From Microglena sp. YARC (Eukaryota > Chlorophyta > Chlorophyceae > Chlamydomonadales > Chlamydomonadaceae): DNA of 64,000 bases. Where the stretch lies: assembly GCA_022414725.1 (NCBI GenBank), contig CM039462.1, positions 181,696,103 to 181,760,102 of the forward strand, written 5' to 3'. The notes under the pieces are model-generated. The model had not been told where the DNA came from, ran no database searches, and saw nothing but the letters and a program-made list of their open reading frames with translations. Shown one piece after another: positions 1-64,000 of the stretch; the first letter of the stretch is position 1; each line of letters opens with the position of its first letter. A program made the translations under genes and the position numbers.

Positions 1-386
1 ATGGTGGGTGCGTTGGGGGTTACGCCGGTTACGCGTTCGGGTGCACGTAGCTGGTTTCCGGTCTTCGTTTGAGACCTGAGACCGCCTGAGACTGCGGACC
101 TGCGGACGGTACGCTTTCTTGGCAGGACCTTGCCAGGTCGGCATCAATGACCTCGTTGCATCAGCAGTTCAGCACCTCGACAAGACCATTCAGGACGCTG
201 CGTCCTCCGTCACAGACGCAACGTCGAAGGGTCCGTTGCGTCGCAGGACGCCGGCTATACAATTGGTCGAGTCTAAGGCAGCAGAGCTGGGGGATGGGGG
301 TCGTCCTGAAGTACCCTGGTTCAGACCATGGTAGACGTAGTTAAGGACCAGTCGAACGGCCGAACACAGAAAGCGGGGCATAGTAA
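1..386. other. Unassigned unique-looking sequence at window edge
   Basis: The composition is balanced and non-repetitive. A plus-strand open frame at about 119-334 has mixed, exon-like amino-acid content, but I recognise no domain and see no convincing splice sites. It could be the edge of a neighbouring gene or old repeat sequence. No function is proposed. Confidence 0.25.
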
Positions 387-581
387 ACAAGTTCTATGCA
401 GCTAAAAATTGGCGGAGAGTGCTCGCAACGGAGCGACAGGTGGCAACGGAAGCGAGTTAGTTTCGAGACCGATGGCTGACGTGTCAGGCTTCGTCTCGGT
501 TAGACGGTCACACGCACGGACAACGAGGTGACCCTGGGCTGGGGGCTCCCGCCCTCTTGAAGAGGGAGCTCCGCCAAAAAA
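387..581 (+). mobile_element. SINE-like dispersed repeat, family A, copy 1
   Basis: This is one of five copies in the window of a roughly 195-220 bp element (others at 2530-2742, 3942-4157, 6275-6480, 23821-24039). In this orientation it starts ACAAGTTCTATGCAGC and ends GGGAGCTCCGCC followed by a short A run. The A-rich end, constant termini, lack of an open frame and both orientations suggest a non-autonomous retroposon or MITE-like element. This copy lacks the 5' GCGTCGC/GCGACGC palindrome seen in the others. No target-site duplication is evident. Confidence 0.6.
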
Positions 582-900
582 CAAAATTGAAGCCAAGACA
601 AGGCATAGTTACATTTTAAATTGTTGTATTAATGGGCCAGCGGTTCGGCTATTCTGGTATTGGTAGCCCAGGCCTCCCACAGTTTAGGTATTACGTTACT
701 TCAGGTATTGGAAGGCCCGTCCCTACCATGTGGGTACCTTCCCCTAATTAAGGTGGATTAAGAATCTAGACCCTAGATGGGTTCAACACAGCAATTTGGC
801 TATTCAGGTATTGGAAGGCCAGTCCCTACCACACAGGCGACTTCCCCTAGCCAAGGTGAATTAAAACCCAAATGGCTAAAATCCTAAACCCTAGACGGGG
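582..900. repeat. Short tandem duplication of about 110-130 bp
   Basis: Two diverged copies share the motif CAGGTATTGGAAGGCC followed by GTCCCTACCA and a TTCCCCTA segment, at about 694-760 and 808-870. The context is AT-rich and no coding potential is seen. Confidence 0.5.
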
Positions 901-1529
901 TCCAATACATGCGGTTGTTGGTTCAGCCAGAATGGAAGCAATATCAATGTATACCGATTTGTAATGTTTTCATCTCCTCAAACCCCAGACTGGCACTTTC
1001 GATAATTAAAGTCCAGGCCCAAAACCTTAACAGACGTCCAGCAATTATTCTCTCACTACTATCACAGTACGGAAGTACACGAGGTATGTTCGACCAGGTG
1101 TGCCTAATACATCAATACATCACTAGTACTATGTGTGATGAACCGGTATTACTATCACAGTACGGAAGTACACTATGTATGTTCGAATCACCAAGTTCAA
1201 GCTCCAGAATTCTCCAAATATAATTATAGCGCTAAATAGTTGAGTACGAGGTATATAAGCAGTCGGGTGTGATGTGCAAATGTTATTTAGTGGCACTACC
1301 AACCAAGAGAAGTGGCACTAGTGCATTACCAACCAAAAGAAGTGGCACTACCAACCAAGTACTGCCAGTGCTGGCACTACATAACCTTCCTACATTGCAC
1401 ACTGATCTATTCAGCACTTTCTGATTTATTGATTGGTTGGTTGGTTGGTTGGATGAGTGGTTGGTTGCGTGAGTTCCTTCAGCCTATTTTGCTACCCCTG
1501 AACAGCAACAGGCACACGCGATAGGTTGG
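901..1529. other. No gene seen; short direct repeats and a (GGTT)n tract
   Basis: A direct repeat of about 35 bp containing ACTATCACAGTACGGAAGTA occurs at about 1059 and 1150. The words GTGGCACTA and CCAACCAA recur at 1290-1380. A (GGTT)n run lies at about 1434-1472. The open frames here show no family resemblance. Confidence 0.4.
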
Positions 1530-1941
1530 TAACCAGGCCTAGATATAGGGAGGGGAGGGGAGGGGGAGGGGAGGGGAGGGAGGGGAGGGGAGGGGAGGGG
1601 AGGGAGGGGAGGGGAGGGGAGGGGAGGGAGAGGATTGGAGTGTTGGCTGCAAGGTGTTCTCAACCAATCTTGGGAAGGGGCAGAGGGGAGGGGAGTGTTG
1701 GCTGCAAAGCCAGTGCAGTCGACCAAACCTAAATAGCAGGGGAGGGGGTGGAGGGGAGGGAAGTGTTGGCTGCAAAGTCAACTTAGTCAACTAGACCTGA
1801 ACAGCAGGGGAGGGGGCGGAGGGGAGGGGAGTGTTGGCTGCAAAGTCAACTTAGTCAACTAGGCCTAATATGACGGACTAGCCTGCCAGTTTGCCTGATC
1901 GTACATCGTCGTCGCCACCTCGATAATCGTTTCCGCCACAT
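1530..1941 (-). repeat. Purine-rich (GGGGA)n tract and duplicated last-exon edge of the signal peptidase gene
   Basis: The tract at 1546-1632 is almost pure G/A on the plus strand. At about 1640-1870 there are three or four diverged copies of the segment that in the last exon encodes the C-terminal residues around TALASKTS (GTGTTGGCTGCAAAG on plus), each followed by an AACAGCAGGGGAGGGGG spacer. These lie downstream of the gene on the minus strand and look like tandem copies of its 3' end. Confidence 0.6.
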
Positions 1942-2130
1942 CTAAACAGCAGGGGATGGGGCGGAGGGGAGACTGGTCTTTGATGCCAAGGCAGTGTAGT
2001 CCGTCAAACGTCCAATGCGGTTAGGTGGCCAGTACTTAGACACAGCCCTCCCCAAGATGTTCTCAACTGGCAAGGGGCCCCAGATGTGGCTGTCATAGCT
2101 GTTGTTGCGGTTGTCACCGTTCATGAAGAC
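1942..2130 (-). CDS. Signal peptidase last exon (GDNR box and C-terminus)
   Basis: The acceptor is CTACTGTGCAG; the exon has 62 codons and a TAG stop. It encodes [18 protein letters not shown], then [20 protein letters not shown]. The final roughly 14 residues ([12 protein letters not shown]) lie in C-rich sequence and may not be conserved. Confidence 0.9.
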
Positions 2131-4196
2131 CTGCACAGTAGTTGGTCAGTGCTTGGTCAGTGGTCGGTCAGTGGTTGGTAAGTGGTGCGGGCGTGACTGG
2201 GTGTGGGCTAGCAACTCCCGCCAGCCAAAGGGGACAGTAGTTGGTCAGTTCTTGTTAAGTGCTTGGTCAGTGGTTAGTCAGTGGTGCGGGTGTCATTGGG
2301 TGTGGGCTAGCAACTCCTGCCAGCCTAAGGGCACAGTGGTTGGTCAGTGGTTGGTCAGTAGTGCAGGTGTGATTGTGCGTGTGCTAGCAACAAAAAAACT
2401 GCACAGTTGATGGTCAGTGTTTGTGGGATGACTATTTAATTATAGCTGTATAATTAAATTATCACTGTAGCACGAACTCAGGGACCCCTTCAGTAAAACG
2501 ATCTTTTGGGGTTGCAGTTCACCAATGGGTTTTTGGAGGAGCCCCCTCTTCAAGGAGGCGGGAGCCCCCAGGGTTACCCATTTGTCCGTCCGACCAAAAA
2601 CATTCTTGCTTGAAGCCTGACACGTCATCCAACGGTCCATGACTAACTCGCTTCGGTCAGCTCCATCGTTGCCACCTTTCGTTCTGTTGCCAACACACTC
2701 CGCCAATTTTCCGCGCCGCTTGCGACGCTGCATAGGACTTGTCTTTTTAGCCCTACCTATCACGGTCAAGCAAGTCCTTTTAGCCTATTGGGCCTACCCC
2801 TGGACTGTAAAATACATATAAATACTCGCACAGTGGTTGGTCAGTGGCTGGTCAGTAGTGCGGTTGTGATTGTGCGTGGGCTAGCAACTCCCGCCAGCCA
2901 AAGGGCACAGTAGTTGTTCAGTGGTTGGTCAGTAGTTGGTCAGTAGTGCGGGTGTGATTGTGCGTGGGCTAGCAACTCCCGCCAGCCAAAGGGCACAGTA
3001 GTTGTTCAGTGGTTGGTCAGTAGTTGGTCAGTAGTGCGGGTGTGATCGTGCGTGGGCTAGCAACTCCCGCCTGCCTAAGGTCACAGTAGTTGGTCAGTGG
3101 TTGGTCAGTGGTGTGGGTGTGATCGTGCGTGGGCTAGCAACTCCCGCCTGCCTAAGGTCACATTAGTTGGTCAGTGGTTGGTCAGTAGTTGGTCAGTAGT
3201 GCGGGTGTGATCGTGCGTGGGCTAGCAACTCCCGCCAGCCTAAGGGCACAGTAGTTGGTCAGTGGTTGGTCAGTAGTTGGTCAGTAGTGCGGGTGTGATT
3301 GTGCGTGGGCTAGCAACTCCCGCCTGCCTAAGGTCACAGTAGTTGGTCAGTGGTTGGTCAGTGGTGTGGGTGTGATCGTGCGTGGGCTAGCAACTCCCGC
3401 CTGCCTAAGGTCACAGTAGTTGGTCAGTGGTTGGTTAGTGGTACCGGTGTGATCGTGCGTGGGCTAGCAACTCCCGCCTGCCTAAGGTCACAGTAGTTGG
3501 TCAGTGGTTGGTTAGTGGTACCGGTGTGATCGTGCGTGGGCTGGCAACTCCCGCCAGCCTAAGGTCACAGTAGTTGGTCAGTGGTTGGTCAGTAGTTGGT
3601 CAGTGGTGCGGGTGTGATTGTGCGTGGGCTAGCAACTCCCGCCTGCCTAAGGTCACAGTAGTTGGTCAGTGGTTGGTCAGTAGTTGGTCAGTAGTGCGGG
3701 TGTGATCGTGCGTGGGCTAGCAACTCCCGCCTGCCTAAGGTCACAGTAGTTGGTCAGTGGTTGGTCAGGGGTACCGGTGTGATCGTGCGTGGGCTAGCAA
3801 CTCCCGCCTGCCAAAGGGTGCCTACTAGTTCGTTCCGAGTAGGAGGATCTCCTCCAATCACACATACTATTTTGCGTCTAGGGCTAGCTTCGGGAGACCT
3901 ACCCTTTGAGGCGAAAATTCTTCTTGGAAACAGGAGAAGAAACAAGTTCTATGCAGCGTCGCCTGCGACGCTAAAGTACGGCGGAGAGTGATCGCGAGGG
4001 AGCGACAGGTGGCAACGGAAGCGAGTTAGTTACAAGGCCGTTGGATGACGTGTCGGGCTTCATCACGGTCAGATGGATGGTTGGATGGATGGTCGGACGG
4101 ACAAATGGGTAACACTGGGGGCTCCCACCTCCCAGAAGGGGGGGCTCCGCCAAAAAATGATGACCCCGAACTCCTAAACAAAACTGAGGAGGGCTG

Positions 4197-4235
<39 letters not shown>

Positions 4236-4890
4236 TTTAAATAAGAGGCATATCTAGAAATTATATATGGATTCTGGATCTTTACACTATGAGGCACACA
4301 AAGAATTCCCAAACAGGGATTGTGTGATAGTCAAAATACTCACCCATTCACCCACCCATCCACACTATCCACCATTCACCCAGAGTGTTCAGATGTAGAA
4401 AAAAGTACCCACATAATTAAGGATGAAATTCCAGCCTCTATAAGCAAAATGAAATTGCAGCCAATTGCAGCCACATGCGTATTACTTATTACATTCAGGT
4501 TCGGTCTTATCAATTCTCTTAGGCAGGCCATTACAAGACTTATTATTATTATTAGATTACTGACCCAAGACAAGCCCACATCACTATATTCATTTGACGT
4601 ACCCACCTTATTAAGGATTATTCCTTATTCAATTCAGGTTCTGTCTTCAAACGTCTCCTAGGCAGGCCATTACTGGCCCATTTTGGGAAGGCTACGAGCA
4701 GCAGCTTAATTTAATAACGTTTATCCTGGGTGGCCGGGTATTACCGGTAATACCCCAAAATCGATTGGGGAAAAGTGGAATAAAAGGGACAATTCTTTCT
4801 CAAATTGCATGGACAATCCTTTCTCAAATTGCATGGACAATTTTAAAAGCATCAACTTAGTGGTAGAACACATGTATATATCATATATAT

Positions 4891-4939
<49 letters not shown>

Positions 4940-7900
4940 GTATATCTTAGTGGTAGAACAAATAAAAATAACACATAACACATGTATATCATATATATAT
5001 CTATGTGTATATCTTAGTGGTAGAACACATGTATATCGTCTAATAAGCTGTAGAGGTATGTCTGACAGGCCATTACTGACCCAACGATAATTATTACACC
5101 ATACCCTGTTTTGCAAAAAATAAACGAATTATAAATCAAAAATCAATCCAAAGACAACCAACCATGATTTCTACATACCAAACTCCAAGACGACAAACTG
5201 CAATTTCAAATTCAAAGACAACCAATCGTGATTTCAAATTCAAAGACAACCAACCATGATTTCTACATACCAAACTCCAAGACGCCAAACTGCAATTTCA
5301 AATTCAAAGACAACCAATCGTGATTTCAAATTCAAAGACAACCAACCGTGATTTCAAATTCAAAAACAACCAACCGTGCTTTCTACAACATACCAAACTC
5401 CAAGACAAGCCCACACCACCACTGTTTTTCTTTGTGCGAGGCGTCGCAAATTGAGCGACTTGGTGGGACCCCAGTGCGACGCGCTGCCCCCAGAACCCCG
5501 CGGAGCACGGAGCACGGGGGGTTCAGGGGGTGGTGGTGTGTGTGTGTGTGGTGGTGGGGAGGTCTGTCTAGTTTTGCCGGACCCATGCGTCCCCATGCAG
5601 CGACGGAATTGCTACGCGTTGCGAACAAAATGCAGTTCACACCACATCCATGTTGGGTCCTCCAACAATACTTCGTGATAAATCGTCCCAAGCAAACACC
5701 ACTTACAACAAAATTATGCGAAACAATAACATAACCATTACAACAAAAAGCACTTGCAAAAAATGGTCCCAAACAACAACAAAGAAGAAGCAAAAAAGAA
5801 ACAAACACCACTACACCAACACTATACCACAGACACCACTTACATATCGAGGAGGAAAGGTTAGCTTGTTTAGGATATCATGGTCATTAGGATAGCATGG
5901 TTGAGGGGGCCACCGTGTGAAGAACAAAATCAAAACAAACACTACACCAACACTAAACCACAGACACCACTTACATACCGAGGAGGAAAGGTTAGCTTGT
6001 TTATGATATCATGGTCATGAGGATAGCATGGTTGAGGGGGCCACCGTGTGAAGAACAAAATCGAAACAAAAACTACACCACCACTACACCACCACTATAC
6101 CACATACACCACTTGCAAATCCAGGAGGAACTGTTAGCTTGTTTAGGATATCATGGTCATTAGGATAGCTTGGCCATTAGGATAGCATGGTTGAGGGGGC
6201 CACCCTGCGAAGAAGAAAACAAACGAAACAAACACTACTTACATATCCGGGAGGAACGGTTAGCTTATTTAGGAACAAGTTCTATGCATCGTCGCCTGCG
6301 ACGCTAAAAATGGCGGAGAGTGATCGCGAGGGAGCGACAGGTGGCAACGGAAGCGAGTTAGTTATGAGACCGTTGGCTGACGTGTCGGGCTTCATCACGG
6401 TCAGACGGATGGATGGACGAACGGACAAATGGGTAACACTGGTGGCTCCCGCCCCCCAGAAGGGGGGCTCCGCCAAAAAACGAAACACGCACCACTACTT
6501 CACTACACCACAAACACCACTACACCACCACCACGACACCGCCAATAAACCACATACGTATCCAAGAGGAACGGTTAGCTTGTTTAGAATATTATTCCTC
6601 CGCTTACAACAAAATGGTCCGAAACAATACAAATAAGAAAAAAACGAAACAAACAGCACTGCACCATTAACCTCTCCAGGAGGAATGGTTAGCTTGTCTA
6701 GAAAACAAACGAAACAAACACCACTTCATCACTGCACCACCACTACACCACTAACCTCTCCAGGAGGAATGGTTAGCTTGTTTAGGATATCATGGTCATT
6801 AGGATAGCATGGTTGAGGGGGCCACCCTGTAAAGAAGAAAACAAACGAAACAAACACCACTTACACATCCAGGAGGAATGGTTAGCTTGTTTAGGAAAAA
6901 AAACGAAACAAACACCACTACATCACTGCACCGCCACTACTCCACTTACACATCCAGGAGGAATGGTTAGCTTGTTTAGAAAAAAAACGAAACAAACACC
7001 ACTACATCACTGCACCACCACTACACCACTTACACATCCAGGAGGAATGGTTAGCTTGTTTAGGATATCACGGTTTAAGGATAGCATGGTTGAGGGGGCC
7101 ACCCTGTGAAGAAGAAAACAAACGAAACAAACATCACTTACACATCCAGGAGGAATGGTTAGCTTGTTTAGAAAAAAAACGAAACAAACACCACTACATC
7201 ACTGCACCACCACTACACCACTTACACATCCAGGAGGAATGGTTAGCTTGTTTAGAAAAAAAACGAAACAAACACCACTACATCACTGCACCACCACTAC
7301 ACCACTTACACATCCAGGAGGAATGGTTAGCTTGTTTAGGATATCATGGTCTAAGGATAGCATGGTTGAGGGGGCCACCCTGTGAAGAAGAAAACAAACG
7401 AAACAAACATCACTTACACATCCAGGAGGAACGGTTAGCTTGTTTAAGACATAATTTGGCTTCTCATTGATGAATGGCTCCTCACGAGCCATTCCGTTGA
7501 CGAACAGAGTTCCATCATGCACCTGCAAAAAACACAGATTGTATTTGAATTTGAATTTGAGTTTGAATTAAAGTGTCGACCTTTATTAAGAGCTTGAGTT
7601 TGAGCTTTATTATGACAGCAAGTTTTATTTTTATTTTTTTAGTTGATACTTGACCCCCTCACCTCGAAAGTGTCACAAGCTACAGCCACAACCTCTTGAT
7701 GACCATTTAGCTGACATTTGAGTTTGAATTTGAGGTCTGATTTGAATTTGAATTTGAATGAGTATTTGATCACCTCCAGTGTCACAAGCTACAGCCACAA
7801 CCTCTTGATGACCATTTCGATGAGGTTTCTATTTCAAATTGAGGTCGATTTTGAATTTGAATTGATCCCCTCACCTCAAGACTGTCACCAACTACAACAG

Positions 7901-10722
7901 CAACTATATTGATGAACATTTAGCTGACGTTTTAGTTTTAGTTTGAATTTATGGTCGAGTTTGAATTCGAATTTTGAATTTAGTTGACCCCCTCACCTCC
8001 ACAGTGTCACCAGCTACAGCCACAACCTCGTGATGAACATTTATCTGACATTTGAGTTTGAGCTTGAGTTTTAAAAAGACGTCCAATTTGAATTTGCATT
8101 TCATTTGATCCCCTCACCTCCACAGTGTCACCAGCTACAGCCAGTACCTCTTGATTAACATTTAGCTGACGTTTGAGTTTGAGTTTGAAATTGAGGTCCA
8201 ATTTGGATTTGAATTTGAATTTGAATTTGCAGTTGTATTGAACTGCTCACCTCCACAGTGTCGCCAGCTACAGCTACAATCCTCTTGATGAATACATCAT
8301 CTCCAAACAAGTTCTTCTCAACGACACCATCTGGTGGATGGAAGATGACGACATCGCCAGCGACAGGTGCCCTTAGGGTAGTTTGAGATTAGGAGAGAAG
8401 AGGGGGAGAGAGGGTGGGGGTGAGGCGGGGGTAAGGTCACATAAGACCATATGAGGGAGGGGGTGGGCAGAGAGAGTGGGAGAGTGGGGAGGGAGAGAGT
8501 GGAGAGAGAGTGGAGAGAGAGTGGAAAGAAAGTGGGAAGATGACGACATCGCCAGCGACAGGTGCCCTAAGGGTAGTTTGAGATCAGGAGAGAAGAGGGG
8601 GAGAGAGGGTGGGGGTGAGGCGGGGGTAAGGTCACATAAGACCATATGAGGGAGGGGGTGGGCAGAGAGAGTGGGAGAGTGGGGAGGGAGAGAGTGGAGA
8701 GAGAGTGGAGAGAGAGTGGAAAGAAAGTGGGAAGATGACGACATCGCCAGCGACAGGTGCCCTAAGGGTAGTATTAGATCAGGAGAGAAGAGGGGAGAGA
8801 GGGTGGGGGTGAGGCGGGGGTGAGGCCACATGAGACTATATGAGGGAGGGGGAGGGGAGAGAGAGTGGGAATGGAAATCGGGGGGAGAGAGAGTGGAGAG
8901 AGAGTGGGAAGATGACGATACCGCCAGCGACAGGTGCCCTAAGGGTAGTTTGAGATCAGGAGAGAAGAGGGGGAGAGAGAGTGGGGGTGAGGCGGGGGTC
9001 AGGCCACATGAGACTATATGAGGGAGGGGGTTGGGAGAGAGAGTGGGAATGGAGAGTGGGGGAGAGTGAGAAGATGACGACATCGCCAGCGACAGGTGCC
9101 CTAAGGGTAGTTTGAGATCGGGTGAGAAGAGGGGACAGAGGGTGGGGCTGAGGCGGGGTAAGGCACATAAGACTATATGAGGGAGGGGCGGGGAGGGGGA
9201 GAGAGTGGAGAGAGAGTGGGAAGATGACGACAACGCCAGCGACAGGTGCCTTAAGGGTAGTTTTAGATCAGGAGAGAAGAGGGGGAGAGAGGGTGGGGGT
9301 GAGGCAGGGTAAAATTATTGTTTGGGTCTCAGTCCATCAGTGATTTTTCGTTTTTAGCCCCTCCGGTCACGATTAGGCTAGTCCCTTGAGCCTCTTTGGC
9401 CTACCCCTGGACTGTAACAACATACACAGCTAACCACTACACAGCAACCAACAGCCTACAGCAACCAACAGCAACCGACAGCAGACAGCAACCAACAGCC
9501 GACAGCAACCAACAGCCGACAGCAACCAACAGCCTACAGCAACCAACAGCAGCCGACAGCAACCAACAGCCAACAGCAACCAACAGCCGGCTTACCTAAG
9601 GAAGCGGAAAGTGACCTTTTCAGCTATAAGCCTGTCTCCCACTTCGAAAGTTGGGAACATGGACAGGGAGGGGATGAAGCGAGGCTCGGCAATGAATCTG
9701 TGGACAAACAGAGGAAAAAGATAAGGAGTGAGGATTGAGGATTGAGGAGTGGGGAGTGAGGATGAGCTAGGCCTGCCATGAATCTGTGGACGAACAGAAG
9801 AAGAAGACAAGGAGTGAGGAGTGAGGAGTGAGGAGTGGGGAGTGAGGAGTGAGGAGTGAGGATGAGCATGGCCTAGCATGAAGGGGTGTGAGGATGAGCT
9901 TGGACTGTCATGAATCTGTGGACGAACAGAAGAAGAAGACAAGGAGTGAGGAGTGAGGAGTGGGGAGTGAGGAGTGAGGAGTGAGGATGAGCATGGCCTA
10001 GCATGAAGGGGTGTGAGGATGAGCTTGGACTGTCATGAATCTGTGGACGAACAGAAGAAGAAGACAAGGAGTGAGGAGTGAGGAGTGAGGATGAGCATGG
10101 TCTGGCATGAAGGGGTGTGAGGATGAGCTTGGACTGTTATGAATCTGTGGACGAGCAGAAGAAGAAGACAAGGAGTGGGGAATGGGGAGTGAGGATGAGC
10201 ATGGTCTGGCATGAGGGGGTGTGAGGATGAGCTTGGACTGTTATGAATCTGTGGACAAACAGAAGAAATAGACAAGGAGTGAGGACTGAAGTCAAACAAA
10301 CAAACAAACAAACGAACAAACAAACAAACCTCGCGTCCGAATGGCCAAACACACAAACAAACAAATTCACATCTGAATGGCCAAACAAACAAGCAAACAC
10401 TATGTCCAAATTGCCGAGCAAGCAAACAAACAAACAAATTCACGCCCAAATGGCCAAACAGACAAACAAACAAACTCACGTCCGAATGGTCAAGGAGACA
10501 GCTACGGCCGCCCCGATGGTTAACAGGTCGTCCTTGTAAATCTTCATGCCGGCAAAGTTGAACGTCTCCTCCTCCTCTCCTTCTGGTCCCCCTTCTCCAC
10601 CAGGCCCCCCTGGCCCCCCCCCTGGTCCCTCATCGCCCCCTCCTGTCTTTGTCTCGGTCTTCACATCGGAGGTGGAAGAAGAGCGGCAGGGTCGGCCTCT
10701 CATGAAGCTTCTGGCAGCAATC
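1942..10722 (-). CDS. Thylakoidal processing peptidase / type I signal peptidase (split gene, 5' end not found)
   Basis: This gene encodes a membrane-bound type I signal peptidase (family S26, Ser-Lys dyad), the class that removes lumen-targeting peptides in chloroplast thylakoids. Reading the minus strand, exons are 10722-10480, 9697-9596, 8371-8251, 7522-7418 and 2130-1942. Phases agree at all four junctions and give 252 codons. In order: a Gly/Glu-rich linker, a hydrophobic anchor starting [14 protein letters not shown], the catalytic serine box [13 protein letters not shown], the catalytic lysine box [17 protein letters not shown], the strand [10 protein letters not shown], and the box [17 protein letters not shown]. 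The close match of the [11 protein letters not shown] and WGPLP segments to plant Plsp1-type enzymes is family knowledge; thylakoid location is inferred. The first exon(s), with start codon and transit peptide, should lie above 10722 and were not identified. Introns are filled with copies of adjacent exon edges. Confidence 0.9.
2530..2742 (-). mobile_element. SINE-like repeat, family A, copy 2
   Basis: This is an inverted copy, starting TTTTTGGAGGAGCCCCCTC and ending GCGACGCTGCATAGGACTTG on plus. It sits inside the minisatellite and is followed one base later by a family B element, so the two are nested or were inserted side by side. Confidence 0.6.
2744..2810 (-). mobile_element. Dispersed repeat, family B, copy 1
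   Basis: Family B carries TTGCAGTCCAGGGGTAGGCC at one end and GTGA(T/C)AGG...GGGCTAAAA at the other. Other copies are at 9351-9417, 14825-14857, 30248-30293 and 34559-34625. It is roughly 65-70 bp and non-coding. Copies often touch simple repeats such as (GTAT)n. Confidence 0.55.
3831..3941 (+). repeat. Fragment of family C (GTCTAGGGCTA...GAGGCGAAAAT)
   Basis: The segment GCGTCTAGGGCTAGCTTCGG followed by GAGACCTACCCTTTGAGGCG is shared with units in the 11.6-13.0 kb cluster, so this is a dispersed copy of that repeat. Confidence 0.5.
3942..4157 (+). mobile_element. SINE-like repeat, family A, copy 3
   Basis: This is a near full-length copy with the palindrome AGCGTCGCCTGCGACGCT near its 5' end and the run GGGGGGCTCCGCCAAAAAA at its 3' end. 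Confidence 0.65.
4198..4231. repeat. Poly-C run of 34
   Basis: This is a pure C homopolymer. Similar long C or G runs recur through the window (13157, 14252, 16458, 19462, 62506). Confidence 0.9.
4232..5140. other. No gene seen; AT-rich with local duplications and a (TA)n tract
   Basis: A segment around TTCAGGTTC(G/T)GTCTT followed by CTTAGGCAGGCCATTA is present twice (about 4494 and 4633). The phrase TTAGTGGTAGAACACATGTA recurs at about 4857, 4947 and 5016 around (TA)n at 4875-4945. The open frames are short and show no family resemblance. Confidence 0.4.
5145..5405. repeat. AT-rich minisatellite (CAAATTCAAAGACAACCAA units)
   Basis: Several units combine ATTTCAAATTCAAAGACAAC with CATACCAAACTCCAAGACG. 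No coding potential is seen. Confidence 0.7.
5406..5819. other. Unassigned mixed sequence
   Basis: This stretch has GC-rich exon-like sequence at about 5430-5520 and a short (GT)n tract at about 5530-5560. A minus-strand frame over 5383-5811 is open but contains proline/histidine translations of simple repeats. No domain was recognised. Confidence 0.3.
5820..7417 (-). repeat. Tandem copies of the exon-7418 donor edge
   Basis: At least a dozen units carry ACATCCAGGAGGAATGGTTA then GCTTGTTTAG (or close variants). On the minus strand this reads [10 protein letters not shown] followed by GTAAGT, the end of the 7418-7522 exon plus its donor. Spacers are CGAAACAAACACCAC and CACTACACCAC-type repeats and a second segment, AGGATAGCATGGTTGAGGGG. 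A family A element interrupts the array at 6275-6480. Confidence 0.85.
6275..6480 (+). mobile_element. SINE-like repeat, family A, copy 4
   Basis: This copy is inserted in a minisatellite whose other units read TTTAGGAAAAAAAACGAAAC without the element. Those units give an empty-site comparison and place the boundaries at ACAAGTTC and GCCAAAAAA. Confidence 0.7.
7418..7522 (-). CDS. Signal peptidase exon (substrate-binding strand region)
   Basis: The acceptor is GTTTTTTGCAG and the donor is TGT|GTAAGT. The exon is exactly 35 codons: [20 protein letters not shown] then [15 protein letters not shown]. Its donor end is duplicated many times downstream. Confidence 0.92.
7523..8250 (-). repeat. Intron built of copies of the exon-8251 donor edge plus (GAATTT)n
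   Basis: Five diverged units at about 7660, 7770, 7870, 7990 and 8115 carry CTCACCTCCACAGTGTCACC then AGCTACAGCCACAACCTC. On the minus strand this is the 3' end of the neighbouring exon ([13 protein letters not shown]) with its GTGAGG donor. They are separated by TTTGAATTTGAGTTTGAA-type spacers. Confidence 0.85.
8251..8371 (-). CDS. Signal peptidase exon (catalytic lysine box)
   Basis: This 121-nt exon lies between a CCCTAAG acceptor and a GAG|GTGAGC donor. It encodes [17 protein letters not shown] and then [20 protein letters not shown]. The lysine in IKR is the expected general base. Both ends have tandem copies in the flanking introns. Confidence 0.92.
8372..9320 (-). repeat. Intron built of copies of the exon-8371 acceptor edge plus GAGAGTGG spacers
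   Basis: Five further copies of GATGACGACATCGCCAGCGA then CAGGTGCCCTAAGGGTAG lie at about 8536, 8735, 8913, 9075 and 9223, spaced 150-200 bp. Each carries the TTAG acceptor and the first about ten codons ([10 protein letters not shown]) of the downstream exon. Spacers are G/A-rich with GAGAGAGTGGAGAGAG words. Confidence 0.88.
9351..9417 (-). mobile_element. Dispersed repeat, family B, copy 2
   Basis: This is an inverted copy reading TTTTTAGCCCCTCCGGTCAC ... GGCCTACCCCTGGACTGTAA on plus. Confidence 0.55.
9430..9590. repeat. (CAACAGCC/AGCAAC)n simple repeat in an intron
   Basis: Heptamer- and octamer-like words CAACAGC, CGACAGCAAC and CTACAGC alternate up to the donor of the 9596 exon. Confidence 0.8.
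9596..9697 (-). CDS. Signal peptidase exon (catalytic serine box)
   Basis: The acceptor is TTTGTCCACAG and the donor is AG|GTAAGC. The 102-nt exon encodes [20 protein letters not shown] and then [13 protein letters not shown]. The serine in SLSM is the expected nucleophile of family S26. Confidence 0.92.
9698..10280 (-). repeat. Copies of the exon-9697 acceptor edge
   Basis: About six units carry CATGAATCTGTGGACGAACA followed by GAAGAAGAAGACAAGGAGTG. On minus these read as the polypyrimidine tract, TTCGTCCACAG acceptor and first bases of the serine-box exon. Spacers are (GAGTGAG)n. Confidence 0.85.
10285..10474. repeat. (CAAA)n-rich intron segment
   Basis: AAACAAACAAACAAAC tracts alternate with about 20-bp words such as GTCCGAATGGCCAAAC. 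The latter resemble the donor edge of the 10480 exon (GTCCGAATGGTCAAGG), so this also fits exon-edge duplication. Confidence 0.7.
10480..10722 (-). CDS. Signal peptidase exon (linker and membrane anchor)
   Basis: The acceptor is CCACCCAG at 10723-10730 and the donor is GTGAGT just below 10480. The exon carries 1 + 80x3 + 2 nt. It encodes a basic segment, a GGP/GE-rich linker, then [14 protein letters not shown] leading into the transmembrane anchor. An in-frame ATG lies at 10703, but an acceptor and sensible frame upstream suggest this is an internal exon. Confidence 0.8.
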
Positions 10723-11130
10723 CTGGGTGGGAGTGTTTGTGTGGGTGTGGGTGTGTTTGTGTGGGTGTGGGTGTGTGGGTGTGTGGGGGTAGGTGGGGGG
10801 CCGAGGAGCGGCAGGGTCGGCCTCTTATGATGCTCCTGGCAACAATCCTGGGTGGGAGTGTGTGTGCGTATGTGTGTGGGTGTGTGGGTGTGTGGGTGTG
10901 TGGGGGTAGGTGGGGGGCCGAGGAGCGGCAGGGTCGGCCTCTTATGATGCTCCTGGCAACAATCCTGGGTGGGAGTGTGTGTGTATGTGTGTGGGAGTGT
11001 GGGTGTGGGTGTGTGGGTGTGGGTGTGTGGGTGTGGGTGGGTAGGTGGGGGGCCGAGGAGCGGCAGGGTCGGCCTCTTATGATGCTCCTGGCAACAATCC
11101 TGTGTGTGTGTATGTGTGTGTGTTTTGTGT

Positions 11131-11161
<31 letters not shown>

Positions 11162-11165
11162 GTAG
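10723..11165 (-). repeat. Copies of the exon-10722 acceptor edge in (GGGTGT)n
   Basis: Three copies of GCGGCAGGGTCGGCCTCTTA then TGATGCTCCTGGCAACAATCCTG lie at about 10805, 10921 and 11058. On minus they encode the diverged exon start ([15 protein letters not shown]). Spacers are GT/GGGTGT tracts and a G run near 11146. Confidence 0.85.
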
Positions 11166-11214
11166 TTTGACACCAGCAGTATGGATGAATACACATAACT
11201 AGGGTTGACAAGTG

Positions 11215-11480
11215 CGATATCCGATATATATATTAACAATATTGTATGATACATTGTACGATAAAGTGTGTTATATCAATATACCGTACAATATATCGCA
11301 CGATAAAGTTTGTTATATCAATGTACCATACAACATATTGTACGATATAGTGTGATATATCAATATACTGTACAACATATTGTATGATATAGTGTGTTAT
11401 ATCAATGTACCATACGATGTATTGTACGATATAGTGTGATGTATCAATATAACGTACAATATATCGCACGATATTACATG
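11215..11480. repeat. AT-rich, partly palindromic tandem repeat (about 60 bp unit)
   Basis: About four units carry TGTACGATATAGTGTG(A/T)T, ATATCAATAT and (G/A)TACAATATAT words. TACGATAT/ATATCG-type inverted words allow each unit to fold. The encoded frames (ISHYIVQYIV-like) are translations of the repeat. Confidence 0.7.
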
Positions 11481-11559
11481 ATGTGTCGCGGGATACTCTT
11501 ACACCAGTACAATATTGACATCCCTACACATAATATCTATCACTGCTTCTTGTTAGGGC

Positions 11560-13155
11560 TACGCATGGCAGCTTCCATCCAGCCCCAAAACCCAGCCACC
11601 AGGTCAAGCCCAAAGCTTTCAGCTGCATAGGAGTGCGCATCGTGCCAGCTTTCAGATGCACAAGCTCATTTCTGGTCTGACCCAAGAATGAGAGGACGGA
11701 GCTGTCTAGAAGCTGCTACGCGAAGCCCCAAAATGAAACATAAAACATACAACGAGGGTACGGAGCTGACTAGAAGCTGCTAGGCATAGCCCCAAAATGA
11801 AACACTTAACATACGACGAGGGGACGGAGCTGTCTAGAAGCTGCCGCGCGTAGCACAAAACAAGAAAAGTAGTAGGAAGAGGTCCGCCACATCACATCTA
11901 ATCCTTCGAGTCTAGGGCTAATGAAGGGGGACCCACCCTATGAGGCGAAAATAATAATTGTATAAAACAAACTTGTGAATAGCTAGCTTCAGGTTTGGCC
12001 AACGAACGAGGGAACGGAGCTGTTTAGAAGCTGCTACGCGTAGCCCCCCAAAGAAACACATAACATACGACGAGGGGACAGAGCTGTCTAGAAGGTGCTA
12101 CGCGTAGCACAAAACAAAGCAGTTCTTGGAAGAGGTTTGCCACATCACATCTAATCCTTTGAGTCTAGGGCTAATGAAAGGAGCTGTGTAGAAGCTGTGT
12201 AAAAATAAAACTTGTGAATAGCTAGCTTCAGCTTTTGCCCAACAACGGGAACGGAACAGCCTACAAGCTGCTAGGCGTAGCCTAAAAATGAAACACAATA
12301 CACACGACGAGGGGACGGAGCTGTCTAGAAGCTGCTACGCGTAGCACATAACAAGAAACAGTTGTGGGAAGAGGTCCGCTTCATCACATCTTATCTTTCG
12401 AGTCTAGGGCGAATGAAGGGAGCTGTCTAGAAGCTGCCACGCGTAGCACTAAACAAGAAACAGTTGTGGGAAGAGGTCTGCCACATCACATCTAATCCTT
12501 CGAGTCTAGGGCTAATGAAGGAAGACCCACCCTATGAGGCGAAAATCCTTATTGCAAAAAAACAACTTGTAAATAGCTAGCTTCAGATTTTGCCCAAGAT
12601 AAGGGAAGGGAGCTGTCTAGAAGCTACTAGGCGAAGCCTAAAAAAGAAAAACAATACATACGACGAGGGGACGGAGCTGTCTAGAAGCTGCTGCGCGTAG
12701 CACATAACAAGAAACAGTTGTGGGAAGAGGTCTGCCACATCACATCTAATCCTTCGAGTCTAGGGCTAATGAAGGGAGACCTACCCTTTCAGGCAAAAAT
12801 CTTAATTGTAAAAAATAAACTTGTGAAAGGCTAGCTTCAGGTTTGGCCCAAGAAAAGGGAACGAATCTGTCTAGAAGCTGCTACGCGTAGCCCCCAAAAG
12901 AAACACAGAACTTACGACGAGGGGACGGAGCTGTCTAGAAGCTGCTAGGCGAAGCCCCAGAAAGAAACTAAAAACAGATATGGATCAGGAAGTCTGACTA
13001 GGCCAAAGTTACCATTTATACGCAATCTCATTTGATGCAATTTGTATGATATCATATGATATCATACTCGCCTATGGTCAACATTATATGATATGCTAAT
13101 CCCTACAAAATACTTGCAGCGAGAGAACGGAGCTGTCTAGAAGCTGCTAGGCATA

Positions 13156-13156
<1 letters not shown>
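11560..13156. repeat. Family C repeat cluster (GAGCTGTCTAGAAGCTGCTACGCG units)
   Basis: Ten or more units of 80-300 bp carry ACGGAGCTGTCTAGAAGCTG then CTACGCGTAGC(CCAAAA), often with GTCCGCCACATCACATCTAA and CCACCCTATGAGGCGAAAAT. The word GCTACGCGTAGC is a perfect palindrome and GAGCTGTCTAGAAGCTG is nearly so. Related single copies occur at about 28197, 28978, 29375 and 34947, so the unit has also been dispersed. No open frame of note. Confidence 0.75.

Positions 13157-13185
<29 letters not shown>
13157..13185. repeat. Poly-C run of 29
   Basis: A C homopolymer directly after a family C unit. Confidence 0.9.
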
Positions 13186-13187
<2 letters not shown>

Positions 13188-13254
13188 AAAAAATAATAAC
13201 AGATATGGATTAAGCAGTCATTGACTTGCAAGTGGTTGTATTCTACAACTGCAC

Positions 13255-13570
13255 AAATAGTATAATTCTGAACCCATAAAAACGGTCACATACTACACCT
13301 GCAAAAATGGTATAATTCTACACCGGTAAAAAGAGTCACATTCTACACCCGCGAAAATTGTCCAATTCTACACCAGTAAAAACGGTCACTTTCTACACCT
13401 GCGAAAATGGCAAAATTCTACATCTGCAAACATGGTGTAATTCTACACCCACGAAAATTGTCCAATTCTACACCCGTAAAAACGGTCACTTTCTACACTC
13501 CGCGAAAATGGCAAAATTCTACATCCGCAAAAACGGTCACATTCTACAGCCGCAAAATGGTCACAGCACA
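13255..13570. repeat. Minisatellite of about 30 bp (AAAAACGGTCACATTCTACA)
   Basis: About ten units alternate the words GTCAC(A/T)TTCTACACC, GCGAAAAT(G/T)G and CAATTCTACACC. The open frames across it are repeat translations. Confidence 0.8.
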
Positions 13571-13639
13571 GTACAGCACAGCACAGCACAACAGTCTCAT
13601 ATTTCCTAAAAGTGGAACACCCACACCTACAACCCCCCC

Positions 13640-14185
13640 CCACACACAAACACTAAATTGAATGCATCCCGTGGTGATGGATATTCCATGCACCTGCCTC
13701 TGCATTCTGTGACTCTGCGCTGGTGGTGGGTGGTGTGGGTTTGGGAGCTTGGGTGGTCTAGGGCGGGGGGGGGGGGGGGGGCTTGAGTGCAGCTCATGGA
13801 TATTCCATATACCTGGATCTGCATTCAGTCACTGTGCACTGCGGGTGGTTGTGGTGTGGGTTTGGGAGCTTGGTTGGTCTGGGAGGGGTGTGAGAATGAT
13901 GGTGGGGGGGGGGGGGGGGGGGCTTGAGTGCAGCTTATGGATATTCCATAAACCTAATTTTATATGTGACTGTGTGCTGTTGGTGGTTGATCCTGGTGGT
14001 TGGTCCTGCTGCATCCTGTGACTGTGTGCTGTTGGTGGTTGATCCTGGTGGTTGGTCCTGCTGCATCCTGTGACTGTGTGATATGGTGGTTGGTGGTTGG
14101 TCCTGGTGGTTGGTCCTGCTGCATCCTGTGACTGTGTGCTGTTGGTGGTTGGTTGGTGGTTGGTCCCGTTGCATCCTCTCACTGT
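13640..14185. repeat. Tandem repeats with ATGGATATTCCAT and GGTTGGTCCTGCTGCATCCT units
   Basis: Three units of about 130-150 bp carry TGATGGATATTCCATGCACC or variants, with G runs between them. They are followed by four units of 45-60 bp with TGGTTGGTCCTGCTGCATCC. In a window where exon edges are amplified, these may be copies of an unseen signal-peptidase 5' exon edge, but no exon could be delimited. Confidence 0.6.
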
Positions 14186-14251
14186 GTCGTGTCGTGGTGC
14201 TGGTAGTGGTGTGTCAGTGGGGTAGTGTGTGGCGACTGTGAGTATGCTGGA

Positions 14252-14275
14252 GGGGGGGGGGGGGGGGGGGGGGGG
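14252..14275. repeat. Poly-G run of 24
   Basis: A G homopolymer on plus. Confidence 0.9.
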
Positions 14276-15206
14276 CGTAGCTGGTCAGCATGGATGAACA
14301 TGCAAAAGATGAATGGATTTAAGCAGGCATGGGCTTGACGGCCAACGATCGATACTTTGCATCTGCCACTCCACCCTACCATGGCGTGTGGGTCGGGGGC
14401 CTCGGCGCTTTCGCACCAAGGCGTACGCTCGCCCTCGTACTAGCTCCCGCGCGAATAGCCAACATCGATAATTACAGGAAATGAAGGAAGGGAGAAGGCA
14501 AGGGGTAAAAGATAAGCTAGCTGGCTGTGCTTAGAGCTTGGATCAGGATGGGATAGATAGACGGGCGGACACGATAGCTCAAAGCCAAAAGGGCGCTTAG
14601 TAAGCTGGTTCGATTGAATAGGAATTTGGTTCAGAGAGTGTGGACTGCGCAGGGAATCGCAGAGTAGAGCTGGTGCTGGTGCATGGCGGTAGCTGCCACG
14701 GGAGTTTGTCCGGGGCTGTTGGGAGGGGGGGCCGGAGATCGGTACGGGTAGGCAAGCCCTCCAGTCTGGGCAAGCCTGTGGACCCAGCTGTGGAACAGGG
14801 GCAGGGTAGTATGTATGTATGTATGTTACAGTCCAGGGGTAGGCCAAGGGCAGGTTTAAGGTGGACCAAGTTTAAGCCCATATTTTTTTGTTACATGTGC
14901 AGTCAGGCCCTTTTACATGTAATGTAGTGATGCGGTGCAATAGTGCATGGCCATCCTTTTGCTAGCCGATCCTTTTTTCCATGCCTCACATTGGATGTAT
15001 ATACGCTACCGTATTTATATTCAACACACACACACACACACACACACCTAAAACTGAAACTGTAAAACAGAAAAGGGGACGGACCAAGTTTGAAGCTATG
15101 TTTGGGAACCCATGTGGTGTGTAAGGGGGGGGGGGGGGCACTGAGTACACATCCACTTAAGGTAGAGCTTCAAGGTGTGCACCATGGCCCACACCATTGC
15201 AAATAT
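14276..15206. other. No gene assigned; possible 5' exon region of the minus-strand gene
   Basis: Minus-strand sequence at about 14380-14280 has an ATG-led frame (MVGWSGRCKVSIVGRQ) with mixed composition, but no donor of the required phase 2 was convincing. A family B fragment is at 14825-14857 next to (GTAT)n, a (CA)n tract is at about 15026-15047 and a G run is at 15127. I do not call a gene. Confidence 0.3.
14825..14857 (+). mobile_element. Dispersed repeat, family B, copy 3 (truncated)
   Basis: The sequence is GTTACAGTCCAGGGGTAGGC followed by CAAGGGCAGG. Only the first about 30 bp match, and it abuts (GTAT)n. Confidence 0.45.
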
Positions 15207-15219
15207 ATGCCACTTGACA

Positions 15220-15331
15220 CCCGCTTGACACGGTGACTATAGCTAGCTCCGGCTTACGCTGTGGTGTCCTTACCAGCACGTCCTGCGAGTAACTGTACTA
15301 CACGGATGTAACAATTTCAATTTCAATTTCA
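15220..15331 (+). mobile_element. Severely 5'-truncated LINE (family 2) with 13-bp target-site duplication
   Basis: From about 15231 the sequence CGGTGACTATAGCTAGCTCC through CTACACGGATGTAACAATTT matches the 3' end of the LINE at 62,724-64,000 (opposite orientation). It ends in the same (AATTTC)n tail. The direct repeat ATGCCACTTGACA flanks it at 15207-15219 and 15332-15344. A short 3' fragment with a simple-repeat tail and target-site duplication is the signature of target-primed reverse transcription. About 11 bp at the 5' junction (15220-15230) do not match the other copy. Confidence 0.88.
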
Positions 15332-15344
15332 ATGCCACTTGACA

Positions 15345-16284
15345 TTTCCTACGCACCCCTACTAAGGCATGCCTAGGTTGGGAGTCCCCATGGTGACCAT
15401 GAGTTCTAGCCAGACTCCCCCCCCCCCCCCCCTCATATTGGTGTACCCTAAAACCCTATGCATCCCCCAAGTATGCCCAGACCCAGACCCAGACCCAGAC
15501 CCAGACCTAGACCCAGACCCAGACCCAGACAACGCTTGCAACTTGGCCCGGTGACTTGACCATTTGAGCGTTTGGTGTTTGGCCCTAGTGCAAGCAAATG
15601 GGCTGACCCCCTCAACCTCGCGCCTCGTTATAAGGCGTACTATGCATTTATTATTTATTTAAACCATGTAAACGTCGACTACCAGGAACACGAAGTACGA
15701 GGTAGATCGCAAGCCAGACGTTTTTTTTCAAGGAGGATTTTCGCCTTAAAGGGTTGGGACTTGAGATTCCCTACAAAAGCCTTAGACTGGAAGGAAGGCC
15801 TGAAGCCATGCGCGCCCTGGTTTTAAGCAAAGGTAGCAGCGTTTTTACACAGCATCTATTTGTCTATGGGCTGCTTCTAGCACGCCATTGAAGACGATTG
15901 ATGGTCTGGTTCGAGGCGTGTATAGCGGTGCAACGGGTCATCGCCCGTGTCCGCTTGGTCCGGGCCCCTGGTCGCCCCTGGCTGGTCGCCCCTGGAATGA
16001 GAATATAGATGATATGAGAATACACCCCTTTGTGCCCCTGCCCTGGTCGAGGGCCCTGGTCCGCCCCTCACCTGGTCCACCACGTCGCGCACGTCACGCA
16101 CGCGCACATTGACCTGGGTGAGTGCAAGGTTAGTGGGTGGTGCCCGCCTGCCCGCGCCTGCCTGCAGGCATGCCTGGTGGTGCCTGTTACTCCTTCACGT
16201 GACGGTAGTTCGGTTCAACCAGTCCGAGGTTTTTTCCACCTACATACATGCTCCGACTTTGCTTAGCCTGGGAAGGGCACACCA
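15345..16284. other. No gene assigned; simple repeats upstream of the F-box gene
   Basis: The stretch contains a C run at 15417-15432, (CCAGAC)n at 15480-15530, a fragment related to family C (GAGGATTTTCGCCTTAAAGG at about 15733) and GCCCCTGG-type repeats at 15950-16075. It probably includes the promoter and 5' leader of the downstream gene. Confidence 0.35.
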
Positions 16285-16290
16285 TATAAA
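16285..16290 (+). promoter_or_regulatory. TATA-like element upstream of the F-box gene
   Basis: TATAAA in the context CACACCATATAAAGCG lies about 250 bp before the chosen ATG at 16540, in otherwise GC-rich sequence. It is the best promoter-like motif seen, but transcription start is unknown. Confidence 0.3.
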
Positions 16291-16457
16291 GCGTTGTTAT
16301 CGAGGTGCCAAGAGGCTGCTACCAGCCCTCACACATACCGAACTCAGGCAGGCAGGCAGCAGTGCTATGAAACCGATTTCCCTTTCTTAAGCATCAGCAG
16401 CAGAAACAGCATCACCAGAAAAAACTGCCTTCGACATCAGCAGCAGAGCAGCTCTAG

Positions 16458-16493
<36 letters not shown>
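16458..16493. repeat. Poly-C run of 36 in the presumed 5' leader
   Basis: A C homopolymer 47 bp before the ATG at 16540. It would form a C-rich 5' UTR tract if transcription starts upstream. Confidence 0.9.
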
Positions 16494-16539
16494 TAGCACT
16501 CCGGACGGATCTGTCTCCCCCCTAACCAAGTGCTCCGCC

Positions 16540-16785
16540 ATGGACGAGATTCGCAGGTCGCGCGCGTTGATGGAGGAAATCCTAGCGCGCGCAGCAAGCA
16601 TCAAGAAGACCATGGCCGACGTGAAATGCAGGATGAACAGCATGAATGATATCGAGGAAGGTCGGGTGAAGAAACCCGACACCGAGGCAGAGTTAGGAAC
16701 GAAACTGGATGACATGCAGGACGAAATATTGACACATATCTGCAAGCACCTGAATTCTTTCAAATCCCTGGTGGCATTATCCCAG
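16540..16785 (+). CDS. F-box gene exon 1
   Basis: The ATG in CGCCATGG context opens 82 codons. It encodes a basic helical segment ([20 protein letters not shown]), then the first half of the F-box, ending VALSQ before GTGGGG. A longer in-frame upstream extension would pass through the poly-C run, so this ATG is preferred. Confidence 0.75.
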
Positions 16786-19459
16786 GTGGGGCTGCTGGAT
16801 GTGTGTGGATGTGACACTTGTGTTTGTGTGTTGGTGTTTGTGTTTGTGGGTGTAGGTGTAGATGTGTGTGTGTGTGTTGTGTGAGGACTGTGGAATGGAG
16901 TGGGGTGGGTGTGGGGGTTGGGGGGAGGAAATTCAGTCCTAATAGAGCACATACTGAACACACACACAACACAAACCACACTCAACACATTCTACACACT
17001 CAACACACTAAACACACTTAACTCACTCAACACACTCAAGGCAATCAACACACTCAAGGCAATCAGCACACTCAACACACTCAAGACAATCAACACATCA
17101 ACACACACCTCCACCACCACCTCCACCACCTCCACCTCCACCTCCACCTCCACCTCCACCTCCACCTCCACCTCCACCTCCACCTCCACCTCCACCTCCA
17201 CCTCCACCTCCACCTCCACCTCCACCTCCACCTCCACCTCCACCTCCACCTCCACCTCCACCTCCACCTCCACCTCCACCTCCACCTCCACCTCCACCTC
17301 CACCTCCACCTCCACCTCCACCTCCACCTCCACCTCCACCTCCACCTCCACCTCCACCTCCACCTCCACCTCCACCTCCACCTCCACCTCCACCTCCACC
17401 TCCACCTCCACCTCCACCTCCACCTCCACCTCCACCTCCACCTCCACCTCCACCTCCACCTCCACCTCCACCTCCACCTCCACCTCCACCTCCACCTCCA
17501 CCTCCACCTTCCACCTCCACCTCCACCTCCACCTTCCACCTCCACCTCCACCTCCACCTCCACCTCCACCATCCCCTCCACCCCACCTAAACCACCACCT
17601 CCACCTTCACCTCCACCTGAACCACCACCACCATCTAACCCACCACCTCAACCTCCCCCCTTCTCCCCTTAGAGCTGCACTAGAATCCACAGTCTTGTGA
17701 AGAGTGATAAACAAAGCTGGGAAACAATGTGCCGACAGGAGTTGGGCATTGTAGAAGTAGACCCCACCAGGGTGCCCCGTCTCGACACTACTCTGATGAT
17801 TGGGCTGTCTGCCAAGGTGGATGTGGGGGTGCAGGGGCTGGAGGATGGAGGTGGACGTGGTGGATCGTCCAAGGGGAATGTTTGGCTCAACATCTACAGG
17901 GACAGGATAGAGGTGAGAGTGGCAGGAGAGGGGGGGGGGGGTGGAGGGTGTGGAGGGGGCGAGGGTGTAGTGGGGGAAGGGGGCGAGGGGCGAGGGGGGG
18001 GAGGACGGGCGAGGGGGGAGGGTAAGGGGGAGAGGGTGTAGAGGTGGAGGGGGAGAGGGTGTGGAGGGGGAGGGGGAGAGGGTGTTGAGGGGGAGGGGAA
18101 AGGGTGTAAATGGGAGAGGGGAGAGGGTACAGGGGCTGGAGGATGGAGGTGGACGTGGTGGATCATCCAAGGGGAACTTTTGGCTCAGCATCTACAGGGA
18201 CAGGATAGAGGTGAGAGTGGCAGGAGAGGGGGGGGGGGGGGGGAGGGTGGAGGGGCGAGGGTGTAGTGGGGGAAGGGGCGAGGGGCGAGGGGGGGAGACG
18301 GGCGAGGGGGGGAGGGTAAGGGGGAGAGGGTGTAGAGGTGGAGGGGGAGAGGGTGTGGAGGGGAGGGGGAGAGGGTGTTGAGGGGGAGGGGAAAGGGTGT
18401 AAATGGGAGAGAGGGAGAGGGTACAGGGGCTGGAGGATGGAGGTGGACGTGGTAGATCATCCAAGGGGAACTTTTGGCTCAGCATCTGCAGGGACAGGAT
18501 AGAGGTGAGAGTGGCAGGAGGGGGGGGGGGGGGGGGGGCGAGGGTGTAGTGGGGAAGGGGGCGAGGGGCGAGGGGGGGAGGACGGCGAGGGGGGGAGGGA
18601 AGGGGGAGAGGGTGTAGAGGGGAGGGGGAGAGGGTGTGGAGGGGAAGGGGGAGAGGGTGTGGAGGGGGAGGGGGAGAGGTGTCGAGGGGAGGGGAAAGGG
18701 TGTAAATGGGGAGAGGGAGAGGGTACAGGGGCTGGAGGATGGAGGTGGACGTGGTGGATCATCCAAGGGGAACTTTTGGCTCAGCATCTGCAGGGACAGG
18801 ATAGAGGTGAGAGTGGTGGGCGAGGGGAGGGAGAGGGTGCGGAAGGCGAGGGAGAGGTGGAGACAGAAGAGGGGGGAGAGGAGAAGAGAGGGGAGAGGGT
18901 GTGGAGGGGGAGAGGGGAGAGGGGCTGGAAGATGGAGGTGGACGTGGTGGGTTGTCCAAGGGAATGTTTGGCTCAGCATCTGCAGGGACAGGATATAGGT
19001 GAGAGTGGTGGGAGAGGGGGGGAGGGGGAGAGGAGGGTGTGTGGGCGAGGGTGTGGTGGGGGAGGGGAAAGAGGGGAGAAAGGAGGGCGGTGAGGGAATA
19101 GGGGAGGGGGGAGAGGAGAGAAGAGAGAAGAGAAGAGAGGGGAGAGGGTGTGGAGGGGGGAGAGGGAGAGGGGCTGGAGGATGGAGGTGGACGTGGTGGG
19201 TTGTCCAAGGGGAATGTTTGGCTCAGCATCTGCAGGGACAGGATATAGGTGAGAGTGGTGGGAGAGGGGGGGGAGGGGAGAGGAGGGTGGGGTGGGGCGA
19301 GGGTTGTGGGGGAGGGGGAAGAGGGGAGAAAGGAGGGCGGTGAGGGGATAGGGGAGGGGGAGAAGAGAGAAGAGAAGAGAGGGGAGAGGGTGTGGAGGGG
19401 GAGAGAGGAGAGGGGCTGGAGGATGGAGGTGGGACATGGTGACTCATCCAAGGGAATCT

Positions 19460-19508
<49 letters not shown>

Positions 19509-19780
19509 ATCCCCCCCACCCACCCACAAATATACTGGAACTTGGCAATGCAAGGCTGGAGGATGGTGAGGAACGTGCTGCAATGGTTAAGAGTCCTACA
19601 CACACAGGACAGTACCCTCCCCACCCACCCACCCACACCCACACCCACACCCACCCACACCCACCCACCCACATACACCCACATACACACACGCAGGGCT
19701 GGAGGGTGGTGAAGAGCGTGCTGCAATGCTTAATAGTCCTACACACAGGACAGAACAGCGCCCCCCCCCCCCCCCCACCA

Positions 19781-19868
<88 letters not shown>

Positions 19869-22800
19869 CACACACACATACCCACCCACACACCTACCCA
19901 CCCACACATCCACACCTACCCACACACTGGGCTGGAGGATGGTGGTTAAGAGACCTACACATACACACACACGCACACACACACACACAGGGCTGGAGGA
20001 TGGTGAGGAACGTTCTGCAATGGTTACGAGACCACGGAGCACCTCGTAACGTTTCTGGATCGATGCATCGCCTGCAGCTGCAGCTAGCACTCAAGTACAT
20101 GGCTCTGGGAACCTGCCACACACATGACCAGCCACGCAAACAGGAGGTAGGTTTTGGTGCAGGTGTAGGTAGGTGTAGGTGCAGCTAGCGCTTAAGTACA
20201 TGGCTCTAGGAACCTGCCACGCACTTGACCAGCCTCGCCAACAGGAGGTAAGTGTAGGTTTAGATGTACATGTATATGTAGGTGGTGGTGAAGATGTAGG
20301 TGGTGGTGGTGGTGGTGGTGGTGGTGGTGATGGTGTAGGTGGTGGTGGTGTGTGGTGGTGGTGGTGAAGATGTAGGTGTGGTGGTGGTGGTAGCGGTATA
20401 GGTGATGGTGTAGGTGATGGTGTAGGTGTAGGTGTAGGTGTAGGTGCAGCTAGCGCTCAAGTACATGGCTTTAGAAACCTGCCACACACATGACCAGCCT
20501 CGCAAGCAGGAGGTAGGTGCAGGTGTAGGTTGGTGTAGGTGTAGGTTGGTGTAGGTGTAGGTGTGGGTTGGTGTAGGTGTAGGTGTATGTAGGTGTTGTT
20601 GAGGTGTAGGTAGGTGTAGGTGCAGCTATCACTCCAGTACATGGCTCTTGGAACCTGCCACACACATGACCAGCCACGCAAGCAGGAGGTAGGTAGGTGG
20701 TGGTGGTGGTGGTGTAGGTGGTGGTGATGGTAGTGTAGGTGTATCTGTAGGTAGGTGAATGTGCAGGTAGGTGTAGGAAGGTGAAGGTGTAGGTAGGTGA
20801 AGGTATAGGTAGGTGTAGGTAGGTGTTGGTGTAGGTTGGTGTAGGTGTTGGTGTAGGTGCAGATGCAGCTAGCGCTCGCGTACATGGCTCTAGGAACCTA
20901 TCATCCACATGACCAGCCTCACAAAAAAGGGGTAGGTGTAGGTGTAGGTAGGTTTAGGTGTAGGTAGAGGTAGAGGTAGGTAGGTGTAGAGGTAGGTAGG
21001 TGTAGGTGTAGGTAGGTGGTGGTGGTGGTGGTGTAGGTAGGTGTGGGTGTAGGTAGGTGTGGGTGTAGGTAGGTGTGGGTGTAGGTAGGTGTAGTTGTAG
21101 GTGTAGAGCTCGGTTTAGGTGTATGTTGGTGGTGGTTTAGGTGTAGGTTTAGGTGTAGGTAGGTGGTGGTGAAGGAGTAGGTGTCGGTAGGTGTCGGTAG
21201 GTATATGTAGGTGTAGAGGTAGGTATGTGTAGGTAGGTGTAGAGGTAGGTAGGTGCAGGTAGGTGTATGTGTAGGTAGGTGTAGGTGTCGGTAGGTGTAA
21301 GTAGGTGTATGTGTCGGTAGGTGTAGGTGTCGGTAGGTGTAAGTAGGTGTAGAGGTAGGTAGGTGTAGGTGTCGGTGGGTGTAAGTAGGTGTATGTGTAG
21401 GTAGGTGTAGGTGTCGGTGGGTGTAAGTAGGTGTATGTGTCGGTAGGTGTAGGTGTCGGTAGGTGTAAGTAGGTGTAGAGGTAGGTAGGTGTAGGTGTCC
21501 GTAGGTGTAAGTAGGTGTAGAGGTAGGTAGGTGTAGGTGTCGGTGGGTGTAAGTAGGTGTATGTGTAGGTAGGTGTAGGTGTCGGTAGGTGTAAGTAGGT
21601 GTATGTGTAGGTAGGTGTAGGTGTCGGTAGTGTAAGTAGGTGTAGTAGGTATTGTAGTGTCGGTGTAGTAGTGTGTAGTGTGTATGTGTAGGTAGGTGTA
21701 GGTGTCGGTAGGTGTAAGTAGGTGTATGTGTAGGTAGGTGTAGGTGTCGGTAGGTGTAAGTAGGTGTAGAGGTAGGTAGGTGTAGGTGTCGGTAGGTGTA
21801 AGTAGGTGTATGTGTAGGTAGGTGTAGGTGTCGGTAGGTGTAAGTAGGTGTATGTGTCAGGTAGGTGTAGGTGTCGGTAGTGTAAGTAGGTGTAGAGGTA
21901 GGTAGGTGTAGTTCGGTAGGTGTAAGTAGGTGTATGTGTAGGTAGGTGTAGGTGTCGGTGGGTGTAAGTAGGTGTATGTGTAGGTAGGTGTAGGTGTCGG
22001 TAGGTGTAAGTAGGTGTATGTGTAGGTAGGTGTAGGTGTCGGTAGGTGTAAGTAGGTGTAGAGGTAGGTAGGTGTAGGTGTCGGTAGGTGTAAGTAGGTG
22101 TATGTGTAGGTAGGTGTAGGTGTCGGTAGGATTATGTGCAGGAAGGTGTAGGTGTAGAGAACAACTCGGCACTGTAAATGGTTGGGTCGTTGGTTGGTTG
22201 GTTGGTTGGTAGGTTGGTAGGATAATTAGTTTGGTTGCATTACACTGCCCTCTAACATTTTATTTTTGTTTCCGTCCCATGCACAGATACTTGAATTGGA
22301 GGGACCTGTTTCCCTGCTGTCCTTGCTGGAGGAGAGGTGGGGGTGGGGGGGTGAAAAAACAAAAATGTCCTACATTTGTACCACAAATTGTTTTCGTCAC
22401 ACATTTGTTTTTGTCCCACCCACAGATACTTGAATTGAAGGGACCTGTTTCCCTGCTGTCCTTGTTAGAGAACAACTCAGCACTAGGAATGGTTGGTTGG
22501 CTGGACGGACATTTAGTTAGGTCGCCTGAAACTCCCCTCAAACATTTGTTTCTGTCCCATGCACAGATACTAGAATTGGAGGACCTGTTTTCCCTGCTGT
22601 CCTTGCTAGAGAACAACTCGCCAGGCAGTGCAGGAGGCGGCCCTTGAGGTGATATCAAACTTGTTGGTTGGAGACGCAGACACCAAATTCAAAGTCCTGG
22701 TGAGTGTGTGTGCGTGTGTGTGTTGGTGTGGTGCGTGGGGGGGTGGGTGGTGAGGGGGGGGGCGGAGGGGGCGCTGGTTATAAGGGGGCGGAGAGGTGTG

Positions 22801-25800
22801 TGTGTGTGTGCGCTGGTGGTAGGGTGTGTGTGTGTATGCGGGGGAATGGAGTTCGCTCAACTCCCCGGCAGTACAGGAGGCGGCCCTTGAGGTGCTATCA
22901 AACCTGTTGGTCGGAGACGCAGACACCAAATTCAAAGTCCTGGTGAGTGTGTGGGCGCTGGCTGTTAGGGGGGGGGGGGGGGGAGTGGTGTTGTGTATGT
23001 GGTTGTGTGTGTATGTCGTGTGTGTGTTCGGGGGTGGGGGGGTGGGTGGGGGGTGGGTTGGGGGGGTAGTGGTGTGTGTGCGTGGGCGTGGGCGGCGGGT
23101 GTGGCAGCGGGCGGGCAGGTGGTAGGGAGACGCTTAAAATTCTCGCATGCCTCAAGAAGACTGTTCTGACCATGCCGGGCGTCTAGCGGTATTTATTTAT
23201 TCATGTATTTATTTAGTTATTTATTCATGTATTTATTCATGTATTTATTCATGTATTTATTTATGTATTTGTTTATTTATTTATTCATTCATTTATAGAT
23301 TGTATGCCGCAGGTTGGCAGCCGCATGGGAAAGGCCTTGGCAGACCACCTGGACGTGCTGACCGTGCCAGCAGTCTATCGTTATTTGTGTATTTATTAAT
23401 TAATTAATTGATTCATTTATTTATTATTTATTATTTATTATTTATTTATTTATTTATTTATTTTATTTATTTATTTATTTATTTTATGCCACAGGTCGGC
23501 GGCCGCATTAGAAAGGCCATGGCAGACCACCTGGATGTGTTGACCGTGCCAGCAGTCTAGCGGTATTTGTGTATTTATTTATGTATGTATTGTATGCCGC
23601 AGGTCGGCAGCCGCATGGGAAAGGCTATGGCAGACCACCTGGACGTGCTGACCGTGCCAGGTGTTATCGGTATTTATTGATTTATTTAGGTAGTTAGTTG
23701 GTTAGTAATCTATTGATTGATTGATTAATTGATTGATTGTTTTTGTGACGCAGGTTGGCAGCTGCATGGGAAAGGCCATGGCGGACCACCTGGATGTGCT
23801 GTCTGTGCCAGGTGTTATCGTTTTTTTGGCGGAGCCCCCCTCTTCAAGGGGGGCGAGAGCCCCCATGTTTACCCATTTGTCCGTCCGACCGACCGACCGA
23901 CCGACCGACTGACCGCAATGAAGCCTGGCACGTCAGCCAACGGCCTCGTAACTAACTCGCTTCCGTTGCCACCTGTCGCTCCCTTGCAATCACTCTCCGC
24001 CAATTTTTAGCGTCGCAGGCGACGCTGTATAGACCTTGTCAGTTAGTTAGCCAGTTAGTTAGTTGGTTAGTTATCTATTTATGGAATTATTTATTGATAG
24101 ATTTTTCTCTCTATGGCAGGTTGGCAGCCGCATGGGAAAGGCCATGGCAGACCACCTGGACGTGCTGACCGTGCCAGGTGTGGTAAGGCAAGGCAGCAGG
24201 TGCTTAGTCAATCTTTGGGCGGAGCCCCCTGTGCCTGAGGTCTGCCCCCTCACAGAGGTGAATGAAGCGTCAAGCCCGCTGCTAGAGCCGGGGGCCTGGC
24301 TGCTGCAGGAGTACTCTCTGCGTGGGGAGAGTATGGAGTGAGTCACTGTAATTTGATGTAATTTAATGCTATTTTGGGTGTTTGGGGGTGTGTGTGGGGG
24401 TGAGTTTTGTGTGGGTGGGTGGAGGTGGAGGTAGAGCTGGGGGCCTGGCTGCTGCAGGAGTACTCTCTGCGTGGGGAGAGCATGGAGTGAGTCACTGTAA
24501 TGTAATGTGATGTACTGTAATGTAATTTTTGTGTTTGGGGTGGGGATGTGGGTGGGGGTGAGTGATGGTGGAGGTGGTCATGCCCGCTGCTGGAGCCGGG
24601 GGCTGGCTGCTGCAAGAGTATTCTCTGCGTGGGGAGAGGGGGAGAGCATGCTGGTGGAGTGAGTCACTGTACTGTAATGAACTGTAATTTAATATAATGT
24701 AATTTTAGGTGTTTGGGGCGGGGGTGAGTGAGGGTAGATGTGGTGGTCATGCCCACTGCTGGAAAGGGGGGCCTGGCTGCTGCAGGAGTATTCTCGGTGT
24801 GGGGAGAGCATGGAGTGAGCCACTGCACTATAATGTTAGGTGTTTGGGGGTGGGGTGAGGGTGGGTTGGTGGAGGTGGAGGTGGGTGGGGGCGAGGGTGG
24901 ATGTGGGGTGGATGTGGGGGTGGATGTGGGGGCCTGGCTGCTGCAGGAGTATTCACTGCGAGGGGAGAGCATGGAGTGAGAAACTGTAATGTTCTGTAAT
25001 GTTATGTTATGTAATGCAATGTAGTGTAATGTAATGTAATTTTAGGTGTTTGGGGGTCGGGGTGGGGGTGGGGTTAGGTGTGGGTGGATGTGGGGGTGGA
25101 GCTGGGGGCCTGGCTGCTGCAGGAGTATTCTCTGCATAGGGAGAGCATAGAGTGAGTCACGAAGCCTGTACCACCAACACCACCACCTACCACCAACACC
25201 ACCACCCACCAACACCCAACACCACTACCAACAACACCAACACCAATACCACCAACACCACAAATACCAACACCACCAACACCAACACCCACCAACACCC
25301 AACACCCACCACCAACACCCACCACCACTACCAACAACAACAACACCAATACCACCAACACCACAAATATCAACAACACCAACACCCACCAACACCAACA
25401 CCACCCACCACAACCAACACCACCCACCACAACCAACAACACCCACCACCGCCAACAACAACAACCACCCACCACCAACAACCACCCACCCAACAACCAC
25501 CCACCACCACCACCCACTAACACCCACCACCACCACCACCACCACCACCCATCCAACAACCACCCACCACCACCACCCACTAACACCCACTACTGCCACC
25601 ACCACCACCACCACCACCCACCCCCACCCCAAGCCACCTCCACCCTAGCCCACCACCACCAACCCACCACCAACACCACCAGCACCACTACCACCACCCA
25701 CCACCACCCCAACCAACCAACACCACCAACACCAACACCAACGCCCCAGCCATGCAAATATCTACTTCCTAAGATGTTTACATAAACAGATGTGCCTTAT

Positions 25801-28800
25801 AAAGCCCTTACTAAGGATGGCCGCCATTTCAAAAAAACAAAATGAAGAACTATGGGCTTTGTCTTTGTTTTAGGCGTTTGGTGTGGGGGTGGAGGTGGGT
25901 GTGAGGGGGAAGTGGGGTGAGGTTGAGGTTGAAGGGGGGGGAGGTGGTGTGAGGAATGGAGGTGGGGGGAGGTGGGTGTGAGGGGGTAAGTGGGGGTGAG
26001 GTTGAGGTTGAAGGGGGGGGGTGGAGGTGGGTGTGAGGAATGGAGGTGGGGGTGGAGGTGGGGGTGGAGTGGGGTGAGGGGGAAGTGGGGGTGAGGTTGA
26101 CGTTGAAGGGGGGGGGGGTGGAGGTCAGGGGTGGAGGTGGGTGTGAGGAATGGAGATGGGGGTGGAGGTGGGTGTGAGGGGGGAAGTGGGGGTGAGGTTG
26201 AGGTTGAAGGGGGGGGGGGGGGAGGTCAGGGGTTGAGGTGGGTGTGAGGAATGGAGGTGGGGGTGGAGGTGTGGGTGAGGTTGAGGTTGAAGGGGGGATG
26301 GAGGTGAGGGGTTGAGGTGGGTGTGAGTAATGGAGGTGGGGGTGGAGTGGGTGTGAGGAGGGAAGTGGGGGTGAGGTTGAGGTTGAAGGGGGGATGGAGG
26401 TGAGGGGTTGAGGTGGGTGTGAGGAATAGAGGTGGGGGTGAGGGTGGAGGTGGGGGTGAGGATGGAGGTGGGGTGGAGGTGGAGGTGTGAGGGTGGAGGT
26501 GGGTGTGAGGGTGGAGGTGGGGATGCAGGTGGGTGTGAGGGTGGAGGTGGGGATGCGGGTGGAAGTGGGGGTGAGGGTGGAGATGTGAGGGTGGAGGTGA
26601 GGGTGGAGGTGGGGGTGAGGGTGGAGGTGGTGTGAGGGTGGAGGTCAGTGTGAGGGTGGAGGTGGGTGTGAGGGTGGAGGTGGGATGGAGGTGGGTGTGA
26701 GGGTGGGGGTAGAGGTGGGGGTGAGGGTGGAGGTGGGGGTGAGGGTGGGGTGTGTGTGAGGGTGTGTGTGGGTGTGAGGGTGGGTGTGAGGTGAGTTGCC
26801 TAGACTCAAATAGTCAAGATTGACTCTAGATAACTAGACAATTGCCATATTAGTATCATATAATCAGAGAGTGCCTTATTATTGGCCTTTTGGGACAGAC
26901 GGTTTAGACCCATGGACTACAGTCCAGTGAAAACAAAAAAATGCTACAAAGTTGCTTAACCACATCAGCTCAGCATATAAATACTTGGATTTAGGTATGC
27001 CCAGGGTTTGGCAACCAGATGAAGTCAAACCTTTTCTTTTTTTCACTATGGGGGTCCCTAATTCAGGACAGATTTCACACAAATGTGGGACAGAGCCAAA
27101 CGCAGATTACCAGACAATTACCATATTATTATCATATAATCCAGTATAATCAGATATAATTCACATTTAATTTCCATGTATAAATACCGTACAATTTGTA
27201 TATTTTTCCAAGCAATTACCACGTAGATAACCATAGAATTGTCTATGGTTATTGCCATGTAAATTGCCATGTCAAGTGCCATGTAAAGTGCCATGTAAAT
27301 TGCCATGTAAAGTATGAAACTGCGTGCTTACCTCAATTGCAGGCTCATCCGCTTCACGCTCAGCTTTGATCCGATCAGTGGGAGATTGCATGGCTGTGGT
27401 GATGATAAGGTGGGTCTGGGATTTTGGCATGACCGTGGTGACGATAGGGTGGGTCTGGGATAGTGGCATGACTCTGGAGATGATCAAGCGTGGTTCGGGA
27501 ATGATTGTGGGGGCTGGGATAGTGTGAGGGCTCAGTGGAAATGATGTGGGGGGCTGGGATAGAGTGAGGGCTCAGTGAAAATGATGTGGGGGGCTGGATA
27601 GAGTGAGGCTCAGTGGAAATGATGTGGGGGGGGCTGGGATAGAGTGAGGGCTCAGTAGAAATGATGTGGGGGGGCTGGGATAGAGTGAGGGCTCAGTGGA
27701 AAATGATGTGGGGGGGCTGGGATAGAGTGAGGGCTCAGTGGAAATGATGTGGGGGGGCTGGATAGAGTGAGGGCTCAGTGGAAATGATGTGGGGGGGCTG
27801 GGTTGATGATAGGGTGGGTCTGGGATAGTGGCAGGGCTGTGTGATAGATAGTGGTCTGGTATAGTGGGAGGGCTATGGGTCGATAGGGTGGGTCTGGGAT
27901 AGATGATAATGTGATCATTTAATTATAATTAGAATGTAACCACCATCAATGTAATGTTGCTTCCCCCCTGTCCGGCCCCCTACTCCACAAACACCTCCCC
28001 CACACTCACACAACACAGCCCCCCACGCATAATATCGAGGAGGTCCCTGCCTCCAATGCACACATGTGGTGGGCCAGAGAGTCCTACCTTCACCCCACCA
28101 AGTATGCTCAACACACCGCCACCTCCACCAACAACAACATGCATGCCGTGGTGACGATCAAGCGTCAAACTTGTGTCCATAGCTTTTCATCTCAGCTATG
28201 AGTAGCAGCTTCTAGGCAGCTCCCTGAGCCAGCCAAGAGGAGTTTGATGTGGCAGGCACCCTAAACCCTAAACATTTTGCCCTAAACTCTTAGCCCTAAA
28301 CCTTCAACCCTAAACCCTGAACATTTACCCCGTAACCCTAAACTCGTGTTCAGCTGATATTCAGATCGGAGTTGAGCAAGAGGAGTTTGAAGTAGCAGGC
28401 ACCTTCAAACCTACACTCTAAACCCTGAACCCTAGACCCGTGTTCAACTGACATTCAGGTCGGAGAGGAGCAAGAGGAGTTTGAAGTAGCAGGCACCCTC
28501 AACCCTACACTCTTAGCCCTAGACCCTTAGCCCATGCTCAACTGATCTTCAGGTTGGAGATGAGAAAGAGGACTTTCAAGTGACAGGCACCCTAAACCAT
28601 ACACCCTAAACCCTAAACTCTTAGCCCTAAACTCTTAGCCCCAAACCCTCAGACCTAACCCTAAACCCTAAACCCTAAACCCTTGTTCAACTGATATTCA
28701 GGTCGGAGATGAGCAAGAGGAATTTGAAGTAACAGGCACCCTGGTCATGAGCACTGGCATCTGGACCTTGCAACGCCGCTACTTGAATAGCCGTATGCAA

Positions 28801-31800
28801 GTCACCGTCCTGTACAGGTAGGTGTATGTGTGTGTGGTGTGGGTGTGTGTGTGTCTGTTTGTGTGTGTTATATATGTGTGTGGTATGTGTGTGGGATGTG
28901 TACGTGTGTGTGTGTGGTATTTGTATCTGTGTGTGTGGGATGTGTAGCCTCAAAGAAAAATACCGGTACTAAGGATCTGCCTAGAAGCTGCTACGAGTAG
29001 CCCAAAAGAAAGACACTGGCATCTAGACCTTGCAACGCTGCTACTTGAATAGCCGTATGCAAGTCACCATCCTGTACAGGCAGGTGTGTGTGTATGTGTG
29101 GTTGTGATATGTGTGTGGTATGTGTGTGCGTGTGTGGTATGTGTGTGTGTGGTATGTTTGTGTGGTATGTGTGTGTTTGTGTGTGTATGTGTGTGTGGTA
29201 TGTGTGTGTGTGGTATGTGTGTGTTTGTGTGTGTGTGTGGTGTGTGTGTGGTATGTGTGTGTGGTGTTTGTGTGGTATGTGCGTGGTGTGTGTGTGGTAT
29301 GTGTGTGTGGTGTGTGTGTGGTATGTGTATCTGTGTGTGTGGTATGTGTAGCCTCAAAGAAAAATAACGGTACTAAGGATCTGACTTGAAGCTGCTACGA
29401 GTAGCCCAAAAGAAAGACACTGGCATCTGGACCTTGCAATCCCGCTGCTTGAATAGCCGTATGCAAGTCACCGTCCTGTACAGGTAGGTGTGTGAGTGTG
29501 GGTGTGTGTATGTGTGTGTATGTGTGTGTAAGGTATGTGTGTGTATGTGGTATGTGTGTGGTATGTGTACGTGTACGTGGGTGTGTATGTGTACGTCTGG
29601 TGTGTGTGTGCGTGAAACATGAGCACTGGCGTCTGGAGCTTGCAACGCCGCTACTTGAATAGCCATATGCAAGTCACCGTCCTGTACAGGTAGGTGTGTG
29701 CGTATGTGTGGTGTGTGTGTGTGGTATGAGTGTGTGTGGTATGTGTGCGTGTGTGGAATGTGTGTGTGTCTGTGTGTGTGGTATGTGTGTGTATGTGTGT
29801 GGTATGAGTGTGTGTGGTATGTGTTCGTGTGTGGAATGTGTGTGTGTCTGTGTGTGTGGTATGTGTGTGTGTGTGTGTGGTATGTGTGCGTGTGTGGTAT
29901 GTGTGTGTGTCTGTGTGTGTGGTATGTGTGTGTGTGTGTGTGGTATGTGTGCGTGTGTGGTATGTGTGTGTGGTATGTGTGTGTGTGTGTGGTATGTGTG
30001 CGTGTGTGGAATGTGTGTGTGTCTGTGTGTGTGGTATGTGTGTGTGTGTGTGGTATGTGTGCGTGTGTGGAATGTGTGTGTGTCTGTGTGTGTGGTATGT
30101 GTGTGTGTATGTGTGTGTGTGTAAAATTAGCACTGGCATCTGGACCTTGCAACGCTGCTACTTGAATAGGCGCATGCAAGTCACCGTCCTGCACATGTAG
30201 GGTGTGTGCGTGTTTGTGTGGTGTGTGTGCGTGTGTGTATGTGTATGTTGTTGCAGTCCAGGTGTAGCCAAATAAATTAAAGGGACTGCAACAACACACA
30301 CATACACAGACATACATATACACATACACATACATATGCACGTACACATACACGTACACATACACGTACATATACTCATACACATACACATGAACGCAAA
30401 CATGCACATCATGTGATATGCTGTGGCCTAGTGCACCAACCAACCATCTGACCAACCATCCAAGCAACCAACCAACCAACCAACTAACAACCATCCAACC
30501 AAACCAACCACCAACCAACCAACTAACCCTTTCCCGATGCAGTGGATACTCCGATGCACATGGAGCGTGGGGCGTATACAACAGCCATAGGGCCTCTGGC
30601 CTAATGCACCAACCAACCAACCAACCAACCAACCAACCAACCAACCAACCATCCAACCAACCAACCAACCAACCAACCAACCAACCAACCAACTAACCCT
30701 TTCCCGATGCAGTGGCTACTCCGATGCACATGGAGCGTGGGGCGTATACAACAGCCAGAGGGCCTCTGGTCTAATGCACCAACCAACCAACCAACCAACC
30801 AACCAACCAACCAACCAACCAACCAACCAACCAACCAACCAACTAACTCTTCCCCGATGCAGTGGCTACTCCGATGCACATGGAGCGTGGGGCGTATACA
30901 ACAGCCAGAGGGCCTCTGGCCTAATGCACCAACCAACCAACCAACCAACCAACCAACCAACCAACCAACCAACCAACCAACCAACCAACCAACCATCTGA
31001 CCAACCAACCAACTAACCCTTCCCCGATGCAGTGGCTACTCCGATGCACATGGAGCGTGGGGCGTATACAACAGCCAGAGGGCCTCTGGCCTAGCTCAAA
31101 CTTTCGTTGTCTCTTCCAGCCGTCAGCCACGTGTGTTCAGATTATTCACAGACCCGAACCCCGAGCTGAGCTGTCATCTGTTGCACGAGACCATAGGGGC
31201 TCAGGACATATTCCGGACCCGGGGGGCTGAGGGGGGCCCTGGGGGGCAGGCCGAGGGGGGGCCTGGAGGGCCAGGCGGGCAAACAGGCAGGGTGGGGGCA
31301 CAGTCGTCGGCTCAGGACATGTTAAGAACCCGGGGGGCTGATGGGGGGCCTGGGGGGCAGGCCGAAAGGGGGCCTGGAGGGCCAGGCGGTCAAGCAGCCA
31401 GAGTGGGGGCACAGTCGTCAGATGGGAGACCCCTTGAGGTTGGGGATATAGATTTGGACTTCGGCACCTCTCCTCTTGGGCCAGGTAGCTGCCAGGCTGG
31501 CTCAGCTACAGCAATGCAGCCATCAGCTACTCCCCTTGAGGTTGGCAACGTAGATTTGGACTTCGACACCTCTCCTCTTGGGCCAGGTAGCTGCCAGGCT
31601 GGCTCAGCTACAGCAATGCAGCCATCAGCTACTCCCCTTGAGTTTGGCGACGTAGATTTGGACTTCAACACTTCTCCTCAGAGTACGTTTACCTCCACAG
31701 AGAGGGTAGCTGGAAGCGGTACGTCTGCCTCCACAGAAAGGGTGCCCGAAATCAATACGTCAGCCATCACAGAGAGGGTAGCTGGAAGCAGTGCGTCAAA

Positions 31801-32020
31801 CTCCACAGAGAGGGTGCCCGAAATCAGTACGTCAGCCATCACAGGAAACATTGCTGGAAGCAGTGAAGCCTCCTGCTTTCCGCAGCTACTCGCCTTGACT
31901 GTTATCGCTAGAGAGGAGAGAGTTACTGTGCGTATAGACAAGCTTGTTGACGCTTATACTAGTACTGCTGTTGGTGCTGCTGGTTCTGGTGCCGGTGCCG
32001 GTGCTGGTGTTGCTGTCCGC

Positions 32021-32051
<31 letters not shown>

Positions 32052-32154
32052 GTGTTGCTGTTCACGCTGCTGCTGATGCTGCTACTGGCTCCGTTGCCTT
32101 TGCTGGTGTCGGTGCTGGTGCTGGTGTTGCTGGTGGTCCTATTGCTGCTGTTGG

Positions 32155-32186
<32 letters not shown>

Positions 32187-32524
32187 ATACTAGTGCTGCT
32201 GTTGGTGCTGCTGGTTCTGGTACCGGTGCTGGTGCCGGTGCTGGTGCTGCTGTTGGTACTGGTGTTGCTGTTCGCGCTGCTGTTGATGCTGATGCTGGTG
32301 CCGGTGCCGGTGCTGGTGCCGGTGCTGGTGCTGGTGCTGGTGTTGCTGTTGGTGCTATTGCTGCTGTTGGTGCTGGTGCTGATGTTGGTGCTGCTGCTGG
32401 TTCTGGTTCTGACGCTGGTGCTGGTGCCATTTCTGTCAATGGTGATGGTGGTGATGGTGCTGCATTGAAGTACTATTTTGCCCTACAGGGGACCCAGGCT
32501 TCAAACCCAACACCTTGGAGCTGA
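16540..32524 (+). CDS. F-box protein with armadillo-like repeats and a C-terminal beta-barrel-like domain (nine exons)
   Basis: This is probably a substrate-recognition subunit of an SCF-type ubiquitin ligase. Exons: 16540-16785, 17673-17912, 19991-20146, 22567-22699, 23130-23180, 24120-24337, 27343-27409, 28702-28817 and 31033-32524. Phases agree except for one extra base in exon 4; the boundaries of exon 5 are the least certain. Total is about 905 codons. The F-box spans exons 1-2 ([20 protein letters not shown] then [20 protein letters not shown]). Helical armadillo-like segments follow, clearest in exon 4 ([20 protein letters not shown]). Exons 7-9 read [37 protein letters not shown] and DAHGAWGVY. 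This resembles the 'SG..GSG.D..GEF.V.GT...TG...W.K.Y ... GTW' barrel found in some F-box proteins. The last roughly 450 residues are Gly/Pro-, Ser/Thr- and Ala/Val-rich repeats. Domain assignments come from motif reading only; the target is unknown. Confidence 0.82.
17108..17572. repeat. (CCACCT)n hexanucleotide microsatellite, about 450 bp
   Basis: The tract is nearly perfect CCACCT/CCTCCA in intron 1 of the F-box gene. All six frames are open (Ser-Thr, His-Leu, Val-Glu, Arg-Trp and poly-Gly translations), so the long ORFs here are not genes. Confidence 0.95.
17673..17912 (+). CDS. F-box gene exon 2
   Basis: The acceptor is TTCTCCCCTTAG and the donor is GAG|GTGAGA; the exon is exactly 80 codons. 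It completes the F-box and continues with a Gly-rich stretch and [16 protein letters not shown]. Its last 78 bp recur six times downstream. Confidence 0.82.
17913..19460 (+). repeat. Tandem copies of exon 2's donor half in a G-rich spacer
   Basis: Six copies of GGGGCTGGAGGATGGAGGTG through CAGGGACAGGATAGAG|GTGAGA end at about 18210, 18505, 18808, 18996, 19247 and (truncated) 19460, with unit length about 190-300 bp. Each keeps a preceding AG and the GTGAGA or GTGAGT-like donor, so a 78-bp cassette could be spliced in phase 0. Spacers are GAGGGGGAGAGGGTGT-type sequence, strongly purine-biased on plus. Confidence 0.88.
19462..19508. repeat. Poly-C run of 47
   Basis: The longest homopolymer in the window. 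It follows a purine-rich tract and precedes exon 3 acceptor-edge copies. Confidence 0.95.
19550..19990 (+). repeat. Exon 3 acceptor-edge copies in (CA)n
   Basis: Copies of GGCTGGAGGATGGTGAGGAA then CGTGCTGCAATGG at about 19554, 19698 and 19930 precede the true exon at 19991, separated by ACACCC and (CA)n tracts. Confidence 0.85.
19991..20146 (+). CDS. F-box gene exon 3
   Basis: The acceptor is a CA-rich tract ending ACAG and the donor is GAG|GTAGGT; the exon is 52 codons. It encodes [20 protein letters not shown] and [15 protein letters not shown], helical sequence compatible with armadillo-type repeats. Both edges are duplicated in the introns. Confidence 0.82.
20147..20930 (+). repeat. Exon 3 donor-edge copies in (GGTGTA)n
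   Basis: Four copies of CTCAAGTACATGGCTCTAGG through CAGGAG|GTAGGT or variants end at about 20247, 20511, 20688 and 20930. They alternate with (GGT)n and GTAGGTGTAGGT spacers. Confidence 0.87.
20931..22165 (+). repeat. Long (GTAGGTGTAGGTGTCGGTAG)n / GTAAGTAGGT array
   Basis: More than 1.2 kb is made of the words GTAGGT, GTAAGT, GTATGT and GTCGGT. Almost every unit resembles a 5' splice site core (GTRNGT). It directly extends the donor flank of exon 3. Confidence 0.88.
22200..22566 (+). repeat. Exon 4 acceptor-edge copies
   Basis: Two copies (about 22267 and 22405) of (T/C)TTTTGT(C/T)CCA(T/C)CCACAGATACTTG with the [15 protein letters not shown] coding edge precede the true exon. A (GGTT)n run lies at 22184-22212. 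Confidence 0.83.
22567..22699 (+). CDS. F-box gene exon 4 (armadillo repeat, one-base frameshift)
   Basis: The acceptor is CCCATGCACAG and the donor is CTG|GTGAGT. It encodes [19 protein letters not shown], then [20 protein letters not shown]. The length is 133 nt where 132 is needed, because of an extra G near 22622 (CGCCAGGCAGTG). A second partial copy at about 22855-22942 keeps the frame ([20 protein letters not shown]). Assembly error, a recent mutation, or use of the second copy are all possible. Confidence 0.75.
22700..23129 (+). repeat. Exon 4 donor-edge copy and GT/G-rich spacer
   Basis: One copy of the exon 4 3' half (about 22855-22942) with its GTGAGT donor is set between GTGTGTG, GGGGGTGGG and G-run sequence. 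Confidence 0.8.
23130..23180 (+). CDS. F-box gene exon 5 (tentative)
   Basis: The frame [17 protein letters not shown] fits between exons 4 and 6 in phase. However, the acceptor (GGTAGGGAG) and donor (GTCTAG) are weak. The exon is called from helical content and from its similarity to the LTVPG segment of exon 6. Confidence 0.4.
23181..24119 (+). repeat. Exon 6 acceptor-edge copies in (ATTT)n
   Basis: Copies of GTTGGCAGCCGCATGGGAAA through GACCGTGCCAG at about 23313, 23496, 23604 and 23754 are separated by TTATTTAT tetranucleotide tracts and a family A insertion at 23821-24039. Confidence 0.87.
23821..24039 (-). mobile_element. SINE-like repeat, family A, copy 5
   Basis: This copy is inverted and full-length. 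It starts with a T run and GGCGGAGCCCCCCTC, includes (GACC)n at about 23886, and ends GCGTCGCAGGCGACGCTG. It sits directly after an exon 6 edge copy. Confidence 0.65.
24120..24337 (+). CDS. F-box gene exon 6
   Basis: The acceptor is CTATGGCAG and the donor is GA|GTGAGT; the exon is 72 codons plus 2 nt. It encodes [35 protein letters not shown] and [16 protein letters not shown]. Four acceptor-edge copies lie upstream and five donor-edge copies downstream. Confidence 0.82.
24338..25160 (+). repeat. Exon 6 donor-edge copies with (TGTAA)-rich spacers
   Basis: Five copies of GGGGCCTGGCTGCTGCAGGA through GAGAGCATGGAGTGAGTCAC lie at about 24440, 24597, 24769, 24930 and 25106, followed by ACTGTAATGTAATG and GTGTTTGGGGGTGG spacers. 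Confidence 0.87.
25161..25745. repeat. (CCAACA/CCACCA)n simple repeat
   Basis: The tract is almost pure A/C on plus, with all frames open as Thr/His/Asn or Pro/Gln-type translations. Not coding. Confidence 0.9.
25746..25870. other. Short unique island in intron 6
   Basis: About 125 bp of mixed sequence lies between simple repeats; no exon was recognised. Confidence 0.3.
25871..26795. repeat. (GGTGGAGGTGGGGGTGAGG)n G-rich minisatellite
   Basis: This is purine/T-biased G-rich sequence with larger units of about 100-130 bp containing GAGGTTGAGGTTGAAGGGGG. It has many potential G-quadruplex runs on the plus (transcript) strand. Confidence 0.88.
26796..27342. other. AT-rich intronic sequence with short repeats
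   Basis: Recurring words are ACCATATTATTATCATATAA and TTGCCATGTAAA. No exon was seen before 27343. Confidence 0.4.
27343..27409 (+). CDS. F-box gene exon 7
   Basis: The acceptor is CCTCAATTGCAG and the donor is AAG|GTGGGT. The exon is 67 nt, and its leading G completes the GA left by exon 6. It encodes [20 protein letters not shown] then DK. The phase match on both sides is the main support for this small exon. Confidence 0.78.
27410..27905 (+). repeat. Exon 7 donor-edge copies and about 45-bp minisatellite
   Basis: Two or three copies of GA(T)GAT(A)AGGGTGGGTCTGGGAT follow the exon. Then come seven units of AGTGAGGGCTCAGTGGAAAT then GATGTGGGGGGGCTGGGATAG. Confidence 0.82.
27950..28180 (-). 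other. Possible coding fragment on the minus strand inside intron 7
   Basis: The minus-strand frame 28180-27980 reads [20 protein letters not shown] and [18 protein letters not shown]. It has more natural amino-acid composition than the neighbouring repeats, but I recognise no family and cannot delimit an exon. It could be an inserted fragment or chance. Confidence 0.2.
28190..28701 (+). repeat. Exon 8 acceptor-edge copies interleaved with telomere-like CCCTAAA repeats
   Basis: Copies of GTTCAACTGATATTCAGGTC then GGAGATGAGCAAGAGG(A/A)(G/A)TTT lie at about 28235 (partial), 28345, 28440 and 28538. They alternate with degenerate CCCTAAACCCTAAA tracts at 28258-28340, 28410-28435, 28500-28530 and 28590-28680. 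A family C fragment starts the region at about 28197. Confidence 0.85.
28702..28817 (+). CDS. F-box gene exon 8
   Basis: The acceptor is CTGATATTCAG and the donor is AG|GTAGGT; the exon is 38 codons plus 2 nt. It encodes [20 protein letters not shown], then [18 protein letters not shown]. Four donor-edge copies lie downstream and about four acceptor-edge copies upstream. Confidence 0.85.
28818..30240 (+). repeat. Exon 8 donor-edge copies in (TG)n, with family C insertions
   Basis: Copies of CTGGACCTTGCAACGCCGCT through GTCCTGTACAG|GTAGGT lie at about 29017, 29421, 29628 and 30130, within GTGTGTGGTATGTGTG tracts. Two nearly identical about 70-bp blocks containing GAAGCTGCTACGAGTAGCCC occur at 28947-29017 and 29350-29418. 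Confidence 0.88.
30248..30293 (+). mobile_element. Dispersed repeat, family B, copy 4
   Basis: TTGCAGTCCAGGTGTAGCCA then AATAAATTAAAGGGACT, flanked by GTTGTTGCAGT and ACTGCAACAAC. Its ends are mutually inverted (GTTGTTGCAGTCC / GGGACTGCAACAAC), forming a strong hairpin. Confidence 0.5.
30430..31032 (+). repeat. Last-exon acceptor-edge copies in (CCAA)n
   Basis: Three copies of CCCGATGCAGTGG(A/C)TACTCC through CAGAGGGCCTCTGG at about 30535, 30708 and 30857 precede the true exon at 31033, separated by (AACC)n runs. Adjacent CA/TACA simple repeats occupy 30294-30420. Confidence 0.9.
31033..32524 (+). CDS. F-box gene last exon with low-complexity tail
   Basis: The acceptor is CCCCGATGCAG; the exon is open to a TGA at 32522-32524. 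It begins [19 protein letters not shown], then runs through a unique stretch ([20 protein letters not shown]). It continues into [10 protein letters not shown] repeats, two copies of a [20 protein letters not shown] block, STERV(A/P) repeats and a long Ala/Gly/Val tract from (GCT/GGT)n codons. The tail is probably disordered and evolving quickly. Confidence 0.8.
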
Positions 32525-32784
32525 TGATCATGATCCATTTGTTTTTAAGGATTTAATATTTTAAATGATATAGCAAATATATATAGATAATATAAGCCAT
32601 TCGTCGAAACGGGGATGGAGAAGCTGCTGATGCTGCTGCTGATGATGATACATTTTGTTTTTAAGGATTTAAATCTTTTGTTTGATTTTACAAATACTTA
32701 TCATGTATGCCATTCCTCGAAACAGGGATGGAGAAGCTGCTGCTGATGCTGATGCTGATACATTTTTTTTTTATAGATTTTCAC
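32525..32784. other. 3' flank of the F-box gene with a duplicated segment
   Basis: A segment around ACGGGGATGGAGAAGCTGCT then GATGCTGCTG and GATACATTT(T/G)TTTTTA is repeated at about 32612, 32724 and again at 33680. No recognised polyadenylation signal was pinned down. Confidence 0.4.
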
Positions 32785-33530
32785 CCCAGGAAGTGCAACC
32801 ATGTTGACTAACAGGGACCCAGGCCTGGCCAGTTTGGTGCCAAGCCAACTGCCCTTGTTTTTCACCCCAGGAAGTGCAACCATGTTGACTAACAGGGACC
32901 CAGGCCTGGCCAGTTTGGTGCCAAGCCAACTGCCCTTGTTTTTCACCCCAGGAAGTCCAACCATGTTGACTAACAGGGACCCAGGCCTGGCCAGTTTGGT
33001 GCCAAGCCAACCGCCCTTGTTTTTCACCCCAGGAAGTGCAACCATGTTGACTAACAGGGACCCAGGCCTGGCCAGTTTGGTGCCAAGCCAACCGCCCTTG
33101 TTTTTCACCCCAGGAAGTGCAACCATGTTGACTAACAGGGACCCAGGCCTGGCCAGTTTGGTGCCAAGCCAACCGCCCTTGTTTTTCACCCCAGGAAGTG
33201 CAACCATGTTGACTAACAGGGACCCAGGCCTGGCCAGTTTGGTGCCAAGCCAATCGCCCTTGTTTTTCACCCCAGGAAGTGCAACCATGTTGACTAACAG
33301 GGACCCAGGCCTGGCCAGTTTGGTGCCAAGCCAACCGCCCTTGTTTTTCACCCCAGGAAGTGCAACCATGTTGACTAACAGGGACCCAGGCCTGGCCAGT
33401 TTGGTGCCAAGCCAACCGCCCTTGTTTTTCACCCCAGGAAGTGCAACCCTCTTGACTAACAGCGACCCAGGCCTGGCCAGTTTAGTGCCAAGCCAACTGC
33501 CCTTGTTTTTTAACCCCAGGAAGTGCAACC
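32785..33530. repeat. 81-bp minisatellite, about nine near-identical units
   Basis: The unit starts ATGTTGACTAACAGGGACCC and the period is exactly 81 bp (successive ATGs at 32801, 32882 and so on). Because 81 is a multiple of 3, frames stay open on both strands (plus MLTNRDPGLASLVPSQ, minus GVKNKGGWLGTKLARPGS). Units differ by a few substitutions. Three more units lie at 33747-33940. Either strand could in principle be coding, but perfect dual-strand openness argues for a non-coding satellite. Confidence 0.9.
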
Positions 33531-33609
33531 ATGTTCAACGAGTAGGGGAACAGACTGCTACCTTACCTGGACAAAGCTACCATGGCAGTTGACAGCGACC
33601 GCGAACACT

Positions 33610-33680
33610 GAAGCGCACCCGTAGGGGTTCAAACCTGCCACCATCTTAATCCAAGGAGCTCTACAATTGAGCCATTCATC
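33610..33680 (-). mobile_element. tRNA-like sequence, probable SINE head
   Basis: On minus, TGGCTCAATTGTAGAGC fits an A box with D-arm pairing (GCTC/GAGC). About 25 nt later AGGTTTGAACCCC fits a B box. The anticodon stem is poor (only CTT/AAG pairs) and the acceptor stem is not convincing, so this is better read as a tRNA-derived SINE than a functional tRNA gene. Confidence 0.5.
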
Positions 33681-33699
33681 GAAACGGGGATGGAGAAGC

Positions 33700-33955
33700 T
33701 GCTGATGATGAGGAGGAGGAGGATACATTTTTGTCTTTAAAGATTTTCACCCAGGAAGTTCAACCCTGTTCACTAACAGTGACCCAGGCCTGGCCAGTTT
33801 GGTGCCAAGCCAATTGCCCTTGTTTTTCATCCCAGGAAGTGCAACCCTGTTCACTAACAGCGACCCAGGCCTGGCCAGTTTGGTGCCAAGCCAACTGCCC
33901 TTGTTTTTCACCCCAGGAAGTGCAACCCTCTTCACAAATCAGCGACCTATTTCTT
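33700..33955. repeat. Second block of the 81-bp minisatellite
   Basis: Three units with CCAGGAAGT(G/T)CAACCCTGTT, more diverged than the main block, follow the tRNA-like element. Confidence 0.85.
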
Positions 33956-34558
33956 TCCGCCTCTAGTTGCTGCCTTTTTTTACTGTACCTCGTTTGTTTT
34001 TCAGGTAAGTGGGGGTGCCTCTAAAACCCTCATGCTTCCTGTTATACAATTGGATGGTAGGCAGGCTGTGCTGCTGTCATGTCTCGGCAATGATTTGCTG
34101 ATTTTATGTAACGAACCCTCTCTCTCGCGCGCGTGCGCGCCCACTGAGGATCCACAAAGGAAAAAAGGCGGAGAAACTTTAACATAAGTAAGAAGTTCAT
34201 GCTGGAAAGGCGGGGCATGCCGCAAAACCGCGCCCACTGAGGGTCCAGAACGTCAGGCGGAGAAACTCCAACGTAAATAGTGTTAAGACAGCTCAGATGT
34301 TGGTCCCACGTTTCTCTAAGCACGTGGGTGTCATGTAGCTATTCAGCTACTGAGCTACCTTCTACTACTTAGACAGCCGACAGTGCTGTTCTACTATCTT
34401 CTATACGCCCCTCTTCTTTGTAATTACACCACCTTCCCCTTTATGCGCCAACAGTAAGAAGTTCACGCAGGAAAGGCGGGGCAAGCCAGATCACTGCCGA
34501 TCATGATGGGCGACACTGCTTCTGGCAACCTTAACATATGATTATGTATGTATGTATG
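33956..34558. other. No gene seen; short dispersed duplications
   Basis: GCGCCCACTGAGG(A/G)TCCA(C/G)AA and AAGAAGTTCA(T/C)GC(T/A)GGAAAGG are repeated at about 34138/34228 and 34191/34456. A (CG)n-like CGCGCGCGTGCGCGC tract lies at about 34125. Confidence 0.4.
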
Positions 34559-34625
34559 TTGCAGTCCAGGAGTAGTCCAAATAGGCTAAAGAGACTTGCC
34601 CAACCGTGATAGGAAGGTTTTAAAA
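34559..34625 (+). mobile_element. Dispersed repeat, family B, copy 5
   Basis: The most complete copy: TTGCAGTCCAGGAGTAGTCC through CCGTGATAGGAAGGTTTTAA, directly after (GTAT)n. Confidence 0.55.
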
Positions 34626-35159
34626 ATATATGCATTGATGAACTGAACCCCAGACAATCGTTGTACTGACGGGGGCCCAGAGTTTGTGCTACAGTGATCA
34701 TTTAATTCTACACGTACCAAACGCAGATTTTTGAAGGTCTAGGACTTCGGAAAGACGTCTGAATTCATGCTACCTGTTCAGGTAGCCAGGACTAATACGT
34801 ATCCGAATGAAAAAAACCTCCAGATTTTTTGAAGAGGGATTAGCCCCATAAAAATGTCCGTTAGTTCGTCTGTTAGTTAATCACAAACCAAATCTGGTTC
34901 AGGTAGCCAGGTCTAATACGTGGATTTAGGCATAGATTTTATTTTCAGCTACGAGCAGCAGATTCTATGAAGCTCCCTGAGCTCGTGTTACAGATGAGGA
35001 GGAGGGCTCAGTAAATAAATAAATAGCCCGCCTTATTACGAGGGTCGAGGTAAAGGGGGGAGGAGGGCACACATATTAGTATAATACACGATGCAAGTCA
35101 AATATCTCCTGTTCAAATCCAGCACCCTGGCCAGTGTGATTTCATTGCATGCTCTTATA
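34626..35159. other. No gene seen
   Basis: AT-rich sequence containing the duplicated phrase CAGGTAGCCAGG(A/T)CTAATACG (about 34779 and 34900) and a family C fragment at about 34947-34982. Confidence 0.35.
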
Positions 35160-35690
35160 GCTTTTATACTGCACACCGTCTGCGAGGATTTTAATTTGAA
35201 TTGTAATATGGTCTTTTGTCATTCATGCTGCTCACCATCTGCGAGACTTTGATTTTTAATTGTTACATTGTCTATTAGACTTCATGCTGCACACCGTCGG
35301 CGAGGATTTGAATTTGAATTTGAATTTGAATTGTTACTTGGTATGTTAGCCTTCATGCTGCACACCGTCTGTGAGAAATTAAAATTGAATTGTTACGCGG
35401 TCTTTTATCCTTCATCCTGCATACCGTCTGCGAGAATTCAAATTTGAACTGTAACATGGTATTTTAGCCTGCATGCTGCACACCGTCTGCGAGAATTCGA
35501 ATTTGAATTATTACTTGGTCTTTTATCCTTCATCCAATCATCCTGCAAACCTTCTGCGAGAATTCGAATTTGAACTGTAACCTGGTATTTTAGCCTTCGC
35601 TCACCGTCTGCAAAAAAATGAATTTGAATTTGAATTTGTACATGGTCTGTTAGCCTTCAGGCTGCACACCGTCTGCGAGAATTTTATTCA
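35160..35690. repeat. Minisatellite of about 60 bp (CTGCACACCGTCTGCGAGAA)
   Basis: About nine units carry GCTGCACACCGTCTGCGAGA then ATT(C/T)GAATTTGAATTG and TTAGCCTTCATG. It abuts the (ATATG)n array. Confidence 0.8.
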
Positions 35691-36426
35691 CAATCCGCGT
35701 CCCAATAACTCCGCCAAAACAAACACTGAAACAGGATGTGTATTATATGTGTATTATATATGTATATATATCTATATCTGATATGATATGATATGATATG
35801 ATATGATATGATATGATATGATATGATATGATATGATATGATATGATATGATATGATATGATATGATATGATATGATATGATATGATATGATATGATATG
35901 ATATGATATGATATGATATGATATGATATGATATGATATGATATGATATGATATGATATGATATGATATGATATGATATGATATGATATGATATGATATG
36001 ATATGATATGATATGATATGATATGATATGATATGATATGATATGATATGATATGATATGATATGATATGATATGATATGATATGATATGATATGATATG
36101 ATATGATATGATATGATATGATATGATATGATATGATATGATATGATATGATATGATATGATATGATATGATATGATATGATATGATATGATATGATATG
36201 ATATGATGATATGATATGATATGATATGATATGATATGATATGATATGATATGATATGATATGATATGATATGATATGATATATGATATGATATGATATG
36301 ATATGATATGATATGATATGATATGATATGATATGATATGATATGATATGATATGATATGATATGATATGATATGATATGATATGATATGATAACATTAA
36401 ATTACATTACATTACATTACATTACA

Positions 36427-36456
36427 TGTTAAAGTCTACTTGACACCGCGAGGGTG
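36427..36456 (-). mobile_element. Minimal LINE copy: 3' hairpin plus tail only
   Basis: Between two (ATTAC)n tracts lies only GTTAAAGTCTACTTGACACC then GCGAGGGTGT. On minus the copy begins at the first base of the hairpin ACACCCTCGCGGTGT and runs to the tail. Confidence 0.8.
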
Positions 36457-36761
36457 TATTACATTACATTACATTACATTACATTACATTACATTACATT
36501 ACATTACATGTTAAAGTCTACTTGACACCGCGAGGGTGTATGAGACTCTGTGCTTTAAACAAAAAGAAAAATCACCCACAAAGCAAAAAACCCCATTACA
36601 TCAGGGGTGTGTCGAGGACAAACAAACCAAACTCCCAACCACCGTTTTGGTGGCGTAGGTATTAAACCCCTTAGAGCCGGACCCAGATCTCAACCACTTA
36701 CAGTGGCGGAGGTAAGAAGCTAACAAATGAGAAGTCACAAGAAGAAAAAAAGGGATGATAA

Positions 36762-37330
36762 ATTACGGTGCCACTAAGCAGTCCAGGGCTTCCTGTCTTG
36801 CTCTTCTACAAGTAGAAAGATAGTCGGCTAGGTTGCTCCAAAAAGACTTAGTGCCATTTACCATTCATAAAGGTTCTGAATGTGGAATCGCAGAATTCCA
36901 CATTCCATACGGTTAAGTCGGTATCCTCATGGACATGCCTATAAATATCTGTAAACAGCTTCTGGTAGCGAAGGCGAATATCATTATAAAAAGGGCACTC
37001 AAACATATGCATTTCATCCTCAGGTTTTTGGAACCCACACATTTGACAGTGTCTCATTGAGCGAGGGATGTGTGCTCTATCCACCACCCTCATTCTTTCT
37101 GTGTTCAGCCAATGGGAACCCATTCTAAACTGTGCTATAGAACGAATCTGATCCTGCTTATGTAAGGCGGATGTAAAGGGAATCAAGCCATTCTCATCAT
37201 TGCTGTTGGCTGCGAACCATTTTTGGTATCGGAGGCGTTTAAAGCCAACCCTTCTCTCATCAGGGATGTCTCTAACTGCATTGGTGTCACTTGGGTACTT
37301 AAACCTCCATGACTCAAAAACTTCAGACAT
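36762..37330 (-). pseudogene. LINE C-terminal ORF, copy 1 (frameshifted)
   Basis: An extra T within the NGNG codons (CCATTTACCATTC on plus, near 36857) ends the frame at 36848 after 160 residues. The rest is as in the intact copies. Confidence 0.75.
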
Positions 37331-38249
37331 AATACCTTCGACATATGATATGATATGATATGATATGATATGATATGATATGATATGATATGATATGATA
37401 TGATATGATATGATATGATATGATATGATATGATATGATATGATATGATATGATATGATATGATATGATATGATATGATATGATATGATATGATATGATA
37501 TGATATGATATGATATGATATGATATGATATGATATGATATGATATGATATGATATGATATGATATGATATGATATGATATGATATGATATGATATGATA
37601 TGATATGATATGATATGATATGATATGATATGATATGATATGATATGATATGATATGATATGATATGATATGATATGATATGATATGATATGATATGATA
37701 TGATATGATATGATATGATATGATATGATATGATATGATATGATATGATATGATATGATATGATATGATATGATATGATATGATATGATATGATATGATA
37801 TGATATGATATGATATGATATGATATGATATGATATGATATGATATGATATGATATGATATGATATGATATGATATGATATGATATGATTACATTACATT
37901 ACATTACATTACATTACATTACATTACATTACATTACATTACATTACATTACATTACATTACATTACATTACACATTACATTACATTACATTACATGTTA
38001 AAAGTCTACTTGACACCGCGAGGGTGTATGAGACTCTGTGCTTTAAACAAAAAGAAAAATCACCCACAAAGCAAAAAACCCCATTACATCAGGGGTGTGT
38101 CGAGGACAAACAAACCAAACTCCCAACCACCATTTGGTGGCGTAGGTATTAAACCCCCTAGAGCAGGACCCAGATCTCAACCACTTACAGTGGCGGAGGT
38201 AAGAAGCTAACAAATGAGAAGTCACAAGAAGAAAAAAAGGGATCATAAA

Positions 38250-38816
38250 TTACGGGCCCACTAAGCAGTCCAGGGCTTCCTGTTTTGCTCTTCTACAAGT
38301 AGAAAGATAGTCGGCTAGGTTGCTCCAAAAAGACTTAGTGCCATTTCCATTCATAAAGGTTCTGAATGTGGAATCGCAGAATTCCACATTCCATACGGTT
38401 AAGTCGGTATCCTCATGGACATGCCTATAAATATCTGTAAACAGCTTCTGGTAGCGAAGGCGAATATCATTATAAAAAGGGCACTCAAACATATGCATTT
38501 CATCCTCAGGTTTTTGGAACCCACACATTTGACAGTGTCTCATTGAGCGAGGGATGTGTGCTCTATCCACCACCCTCATTCTTTCTGTGTTCAGCCAATG
38601 GGAACCCATTCTAAACTGTGCTATAGAACGAATCTGATCCTGCTTATGTAAGGCGGATGTAAAGGGAATCAAGCCATTCTCATCATTGCTGTTGGCTGCG
38701 AACCATTTTTGGTATCGGAGGCGTTTAAAGCCAACCCTTCTCTCATCAGGGATGTCTCTAACTGCATTGGTGTCACTTGGGTACTTAAACCTCCATGACT
38801 CAAAAACTTCAGACAT
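38250..38816 (-). CDS. LINE C-terminal ORF with CCHC-type zinc motif, copy 2 (intact)
   Basis: The 188-codon frame starts MSEVFESWRFKYPSDTNAVR just after the (ATATC)n tract. Residues around GSHWLNTERMRVVDRAHIPR then MRHCQMCGFQKPEDEMHMFE-C-PFYNDIRLRYQKLF match the C-terminal segment of L2/CR1-type LINE proteins. There the pattern C-x2-C...EDE.H...C-P-Y.D.R is a nucleic-acid-binding zinc motif (here C-x2-C-x9-H-x3-C). The start codon is simply the first ATG in the truncated copy, so translation is unproven. This copy ends LVGP where the others end LVAP. Confidence 0.8.
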   Translation of the reverse strand: MSEVFESWRFKYPSDTNAVRDIPDERRVGFKRLRYQKWFAANSNDENGLIPFTSALHKQDQIRSIAQFRMGSHWLNTERMRVVDRAHIPRSMRHCQMCGFQKPEDEMHMFECPFYNDIRLRYQKLFTDIYRHVHEDTDLTVWNVEFCDSTFRTFMNGNGTKSFWSNLADYLSTCRRAKQEALDCLVGP

Positions 38817-39585
38817 AATACCTTCATATGATATGATATGATATGATATGATATGATATGATATGATATGATATGATATGATATGATATGATATGATATG
38901 ATATGATATGATATGATATGATATGATATGATATGATATGATATGATATGATATGATATGATATGATATGATATGATATGATATGATATGATATGATATG
39001 ATATGATATGATATGATATGATATGATATGATATGATATGATATGATATGATATGATATGATATGATATGATATGATATGATATGATATGATATGATATG
39101 ATATGATATGATATGATATGATATGATATGATATGATATGATATGATATGATATGATATGATATGATATGATATGATATGATATGATATGATATGATATG
39201 ATATGATATGATATGATATGATATGATATGATATGATATGATATGATATGATATGATATGATATGATATGATTACATTACATTACATTACATTACATTAC
39301 ATTACATTACATTACATTACATTACATTACATGTTAAAGTCTACTTGACACCGCGAGGGTGTATGAGACTCTGTGCTTTAAACAAAAAGAAAAATCACCC
39401 ACAAAGCAAAAAACCCCATTACATCAGGGGTGTGTCGAGGACAAACAAACCAAACTCCCAACCACCATTTTGGTGGCGTAGGTATTAAACCCCCTAGAGC
39501 AGGACCCAGATCTCAACCACTTACAGTGGCGGAGGTAAGAAGCTAACAAATGAGAAGTCACAAGAAGAAAAAAAGGGATAATAAA

Positions 39586-40152
39586 TTACGGTGCCACTAA
39601 GCAGTCCAGGGCTTCCTGTTTTGCTCTTCTACAAGTAGAAAGATAGTCGGCTAGGTTGCTCCAAAAAGACTTAGTGCCATTTCCATTCATAAAGGTTCTG
39701 AATGTGGAATCGCAGAATTCCACATTCCATACGGTTAAGTCGGTATCCTCATGGACATGCCTATAAATATCTGTAAACAGCTTCTGGTAGCGAAGGCGAA
39801 TATCATTATAAAAAGGGCACTCAAACATATGCATTTCATCCTCAGGTTTTTGGAACCCACACATTTGACAGTGTCTCATTGAGCGAGGGATGTGTGCTCT
39901 ATCCACCACCCTCATTCTTTCTGTGTTCAGCCAATGGGAACCCATTCTAAACTGTGCTATAGAACGAATCTGATCCTGCTTATGTAAGGCGGATGTAAAG
40001 GGAATCAAGCCATTCTCATCATTGCTGTTGGCTGCGAACCATTTTTGGTATCGGAGGCGTTTAAAGCCAACCCTTCTCTCATCAGGGATGTCTCTAACTG
40101 CATTGGTGTCACTTGGGTACTTAAACCTCCATGACTCAAAAACTTCAGACAT
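39586..40152 (-). CDS. LINE C-terminal ORF, copy 3 (intact)
   Basis: 188 codons ending LVAP. The junction to (ATATC)n is GAAGG with no GTC. Confidence 0.8.
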   Translation of the reverse strand: MSEVFESWRFKYPSDTNAVRDIPDERRVGFKRLRYQKWFAANSNDENGLIPFTSALHKQDQIRSIAQFRMGSHWLNTERMRVVDRAHIPRSMRHCQMCGFQKPEDEMHMFECPFYNDIRLRYQKLFTDIYRHVHEDTDLTVWNVEFCDSTFRTFMNGNGTKSFWSNLADYLSTCRRAKQEALDCLVAP

Positions 40153-40926
40153 AATACCTTCATATGATATGATATGATATGATATGATATGATATGATAT
40201 GATATGATATGATATGATATGATATGATATGATATGATATGATATGATATGATATGATATGATATGATATGATATGATATGATATGATATGATATGATAT
40301 GATATGATATGATATGATATGATATGATATGATATGATATGATATGATATGATATGATATGATATGATATGATATGATATGATATGATATGATATGATAT
40401 GATATGATATGATATGATATGATATGATATGATATGATATGATATGATATGATATGATATGATATGATATGATATGATATGATATGATATGATATGATAT
40501 GATATGATATGATATGATATGATATGATATGATATGATATGATATGATATGATATGATATGATATGATATGATATGATATGATATGATATGATATGATAT
40601 GATTACATTACATTACATTACATTACATTACATTACATTACATTACATTACATTACATTACATTACATTACATGTTAAAGTCTACTTGACACCGCGAGGG
40701 TGTATGAGACTCTGTGCTTTAAACAAAAAGAAAAATCACCCACAAAGCAAAAAAACCCATTACATCAGGGGTGTGTCGAGGACAAACAAACCAAACTCCC
40801 AACCACCATTTTGGTGGCGTAGGTATTAAACCCCCTAGAGCAGGACCCAGATCTCAACCACTTACAGTGGCGGAGGTAAGAAGCTAACAAATGAGAAGTC
40901 ACAAGAAGAAAAAAAGGGATAATAAA

Positions 40927-41493
40927 TTACGGTGCCACTAAGCAGTCCAGGGCTTCCTGTTTTGCTCTTCTACAAGTAGAAAGATAGTCGGCTAGGTTGC
41001 TCCAAAAAGACTTAGTGCCATTTCCATTCATAAAGGTTCTGAATGTGGAATCGCAGAATTCCACATTCCATACGGTTAAGTCGGTATCCTCATGGACATG
41101 CCTATAAATATCTGTAAACAGCTTCTGGTAGCGAAGGCGAATATCATTATAAAAAGGGCACTCAAACATATGCATTTCATCCTCAGGTTTTTGGAACCCA
41201 CACATTTGACAGTGTCTCATTGAGCGAGGGATGTGTGCTCTATCCACCACCCTCATTCTTTCTGTGTTCAGCCAATGGGAACCCATTCTAAACTGTGCTA
41301 TAGAACGAATCTGATCCTGCTTATGTAAGGCGGATGTAAAGGGAATCAAGCCATTCTCATCATTGCTGTTGGCTGCGAACCATTTTTGGTATCGGAGGCG
41401 TTTAAAGCCAACCCTTCTCTCATCAGGGATGTCTCTAACTGCATTGGTGTCACTTGGGTACTTAAACCTCCATGACTCAAAAACTTCAGACAT
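40927..41493 (-). CDS. LINE C-terminal ORF, copy 4 (intact)
   Basis: 188 codons, protein identical to copy 3. The junction carries two extra bases (TC) before GAAGG on the minus strand. Confidence 0.8.
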   Translation of the reverse strand: MSEVFESWRFKYPSDTNAVRDIPDERRVGFKRLRYQKWFAANSNDENGLIPFTSALHKQDQIRSIAQFRMGSHWLNTERMRVVDRAHIPRSMRHCQMCGFQKPEDEMHMFECPFYNDIRLRYQKLFTDIYRHVHEDTDLTVWNVEFCDSTFRTFMNGNGTKSFWSNLADYLSTCRRAKQEALDCLVAP

Positions 41494-42548
41494 AATACCT
41501 TCGATATGATATGATATGATATGATATGATATGATATGATATGATATGATATGATATGATATGATATGATATGATATGATATGATATGATATGATATGAT
41601 ATGATATGATATGATATGATATGATATGATATGATATGATATGATATGATATGATATGATATGATATGATATGATATGATATGATATGATATGATATGAT
41701 ATGATATGATATGATATGATATGATATGATATGATATGATATGATATGATATGATATGATATGATATGATATGATATGATATGATATGATATGATATGAT
41801 ATGATATGATATGATATGATATGATATGATATGATATGATATGATATGATATGATATGATATGATATGATATGATATGATATGATATGATATGATATGAT
41901 ATGATATGATATGATATGATATGATATGATATGATATGATATGATATGATATGATATGATATGATATGATATGATATGATATGATATGATATGATATGAT
42001 ATGATATGATATGATATGATATGATATGATATGATATGATATGATATGATATGATATGATATGATATGATATGATATGATATGATATGATATGATATGAT
42101 ATGATATGATATGATATGATATGATATGATATGATATGATATGATATGATATGATATGATTACATTACATTACATTACATTACATTACATTACATTACAT
42201 TACATTACATTACATTACATTACATTACATTACATTACATTACATTACATTACATTACATTACATTACATTACATTACATTACATTACATTACATGTTAA
42301 AGTCTACTTGACACCGCGAGGGTGTATGAGACTCTGTGCTTTAAACAAAAAGAAAAATCACCCACAAAGCAAAAAAACCCATTACATCAGGGGTGTGTCG
42401 AGGACAAACAAACCAAACTCCCAACCACCATTTTGGTGGCGTAGGTATTAAACCCCCTAGAGCAGGACCCAGATCTCAACCACTTACAGTGGCGGAGGTA
42501 AGAAGCTAACAAATGAGAAGTCACAAGAAGAAAAAAAGGGATAATAAA

Positions 42549-43115
42549 TTACGGTGCCACTAAGCAGTCCAGGGCTTCCTGTTTTGCTCTTCTACAAGTA
42601 GAAAGATAGTCGGCTAGGTTGCTCCAAAAAGACTTAGTGCCATTTCCATTCATAAAGGTTCTGAATGTGGAATCGCAGAATTCCACATTCCATACGGTTA
42701 AGTCGGTATCCTCATGGACATGCCTATAAATATCTGTAAACAGCTTCTGGTAGCGAAGGCGAATATCATTATAAAAAGGGCACTCAAACATATGCATTTC
42801 ATCCTCAGGTTTTTGGAACCCACACATTTGACAGTGTCTCATTGAGCGAGGGATGTGTGCTCTATCCACCACCCTCATTCTTTCTGTGTTCAGCCAATGG
42901 GAACCCATTCTAAACTGTGCTATAGAACGAATCTGATCCTGCTTATGTAAGGCGGATGTAAAGGGAATCAAGCCATTCTCATCATTGCTGTTGGCTGCGA
43001 ACCATTTTTGGTATCGGAGGCGTTTAAAGCCAACCCTTCTCTCATCAGGGATGTCTCTAACTGCATTGGTGTCACTTGGGTACTTAAACCTCCATGACTC
43101 AAAAACTTCAGACAT
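42549..43115 (-). CDS. LINE C-terminal ORF, copy 5 (intact, frame open into the microsatellite)
   Basis: 188 codons from the ATG at 43115. The frame stays open upstream through the (ATATC)n tract (ISYHI repeats) to about 43565, because the junction length happens to be in frame. That extension is not considered part of the protein. Confidence 0.8.
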   Translation of the reverse strand: MSEVFESWRFKYPSDTNAVRDIPDERRVGFKRLRYQKWFAANSNDENGLIPFTSALHKQDQIRSIAQFRMGSHWLNTERMRVVDRAHIPRSMRHCQMCGFQKPEDEMHMFECPFYNDIRLRYQKLFTDIYRHVHEDTDLTVWNVEFCDSTFRTFMNGNGTKSFWSNLADYLSTCRRAKQEALDCLVAP

Positions 43116-43938
43116 AATACCTTCGACTGATATGATATGATATGATATGATATGATATGATATGATATGATATGATATGATATGATATGATATGATATGA
43201 TATGATATGATATGATATGATATGATATGATATGATATGATATGATATGATATGATATGATATGATATGATATGATATGATATGATATGATATGATATGA
43301 TATGATATGATATGATATGATATGATATGATATGATATGATATGATATGATATGATATGATATGATATGATATGATATGATATGATATGATATGATATGA
43401 TATGATATGATATGATATGATATGATATGATATGATATGATATGATATGATATGATATGATATGATATGATATGATATGATATGATATGATATGATATGA
43501 TATGATATGATATGATATGATATGATATGATATGATATGATATGATATGATATGATATGATACATTACATTACATTACATTACATTACATTACATTACAT
43601 TACATTACATTACATTACATTACATTACATTACATTACATTACATTACATTACATTACATTACATTACATTACATTACATTACATGTTAAAGTCTACTTG
43701 ACACCGCGAGGGTGTATGAGACTCTGTGCTTTAAACAAAAAGAAAAATCACCCACAAAGCAAAAAACCCCATTACATCAGGGGTGTGTCGAGGACAAACA
43801 AACCAAACTCCCAACCACCATTTTGGTGGCGTAGGTATTAAACCCCCTAGAGCAGGACCCAGATCTCAACCACTTACAGTGGCGGAGGTAAGAAGCTAAC
43901 AAATGAGAAGTCACAAGAAGAAAAAAAGGGATAATAAA

Positions 43939-44505
43939 TTACGGTGCCACTAAGCAGTCCAGGGCTTCCTGTTTTGCTCTTCTACAAGTAGAAAGATAGT
44001 CGGCTAGGTTGCTCCAAAAAGACTTAGTGCCATTTCCATTCATAAAGGTTCTGAATGTGGAATCGCAGAATTCCACATTCCATACGGTTAAGTCGGTATC
44101 CTCATGGACATGCCTATAAATATCTGTAAACAGCTTCTGGTAGCGAAGGCGAATATCATTATAAAAAGGGCACTCAAACATATGCATTTCATCCTCAGGT
44201 TTTTGGAACCCACACATTTGACAGTGTCTCATTGAGCGAGGGATGTGTGCTCTATCCACCACCCTCATTCTTTCTGTGTTCAGCCAATGGGAACCCATTC
44301 TAAACTGTGCTATAGAACGAATCTGATCCTGCTTATGTAAGGCGGATGTAAAGGGAATCAAGCCATTCTCATCATTGCTGTTGGCTGCTAACCATTTTTG
44401 GTATCGGAGGCGTTTAAAGCCAACCCTTCTCTCATCAGGGATGTCTCTAACTGCATTGGTGTCACTTGGGTACTTAAACCTCCATGACTCAAAAACTTCA
44501 GACAT
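43939..44505 (-). CDS. LINE C-terminal ORF, copy 6 (intact)
   Basis: 188 codons with one substitution, WFAANSN to WLAANSN. Confidence 0.8.
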   Translation of the reverse strand: MSEVFESWRFKYPSDTNAVRDIPDERRVGFKRLRYQKWLAANSNDENGLIPFTSALHKQDQIRSIAQFRMGSHWLNTERMRVVDRAHIPRSMRHCQMCGFQKPEDEMHMFECPFYNDIRLRYQKLFTDIYRHVHEDTDLTVWNVEFCDSTFRTFMNGNGTKSFWSNLADYLSTCRRAKQEALDCLVAP

Positions 44506-45274
44506 AATACCTTCGACATATGATATGATATGATATGATATGATATGATATGATATGATATGATATGATATGATATGATATGATATGATATGATATGATA
44601 TGATATGATATGATATGATATGATATGATATGATATGATATGATATGATATGATATGATATGATATGATATGATATGATATGATATGATATGATATGATA
44701 TGATATGATATGATATGATATGATATGATATGATATGATATGATATGATATGATATGATATGATATGATATGATATGATATGATATGATATGATATGATA
44801 TGATATGATATGATATGATATGATATGATATGATATGATATGATATGATATGATATGATATGATATGATATGATATGATATGATATGATATGATATGATA
44901 TGATATGATATGATATGATACATGATACATGTACATTACATTACATTACATTACATTACATTACATTACATTACATTACATTACATTACATTACATTACA
45001 TTACATTACATTACATTACATGTTAAAGTCTACTTGACACCGCGAGGGTGTATGAGACTCTGTGCTTTAAACAAAAAGAAAAATCACCCACAAAGCAAAA
45101 AAACCCATTACATCAGGGGTGTGTCGAGGACAAACAAACCAAACTCCCAACCACCATTTTGGTGGCGTAGGTATTAAACCCCCTAGAGCAGGACCCAGAT
45201 CTCAACCACTTACAGTGGCGGAGGTAAGAAGCTAACAAATGAGAAGTCACAAGAAGAAAAAAAGGGATAATAAA

Positions 45275-45841
45275 TTACGGTGCCACTAAGCAGTCCAGGG
45301 CTTCCTGTTTTGCTCTTCTACAAGTAGAAAGATAGTCGGCTAGGTTGCTCCAAAAAGACTTAGTGCCATTTCCATTCATAAAGGTTCTGAATGTGGAATC
45401 GCAGAATTCCACATTCCATACGGTTAAGTCGGTATCCTCATGGACATGCCTATAAATATCTGTAAACAGCTTCTGGTAGCGAAGGCGAATATCATTATAA
45501 AAAGGGCACTCAAACATATGCATTTCATCCTCAGGTTTTTGGAACCCACACATTTGACAGTGTCTCATTGAGCGAGGGATGTGTGCTCTATCCACCACCC
45601 TCATTCTTTCTGTGTTCAGCCAATGGGAACCCATTCTAAACTGTGCTATAGAACGAATCTGATCCTGCTTATGTAAGGCGGATGTAAAGGGAATCAAGCC
45701 ATTCTCATCATTGCTGTTGGCTGCGAACCATTTTTGGTATCGGAGGCGTTTAAAGCCAACCCTTCTCTCATCAGGGATGTCTCTAACTGCATTGGTGTCA
45801 CTTGGGTACTTAAACCTCCATGACTCAAAAACTTCAGACAT
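45275..45841 (-). CDS. LINE C-terminal ORF, copy 7 (intact)
   Basis: 188 codons, protein identical to copy 3. Confidence 0.8.
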   Translation of the reverse strand: MSEVFESWRFKYPSDTNAVRDIPDERRVGFKRLRYQKWFAANSNDENGLIPFTSALHKQDQIRSIAQFRMGSHWLNTERMRVVDRAHIPRSMRHCQMCGFQKPEDEMHMFECPFYNDIRLRYQKLFTDIYRHVHEDTDLTVWNVEFCDSTFRTFMNGNGTKSFWSNLADYLSTCRRAKQEALDCLVAP

Positions 45842-46630
45842 AATACCTTCGACATATGATATGATATGATATGATATGATATGATATGATATGATATGAT
45901 ATGATATGATATGATATGATATGATATGATATGATATGATATGATATGATATGATATGATATGATATGATATGATATGATATGATATGATATGATATGAT
46001 ATGATATGATATGATATGATATGATATGATATGATATGATATGATATGATATGATATGATATGATATGATATGATATGATATGATATGATATGATATGAT
46101 ATGATATGATATGATATGATATGATATGATATGATATGATATGATATGATATGATATGATATGATATGATATGATATGATATGATATGATATGATATGAT
46201 ATGATATGATATGATATGATATGATATGATATGATATGATATGATATGATATGATATGATATGATATGATATGATATGATATTACATTACATTACATTAC
46301 ATTACATTACATTACATTACATTACATTACATTACATTACATTACATTACATTACATTACATTACATTACATTACATGTTAAAGTCTACTTGACACCGCG
46401 AGGGTGTATGAGACTCTGTGCTTTAAACAAAAAGAAAAATCACCCACAAAGCAAAAAAACCCATTACATCAGGGGTGTGTCGAGGACAAACAAACCAAAC
46501 TCCCAACCACCATTTTGGTGGCGTAGGTATTAAACCCCCTAGAGCAGGACCCAGATCTCAACCACTTACAGTGGCGGAGGTAAGAAGCTAACAAATGAGA
46601 AGTCACAAGAAGAAAAAAAGGGATAATAAA

Positions 46631-47196
46631 TTACGGTGCCACTAAGCAGTCCAGGGCTTCCTGTTTTGCTCTTCTACAAGTAGAAAGATAGTCGGCTAGG
46701 TTGCTCCAAAAAGACTTAGTGCCATTTCCATTCATAAAGGTTCTGAATGTGGAATCGCAGAATTCCACATTCCATACGGTTAAGTCGGTATCCTCATGGA
46801 CATGCCTATAAATATCTGTAAACAGCTTCTGGTAGCGAAGGCGAATATCATTATAAAAAGGGCACTCAAACATATGCATTTCATCCTCAGGTTTTTGGAA
46901 CCCACACATTTGACAGTGTCTCATTGAGCGAGGGATGTGTGCTCTATCCACCACCCTCATTCTTTCTGTGTTCAGCCAATGGGAACCCATTCTAAACTGT
47001 GCTATAGAACGAATCTGATCCTGCTTATGTAAGCGGATGTAAAGGGAATCAAGCCATTCTCATCATTGCTGTTGGCTGCGAACCATTTTTGGTATCGGAG
47101 GCGTTTAAAGCCAACCCTTCTCTCATCAGGGATGTCTCTAACTGCATTGGTGTCACTTGGGTACTTACCTCCATGACTCAAAAACTTCAGACATAA
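46631..47196 (-). pseudogene. LINE C-terminal ORF, copy 8 (broken)
   Basis: A missing G near 47033 (GTAAGCGG) shifts the frame, and 3-4 bases are missing near 47166 (GTACTTACCTCC). The C-terminal 119 residues remain open from 46990. Confidence 0.75.
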
Positions 47197-47712
47197 TACC
47201 TTCATATGATATGATATGATATGATATGATATGATATGATATGATATGATATGATATGATATGATATGATATGATATGATATGATATGATATGATATGAT
47301 ATGATATGATATGATATGATATGATATGATATGATATGATATGATATGATATGATATGATATGATATGATATGATATGATATGATATGATATGATATGAT
47401 ATGATATGATATGATATGATATGATATGATATGATATGATATGATATGATATGATATGATATGATATGATATGATATGATATGATATGATATGATATGAT
47501 ATGATATGATATGATATGATATGATATGATATGATATGATATGATATGATATGATATGATATGATATGATATGATATGATATGATATGATATGATATGAT
47601 ATGATATGATATGATATGATATGATATGATATGATATGATATGATATGATATGATATGATATGATATGATTACATTACATTACATTACATTACATTACAT
47701 TACATTACATTA

Positions 47713-48065
47713 CATGTTAAAGTCTACTTGACACCGCGAGGGTGTATGAGACTCTGTGCTTTAAACAAAAAGAAAAATCACCCACAAAGCAAAAAACCCC
47801 ATTACATCAGGCTGTCGAGGACAAACAAACCAAACTCCCAACCACCATAGTATTAAACCCCCTGATCTCAACCACTTACAGTGGCGGAGGTAAGAAGCTA
47901 ACAAATGAGAAGTCACAAGAAGAAAAAAAGGATAATAAATTACGGTGCCACTAAGCAGTCCAGGGCTTCCTGTTTTGCTCTTCTACAAGTAGAAAGATAG
48001 TCGGCTAGGTGCTCCAAAAAGACTTAGTGCCATTTATTCATAAAGGTTCTGAATGTGGAATGATG
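47713..48065 (-). pseudogene. LINE copy 9 (internally deleted)
   Basis: Only the 3' UTR and last roughly 40 codons remain, with several small deletions. The copy then joins degenerate ATATG sequence at about 48062. Confidence 0.75.
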
Positions 48066-48683
48066 GACATGATCTGATGATATGATATGTATCTATGATA
48101 TGGATATATGATATGATATGATATGATATGATATGATATGATATGATATGATATGATATGATATGATATGATATGATATGATATGATATGATATGATATG
48201 ATATGATATGATATGATATGATATGATATGATATGATATGATATGATATGATATGATATGATATGATATGATATGATATGATATGATATGATATGATATG
48301 ATATGATATGATATGATATGATATGATATGATATGATATGATATGATATGATATGATATGATATGATATGATATGATATGATATCATATGATTATAACAT
48401 TACATTACATTACATTACATTACATTACATGTTAAAGTCTACTTGACACCGCGAGGGTGTATGAGACTCTGTGCTTTAAACAAAAAGAAAAATCACCCAC
48501 AAAGCAAAAAAACCCATTACATCAGGGGTGTGTCGAGGACAAACAAACCAAACTCCCAACCACCATTTTGGTGGCGTAGGTATTAAACCCCCTAGAGCAG
48601 GACCCAGATCTCAACCACTTACAGTGGCGGAGGTAAGAAGCTAACAAATGAGAAGTCACAAGAAGAAAAAAAGGGATAATAAA

Positions 48684-49249
48684 TTACGGTGCCACTAAGC
48701 AGTCCAGGGCTTCCTGTTTTGCTCTTCTACAAGTAGAAAGATAGTCGGCTAGGTTGCTCCAAAAAGACTTAGTGCCATTTCCATTCATAAAGGTTCTGAA
48801 TGTGGAATCGCAGAATTCCACATTCCATACGGTTAAGTCGGTATCCTCATGGACATGCCTATAAATATCTGTAAACAGCTTCTGGTAGCGAAGGCGAATA
48901 TCATTATAAAAAGGGCACTCAAACATATGCATTTCATCCTCAGGTTTTTGGAACCCACACATTTGACAGTGTCTCATTGAGCGAGGATGTGTGCTCTATC
49001 CACCACCCTCATTCTTTCTGTGTTCAGCCAATGGGAACCCATTCTAAACTGTGCTATAGAACGAATCTGATCCTGCTTATGTAAGGCGGATGTAAAGGGA
49101 ATCAAGCCATTCTCATCATTGCTGTTGGCTGCGAACCATTTTTGGTATCGGAGGCGTTTAAAGCCAACCCTTCTCTCATCAGGGATGTCTCTAACTGCAT
49201 TGGTGTCACTTGGGTACTTAAACCTCCATGACTCAAAAACTTCAGACAT
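48684..49249 (-). pseudogene. LINE C-terminal ORF, copy 10 (frameshifted)
   Basis: One G is missing near 48985 (GCGAGGATGTG), splitting the frame into 91- and 97-residue parts. Otherwise it is identical. Confidence 0.75.
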
Positions 49250-50147
49250 AATACCTTCGACATATGATATGATATGATGATATGATATGATATGATATGA
49301 TATGATATGATATGATATTATGATATGATATGATATGATATGATATGATATGATATGATATGATATGATATGATATGATATGATATGATATGATATGATA
49401 TGATATGATATGATATGATATGATATGATATGATATGATATGATATGATATGATATGATATGATATGATATGATATGATATGATATGATATGATATGATA
49501 TGATATGATATGATATGATATGATATGATATGATATGATATGATATGATATGATATGATATGATATGATATGATATGATATGATATGATATGATATGATA
49601 TGATATGATATGATATGATATGATATGATGTATGATATGATATGATATGATATGATATGATATGATATGATATGATATGATATGATATGATATGATATGA
49701 TATGATATGATATGATATGATATGATATGATATGATATGATATGATATGATATGATTACATTACATTACATACATGACATTACATTACATTACATTACAT
49801 TAGATACATTACATTACATTACATTACATACATTACATTACATTACATTACATTACATTACATTACATTACATTACATTACATTACATTACATGTTAAAG
49901 TCTACTTGACACCGCGAGGGTGTATGAGACTCTGTGCTTTAAACAAAAAGAAAAATCACCCACAAAGCAAAAAACCCCATTACATCAGGGGTGTGTCGAG
50001 GACAAACAAACCAAACTCCCAACCACCATTTTGGTGGCGTAGGTATTAAACCCCCTAGAGCAGGACCCAGATCTCAACCACTTACAGTGGCGGAGGTAAG
50101 AAGCTAACAAATGAGAAGTCACAAGAAGAAAAAAAGGGATAATAAAT

Positions 50148-50714
50148 TACGGTGCCACTAAGCAGTCCAGGGCTTCCTGTTTTGCTCTTCTACAAGTAGA
50201 AAAGATAGTCGGCTAGGTTGCTCCAAAAAGACTTAGTGCCATTTCCATTCATAAAGGTTCTGAATGTGGAATCGCAGAATTCCACATTCCATACGGTTAA
50301 GTCGGTATCCTCATGGACATGCCTATAAATATCTGTAAACAGCTTCTGGTAGCGAAGGCGAATAATCATTATAAAAGGGCACTCAAACATATGCATTTCA
50401 TCCTCAGGTTTTTGGAACCCACACATTTGACAGTGTCTCATTGAGCGAGGGATGTGTGCTCTATCCACCACCCTCATTCTTTCTGTGTTCAGCCAATGGG
50501 AACCCATTCTAAACTGTGCTATAGAACGAATCTGATCCTGCTTATGTAAGGCGGATGTAAAGGGAATCAAGCCATTCTCATCATTGCTGTTGGCTGCGAA
50601 CCATTTTTGGTATCGGAGGCGTTTAAAGCCAACCCTTCTCTCATCAGGGATGTCTCTAACTGCATTGGTGTCACTTGGGTACTTAAACCTCCATGACTCA
50701 AAAACTTCAGACAT
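50148..50714 (-). pseudogene. LINE C-terminal ORF, copy 11 (frameshifted)
   Basis: A compensated insertion and deletion near 50365-50378 changes YNDIR to IMIIR. An extra A near 50200 ends the frame at 50190. Confidence 0.75.
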
Positions 50715-51732
50715 AATACCTTCGACATATGATATGATATGATATGATATGATATGATATGATATGATATGATATGATATGATATGATATGATATGATAT
50801 GATATGATATGATATGATATGATATGATATGATATGATATGATATGATATGATATGATATGATATGATATGATATGATATGATATGATATGATATGATAA
50901 GATATGATATGATATGATATGATATGATATGATATGATATGATCATGATATGATTGATATGATATGATATGATATGATATGATATGATATGATATGATAT
51001 GATATGATATGATATGATATGATTTGATATGATATGATATGATATGATATGATATGATATGATATGATATGATATGATATGATATGATATGATATGATAT
51101 GATATGATATGATATGATATGATATGATATGATATGATATGATATGATATGATATGATATGATATGATATGATATGATATGATATGATATGATATGATAT
51201 GATATGATATGATTATGATATATATGATATGATATGCATTATGATATGATATGATATGATATGATGATATGATATGATATGATATGATATGATATGATAT
51301 GAATATGATATGATATGATATGATATATATGATATGATATGATATGATATGATATATATGATATACCATTACATTACATACATTACATTACATGAATTAC
51401 ATTACATTACATAAATTACTACATTACATTACATTACATTAAATTACATTACATTACATTACATTACATGTTAAAGTTCTACTTGACACCGCGAGGGTGT
51501 ATGAGACTCTGTGCTTTAAACAAAAAGAAAAATCACCCACAAAGCAAAAAACCCATTACATCAGGGGTGTGTCGAGGACAAACAAACCAAACTCCCAACC
51601 ACCATTTTGGTGGCGTAGGTATTAAACCCCCTAGAGCAGGACCCAGATCTCAACCACACTACAGTGGCGGAGGTAAAGAAGCTAACAAATGAGAAGTCAC
51701 AAGAAGAAAAAAAGGGATAATAAATTACGGTG

Positions 51733-52294
51733 CCACTAAGCAGTCCAGGGCTTCCTGTTTTTGCTCTTCTACAAGTAGAAAGATAGTCGGCTAGGTTGCT
51801 CCAAAAAAGACTTAGTGCCATTTCCATTCATAAAGGTTCTGAATGTGGAATCGCAGAATTCCACATTCCATACGGTTAAGTCGGTATCCTCATGGACATG
51901 CCTATAAATATCTGTAAACAGCTTCTGGTAGCGAAGGCGAATATCATTATAAAAAGGGCACTCAAACATATGCATTTCATCCTCAGGTTTTTGGAACCCA
52001 CACATTTTGACAGTGTCTCATTGAGCGAGGGATGTGTGCTCTATCCACCACCCTCATTCTTTCTGTGTTCAGCCAATGGGAACCCATTCTAAACTGTGCT
52101 ATAGAACGAATCTGATCCTGCTTATGTAAGGCGGATGTAAAGGGAATCAAGCCATTCTCATCATTGCTGTTGGCTGCGAACCATTTTATGGTATCGGAGG
52201 CGTTTAAAGCCAACCCTTCTCTCATCAGGGATGTCTCTAACTGCATTGGTGTCACTTGGTACTTAAACCTCCATGACTCAAAAACTTCAGACAT
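51733..52294 (-). pseudogene. LINE C-terminal ORF, copy 12 (many indels)
   Basis: At least five single-base indels relative to copies 2-7 break the frame. The density of errors rises toward the gap at 53025. Confidence 0.75.
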
Positions 52295-53024
52295 AATACC
52301 TTCGACATATGATATGATATGATATGATATGATATGATATGATATGATATGAATATGATATGATATGATATGATATGATATGATATGATATGATATGATA
52401 TGAATATGATATCATATGATATGATATGATATGATATGTATGAATATGATATGATATGATATGATTATGTATGATATGATATGATATGATATGATATGAT
52501 ATGATATGACATGATATGATATGATATATATGATATGATATGATATGATATGATATGATATGATATGATATATGATATGATATATATGACTATGATATGA
52601 TATGATATATGATAATGATAATGAATGATATTGTATGAGTTATGATATGAATATGATATATATGATATGATATGTATTAATATATGATATATATGATATA
52701 TGATAATATTGATATGAATATTGATATGATATGATATGATTATGAATGATATGATATGATATGATATGATATGATATGATATGATATGTATGATCATATA
52801 ATGATATATATGATATATATGATATGATAGATATGACTATGCAATGATATGAGACGATATATATGATATGATATGATATGATAATCTGATATGAATGATA
52901 TGATATGATACTGATATATATGATATGATATTGATATGATATGATATGATAGATTGATTATGCATTATGATATGATATGATATAATATGATTGATTACTT
53001 ACATTACATTACATGACATGAATA

Positions 53025-54024
53025 NNNNNNNNNNNNNNNNNNNNNNNNNNNNNNNNNNNNNNNNNNNNNNNNNNNNNNNNNNNNNNNNNNNNNNNNNNNN
53101 NNNNNNNNNNNNNNNNNNNNNNNNNNNNNNNNNNNNNNNNNNNNNNNNNNNNNNNNNNNNNNNNNNNNNNNNNNNNNNNNNNNNNNNNNNNNNNNNNNNN
53201 NNNNNNNNNNNNNNNNNNNNNNNNNNNNNNNNNNNNNNNNNNNNNNNNNNNNNNNNNNNNNNNNNNNNNNNNNNNNNNNNNNNNNNNNNNNNNNNNNNNN
53301 NNNNNNNNNNNNNNNNNNNNNNNNNNNNNNNNNNNNNNNNNNNNNNNNNNNNNNNNNNNNNNNNNNNNNNNNNNNNNNNNNNNNNNNNNNNNNNNNNNNN
53401 NNNNNNNNNNNNNNNNNNNNNNNNNNNNNNNNNNNNNNNNNNNNNNNNNNNNNNNNNNNNNNNNNNNNNNNNNNNNNNNNNNNNNNNNNNNNNNNNNNNN
53501 NNNNNNNNNNNNNNNNNNNNNNNNNNNNNNNNNNNNNNNNNNNNNNNNNNNNNNNNNNNNNNNNNNNNNNNNNNNNNNNNNNNNNNNNNNNNNNNNNNNN
53601 NNNNNNNNNNNNNNNNNNNNNNNNNNNNNNNNNNNNNNNNNNNNNNNNNNNNNNNNNNNNNNNNNNNNNNNNNNNNNNNNNNNNNNNNNNNNNNNNNNNN
53701 NNNNNNNNNNNNNNNNNNNNNNNNNNNNNNNNNNNNNNNNNNNNNNNNNNNNNNNNNNNNNNNNNNNNNNNNNNNNNNNNNNNNNNNNNNNNNNNNNNNN
53801 NNNNNNNNNNNNNNNNNNNNNNNNNNNNNNNNNNNNNNNNNNNNNNNNNNNNNNNNNNNNNNNNNNNNNNNNNNNNNNNNNNNNNNNNNNNNNNNNNNNN
53901 NNNNNNNNNNNNNNNNNNNNNNNNNNNNNNNNNNNNNNNNNNNNNNNNNNNNNNNNNNNNNNNNNNNNNNNNNNNNNNNNNNNNNNNNNNNNNNNNNNNN
54001 NNNNNNNNNNNNNNNNNNNNNNNN
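53025..54024. other. Assembly gap of exactly 1000 N
   Basis: The round length suggests a scaffold gap of unknown true size. It separates the LINE/(ATATG)n array from the 93-bp minisatellite. Confidence 0.99.
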
Positions 54025-57000
54025 CGGCGCAGCAAACTGTGCAGCAGTGGCAAACTATGGGGCTAGCTCAATGCGCCTCAAACAATGTGGTCAAGTGGCT
54101 GCAGCTCCCATGGCCCTTTGCTAGCCAGCAACCAGTGCCGCAAAGGGCAGCCCTATGGGCTAGCTCATGCGCCTCAGCCAATGGGTCAGTGGCTGCAGCT
54201 CCCATGGCCTGTTGCTGCCAGCCAACCAGTGCAGGCAGTGGCAAATGGGGCTGAGCTCAGCGTCCTCAGCCAATGTGTCATGGCTGCAGCTCCCATGGCC
54301 TTTGCTGGCCAGCAACGCAGTGCCGCAAGGGCAGCCTATGGGGCTAGCTCATGCGCTCAGCCAAGTGGTCAAGTGGCTGGCAGCTCCCGATGGCAATTTG
54401 CTGGCCAGCAACCAGTGGCAGCAGGGGCCAATGGGGCGTAGCTCAGCGCTCAGCCATGGTCAAGTGGCTGGGCAGCTCCCATGCGTTTGTGGCCAGCACC
54501 TGTGCGGCAAGGGGCAGCCTATGGTTGCTAGCTCATGCGCCTCAGCCAGGGTCAAGTGGTGCAGCTTCCCATGCATTTTGCTGGCCCAGTCAACCAGTCA
54601 AGTGGCAAATGGGGCTAGCCTCATGCGCCTCACCAATGGTCAAGTGGGTGCAGCTCCCAGGCTTTGCTTGGGCCAGCACCTGTTGGCAGCAGGGGCAGTC
54701 CAATGGGGCTAGCTGATGCCCTCACCAAATGGGTCAAGTGGCCCTGCAGCTGCCATGGCATTTCGCTGGCCAGCGACAAACGCTGTGGCAGCAGTGGTCA
54801 TGCCAATGGGCCGTAGCTCATGCGCCTTCCAAACTCAATGGTCAGTGGCTGCAGCTTCTCCAGGCCTGCGCAGCAACCTGTGCCAGCCAGGGGCAGCTCT
54901 CATGGGCGCTAGCTCATGCGCCTCAGCCAATGGGTCAAGTGGCTGCAGCTCCCATGCCTTTGCTGGCCAGCACAGTGACAGCAGTGTGGCAATGGGGCCG
55001 CTAGCTCATGCGCCTCAGCCAATGTGTCAAGCTGGCTGCGCTCCATGGCCCGTTGCTGGCAGCATACCTGTGCAGCAGGGGCAGCCTATGGGGCCAGCTC
55101 ATCGCCTCAGTCAATGTGTCAAGTGGCTTGCAGCAACCGCATGGCCTTTGCTTACCAGCAGAAAGGGCAGCCTTATGGGGCTAGCTCATGCGCGCTCAGC
55201 CATGTGTCAAGTGGCTGCAGCTCCCATGGCATTTGCTGGCCAGCCAACCAGTGCTAGCAGTGGCAAATGGGGCTAGCTATGCGCCTACATCCAATGGTCA
55301 AGTGCTGCAGCTCCGCATGGGCCTTTGCTGGCCAGCAACCTGTGGCAGGCAGGGGCAGCCATGGGCTAGCTCAAGCCGCATCAGCCACATGGGTCAAGGT
55401 GGCTGCAGCTCATGGCCTTTTGCTGATCCAGCAGCAAAGGTCCAACCTGATGGGGCTTAGCTCATGCGCCTCAGCCAATGGGGTTCTAGTTTGGCTGCAG
55501 CTCCAAGGATTTGCTGGCCAGCAAACTGTGAGGCAGTGGCTAACTTAAGGGGCTAGCTCATGGCCTCAGCCAATGGGTCAGTCGGCTGCAGCTCCCATGG
55601 CCGTTGCTGGCCTGCACCAGTTGCAGTCAAGGCAGCCTATGGGGCTGCTCATGCGCCTCAGCCAATTTGGATGCAAGTGGCTGCAGCTCCATGGCCTTTG
55701 CTGGCCAGCAACCTGTGCAGCCGTGGCACATGGGGCTTAGCTCATGCGCCTCAGCAATGGGTCAAGTGGCTGCAGCTGCCCATGGCATTTGCTGGCCAGC
55801 AAACTTTCAGGCAGTGGCAAACTATGGGGCTAAGCCTCATGCGCTCAGCCAATGGGTTCAAGTGGCTGCAGCTCCCATGGCCTTTTGCTGGCCCAGCAAC
55901 ACTGTGAGCAGGGGCAGCCAATGGGGCTAGCTCATGGCGCCTCAACATGTGTCAAGTGGGCTGCAGCTCCCATGGCTTTGGCTGGCGCAGCAAACTGTGC
56001 AGCAGTGGCAATCTATGGGGCTAGCTATGCGCCGTCAACCAATGGTTCCAAGTGCTGCAGCTCCCATGGGCCTATGCTGGCCATCGCAAACCCAGTGCCG
56101 CAAGGCAGCCTATGGGGCTAGCTCATGCGCCTCAGCCAATGGGTCAAGTGGCAGCAGCTCCCATGGCATTATGCTGGCCAGCAACCTGTGCAGCAGGGGC
56201 CAAATGGGGCTAGCTCATGCGCCTCAGCAATGGGTCAAGTAGCTGCAGTCCCATGGCCTTTGCGGCCAGCAAACCTGTGGCAGCCAGGGGCATGCCTATG
56301 GGGCCAGCTCATGCGCCTCAGCCAATGTGTCAAGTGGACTGCAGCTCCCATGGCCCTTTGCTTACGCAGCAGCAAGGGCAGCCATATGGGGCTAGCTCAT
56401 GCGCCTCAGCCAATGGGGTCTATAGCGCTGCAGCTCCCATGCCTTTGCTGGCTGCAACCAGTGCAGCAGGGCAGCCTATGGGCTAGCTGATGCGCCTCAG
56501 CCAATGGGTCAGTGGCTGCAGCTCCCATGGCGGTTGCTGGCCCTGCAACCAGTGAGCAAGAGAAGCCTATTGGGGCTAGCTCATGCGCCCTCAGCCAATG
56601 TGGGTCAAGTGGCTGCAAGCTCCGCATGGCATTTGCCTGGGCCTAGCAACTGTGCAGCAGGGGCGGCCAATGGGGCCTAGCTCAAAATGCGCCTCAGCCA
56701 ATGGGTCCAGTGTGGCAGCTCCATGGCATTGCTGCCTAGCAAACTGTGGCAGCAGTGGCAATACTATGGGGTAGCTCATGCCGCCTCAACCAATGGTGTC
56801 AAGTGGCTGCAGCTCCATGGCCTTTGGCTGGCCAGAACCAGTGCCGCAAGGGCAGCCTATTGGGGCTAGCTCCATGCGCCTCAAGCCAATGGGTCAAGTG
56901 GCTGCAGCTCGCCATGGCCTTTTTTGCTGGCCAGCAGACCTGTGCAGCAGGGGCAGCAATGGGGGCTAGCCTCAATGCGTTCTCAGCCATGGGTCAAGTG

Positions 57001-60000
57001 GCTGCACTCCCATGGCCTTTTGCTGGCCAGCAACCTGTGGGCAGTAGGGGCAGCCTACTGGGGCGAGCTCAGCGACCATCAGCCCAATGTGTCAAGTGCT
57101 GCAGCTCCCATGGCCTTTGCCTTACCAGTAAGCAAGGGCAGCCTAATGGGGCTAGCTCAATGCCCCTCAGCAATGGGTTCAAGTGGGTCTGCAGCTTACC
57201 CCATGGCCTTTGCTGGCCCTGCAACCAGTGCAGCAAGGGCAGCCTATGGGGCTAGCTCATGCGCCTCAGCCAATGGGTCAAGTGGCTGCAGCTCGCATGG
57301 CCGTTGCTGGCCTGCAACCAGTGCAGCAGGGGCCAGCCTATGGGGCTAGCTCATGGCCTGCAGCCAATGGGTCAAGTGGCTGCGCCGCTCCCATGGCCTT
57401 ATGCTGGCCAGCAACCAGTGCAGCAGTGGCAAATGGGGGCTAGCTCTGCGCCTCAACGCCATGTGCAAGTGGCTGCAGCTGCCTCATGGCCGTTGCCCTG
57501 GCGCACAACCTGTGCGGCCAGGGGCAGCCTATGGGCCAGCTCAATGCGCCTCAAGCCAAATGTGTCAAGTGGCCTGCAGCTCCCATGGCCCTTTGTTACC
57601 AGCAGCAAGGGCAGCCTATGGGGCTAGCTCATGCGCTCCAGGCCATTGGTGTCAAGTGGCTGCAGCTTCATGGGCATTTGCTGGCCAGTCAACCAGTGCA
57701 GCAGTGGCAAATGCGGGCTAAGCTCATGCGCCTCAGATCCCAATGGGTCAAGTGGCTGCAGGCTCCCATGGCCTTTGCTGGCCAGCAACCCTGATGCAGC
57801 AGGGGCAAATGGGGCGCTAGCTCATGCGCCTCAGACCAATAGGGCTCAAGTGGCTGCAGCTCCCATGGCCTTTGCTGGCCAGCAAACTGTGCAGCAGTGG
57901 CAAACTATGGGCTCTCATGCTCGCTGCAAGCTCCCCCCCATGCGGTTTCAAATGCTCCCAGCTATGCAGCTAGCTGGCAATGCGGCAACAGTCCCAAGCC
58001 TATGGGGCTTTGCTCAGCCTCAGCAGCACTCCCAGCATTGGCCAGCAACTGTGCAGCAGGGGCAAATGGGGCTAGCTCATGCGCCTCAGCCAATGGGTCA
58101 AGTAGCTGCAGCTCCCAGGCCTTTGCTGGCCAGCAAACCTGTGCAGCAGGTGCAGCCTATGGGGCCAGCTCATGCGCCTCAGCCAATGTGTCAAGTGGCT
58201 GCAGCTCCCATGGCCTTTGCTTACCAGCAGCAAGGGCAGCCTATGGGGCTAGCTCATGCGCCTCAGCCAATGGGTCAAGTCGCTGCAGCTCCCATGGCCT
58301 TTGCTGGCCTGCAACCAGTGCAGCAAGGGCAGCCTATGGGCTAGTGATGCGCCTCAGCCAATGGGTCAAGTGGCTGCAGCTCCCATGGCCGTTGCTGGCC
58401 TGCAACTAGTGCAGCAAGAGAAGCCTATGGGGCTAGCTCATGCGCCTCAGCCAATGGGTCAAGTGGCTGCAGCTCCCATGGCATTTGCTGGCCAGCAACC
58501 TGTGCAGCAGGGGCGGCCAATGGGGCTAGCTCATGCGCCTCAGCCAATGGGTCAAGTGGCTGCAGCTCCCATGGCATTTGCTGGCCAGCAAACTGTGCAG
58601 CAGTGGCAAACTATGGGGCTAGCTCATGCGCCTCAACCAATGGGTCAAGTGGCTGCAGCTCCCATGGCCTTTGCTGGCCTGCAACCAGTGCCGCAAGGGC
58701 AGCCTATGGGGCTAGCTCATGCGCCTCAGCCAATGGGTCAAGTGGCTGCAGCTCCCATGGCATTTGCTGGCCAGCAACCTGTGCAGCAGGGCAGCAATGG
58801 GCTAGCTCATATCTCAGCCAATGGGTCAAGTGGCTGCAGCTCCCATGGCCTTTGCTGGCCAGCAACCTGTGCAGCAGGGGCAGCCTATGGGGCCAGCTCA
58901 TGCGCCTCAGCCAATGTGTCAAGTGGCTGCAGCTCCCATGGCCTTTGCTTACCAGTAGCAAGGGCAGCCTATGGGGCTAGCTCATACCTCAGCAATGGGT
59001 CAAGTCGCTGCAGCTCCCATGGCCTTTGCTGGCCTGCAACAGTGCAGCAAGGGCAGCTATGGCTAGCTCATGCGCCTCAGCCAATGGGTCAAGTGGCTGC
59101 AGCTCCCATGGCCGTTGCTGGCCTGCAACCAGTGCAGCAAGGGCAGCCTATGGGGCTAGCTCATGCGCCTCAGCCAATGGGTCAAGTGGCTGCAGCTCCC
59201 ATGGCCTTTGCTGGCCAGCAACCTGTGCAGCAGGGGCAGCCAATGGGGCTAGCTCATCGCCTCACCAATGGGTCAAGTGGCTGCAGCTTCCCATGCATGC
59301 TGGCCAGCAAACTGTGCAGCAGGGGCAAAGCCTATGGGGATAGCAACCTCATGCGCCTCAACCAATGGGTCAAGTGGCTGCAGCTCCCATGCCTTTGCTG
59401 CCAGCAACCACCTGAGCAGCCAGCAAGGGCACCTATGGGTGGCTAGCTCATGCAGCGCCTCAGCCAATGGGTCAAGTGGCTACAGCTCCCATGGCCTTTG
59501 CTGGCCAGCAACCAGTGCAGCAGTGGCAAATGGGGCTAGCTCATGCGCCTCAGCCAATGGGTCAAGTGGCTGCAGCTCCCATGGCCTTTGCTGGCCTGCA
59601 ACCTGTGCAGCTGGGGCAGCCAATGGGGCTAGCTCATGCGCCTCAGCCAATGGGTCAAGTGGCTGCAGCTCCCATGGCCTTTGCTGGCCAGCAACCTGTG
59701 CAGTAGGGGCAGCCTATGGGGCTAGCTCATGCGCCTCAGCCAATGTGTCAAGTGGCTGCAGCTCCCATGGCCTTTGCTTACCAGTAGCAAGGGCAGCCTA
59801 TGGGGCTAGCTCATGCGCCTCAGCCAATGGGTCAGGTGGCTGCAGCTCCCATGGCCTTTGCTGGCCTGCAACCAGTGCAGCAAGGGCAGCCTATGGGGCT
59901 AGCTCATGCGCCTCAGCCAATGGGTCAAGTGGCTGCAGCTCCCATGGCCGTTGCTGGCCTGCAACCAGTGCAGCAAGGGCAGCCTTTGGGGCTAGCTCAT

Positions 60001-60640
60001 GCGCCTTAGCCAATGGGTCAAGTGGCTGCAGCTCCCATGGCCTTTGCTGGCCAGCAACCTGTGCAGCAGGGGCAGCCAATGGGGCTAGCTCATGCGCCTC
60101 AGCCAATGGGTCAAGTGGCTGCAGCTCCCATGGCATTTGCTGGCCAGCAAACTGTGCAGCAGTGGCAAACTATGGGGCTAGCTCATGCGCCTCAACCAAT
60201 GTGTCAAGTGGCTGCAGCTCCCATGGCCTTTGCTAGCCAGCAACCAGTGCCGCAAGGGCAGCCTATGGGGCTAGCTCATGCGCCTCAGCCAATGGGTCAA
60301 GTGGCTGCAGCTCCCATGGCCTTTGCTGGCCAGCAACCAGTGCAGCAGTGGCAAATGGGGCTAGCTCATGCGCCTCAGCCAATGTGTCAAGTGGCTGCAG
60401 CTCCCATGGCCTTTGCTGGCCAGCAACCTGTGCAGCAGGGGCAGCCTATGGGGCAAGCTCATGCGCCTCAGCCAATGGGTCAAGTGGCTGCAGCTCCCAT
60501 GGCCTTTGCTGGCCAGCAACCAGTGCAGCAGTGGCAAATGGGGCTAGCTCATGCGCCTCAGCCAATGTGTCAAGTGGCTGCAGCTTCCATGGCATTTGCT
60601 GGCCAGCAACCTGTGCAGCAGGGGCTGCCTATGGATCCTG
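54025..60640 (+). repeat. 93-bp coding minisatellite (31-residue unit), about 70 units
   Basis: Each unit contains GGGCTAGCTCATGCGCCTCA, GCCAATGGGTCAAGTGGCTG and CAGCTCCCATGGCCTTTGCT. It translates as MGLAHAPQPMGQVAAAPMAF then AGQQPVQQGQP. From about 58,000 on the period is regular and the frame mostly open. From 54,025 to about 57,950 there are single-base indels in nearly every unit, so no frame lasts. A different block (about 57910-58060) with AMQLAGNAATVPSLWG-type sequence interrupts the array. Confidence 0.88.
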
Positions 60641-61680
60641 CATACGTGGCCATTTTGCAACATCTGACACAACAGAGTCAAGTGTTGGAGCAAGTGTTGG
60701 CACACCAGCACCAACAGAGGCAAGCGTTGGAACAAGTATTGGCACACCAGCACCAAGTCACCTTCAAGGGACATACCCTGCAGCAATCAAGCATGCAAAT
60801 AGGCCGCAATGTTAACCAGATGATGACGATGGTGCTGGAAGCAAGTTGCCATTTAGCCCATTCAGCCATGGTGCAAAGTGACATGTTGCAACAGTCTCAA
60901 GCTGTCATGGTGGCTCAGCAAAGACAAGCCTTTGTGCATGCTCAGCCAGCACCATCGACTGAACCAACTCAGGAGCAGCATACTAGGCCACAAGGGGCTA
61001 ACCCGCTGCCTTCACCGCCTAAGACAGTATTGGACAGGGTGCGTCGCCGAAGAGAGGCATTGAAGAATATTCCCCAACAAATTCCCCAATTAACAGGCGT
61101 TCCCGTAACTGATGAGGTGAGTGGCGAGGGTTCCTGAATGTGCCTTGTTGGCCATGTCTATTATGTTGAATGGCCTCAGGCTTCTGAGTTTGCATGTGTG
61201 TGAGAGTGTGCAACTTGTCCTCTTGGTGCATGAGACGGCATGTATGTCTGTTGTGCGTATTTATGTGCGTGTAGTTGTTTGCTATATATGCGGTGCTCGC
61301 TGGCTAGATAATGTTTATGCGTATGTGTCATGTTGGATTGTAAAAGCATGCGCCAATGAGTGCGTATGCCCAAATGTGTACAAGTGTGGGAGCAGGTGCA
61401 GGTGTAGTGCTACATGGGCAAAGCATGTGTTTGTTTCAGTGAAATTCTGGTTAGGCAGAGCATTGCGATTCTCGCAAATGCAATACAACTCACTTGCACA
61501 TCTTGTTATTTAATCGTTTTGCAGGCTGAAGTTGGTGTCAACCAAGTGCACGGTACTATCATCCAAATGGTTCACGTCAGGCACAATACCAAGCCTGAGA
61601 TGAAAGTGATCACGTTGCCCTCATCACCTGTGTACGACCCTTCGTGGGTGATACCCAATGCACGATTTCCTCCATCATAA
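60013..61680 (+). CDS. Unrecognised Gln-rich protein, C-terminal part (two exons; exon 1 enters from the repeat array)
   Basis: Exon 1 runs in frame from the minisatellite to a GAG|GTGAGT donor at 61116/61117, and exon 2 is 61525-61680 after a TTTGCAG acceptor; the intron is 408 bp. After the repeats the protein has two heptad-like units (LEQVLAHQHQQRQALEQVLA), a helical stretch (QIGRNVNQMMTMVLEASCHL), a Pro/Gln-rich linker, a basic patch (LDRVRRRREALKN) and exon 2 residues VNQVHGTIIQMVHVRHNTKP. Exon 2 ends at TAA, but the same frame continues to 62187. Upstream, the frame is broken by TAG codons at about 59703 and 59784, so the true start is unknown. I do not recognise the family; a mobile-element structural protein or a host repeat protein are both possible. 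Confidence 0.6.
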
Positions 61681-62187
61681 AAGATTGGGGTTGGACAATG
61701 GACGGAATGGAAAGGCCTTCACTTGAAGGATTCATCTATTGATAGCATCCTTGACGATTGGGATAACGGCTTGAAGGTTGCGCCTAAACATGGAGGAGGC
61801 AGAGTGGCACCACTCAGGTACCTCGAGCTGGCAAATACGCAAGTGACGAAGATGTGGGCCTTTGCGATCAATTGCAATAAGAATCGCTGCTACTGGAAAG
61901 GGATAGTGTATGCCCTCCACATGAGGGTTACAGGGGGAGAGATTCAGAGTCCTGTTGAGGGGGTGGAAGGTGCAGCACAGGTTCCCATGGATTTGGCAGC
62001 TGCCAAGGAGCACTTGCTTGCTACGTGCAACATTCAAGATGATGACGAGGGGGTCTCCAAACTGGCTCGAGCATCGGCAGACGCTGTGATGAATTGGGCC
62101 CCTAAAGATTATGAGAAAAGGTTGCAAATTAAGGACCTCGTACTGTCAATGTGCTCTCTCACCAGCTCAGAGTGGTATGGGATTTAG
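61681..62187 (+). pseudogene. In-frame continuation after TAA: unrecognised domain
   Basis: Directly after the TAA at 61678-61680, in the same frame, 168 codons are open to a TAG. They include KIGVGQWTEWKGLHLKDSSI, RYLELANTQVTKMWAFAINC and NKNRCYWKGIVYALHMRV, with natural, non-repetitive composition. It looks like the C-terminal domain of the preceding protein separated by one stop. Options are a nonsense mutation, stop readthrough or a reassigned codon. No family was recognised. Confidence 0.55.
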
Positions 62188-62228
62188 GAGTTGCATCAGC
62201 CAAGCCATGTCTGAATTATGGTATGGTT

Positions 62229-62357
62229 GAGGGCTCCAAGTGCTGGAGTCTTTTACTATATCGAGGATTAGTTTGCGCTTCTCAATTGTGATTACACGGT
62301 TCGGTTGACAGCTCCAAGTGCTGGAGTCTTTTAATTGTTTCTATACCTCCATGCCTA
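62229..62357 (+). repeat. About 130-bp direct repeat with hairpins, copy 1
   Basis: The unit contains GGGCTCCAAGTGCTGGAGTC twice, and CTCCAAGTGCTGGAG is a 5-bp-stem hairpin. It ends CCATGCCTA. The second copy is at 62590-62723. Confidence 0.75.
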
Positions 62358-62505
62358 GGCTGATTCGGTTGCGTCTCAGGACACTTGCTATGAAATAGGT
62401 TGTGTCTAGGGACGCAGGCTGTACAATTGGCTGCGTCTCAGGATGCACAGCTGGGGTGCTCCTGAACAAGCATATAAGGGTCTGTTATTTCATTATACAC
62501 ATCGT

Positions 62506-62533
62506 GGGGGGGGGGGGGGGGGTGGGGGGGGGG
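62506..62533. repeat. Poly-G run with one T
   Basis: A G homopolymer between the two direct repeats. Confidence 0.9.
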
Positions 62534-62589
62534 TAAATAGTATTAAGGATTAGTGTGCAGATTATGTTGTGCAATATCACGTTCATGTT

Positions 62590-62723
62590 GAGGGCTCCAA
62601 GTGCTGGAGTCTTTTACTGTATCGAGGATTAGTTTGCGCTTCTCAATTGCAATTTCACGGTTCGGTTCGGTTGACAGCTCCAAGTGCTGGAGTCTTTTAA
62701 TTGTTTCTATACCTACATGCCTA
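62590..62723 (+). repeat. About 130-bp direct repeat with hairpins, copy 2 (interrupted by LINE)
   Basis: This matches copy 1 up to CATGCCTA, where the LINE tail begins. Copy 1 therefore shows the uninterrupted sequence. Confidence 0.75.
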
Positions 62724-64000
62724 TTGAAATTGAAATTGAAATTGTTACATCCGTGTAGAACCGTTACTCACAGGACGTGAAGTTAAGGACACCATAGCGT
62801 AAGCCGGAGCTAGCTATAGTCACCGTAGGACCATCTCAGTAAAAAGAATTACCACCGATGCCTGAACGGCAGGCACCGTAGCCCCATCATGCCAGTGCAG
62901 CTTAATACGGGGGTTTTTCACCCCGGTTGGGAAGCACCGGCACAATACAGCTGGTAAGACAAAACCTGAGAGGGGGGACGGTCTGTGTGCTAGTCCCCGG
63001 GTATCGACCCGGGGTGTGTTTCCATAAAGCGTCTGCACTGTAAAATACTCTGGAAACTAGTAATGGTGTGAGAATGGACTGTGTCCGCCAGTTTGAGGGC
63101 ACAGGATCTCTGAAGTCCAAGAGTGGTCATAGAAGTCAAAAAAGAGGTAGGAATAGTACCAGTTGTACCAACGGTAATAACTTCATAGTGAACAAGGTAT
63201 CCAGCCGATCGATGGCCATTGACTAATTCAACATGTTGGGCATGTTTAGTAATAAACTTAGTAGCGTGATTAGTATCAGAGCAGTATCCAAGCTCAAGAA
63301 CCCAGAGTTCTTTATCAGACATACAGGTAGGAGAGTCTATGTCAGGTAGGACGGCAAGATCAGGTCTCATCCTCTTCCAATCCGCTACAGTAATAGTGGA
63401 GGGGCGTAGCCAGTCAGGGAGACGTTTGCCCAGGATCCCCCTGGGAAGGTCCTCTTCCTTGCCAGCGTCCATGATCATTCTGCGAGATCCTAGGGCTCCT
63501 GTGCAGATGGCCTTGTGGATGAGTCGCACTGCGGCGTCATGTCTCTTGATGTAGAGCCCCTTGAAAGTCCGGTGTGTGCAGCCCGCCAGGATGTGGCCCG
63601 CTCCGTCCTCACAGGTGTGGCAGATGGGGCATAGGGAGTTCGTGGGTGGGTGAGTGCTGGTAATATAAGGGAGTTTCCAGCGGAATGCAAGTTTACGGTT
63701 CACAGTCTACCCCAGCGGGCTTTTAAGGATGTGGAATTTAGTTTTATGCTGGATAAGGGTTGAGGTCCAAAATTTGTTACTTGCTTGAGGAAGTTGGTGG
63801 GGGGTGTTTTCAGCCCAGGTGGTTGCATAAATCCCTTTAAGAGGGTGTTGACCAAGGTGGCAGCTAGTGGGTAGGTTAGAGGTGATACCTTGTGTAAGGT
63901 TAGGTGCTAAAATTCTTGGGGGGATATCTCCCATGGGTGTACGAGTAGGTTGAACTGTAGGCCAGTAAACATTGTGGCGGGGGATTTCCTCAGTGTTATC
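62724..64000 (-). mobile_element. 3' part of a second LINE family, (AATTTC)n tail, continues past the window
   Basis: On minus, the sequence runs from coding sequence at the window edge through a 3' UTR of about 265 bp to a tail of three AATTTC units at 62724-62742. The last roughly 100 bp before the tail match the truncated copy at 15231-15331. The 5' junction lies outside the window. Confidence 0.85.
62990..64000 (-). pseudogene. LINE ORF2 C-terminal region (partial; one in-frame TAG)
   Basis: This is the C-terminus of a non-LTR retrotransposon polyprotein, downstream of the reverse transcriptase. It contains LAFRWKLPYITSTHPPTNSL, then the zinc motif CPICHTCEDGAGHILAGC (C-x2-C-x8-H-x4-C). 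It ends with the segment WVLELGYCSDTNHATKFITK and VGTTGTIPTSF, a module I associate with algal LINEs. The frame is open from the window edge except for a TAG at 63707-63709 between FHILKSPLG and TVNRKLAFRW, so this copy is probably inactive unless the stop is read through. Confidence 0.82.

Follow-up and report, generated by a model that had tools for sequence, protein, structure and literature searches.

Minisatellites, or VNTRs, occur in introns as head-to-tail units with divergence among the copies, and introner elements are another kind of repeated sequence associated with introns. Tandem genomic duplication has been linked to intron gain or change; one report brings together the Rogers model, vertebrate ATP2A1, the fission-yeast cases and the potato RdRp gene, and in the last of these the duplicated segment spans an intron-exon boundary and the splice signals are inherited (PMC4974935). 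In Tetrahymena LRR genes, exons of 90 bp stand in tandem and all contribute to the protein as repeats (PMC6564038).

Here we describe two green-algal genes in which about half of the intron DNA is in tandem arrays bearing the neighbouring exon ends and their splice signals. The arrays are most simply read as having been left by frequent, random tandem duplication, which does little harm at an intron edge. Both genes lie in one stretch of 64,000 nucleotides of the Microglena sp. YARC assembly (the window) and were modelled from the sequence (Table 1). Gene A, on the minus strand with five exons, is a plastid-type signal peptidase gene (Peptidase_S26, Pfam PF10502); gene B, on the plus strand with eight exons, is an F-box gene (Pfam PF12937). 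The EukProt protein P0001, annotated independently, equals residues 7-252 of the gene A model in every letter through the stop codon, and joining the gene A exons at the exon-proximal sites yields it exactly. Because P0001 starts within exon A1, it backs eight of the nine gene A junctions and leaves the A1 acceptor (10722) as a putative site; the "intron" upstream of A1 was set at 1500 bases. The gene B exons are backed by the EukProt model P0121 and two relatives, P0122 and P0123, except for single-base indels between exon B4 and P0121 and for the B7-B8 junction, and by models and homology the gene B product matches P0122 and P0123 over the aligned parts. The joining of B7 to B8 in P0121 was set aside as a misprediction, as the residues it omits are retained in P0122 and P0123. 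A candidate exon at 28019-28163 has an open frame, yet it is missing from P0121, P0122 and P0123; therefore, this gene B intron was set at 27410-28701. Scanning the window for RNA families and tRNAs at default settings gave no matches.

Table 1. Modelled exons of genes A and B and the exon-edge copies beside them (don, donor; acc, acceptor; nt, exon bases per copy)
Feature	Positions	Strand	Copies	Details
Exon A1	10480..10722	-		first exon modelled; acceptor end putative; PF10502, P0001
Exon A2	9596..9697	-		sequence reading, P0001
Exon A3	8251..8371	-		sequence reading, P0001
Exon A4	7418..7522	-		sequence reading, P0001
Exon A5	1942..2130	-		last exon, with stop codon; sequence reading, P0001
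Exon B1	16540..16785	+		F-box; PF12937, EukProt models
Exon B2	17673..17912	+		EukProt models
Exon B3	19991..20146	+		EukProt models
Exon B4	22567..22699	+		EukProt P0121, differing by single-base indels
Exon B5	24120..24337	+		EukProt models
Exon B6	27343..27409	+		EukProt models
Exon B7	28702..28817	+		EukProt models
Exon B8	31033..32470	+		open frame that contains coding tandem arrays in frame; 3' end uncertain
A1acc	10803..11142	-	3	45 nt each; CA/CCCA-rich spacers
A1don	10331..10384	-	1 (3 relaxed)	14 nt; (CAAA)n-type DNA
A2acc	9760..9823	-	1	26 nt
A3acc	8535..9290	-	5	31-32 nt; pyrimidine-rich spacers, plus-strand GAGAGTGG
A3don	7650..8158	-	5	41-42 nt; (GAATTT)n-like spacers
A4don	5829..7347	-	11 strict, 13 relaxed	
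Gene A CDS end	1672..1826	-	3 matches	3' of the stop codon; two reach the stop position
B2don	18151..19289	+	7	five with all 60 nt tested, two with 12-14; G+A-rich spacers
B3acc	19554..19944	+	2	counted at 19659-19732 and 19892-19944; extra exon-derived stretch 19554-19596
B3don	20174..20963	+	4	(GTAGGT)n spacers
B4acc	22265..22478	+	2	
B4don	22857..22957	+	1	
B5acc	23277..23813	+	3 strict or 4	58-62 nt; (ATTT)n spacers
B5don	24432..25160	+	4 strict or 5	G+T-rich spacers
B6don	27796..27841	+	1 (second relaxed)	short, 18 nt
B7acc	28334..28593	+	3	39-41 nt; telomere-like (CCCTAAA)n spacers
B7don	29020..30241	+	4	(TG)n spacers
B8acc	30510..30922	+	3	97-99% identical; (CCAA)n spacers

A copy was counted when it held at least 12 exon bases together with the splice site. 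By this rule, of the 23 junctions, nine of gene A and 14 of gene B, 17 have one or more junction-spanning copies. All 60 copies lie on the adjacent intron side in the same strand, with none elsewhere in the window; these counts come from two genes in one window of one assembly. The initial annotation had reported exon-edge copies with splice sites in the introns at most exon ends of both genes, donor copies downstream and acceptor copies upstream, and the counts bear out both points; its further remark that a separate simple repeat spaces the copies at each junction agrees with what is seen by eye. Identity between the copies and the real edge ranges over 72-99%, and the array spans, spacers counted in, cover 10,883 of 21,338 intron bases (51%), the A4 donor array being the largest. 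Dinucleotide-shuffled introns gave two spanning matches in 230 tests, and edges searched against non-adjacent introns gave no spanning copy in 231 pairs. No counted copy was found at six junctions (A2don, A4acc, A5acc, B1don, B2acc and B6acc); at A2don and A5acc, intronic repeats come within 2-8 nt of the junction without exon sequence, and at the A2 acceptor four more copies with just six exon bases were left uncounted. In a third gene, gene C, neither edge of the sole modelled intron (61117-61524) is copied, and 8 of the 25 edges, gene C included, are without a counted copy.

A related process already described is tandem genomic duplication, as in both cases a duplication bearing splice signals adds intron-side sequence (PMC4974935). 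The copies here are adjacent, in direct orientation and spanning the boundary (60/60), and by gene models and homology the protein would be unchanged, as a complete junction remains. However, that process creates a new intron, whereas the introns here look lengthened, at 17 of 23 junctions and with up to 11-13 copies, and several of them carry arrays at both ends (PMC4974935). The initial annotation knew of no named system with this architecture; boundary-crossing tandem duplication is already described (PMC4974935), and exon-edge arrays filling introns were not found described among the titles and abstracts searched, a set with subscription literature mostly outside it. The arrays also resemble minisatellites in their head-to-tail, diverged units, with TRF periods of 21-404 in introns (rows with period at least 20), the identities given above and a common exon-side break-point in 6 of 13 arrays. 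The repeat unit, however, holds an exon end and a splice site, which turns each array into a series of decoy splice sites, and in 10 of 14 sets the copies sit nearer to the real exon than to one another, with the reverse in four. The likeness to the Tetrahymena arrays lies in repeated exon-plus-intron units within genes; the difference is that exon edges alone are copied here and most copies, if used, would break the protein (PMC6564038). Complete alternative tandem exons were rejected, as the units hold one exon edge and 52 of 56 decoys would, if used, cause a frameshift or introduce a stop. Introner elements were also rejected with respect to junction-spanning similarity, the only kind compared: 0 of 231 pairs of an edge and a non-adjacent intron share junction-spanning sequence.

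The duplications might be aimed at the junctions themselves. Transcribed splice junctions would then be favoured through R-loops, a paused polymerase, or a tendency of G-rich donors and pyrimidine-rich acceptors to break or slip, and introns would grow mainly from their own borders. Copies at 17 of 23 junctions speak for this, as does the GC skew: in 11 of 11 introns its value over the opening 150 nt exceeds that over the closing 150 nt. In 10 of 14 sets, moreover, the real exon is the nearest match of the copies, as though they had been drawn from it again and again. Under one stricter copy criterion, applied to junctions and other points alike, local copies are present at 57% of junctions versus 36% of the points treated as non-genic (160 of 439; nominal one-sided binomial P 0.04), which also points to targeting. 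However, intron-interior points are just as rich (340/644 versus 13/23 junctions; P 0.44, this window only), although they are not an independent background, because they are partly composed of the same edge copies. Furthermore, tandem arrays occur well away from every modelled junction, the stop-codon boundary of gene A, which is not a modelled splice site, is copied much as junctions are, and the gene C intron has no copies. The strong junction enrichment expected at the outset did not appear, and we consider junction targeting unlikely. We also find unlikely the wider proposal that introns here lengthen chiefly through copies of their own borders, with a mechanism linked to transcribed splice junctions taking every new copy directly from the exon edge. 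Most genes would thus have ladders of near-identical donors downstream and acceptors upstream of their exons, and splicing would rely on information beyond the repeated unit (exon definition), because local site sequence cannot always separate real from decoy. The initial claim of tandem duplication across junctions is supported as to lengthened introns (10,883 of 21,338 bases, most splice dinucleotides intact) and finds no support as to junctions being its target (13/23 versus 340/644).

Frequent local tandem duplication, with selection acting on the mRNA as the filter, is probably the best explanation. On this view, the introns carry arrays of a minisatellite-like kind in a stretch of genome rich in such duplication. 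A duplication of roughly 80-400 bp, to judge from the copy spacing, may fall by chance across an exon edge and would leave an extra exon end and splice site on the intron side. Because the exon-proximal junction still yields the old mRNA, such a duplication would be near-neutral and retained; within an intron it would be tolerated, and within an exon it would persist only when in frame. The polarity of the copies would then be what mRNA selection leaves, wherever duplication fell. Consistent with this, coding tandem arrays have a period divisible by three in 7 of 7 TRF rows versus a modulo-three ratio of 24:27:20 over 71 rows for intron arrays, a test that is partly circular because the limits of exon B8 were set by its open frame. 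Counting against this reading, exon interiors have local copies as well, at 31 of the 124 points placed in the shorter exons and 21 of the 50 in the last exon. The founding event may have been slippage or homology-mediated copying, and the arrays could then grow by internal turnover or by further duplications that each start at the exon edge; both the near-neutrality and the mode of growth are what we infer from these patterns. Exon-side break-points, taken as BLAST ends, agree within 2 nt in A1acc, A3acc, A3don, B3don, B7acc and B8acc, take two values in five of the 13 multi-copy arrays (B2don, B3acc, B4acc, B5acc and B7don) and several in two (A4don and B5don); this suggests few founding events per array. 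Among the 14 sets with at least two copies under the relaxed rule, copies are nearer to each other than to the real exon in four (A1acc, A4don, B2don and B3acc) and nearer to the exon in the other ten; thus, recent turnover within arrays is not favoured. The pattern fits either copies taken time and again from the exon edge or old copies next to an exon that changes slowly.

The decoys raise another possibility, that the copies are kept to regulate splicing, through alternative 5' or 3' sites, intron retention or transcript decay. GT is retained in 37 of 41 donor decoys and AG in 17 of 19 acceptor decoys, as well as in all four B5 acceptor copies outside that set, and the local site string equals the real one in 14 of 41 donor decoys (nine bases) and 3 of 19 acceptor decoys; four of the 56 decoys evaluated stay open and in frame. 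Such retention is, however, also expected of copies that are not old, and the other 52, if used, would cause a frameshift or bring in a stop. Differences between copies and exons number 49, 41 and 59 at codon positions 1, 2 and 3 over 222, 223 and 227 columns (without exon B4 and B5acc), so the exon-derived parts show no strong constraint, and the introns have no junction-spanning sequence in common. A regulatory role is therefore improbable.

Considering that unpolished long-read assemblies may inflate or misjoin repeats, an artefact should also be weighed. The window has an N gap (53025-54024) with indel-rich flanks, and exon B4 has its single-base indels against the EukProt model. On the other hand, the edge copies differ mostly by substitution (491 mismatch versus 85 gap columns, a gap share of 0.15), while the gap share is 0.68 beside the N gap (389 aligned columns sampled) and 0.33 in the next stretch (371 columns). 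With 72-99% identity to the real edge, the copies are not one read copied; in addition, a dispersed element (6271-6483) sits within the A4 donor array and another (23822-24039) lies just past the B5 acceptor array. Although the exact copy numbers in the assembly may be wrong, we find it highly improbable that the arrays as such are artefactual.

The arrays are a natural experiment in splice-site choice, in which a real site faces up to about a dozen copies at one junction. Intron definition, which pairs the closest donor and acceptor, and a rule of "first acceptor transcribed" both predict decoy use, whereas exon definition predicts the exon-proximal pair. Splicing would probably take the exon-proximal sites, and exon definition or other exonic context beyond the repeated unit presumably directs it there. 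The arrays also show a simple, transposon-free route to longer introns, through copies of their borders.

A scan of viral contigs, a set that may leave out the window's own genome, found no match to the one repeat pattern searched. The B8 acceptor array is flanked by an 8-nt direct repeat, TGGCCTAG, at 30424-30431 and 31087-31094; this is the sole array with readable break-point homology, and the repeat could be a truncated copy. The placement of gene A in a tree makes Chlorophyceae likely: among 22 rows, hand-chosen from the 120 homologues listed, its sister group (clade 98/93) consists of eight chlorophyte rows, including Dunaliella, Chlamydomonas and Gonium, which we take to represent the orders Chlamydomonadales and Sphaeropleales.

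Copies of exon edges, splice site included, lie in the adjacent intron at 17 of the 23 junctions of the minus-strand signal peptidase gene (gene A, exons A1-A5) and the plus-strand F-box gene (gene B, exons B1-B8), as the initial annotation had described. The query for each junction comprised 60 exon and 40 intron bases and was searched against the whole window. Matches counted as copies only if they crossed the junction and contained 12 or more exon bases; the model has no exon upstream of A1, so 1500 bases were taken as the stretch adjacent to its acceptor. All 60 copies are on the same strand and in the adjacent stretch, with none elsewhere in the window; six junctions have no counted copy, and the intron of the third gene (gene C) has none at either edge. 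Dinucleotide-shuffled introns gave 2 matches in 230 tests, and edges paired with non-adjacent introns gave none in 231 pairs. Measured from the junction to the farthest copy, spacers and inserts counted, the arrays span 10,883 of 21,338 bases across 11 introns, and their share per intron ranges from 0 (16786-17672) to 0.88 (28818-31032). Intron gain by tandem genomic duplication of a segment that crosses an intron-exon boundary has been described (PMC4974935). The window is unusual in density: in two unrelated genes lying next to each other, most junctions are affected, at both ends of several introns and with many copies.

The further proposal, that a genome-wide process expands introns by repeated tandem duplication across junctions, holds in part: junctions are copied, and duplication is specific to them only weakly, if at all. 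Under one stricter criterion applied to every class of point, a local sense-strand copy was present at 13 of 23 junctions, at 340 of 644 points in intron interiors, at 160 of 439 presumed non-genic points (a set that takes in 61700-62180, possibly coding in gene C), at 31 of 124 points in the shorter exons and at 21 of 50 in the last exon; points centred on low-complexity sequence had been excluded (161 in introns, 18 in the non-genic set, 3 in exons and 4 in the last exon). In a preceding run that used different region limits, the shares were 52% for introns and 54% for edge zones; three non-coding regions reached 31%, 41% and 62%, and 60.7-64 kb reached 9%. The coding end of gene A is also copied 3' of the stop codon (three matches, two extending to the stop), at a boundary with no modelled splice site. 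In coding tandem arrays, all seven TRF rows have a period that is a multiple of three; the 71 rows from introns divide 24:27:20, with overlap among rows. Copies at many point classes and at the stop boundary, together with the in-frame coding periods, thus suggest a mutational process active at many sites, with selection deciding what persists.

Break-points were surveyed, as BLAST ends, in the 13 arrays holding at least two counted copies. The exon-side break-point is uniform within 2 nt in six arrays (table), takes two values in five (B2 donor, B3 acceptor, B4 acceptor, B5 acceptor, B7 donor) and several in two (A4 donor, B5 donor), a pattern that would fit arrays each begun by a single founding event or a few. 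Copies are 72-99% identical to the real edge; the arrays are thus of different ages. Under a relaxed counting rule, 10 of 14 sets with at least two copies have copies nearer the real exon than each other, so turnover within the array is not favoured by most sets; the reverse holds in four (A1 acceptor, A4 donor, B2 donor, B3 acceptor). Either repeated copying from the exon edge or long-standing copies next to an exon that changes slowly would fit these sets as well. A dispersed element sits within the A4 donor array, and a second copy of it separates the B5 acceptor copies from the real exon. The B8 acceptor array is bracketed by an 8-nt direct repeat, TGGCCTAG, which may be the trace of a homology-mediated event or a truncated copy.

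Uniform break-points of copy arrays and window coordinates of other features
Feature	Window position	Exon-side break-point	Remark
A1 acceptor array		+45	BLAST ends
A3 acceptor array		+31/32	BLAST ends
A3 donor array		-41/-42	BLAST ends
B3 donor array		-74	BLAST ends
B7 acceptor array		+39/41	BLAST ends
B8 acceptor array		+61	BLAST ends
Dispersed element, first	3930-4160		~170-230 bp; both strands among the five; 74-89% identity to first
Dispersed element	6271-6483
Dispersed element	23822-24039
Dispersed element	2530-2742
Dispersed element	411-581
N gap	53025-54024		single
Exon B4	22567-22699
Telomere-like tracts	28260-28690		(CCCTAAA)n, by eye
Gene B intron 1 array	17106-17656		(CACCTC)n, ~92 units
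Head-to-tail repeat	36541-52304		~800-bp unit
Gene C coding tandem array	54025-60634		93-bp unit (TRF on 59600-60650)

Compared with the real exon, the exon-derived parts of the copies show no strong constraint: codon positions 1 (222 columns), 2 (223 columns) and 3 (227 columns) have 49, 41 and 59 differing states, respectively, exon B4 and the B5 acceptor being left out. The relaxed rule yields 41 donor and 19 acceptor copies, a set that differs from the strict 60 in losing the B5 acceptor and gaining at the A4 donor. GT is kept in 37 of these donor decoys and AG in 17 of the acceptor decoys (and in 4 of 4 B5 acceptor copies); the real local site is matched exactly by 14 of 41 and 3 of 19, respectively. 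Of 56 evaluated cases of decoy use, 52 would bring a frameshift or a stop and four would stay open and in frame, with junction positions set to within 3 nt, the B4 donor decoy read in the frame of the exon as it stands in the window, indels included, one further decoy without a site and the three A1 acceptor decoys left out. At most junctions, then, the conserved proteins would require the exon-proximal sites. A rule of taking the first transcribed site would suffice for donors; at acceptors, transcription reaches the decoys before the real site, so the choice would need exon definition or some other signal lying outside the unit. The two modes of splice-site recognition are described in PMC3488318.

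An assembly artefact was assessed from the kind of difference between copies. The stretch beside the only N gap, which is indel-rich and resembles an unpolished long read, has a read-error signature: gaps account for 0.68 of the differences across a sample of 389 columns, and for 0.33 in the next stretch. Among the edge copies, substitutions predominate (gap share 0.15). From this comparison, we take the arrays to be real, their exact copy numbers being uncertain.

The window is green-algal nuclear DNA. Gene A encodes a plastid-type signal peptidase (Peptidase_S26, E 3.5e-40) that is sister to eight chlorophyte rows in a 22-row tree (clade 98/93), and its exon model contains the EukProt protein P0001 letter for letter, to the stop. 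P0001 begins inside exon A1, and for this reason we infer the position of the A1 acceptor. Gene B, an F-box protein (PF12937), is supported by the EukProt model P0121, which starts inside exon B3, and by two relatives at 36-37% identity. In exon B4, the window carries single-base indels that shift the frame relative to P0121, suggesting either leftover indel errors or another version of the assembly. P0121 probably has the B7/B8 junction wrong; there the relatives back the sites adopted in our model. Ab initio prediction may underlie the EukProt models, to judge from a name resembling that of a GeneMark transcript.

Several other features were observed. In all 11 introns of genes A and B, the first 150 nt exceed the last 150 nt in GC skew (G over C). 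Telomere-like tracts lie between acceptor copies in a gene B intron, and a hexanucleotide array occupies most of gene B intron 1. The portion of the gene C coding array adjoining the N gap is indel-rich, resembling an unpolished read. The head-to-tail repeat comprises twelve copies, eleven full and one partial; the full copies are 98-99% identical to the first, a trial translation of the unit contained stops, and long (ATATG)n and (ATTAC)n tracts separate those copies inspected.
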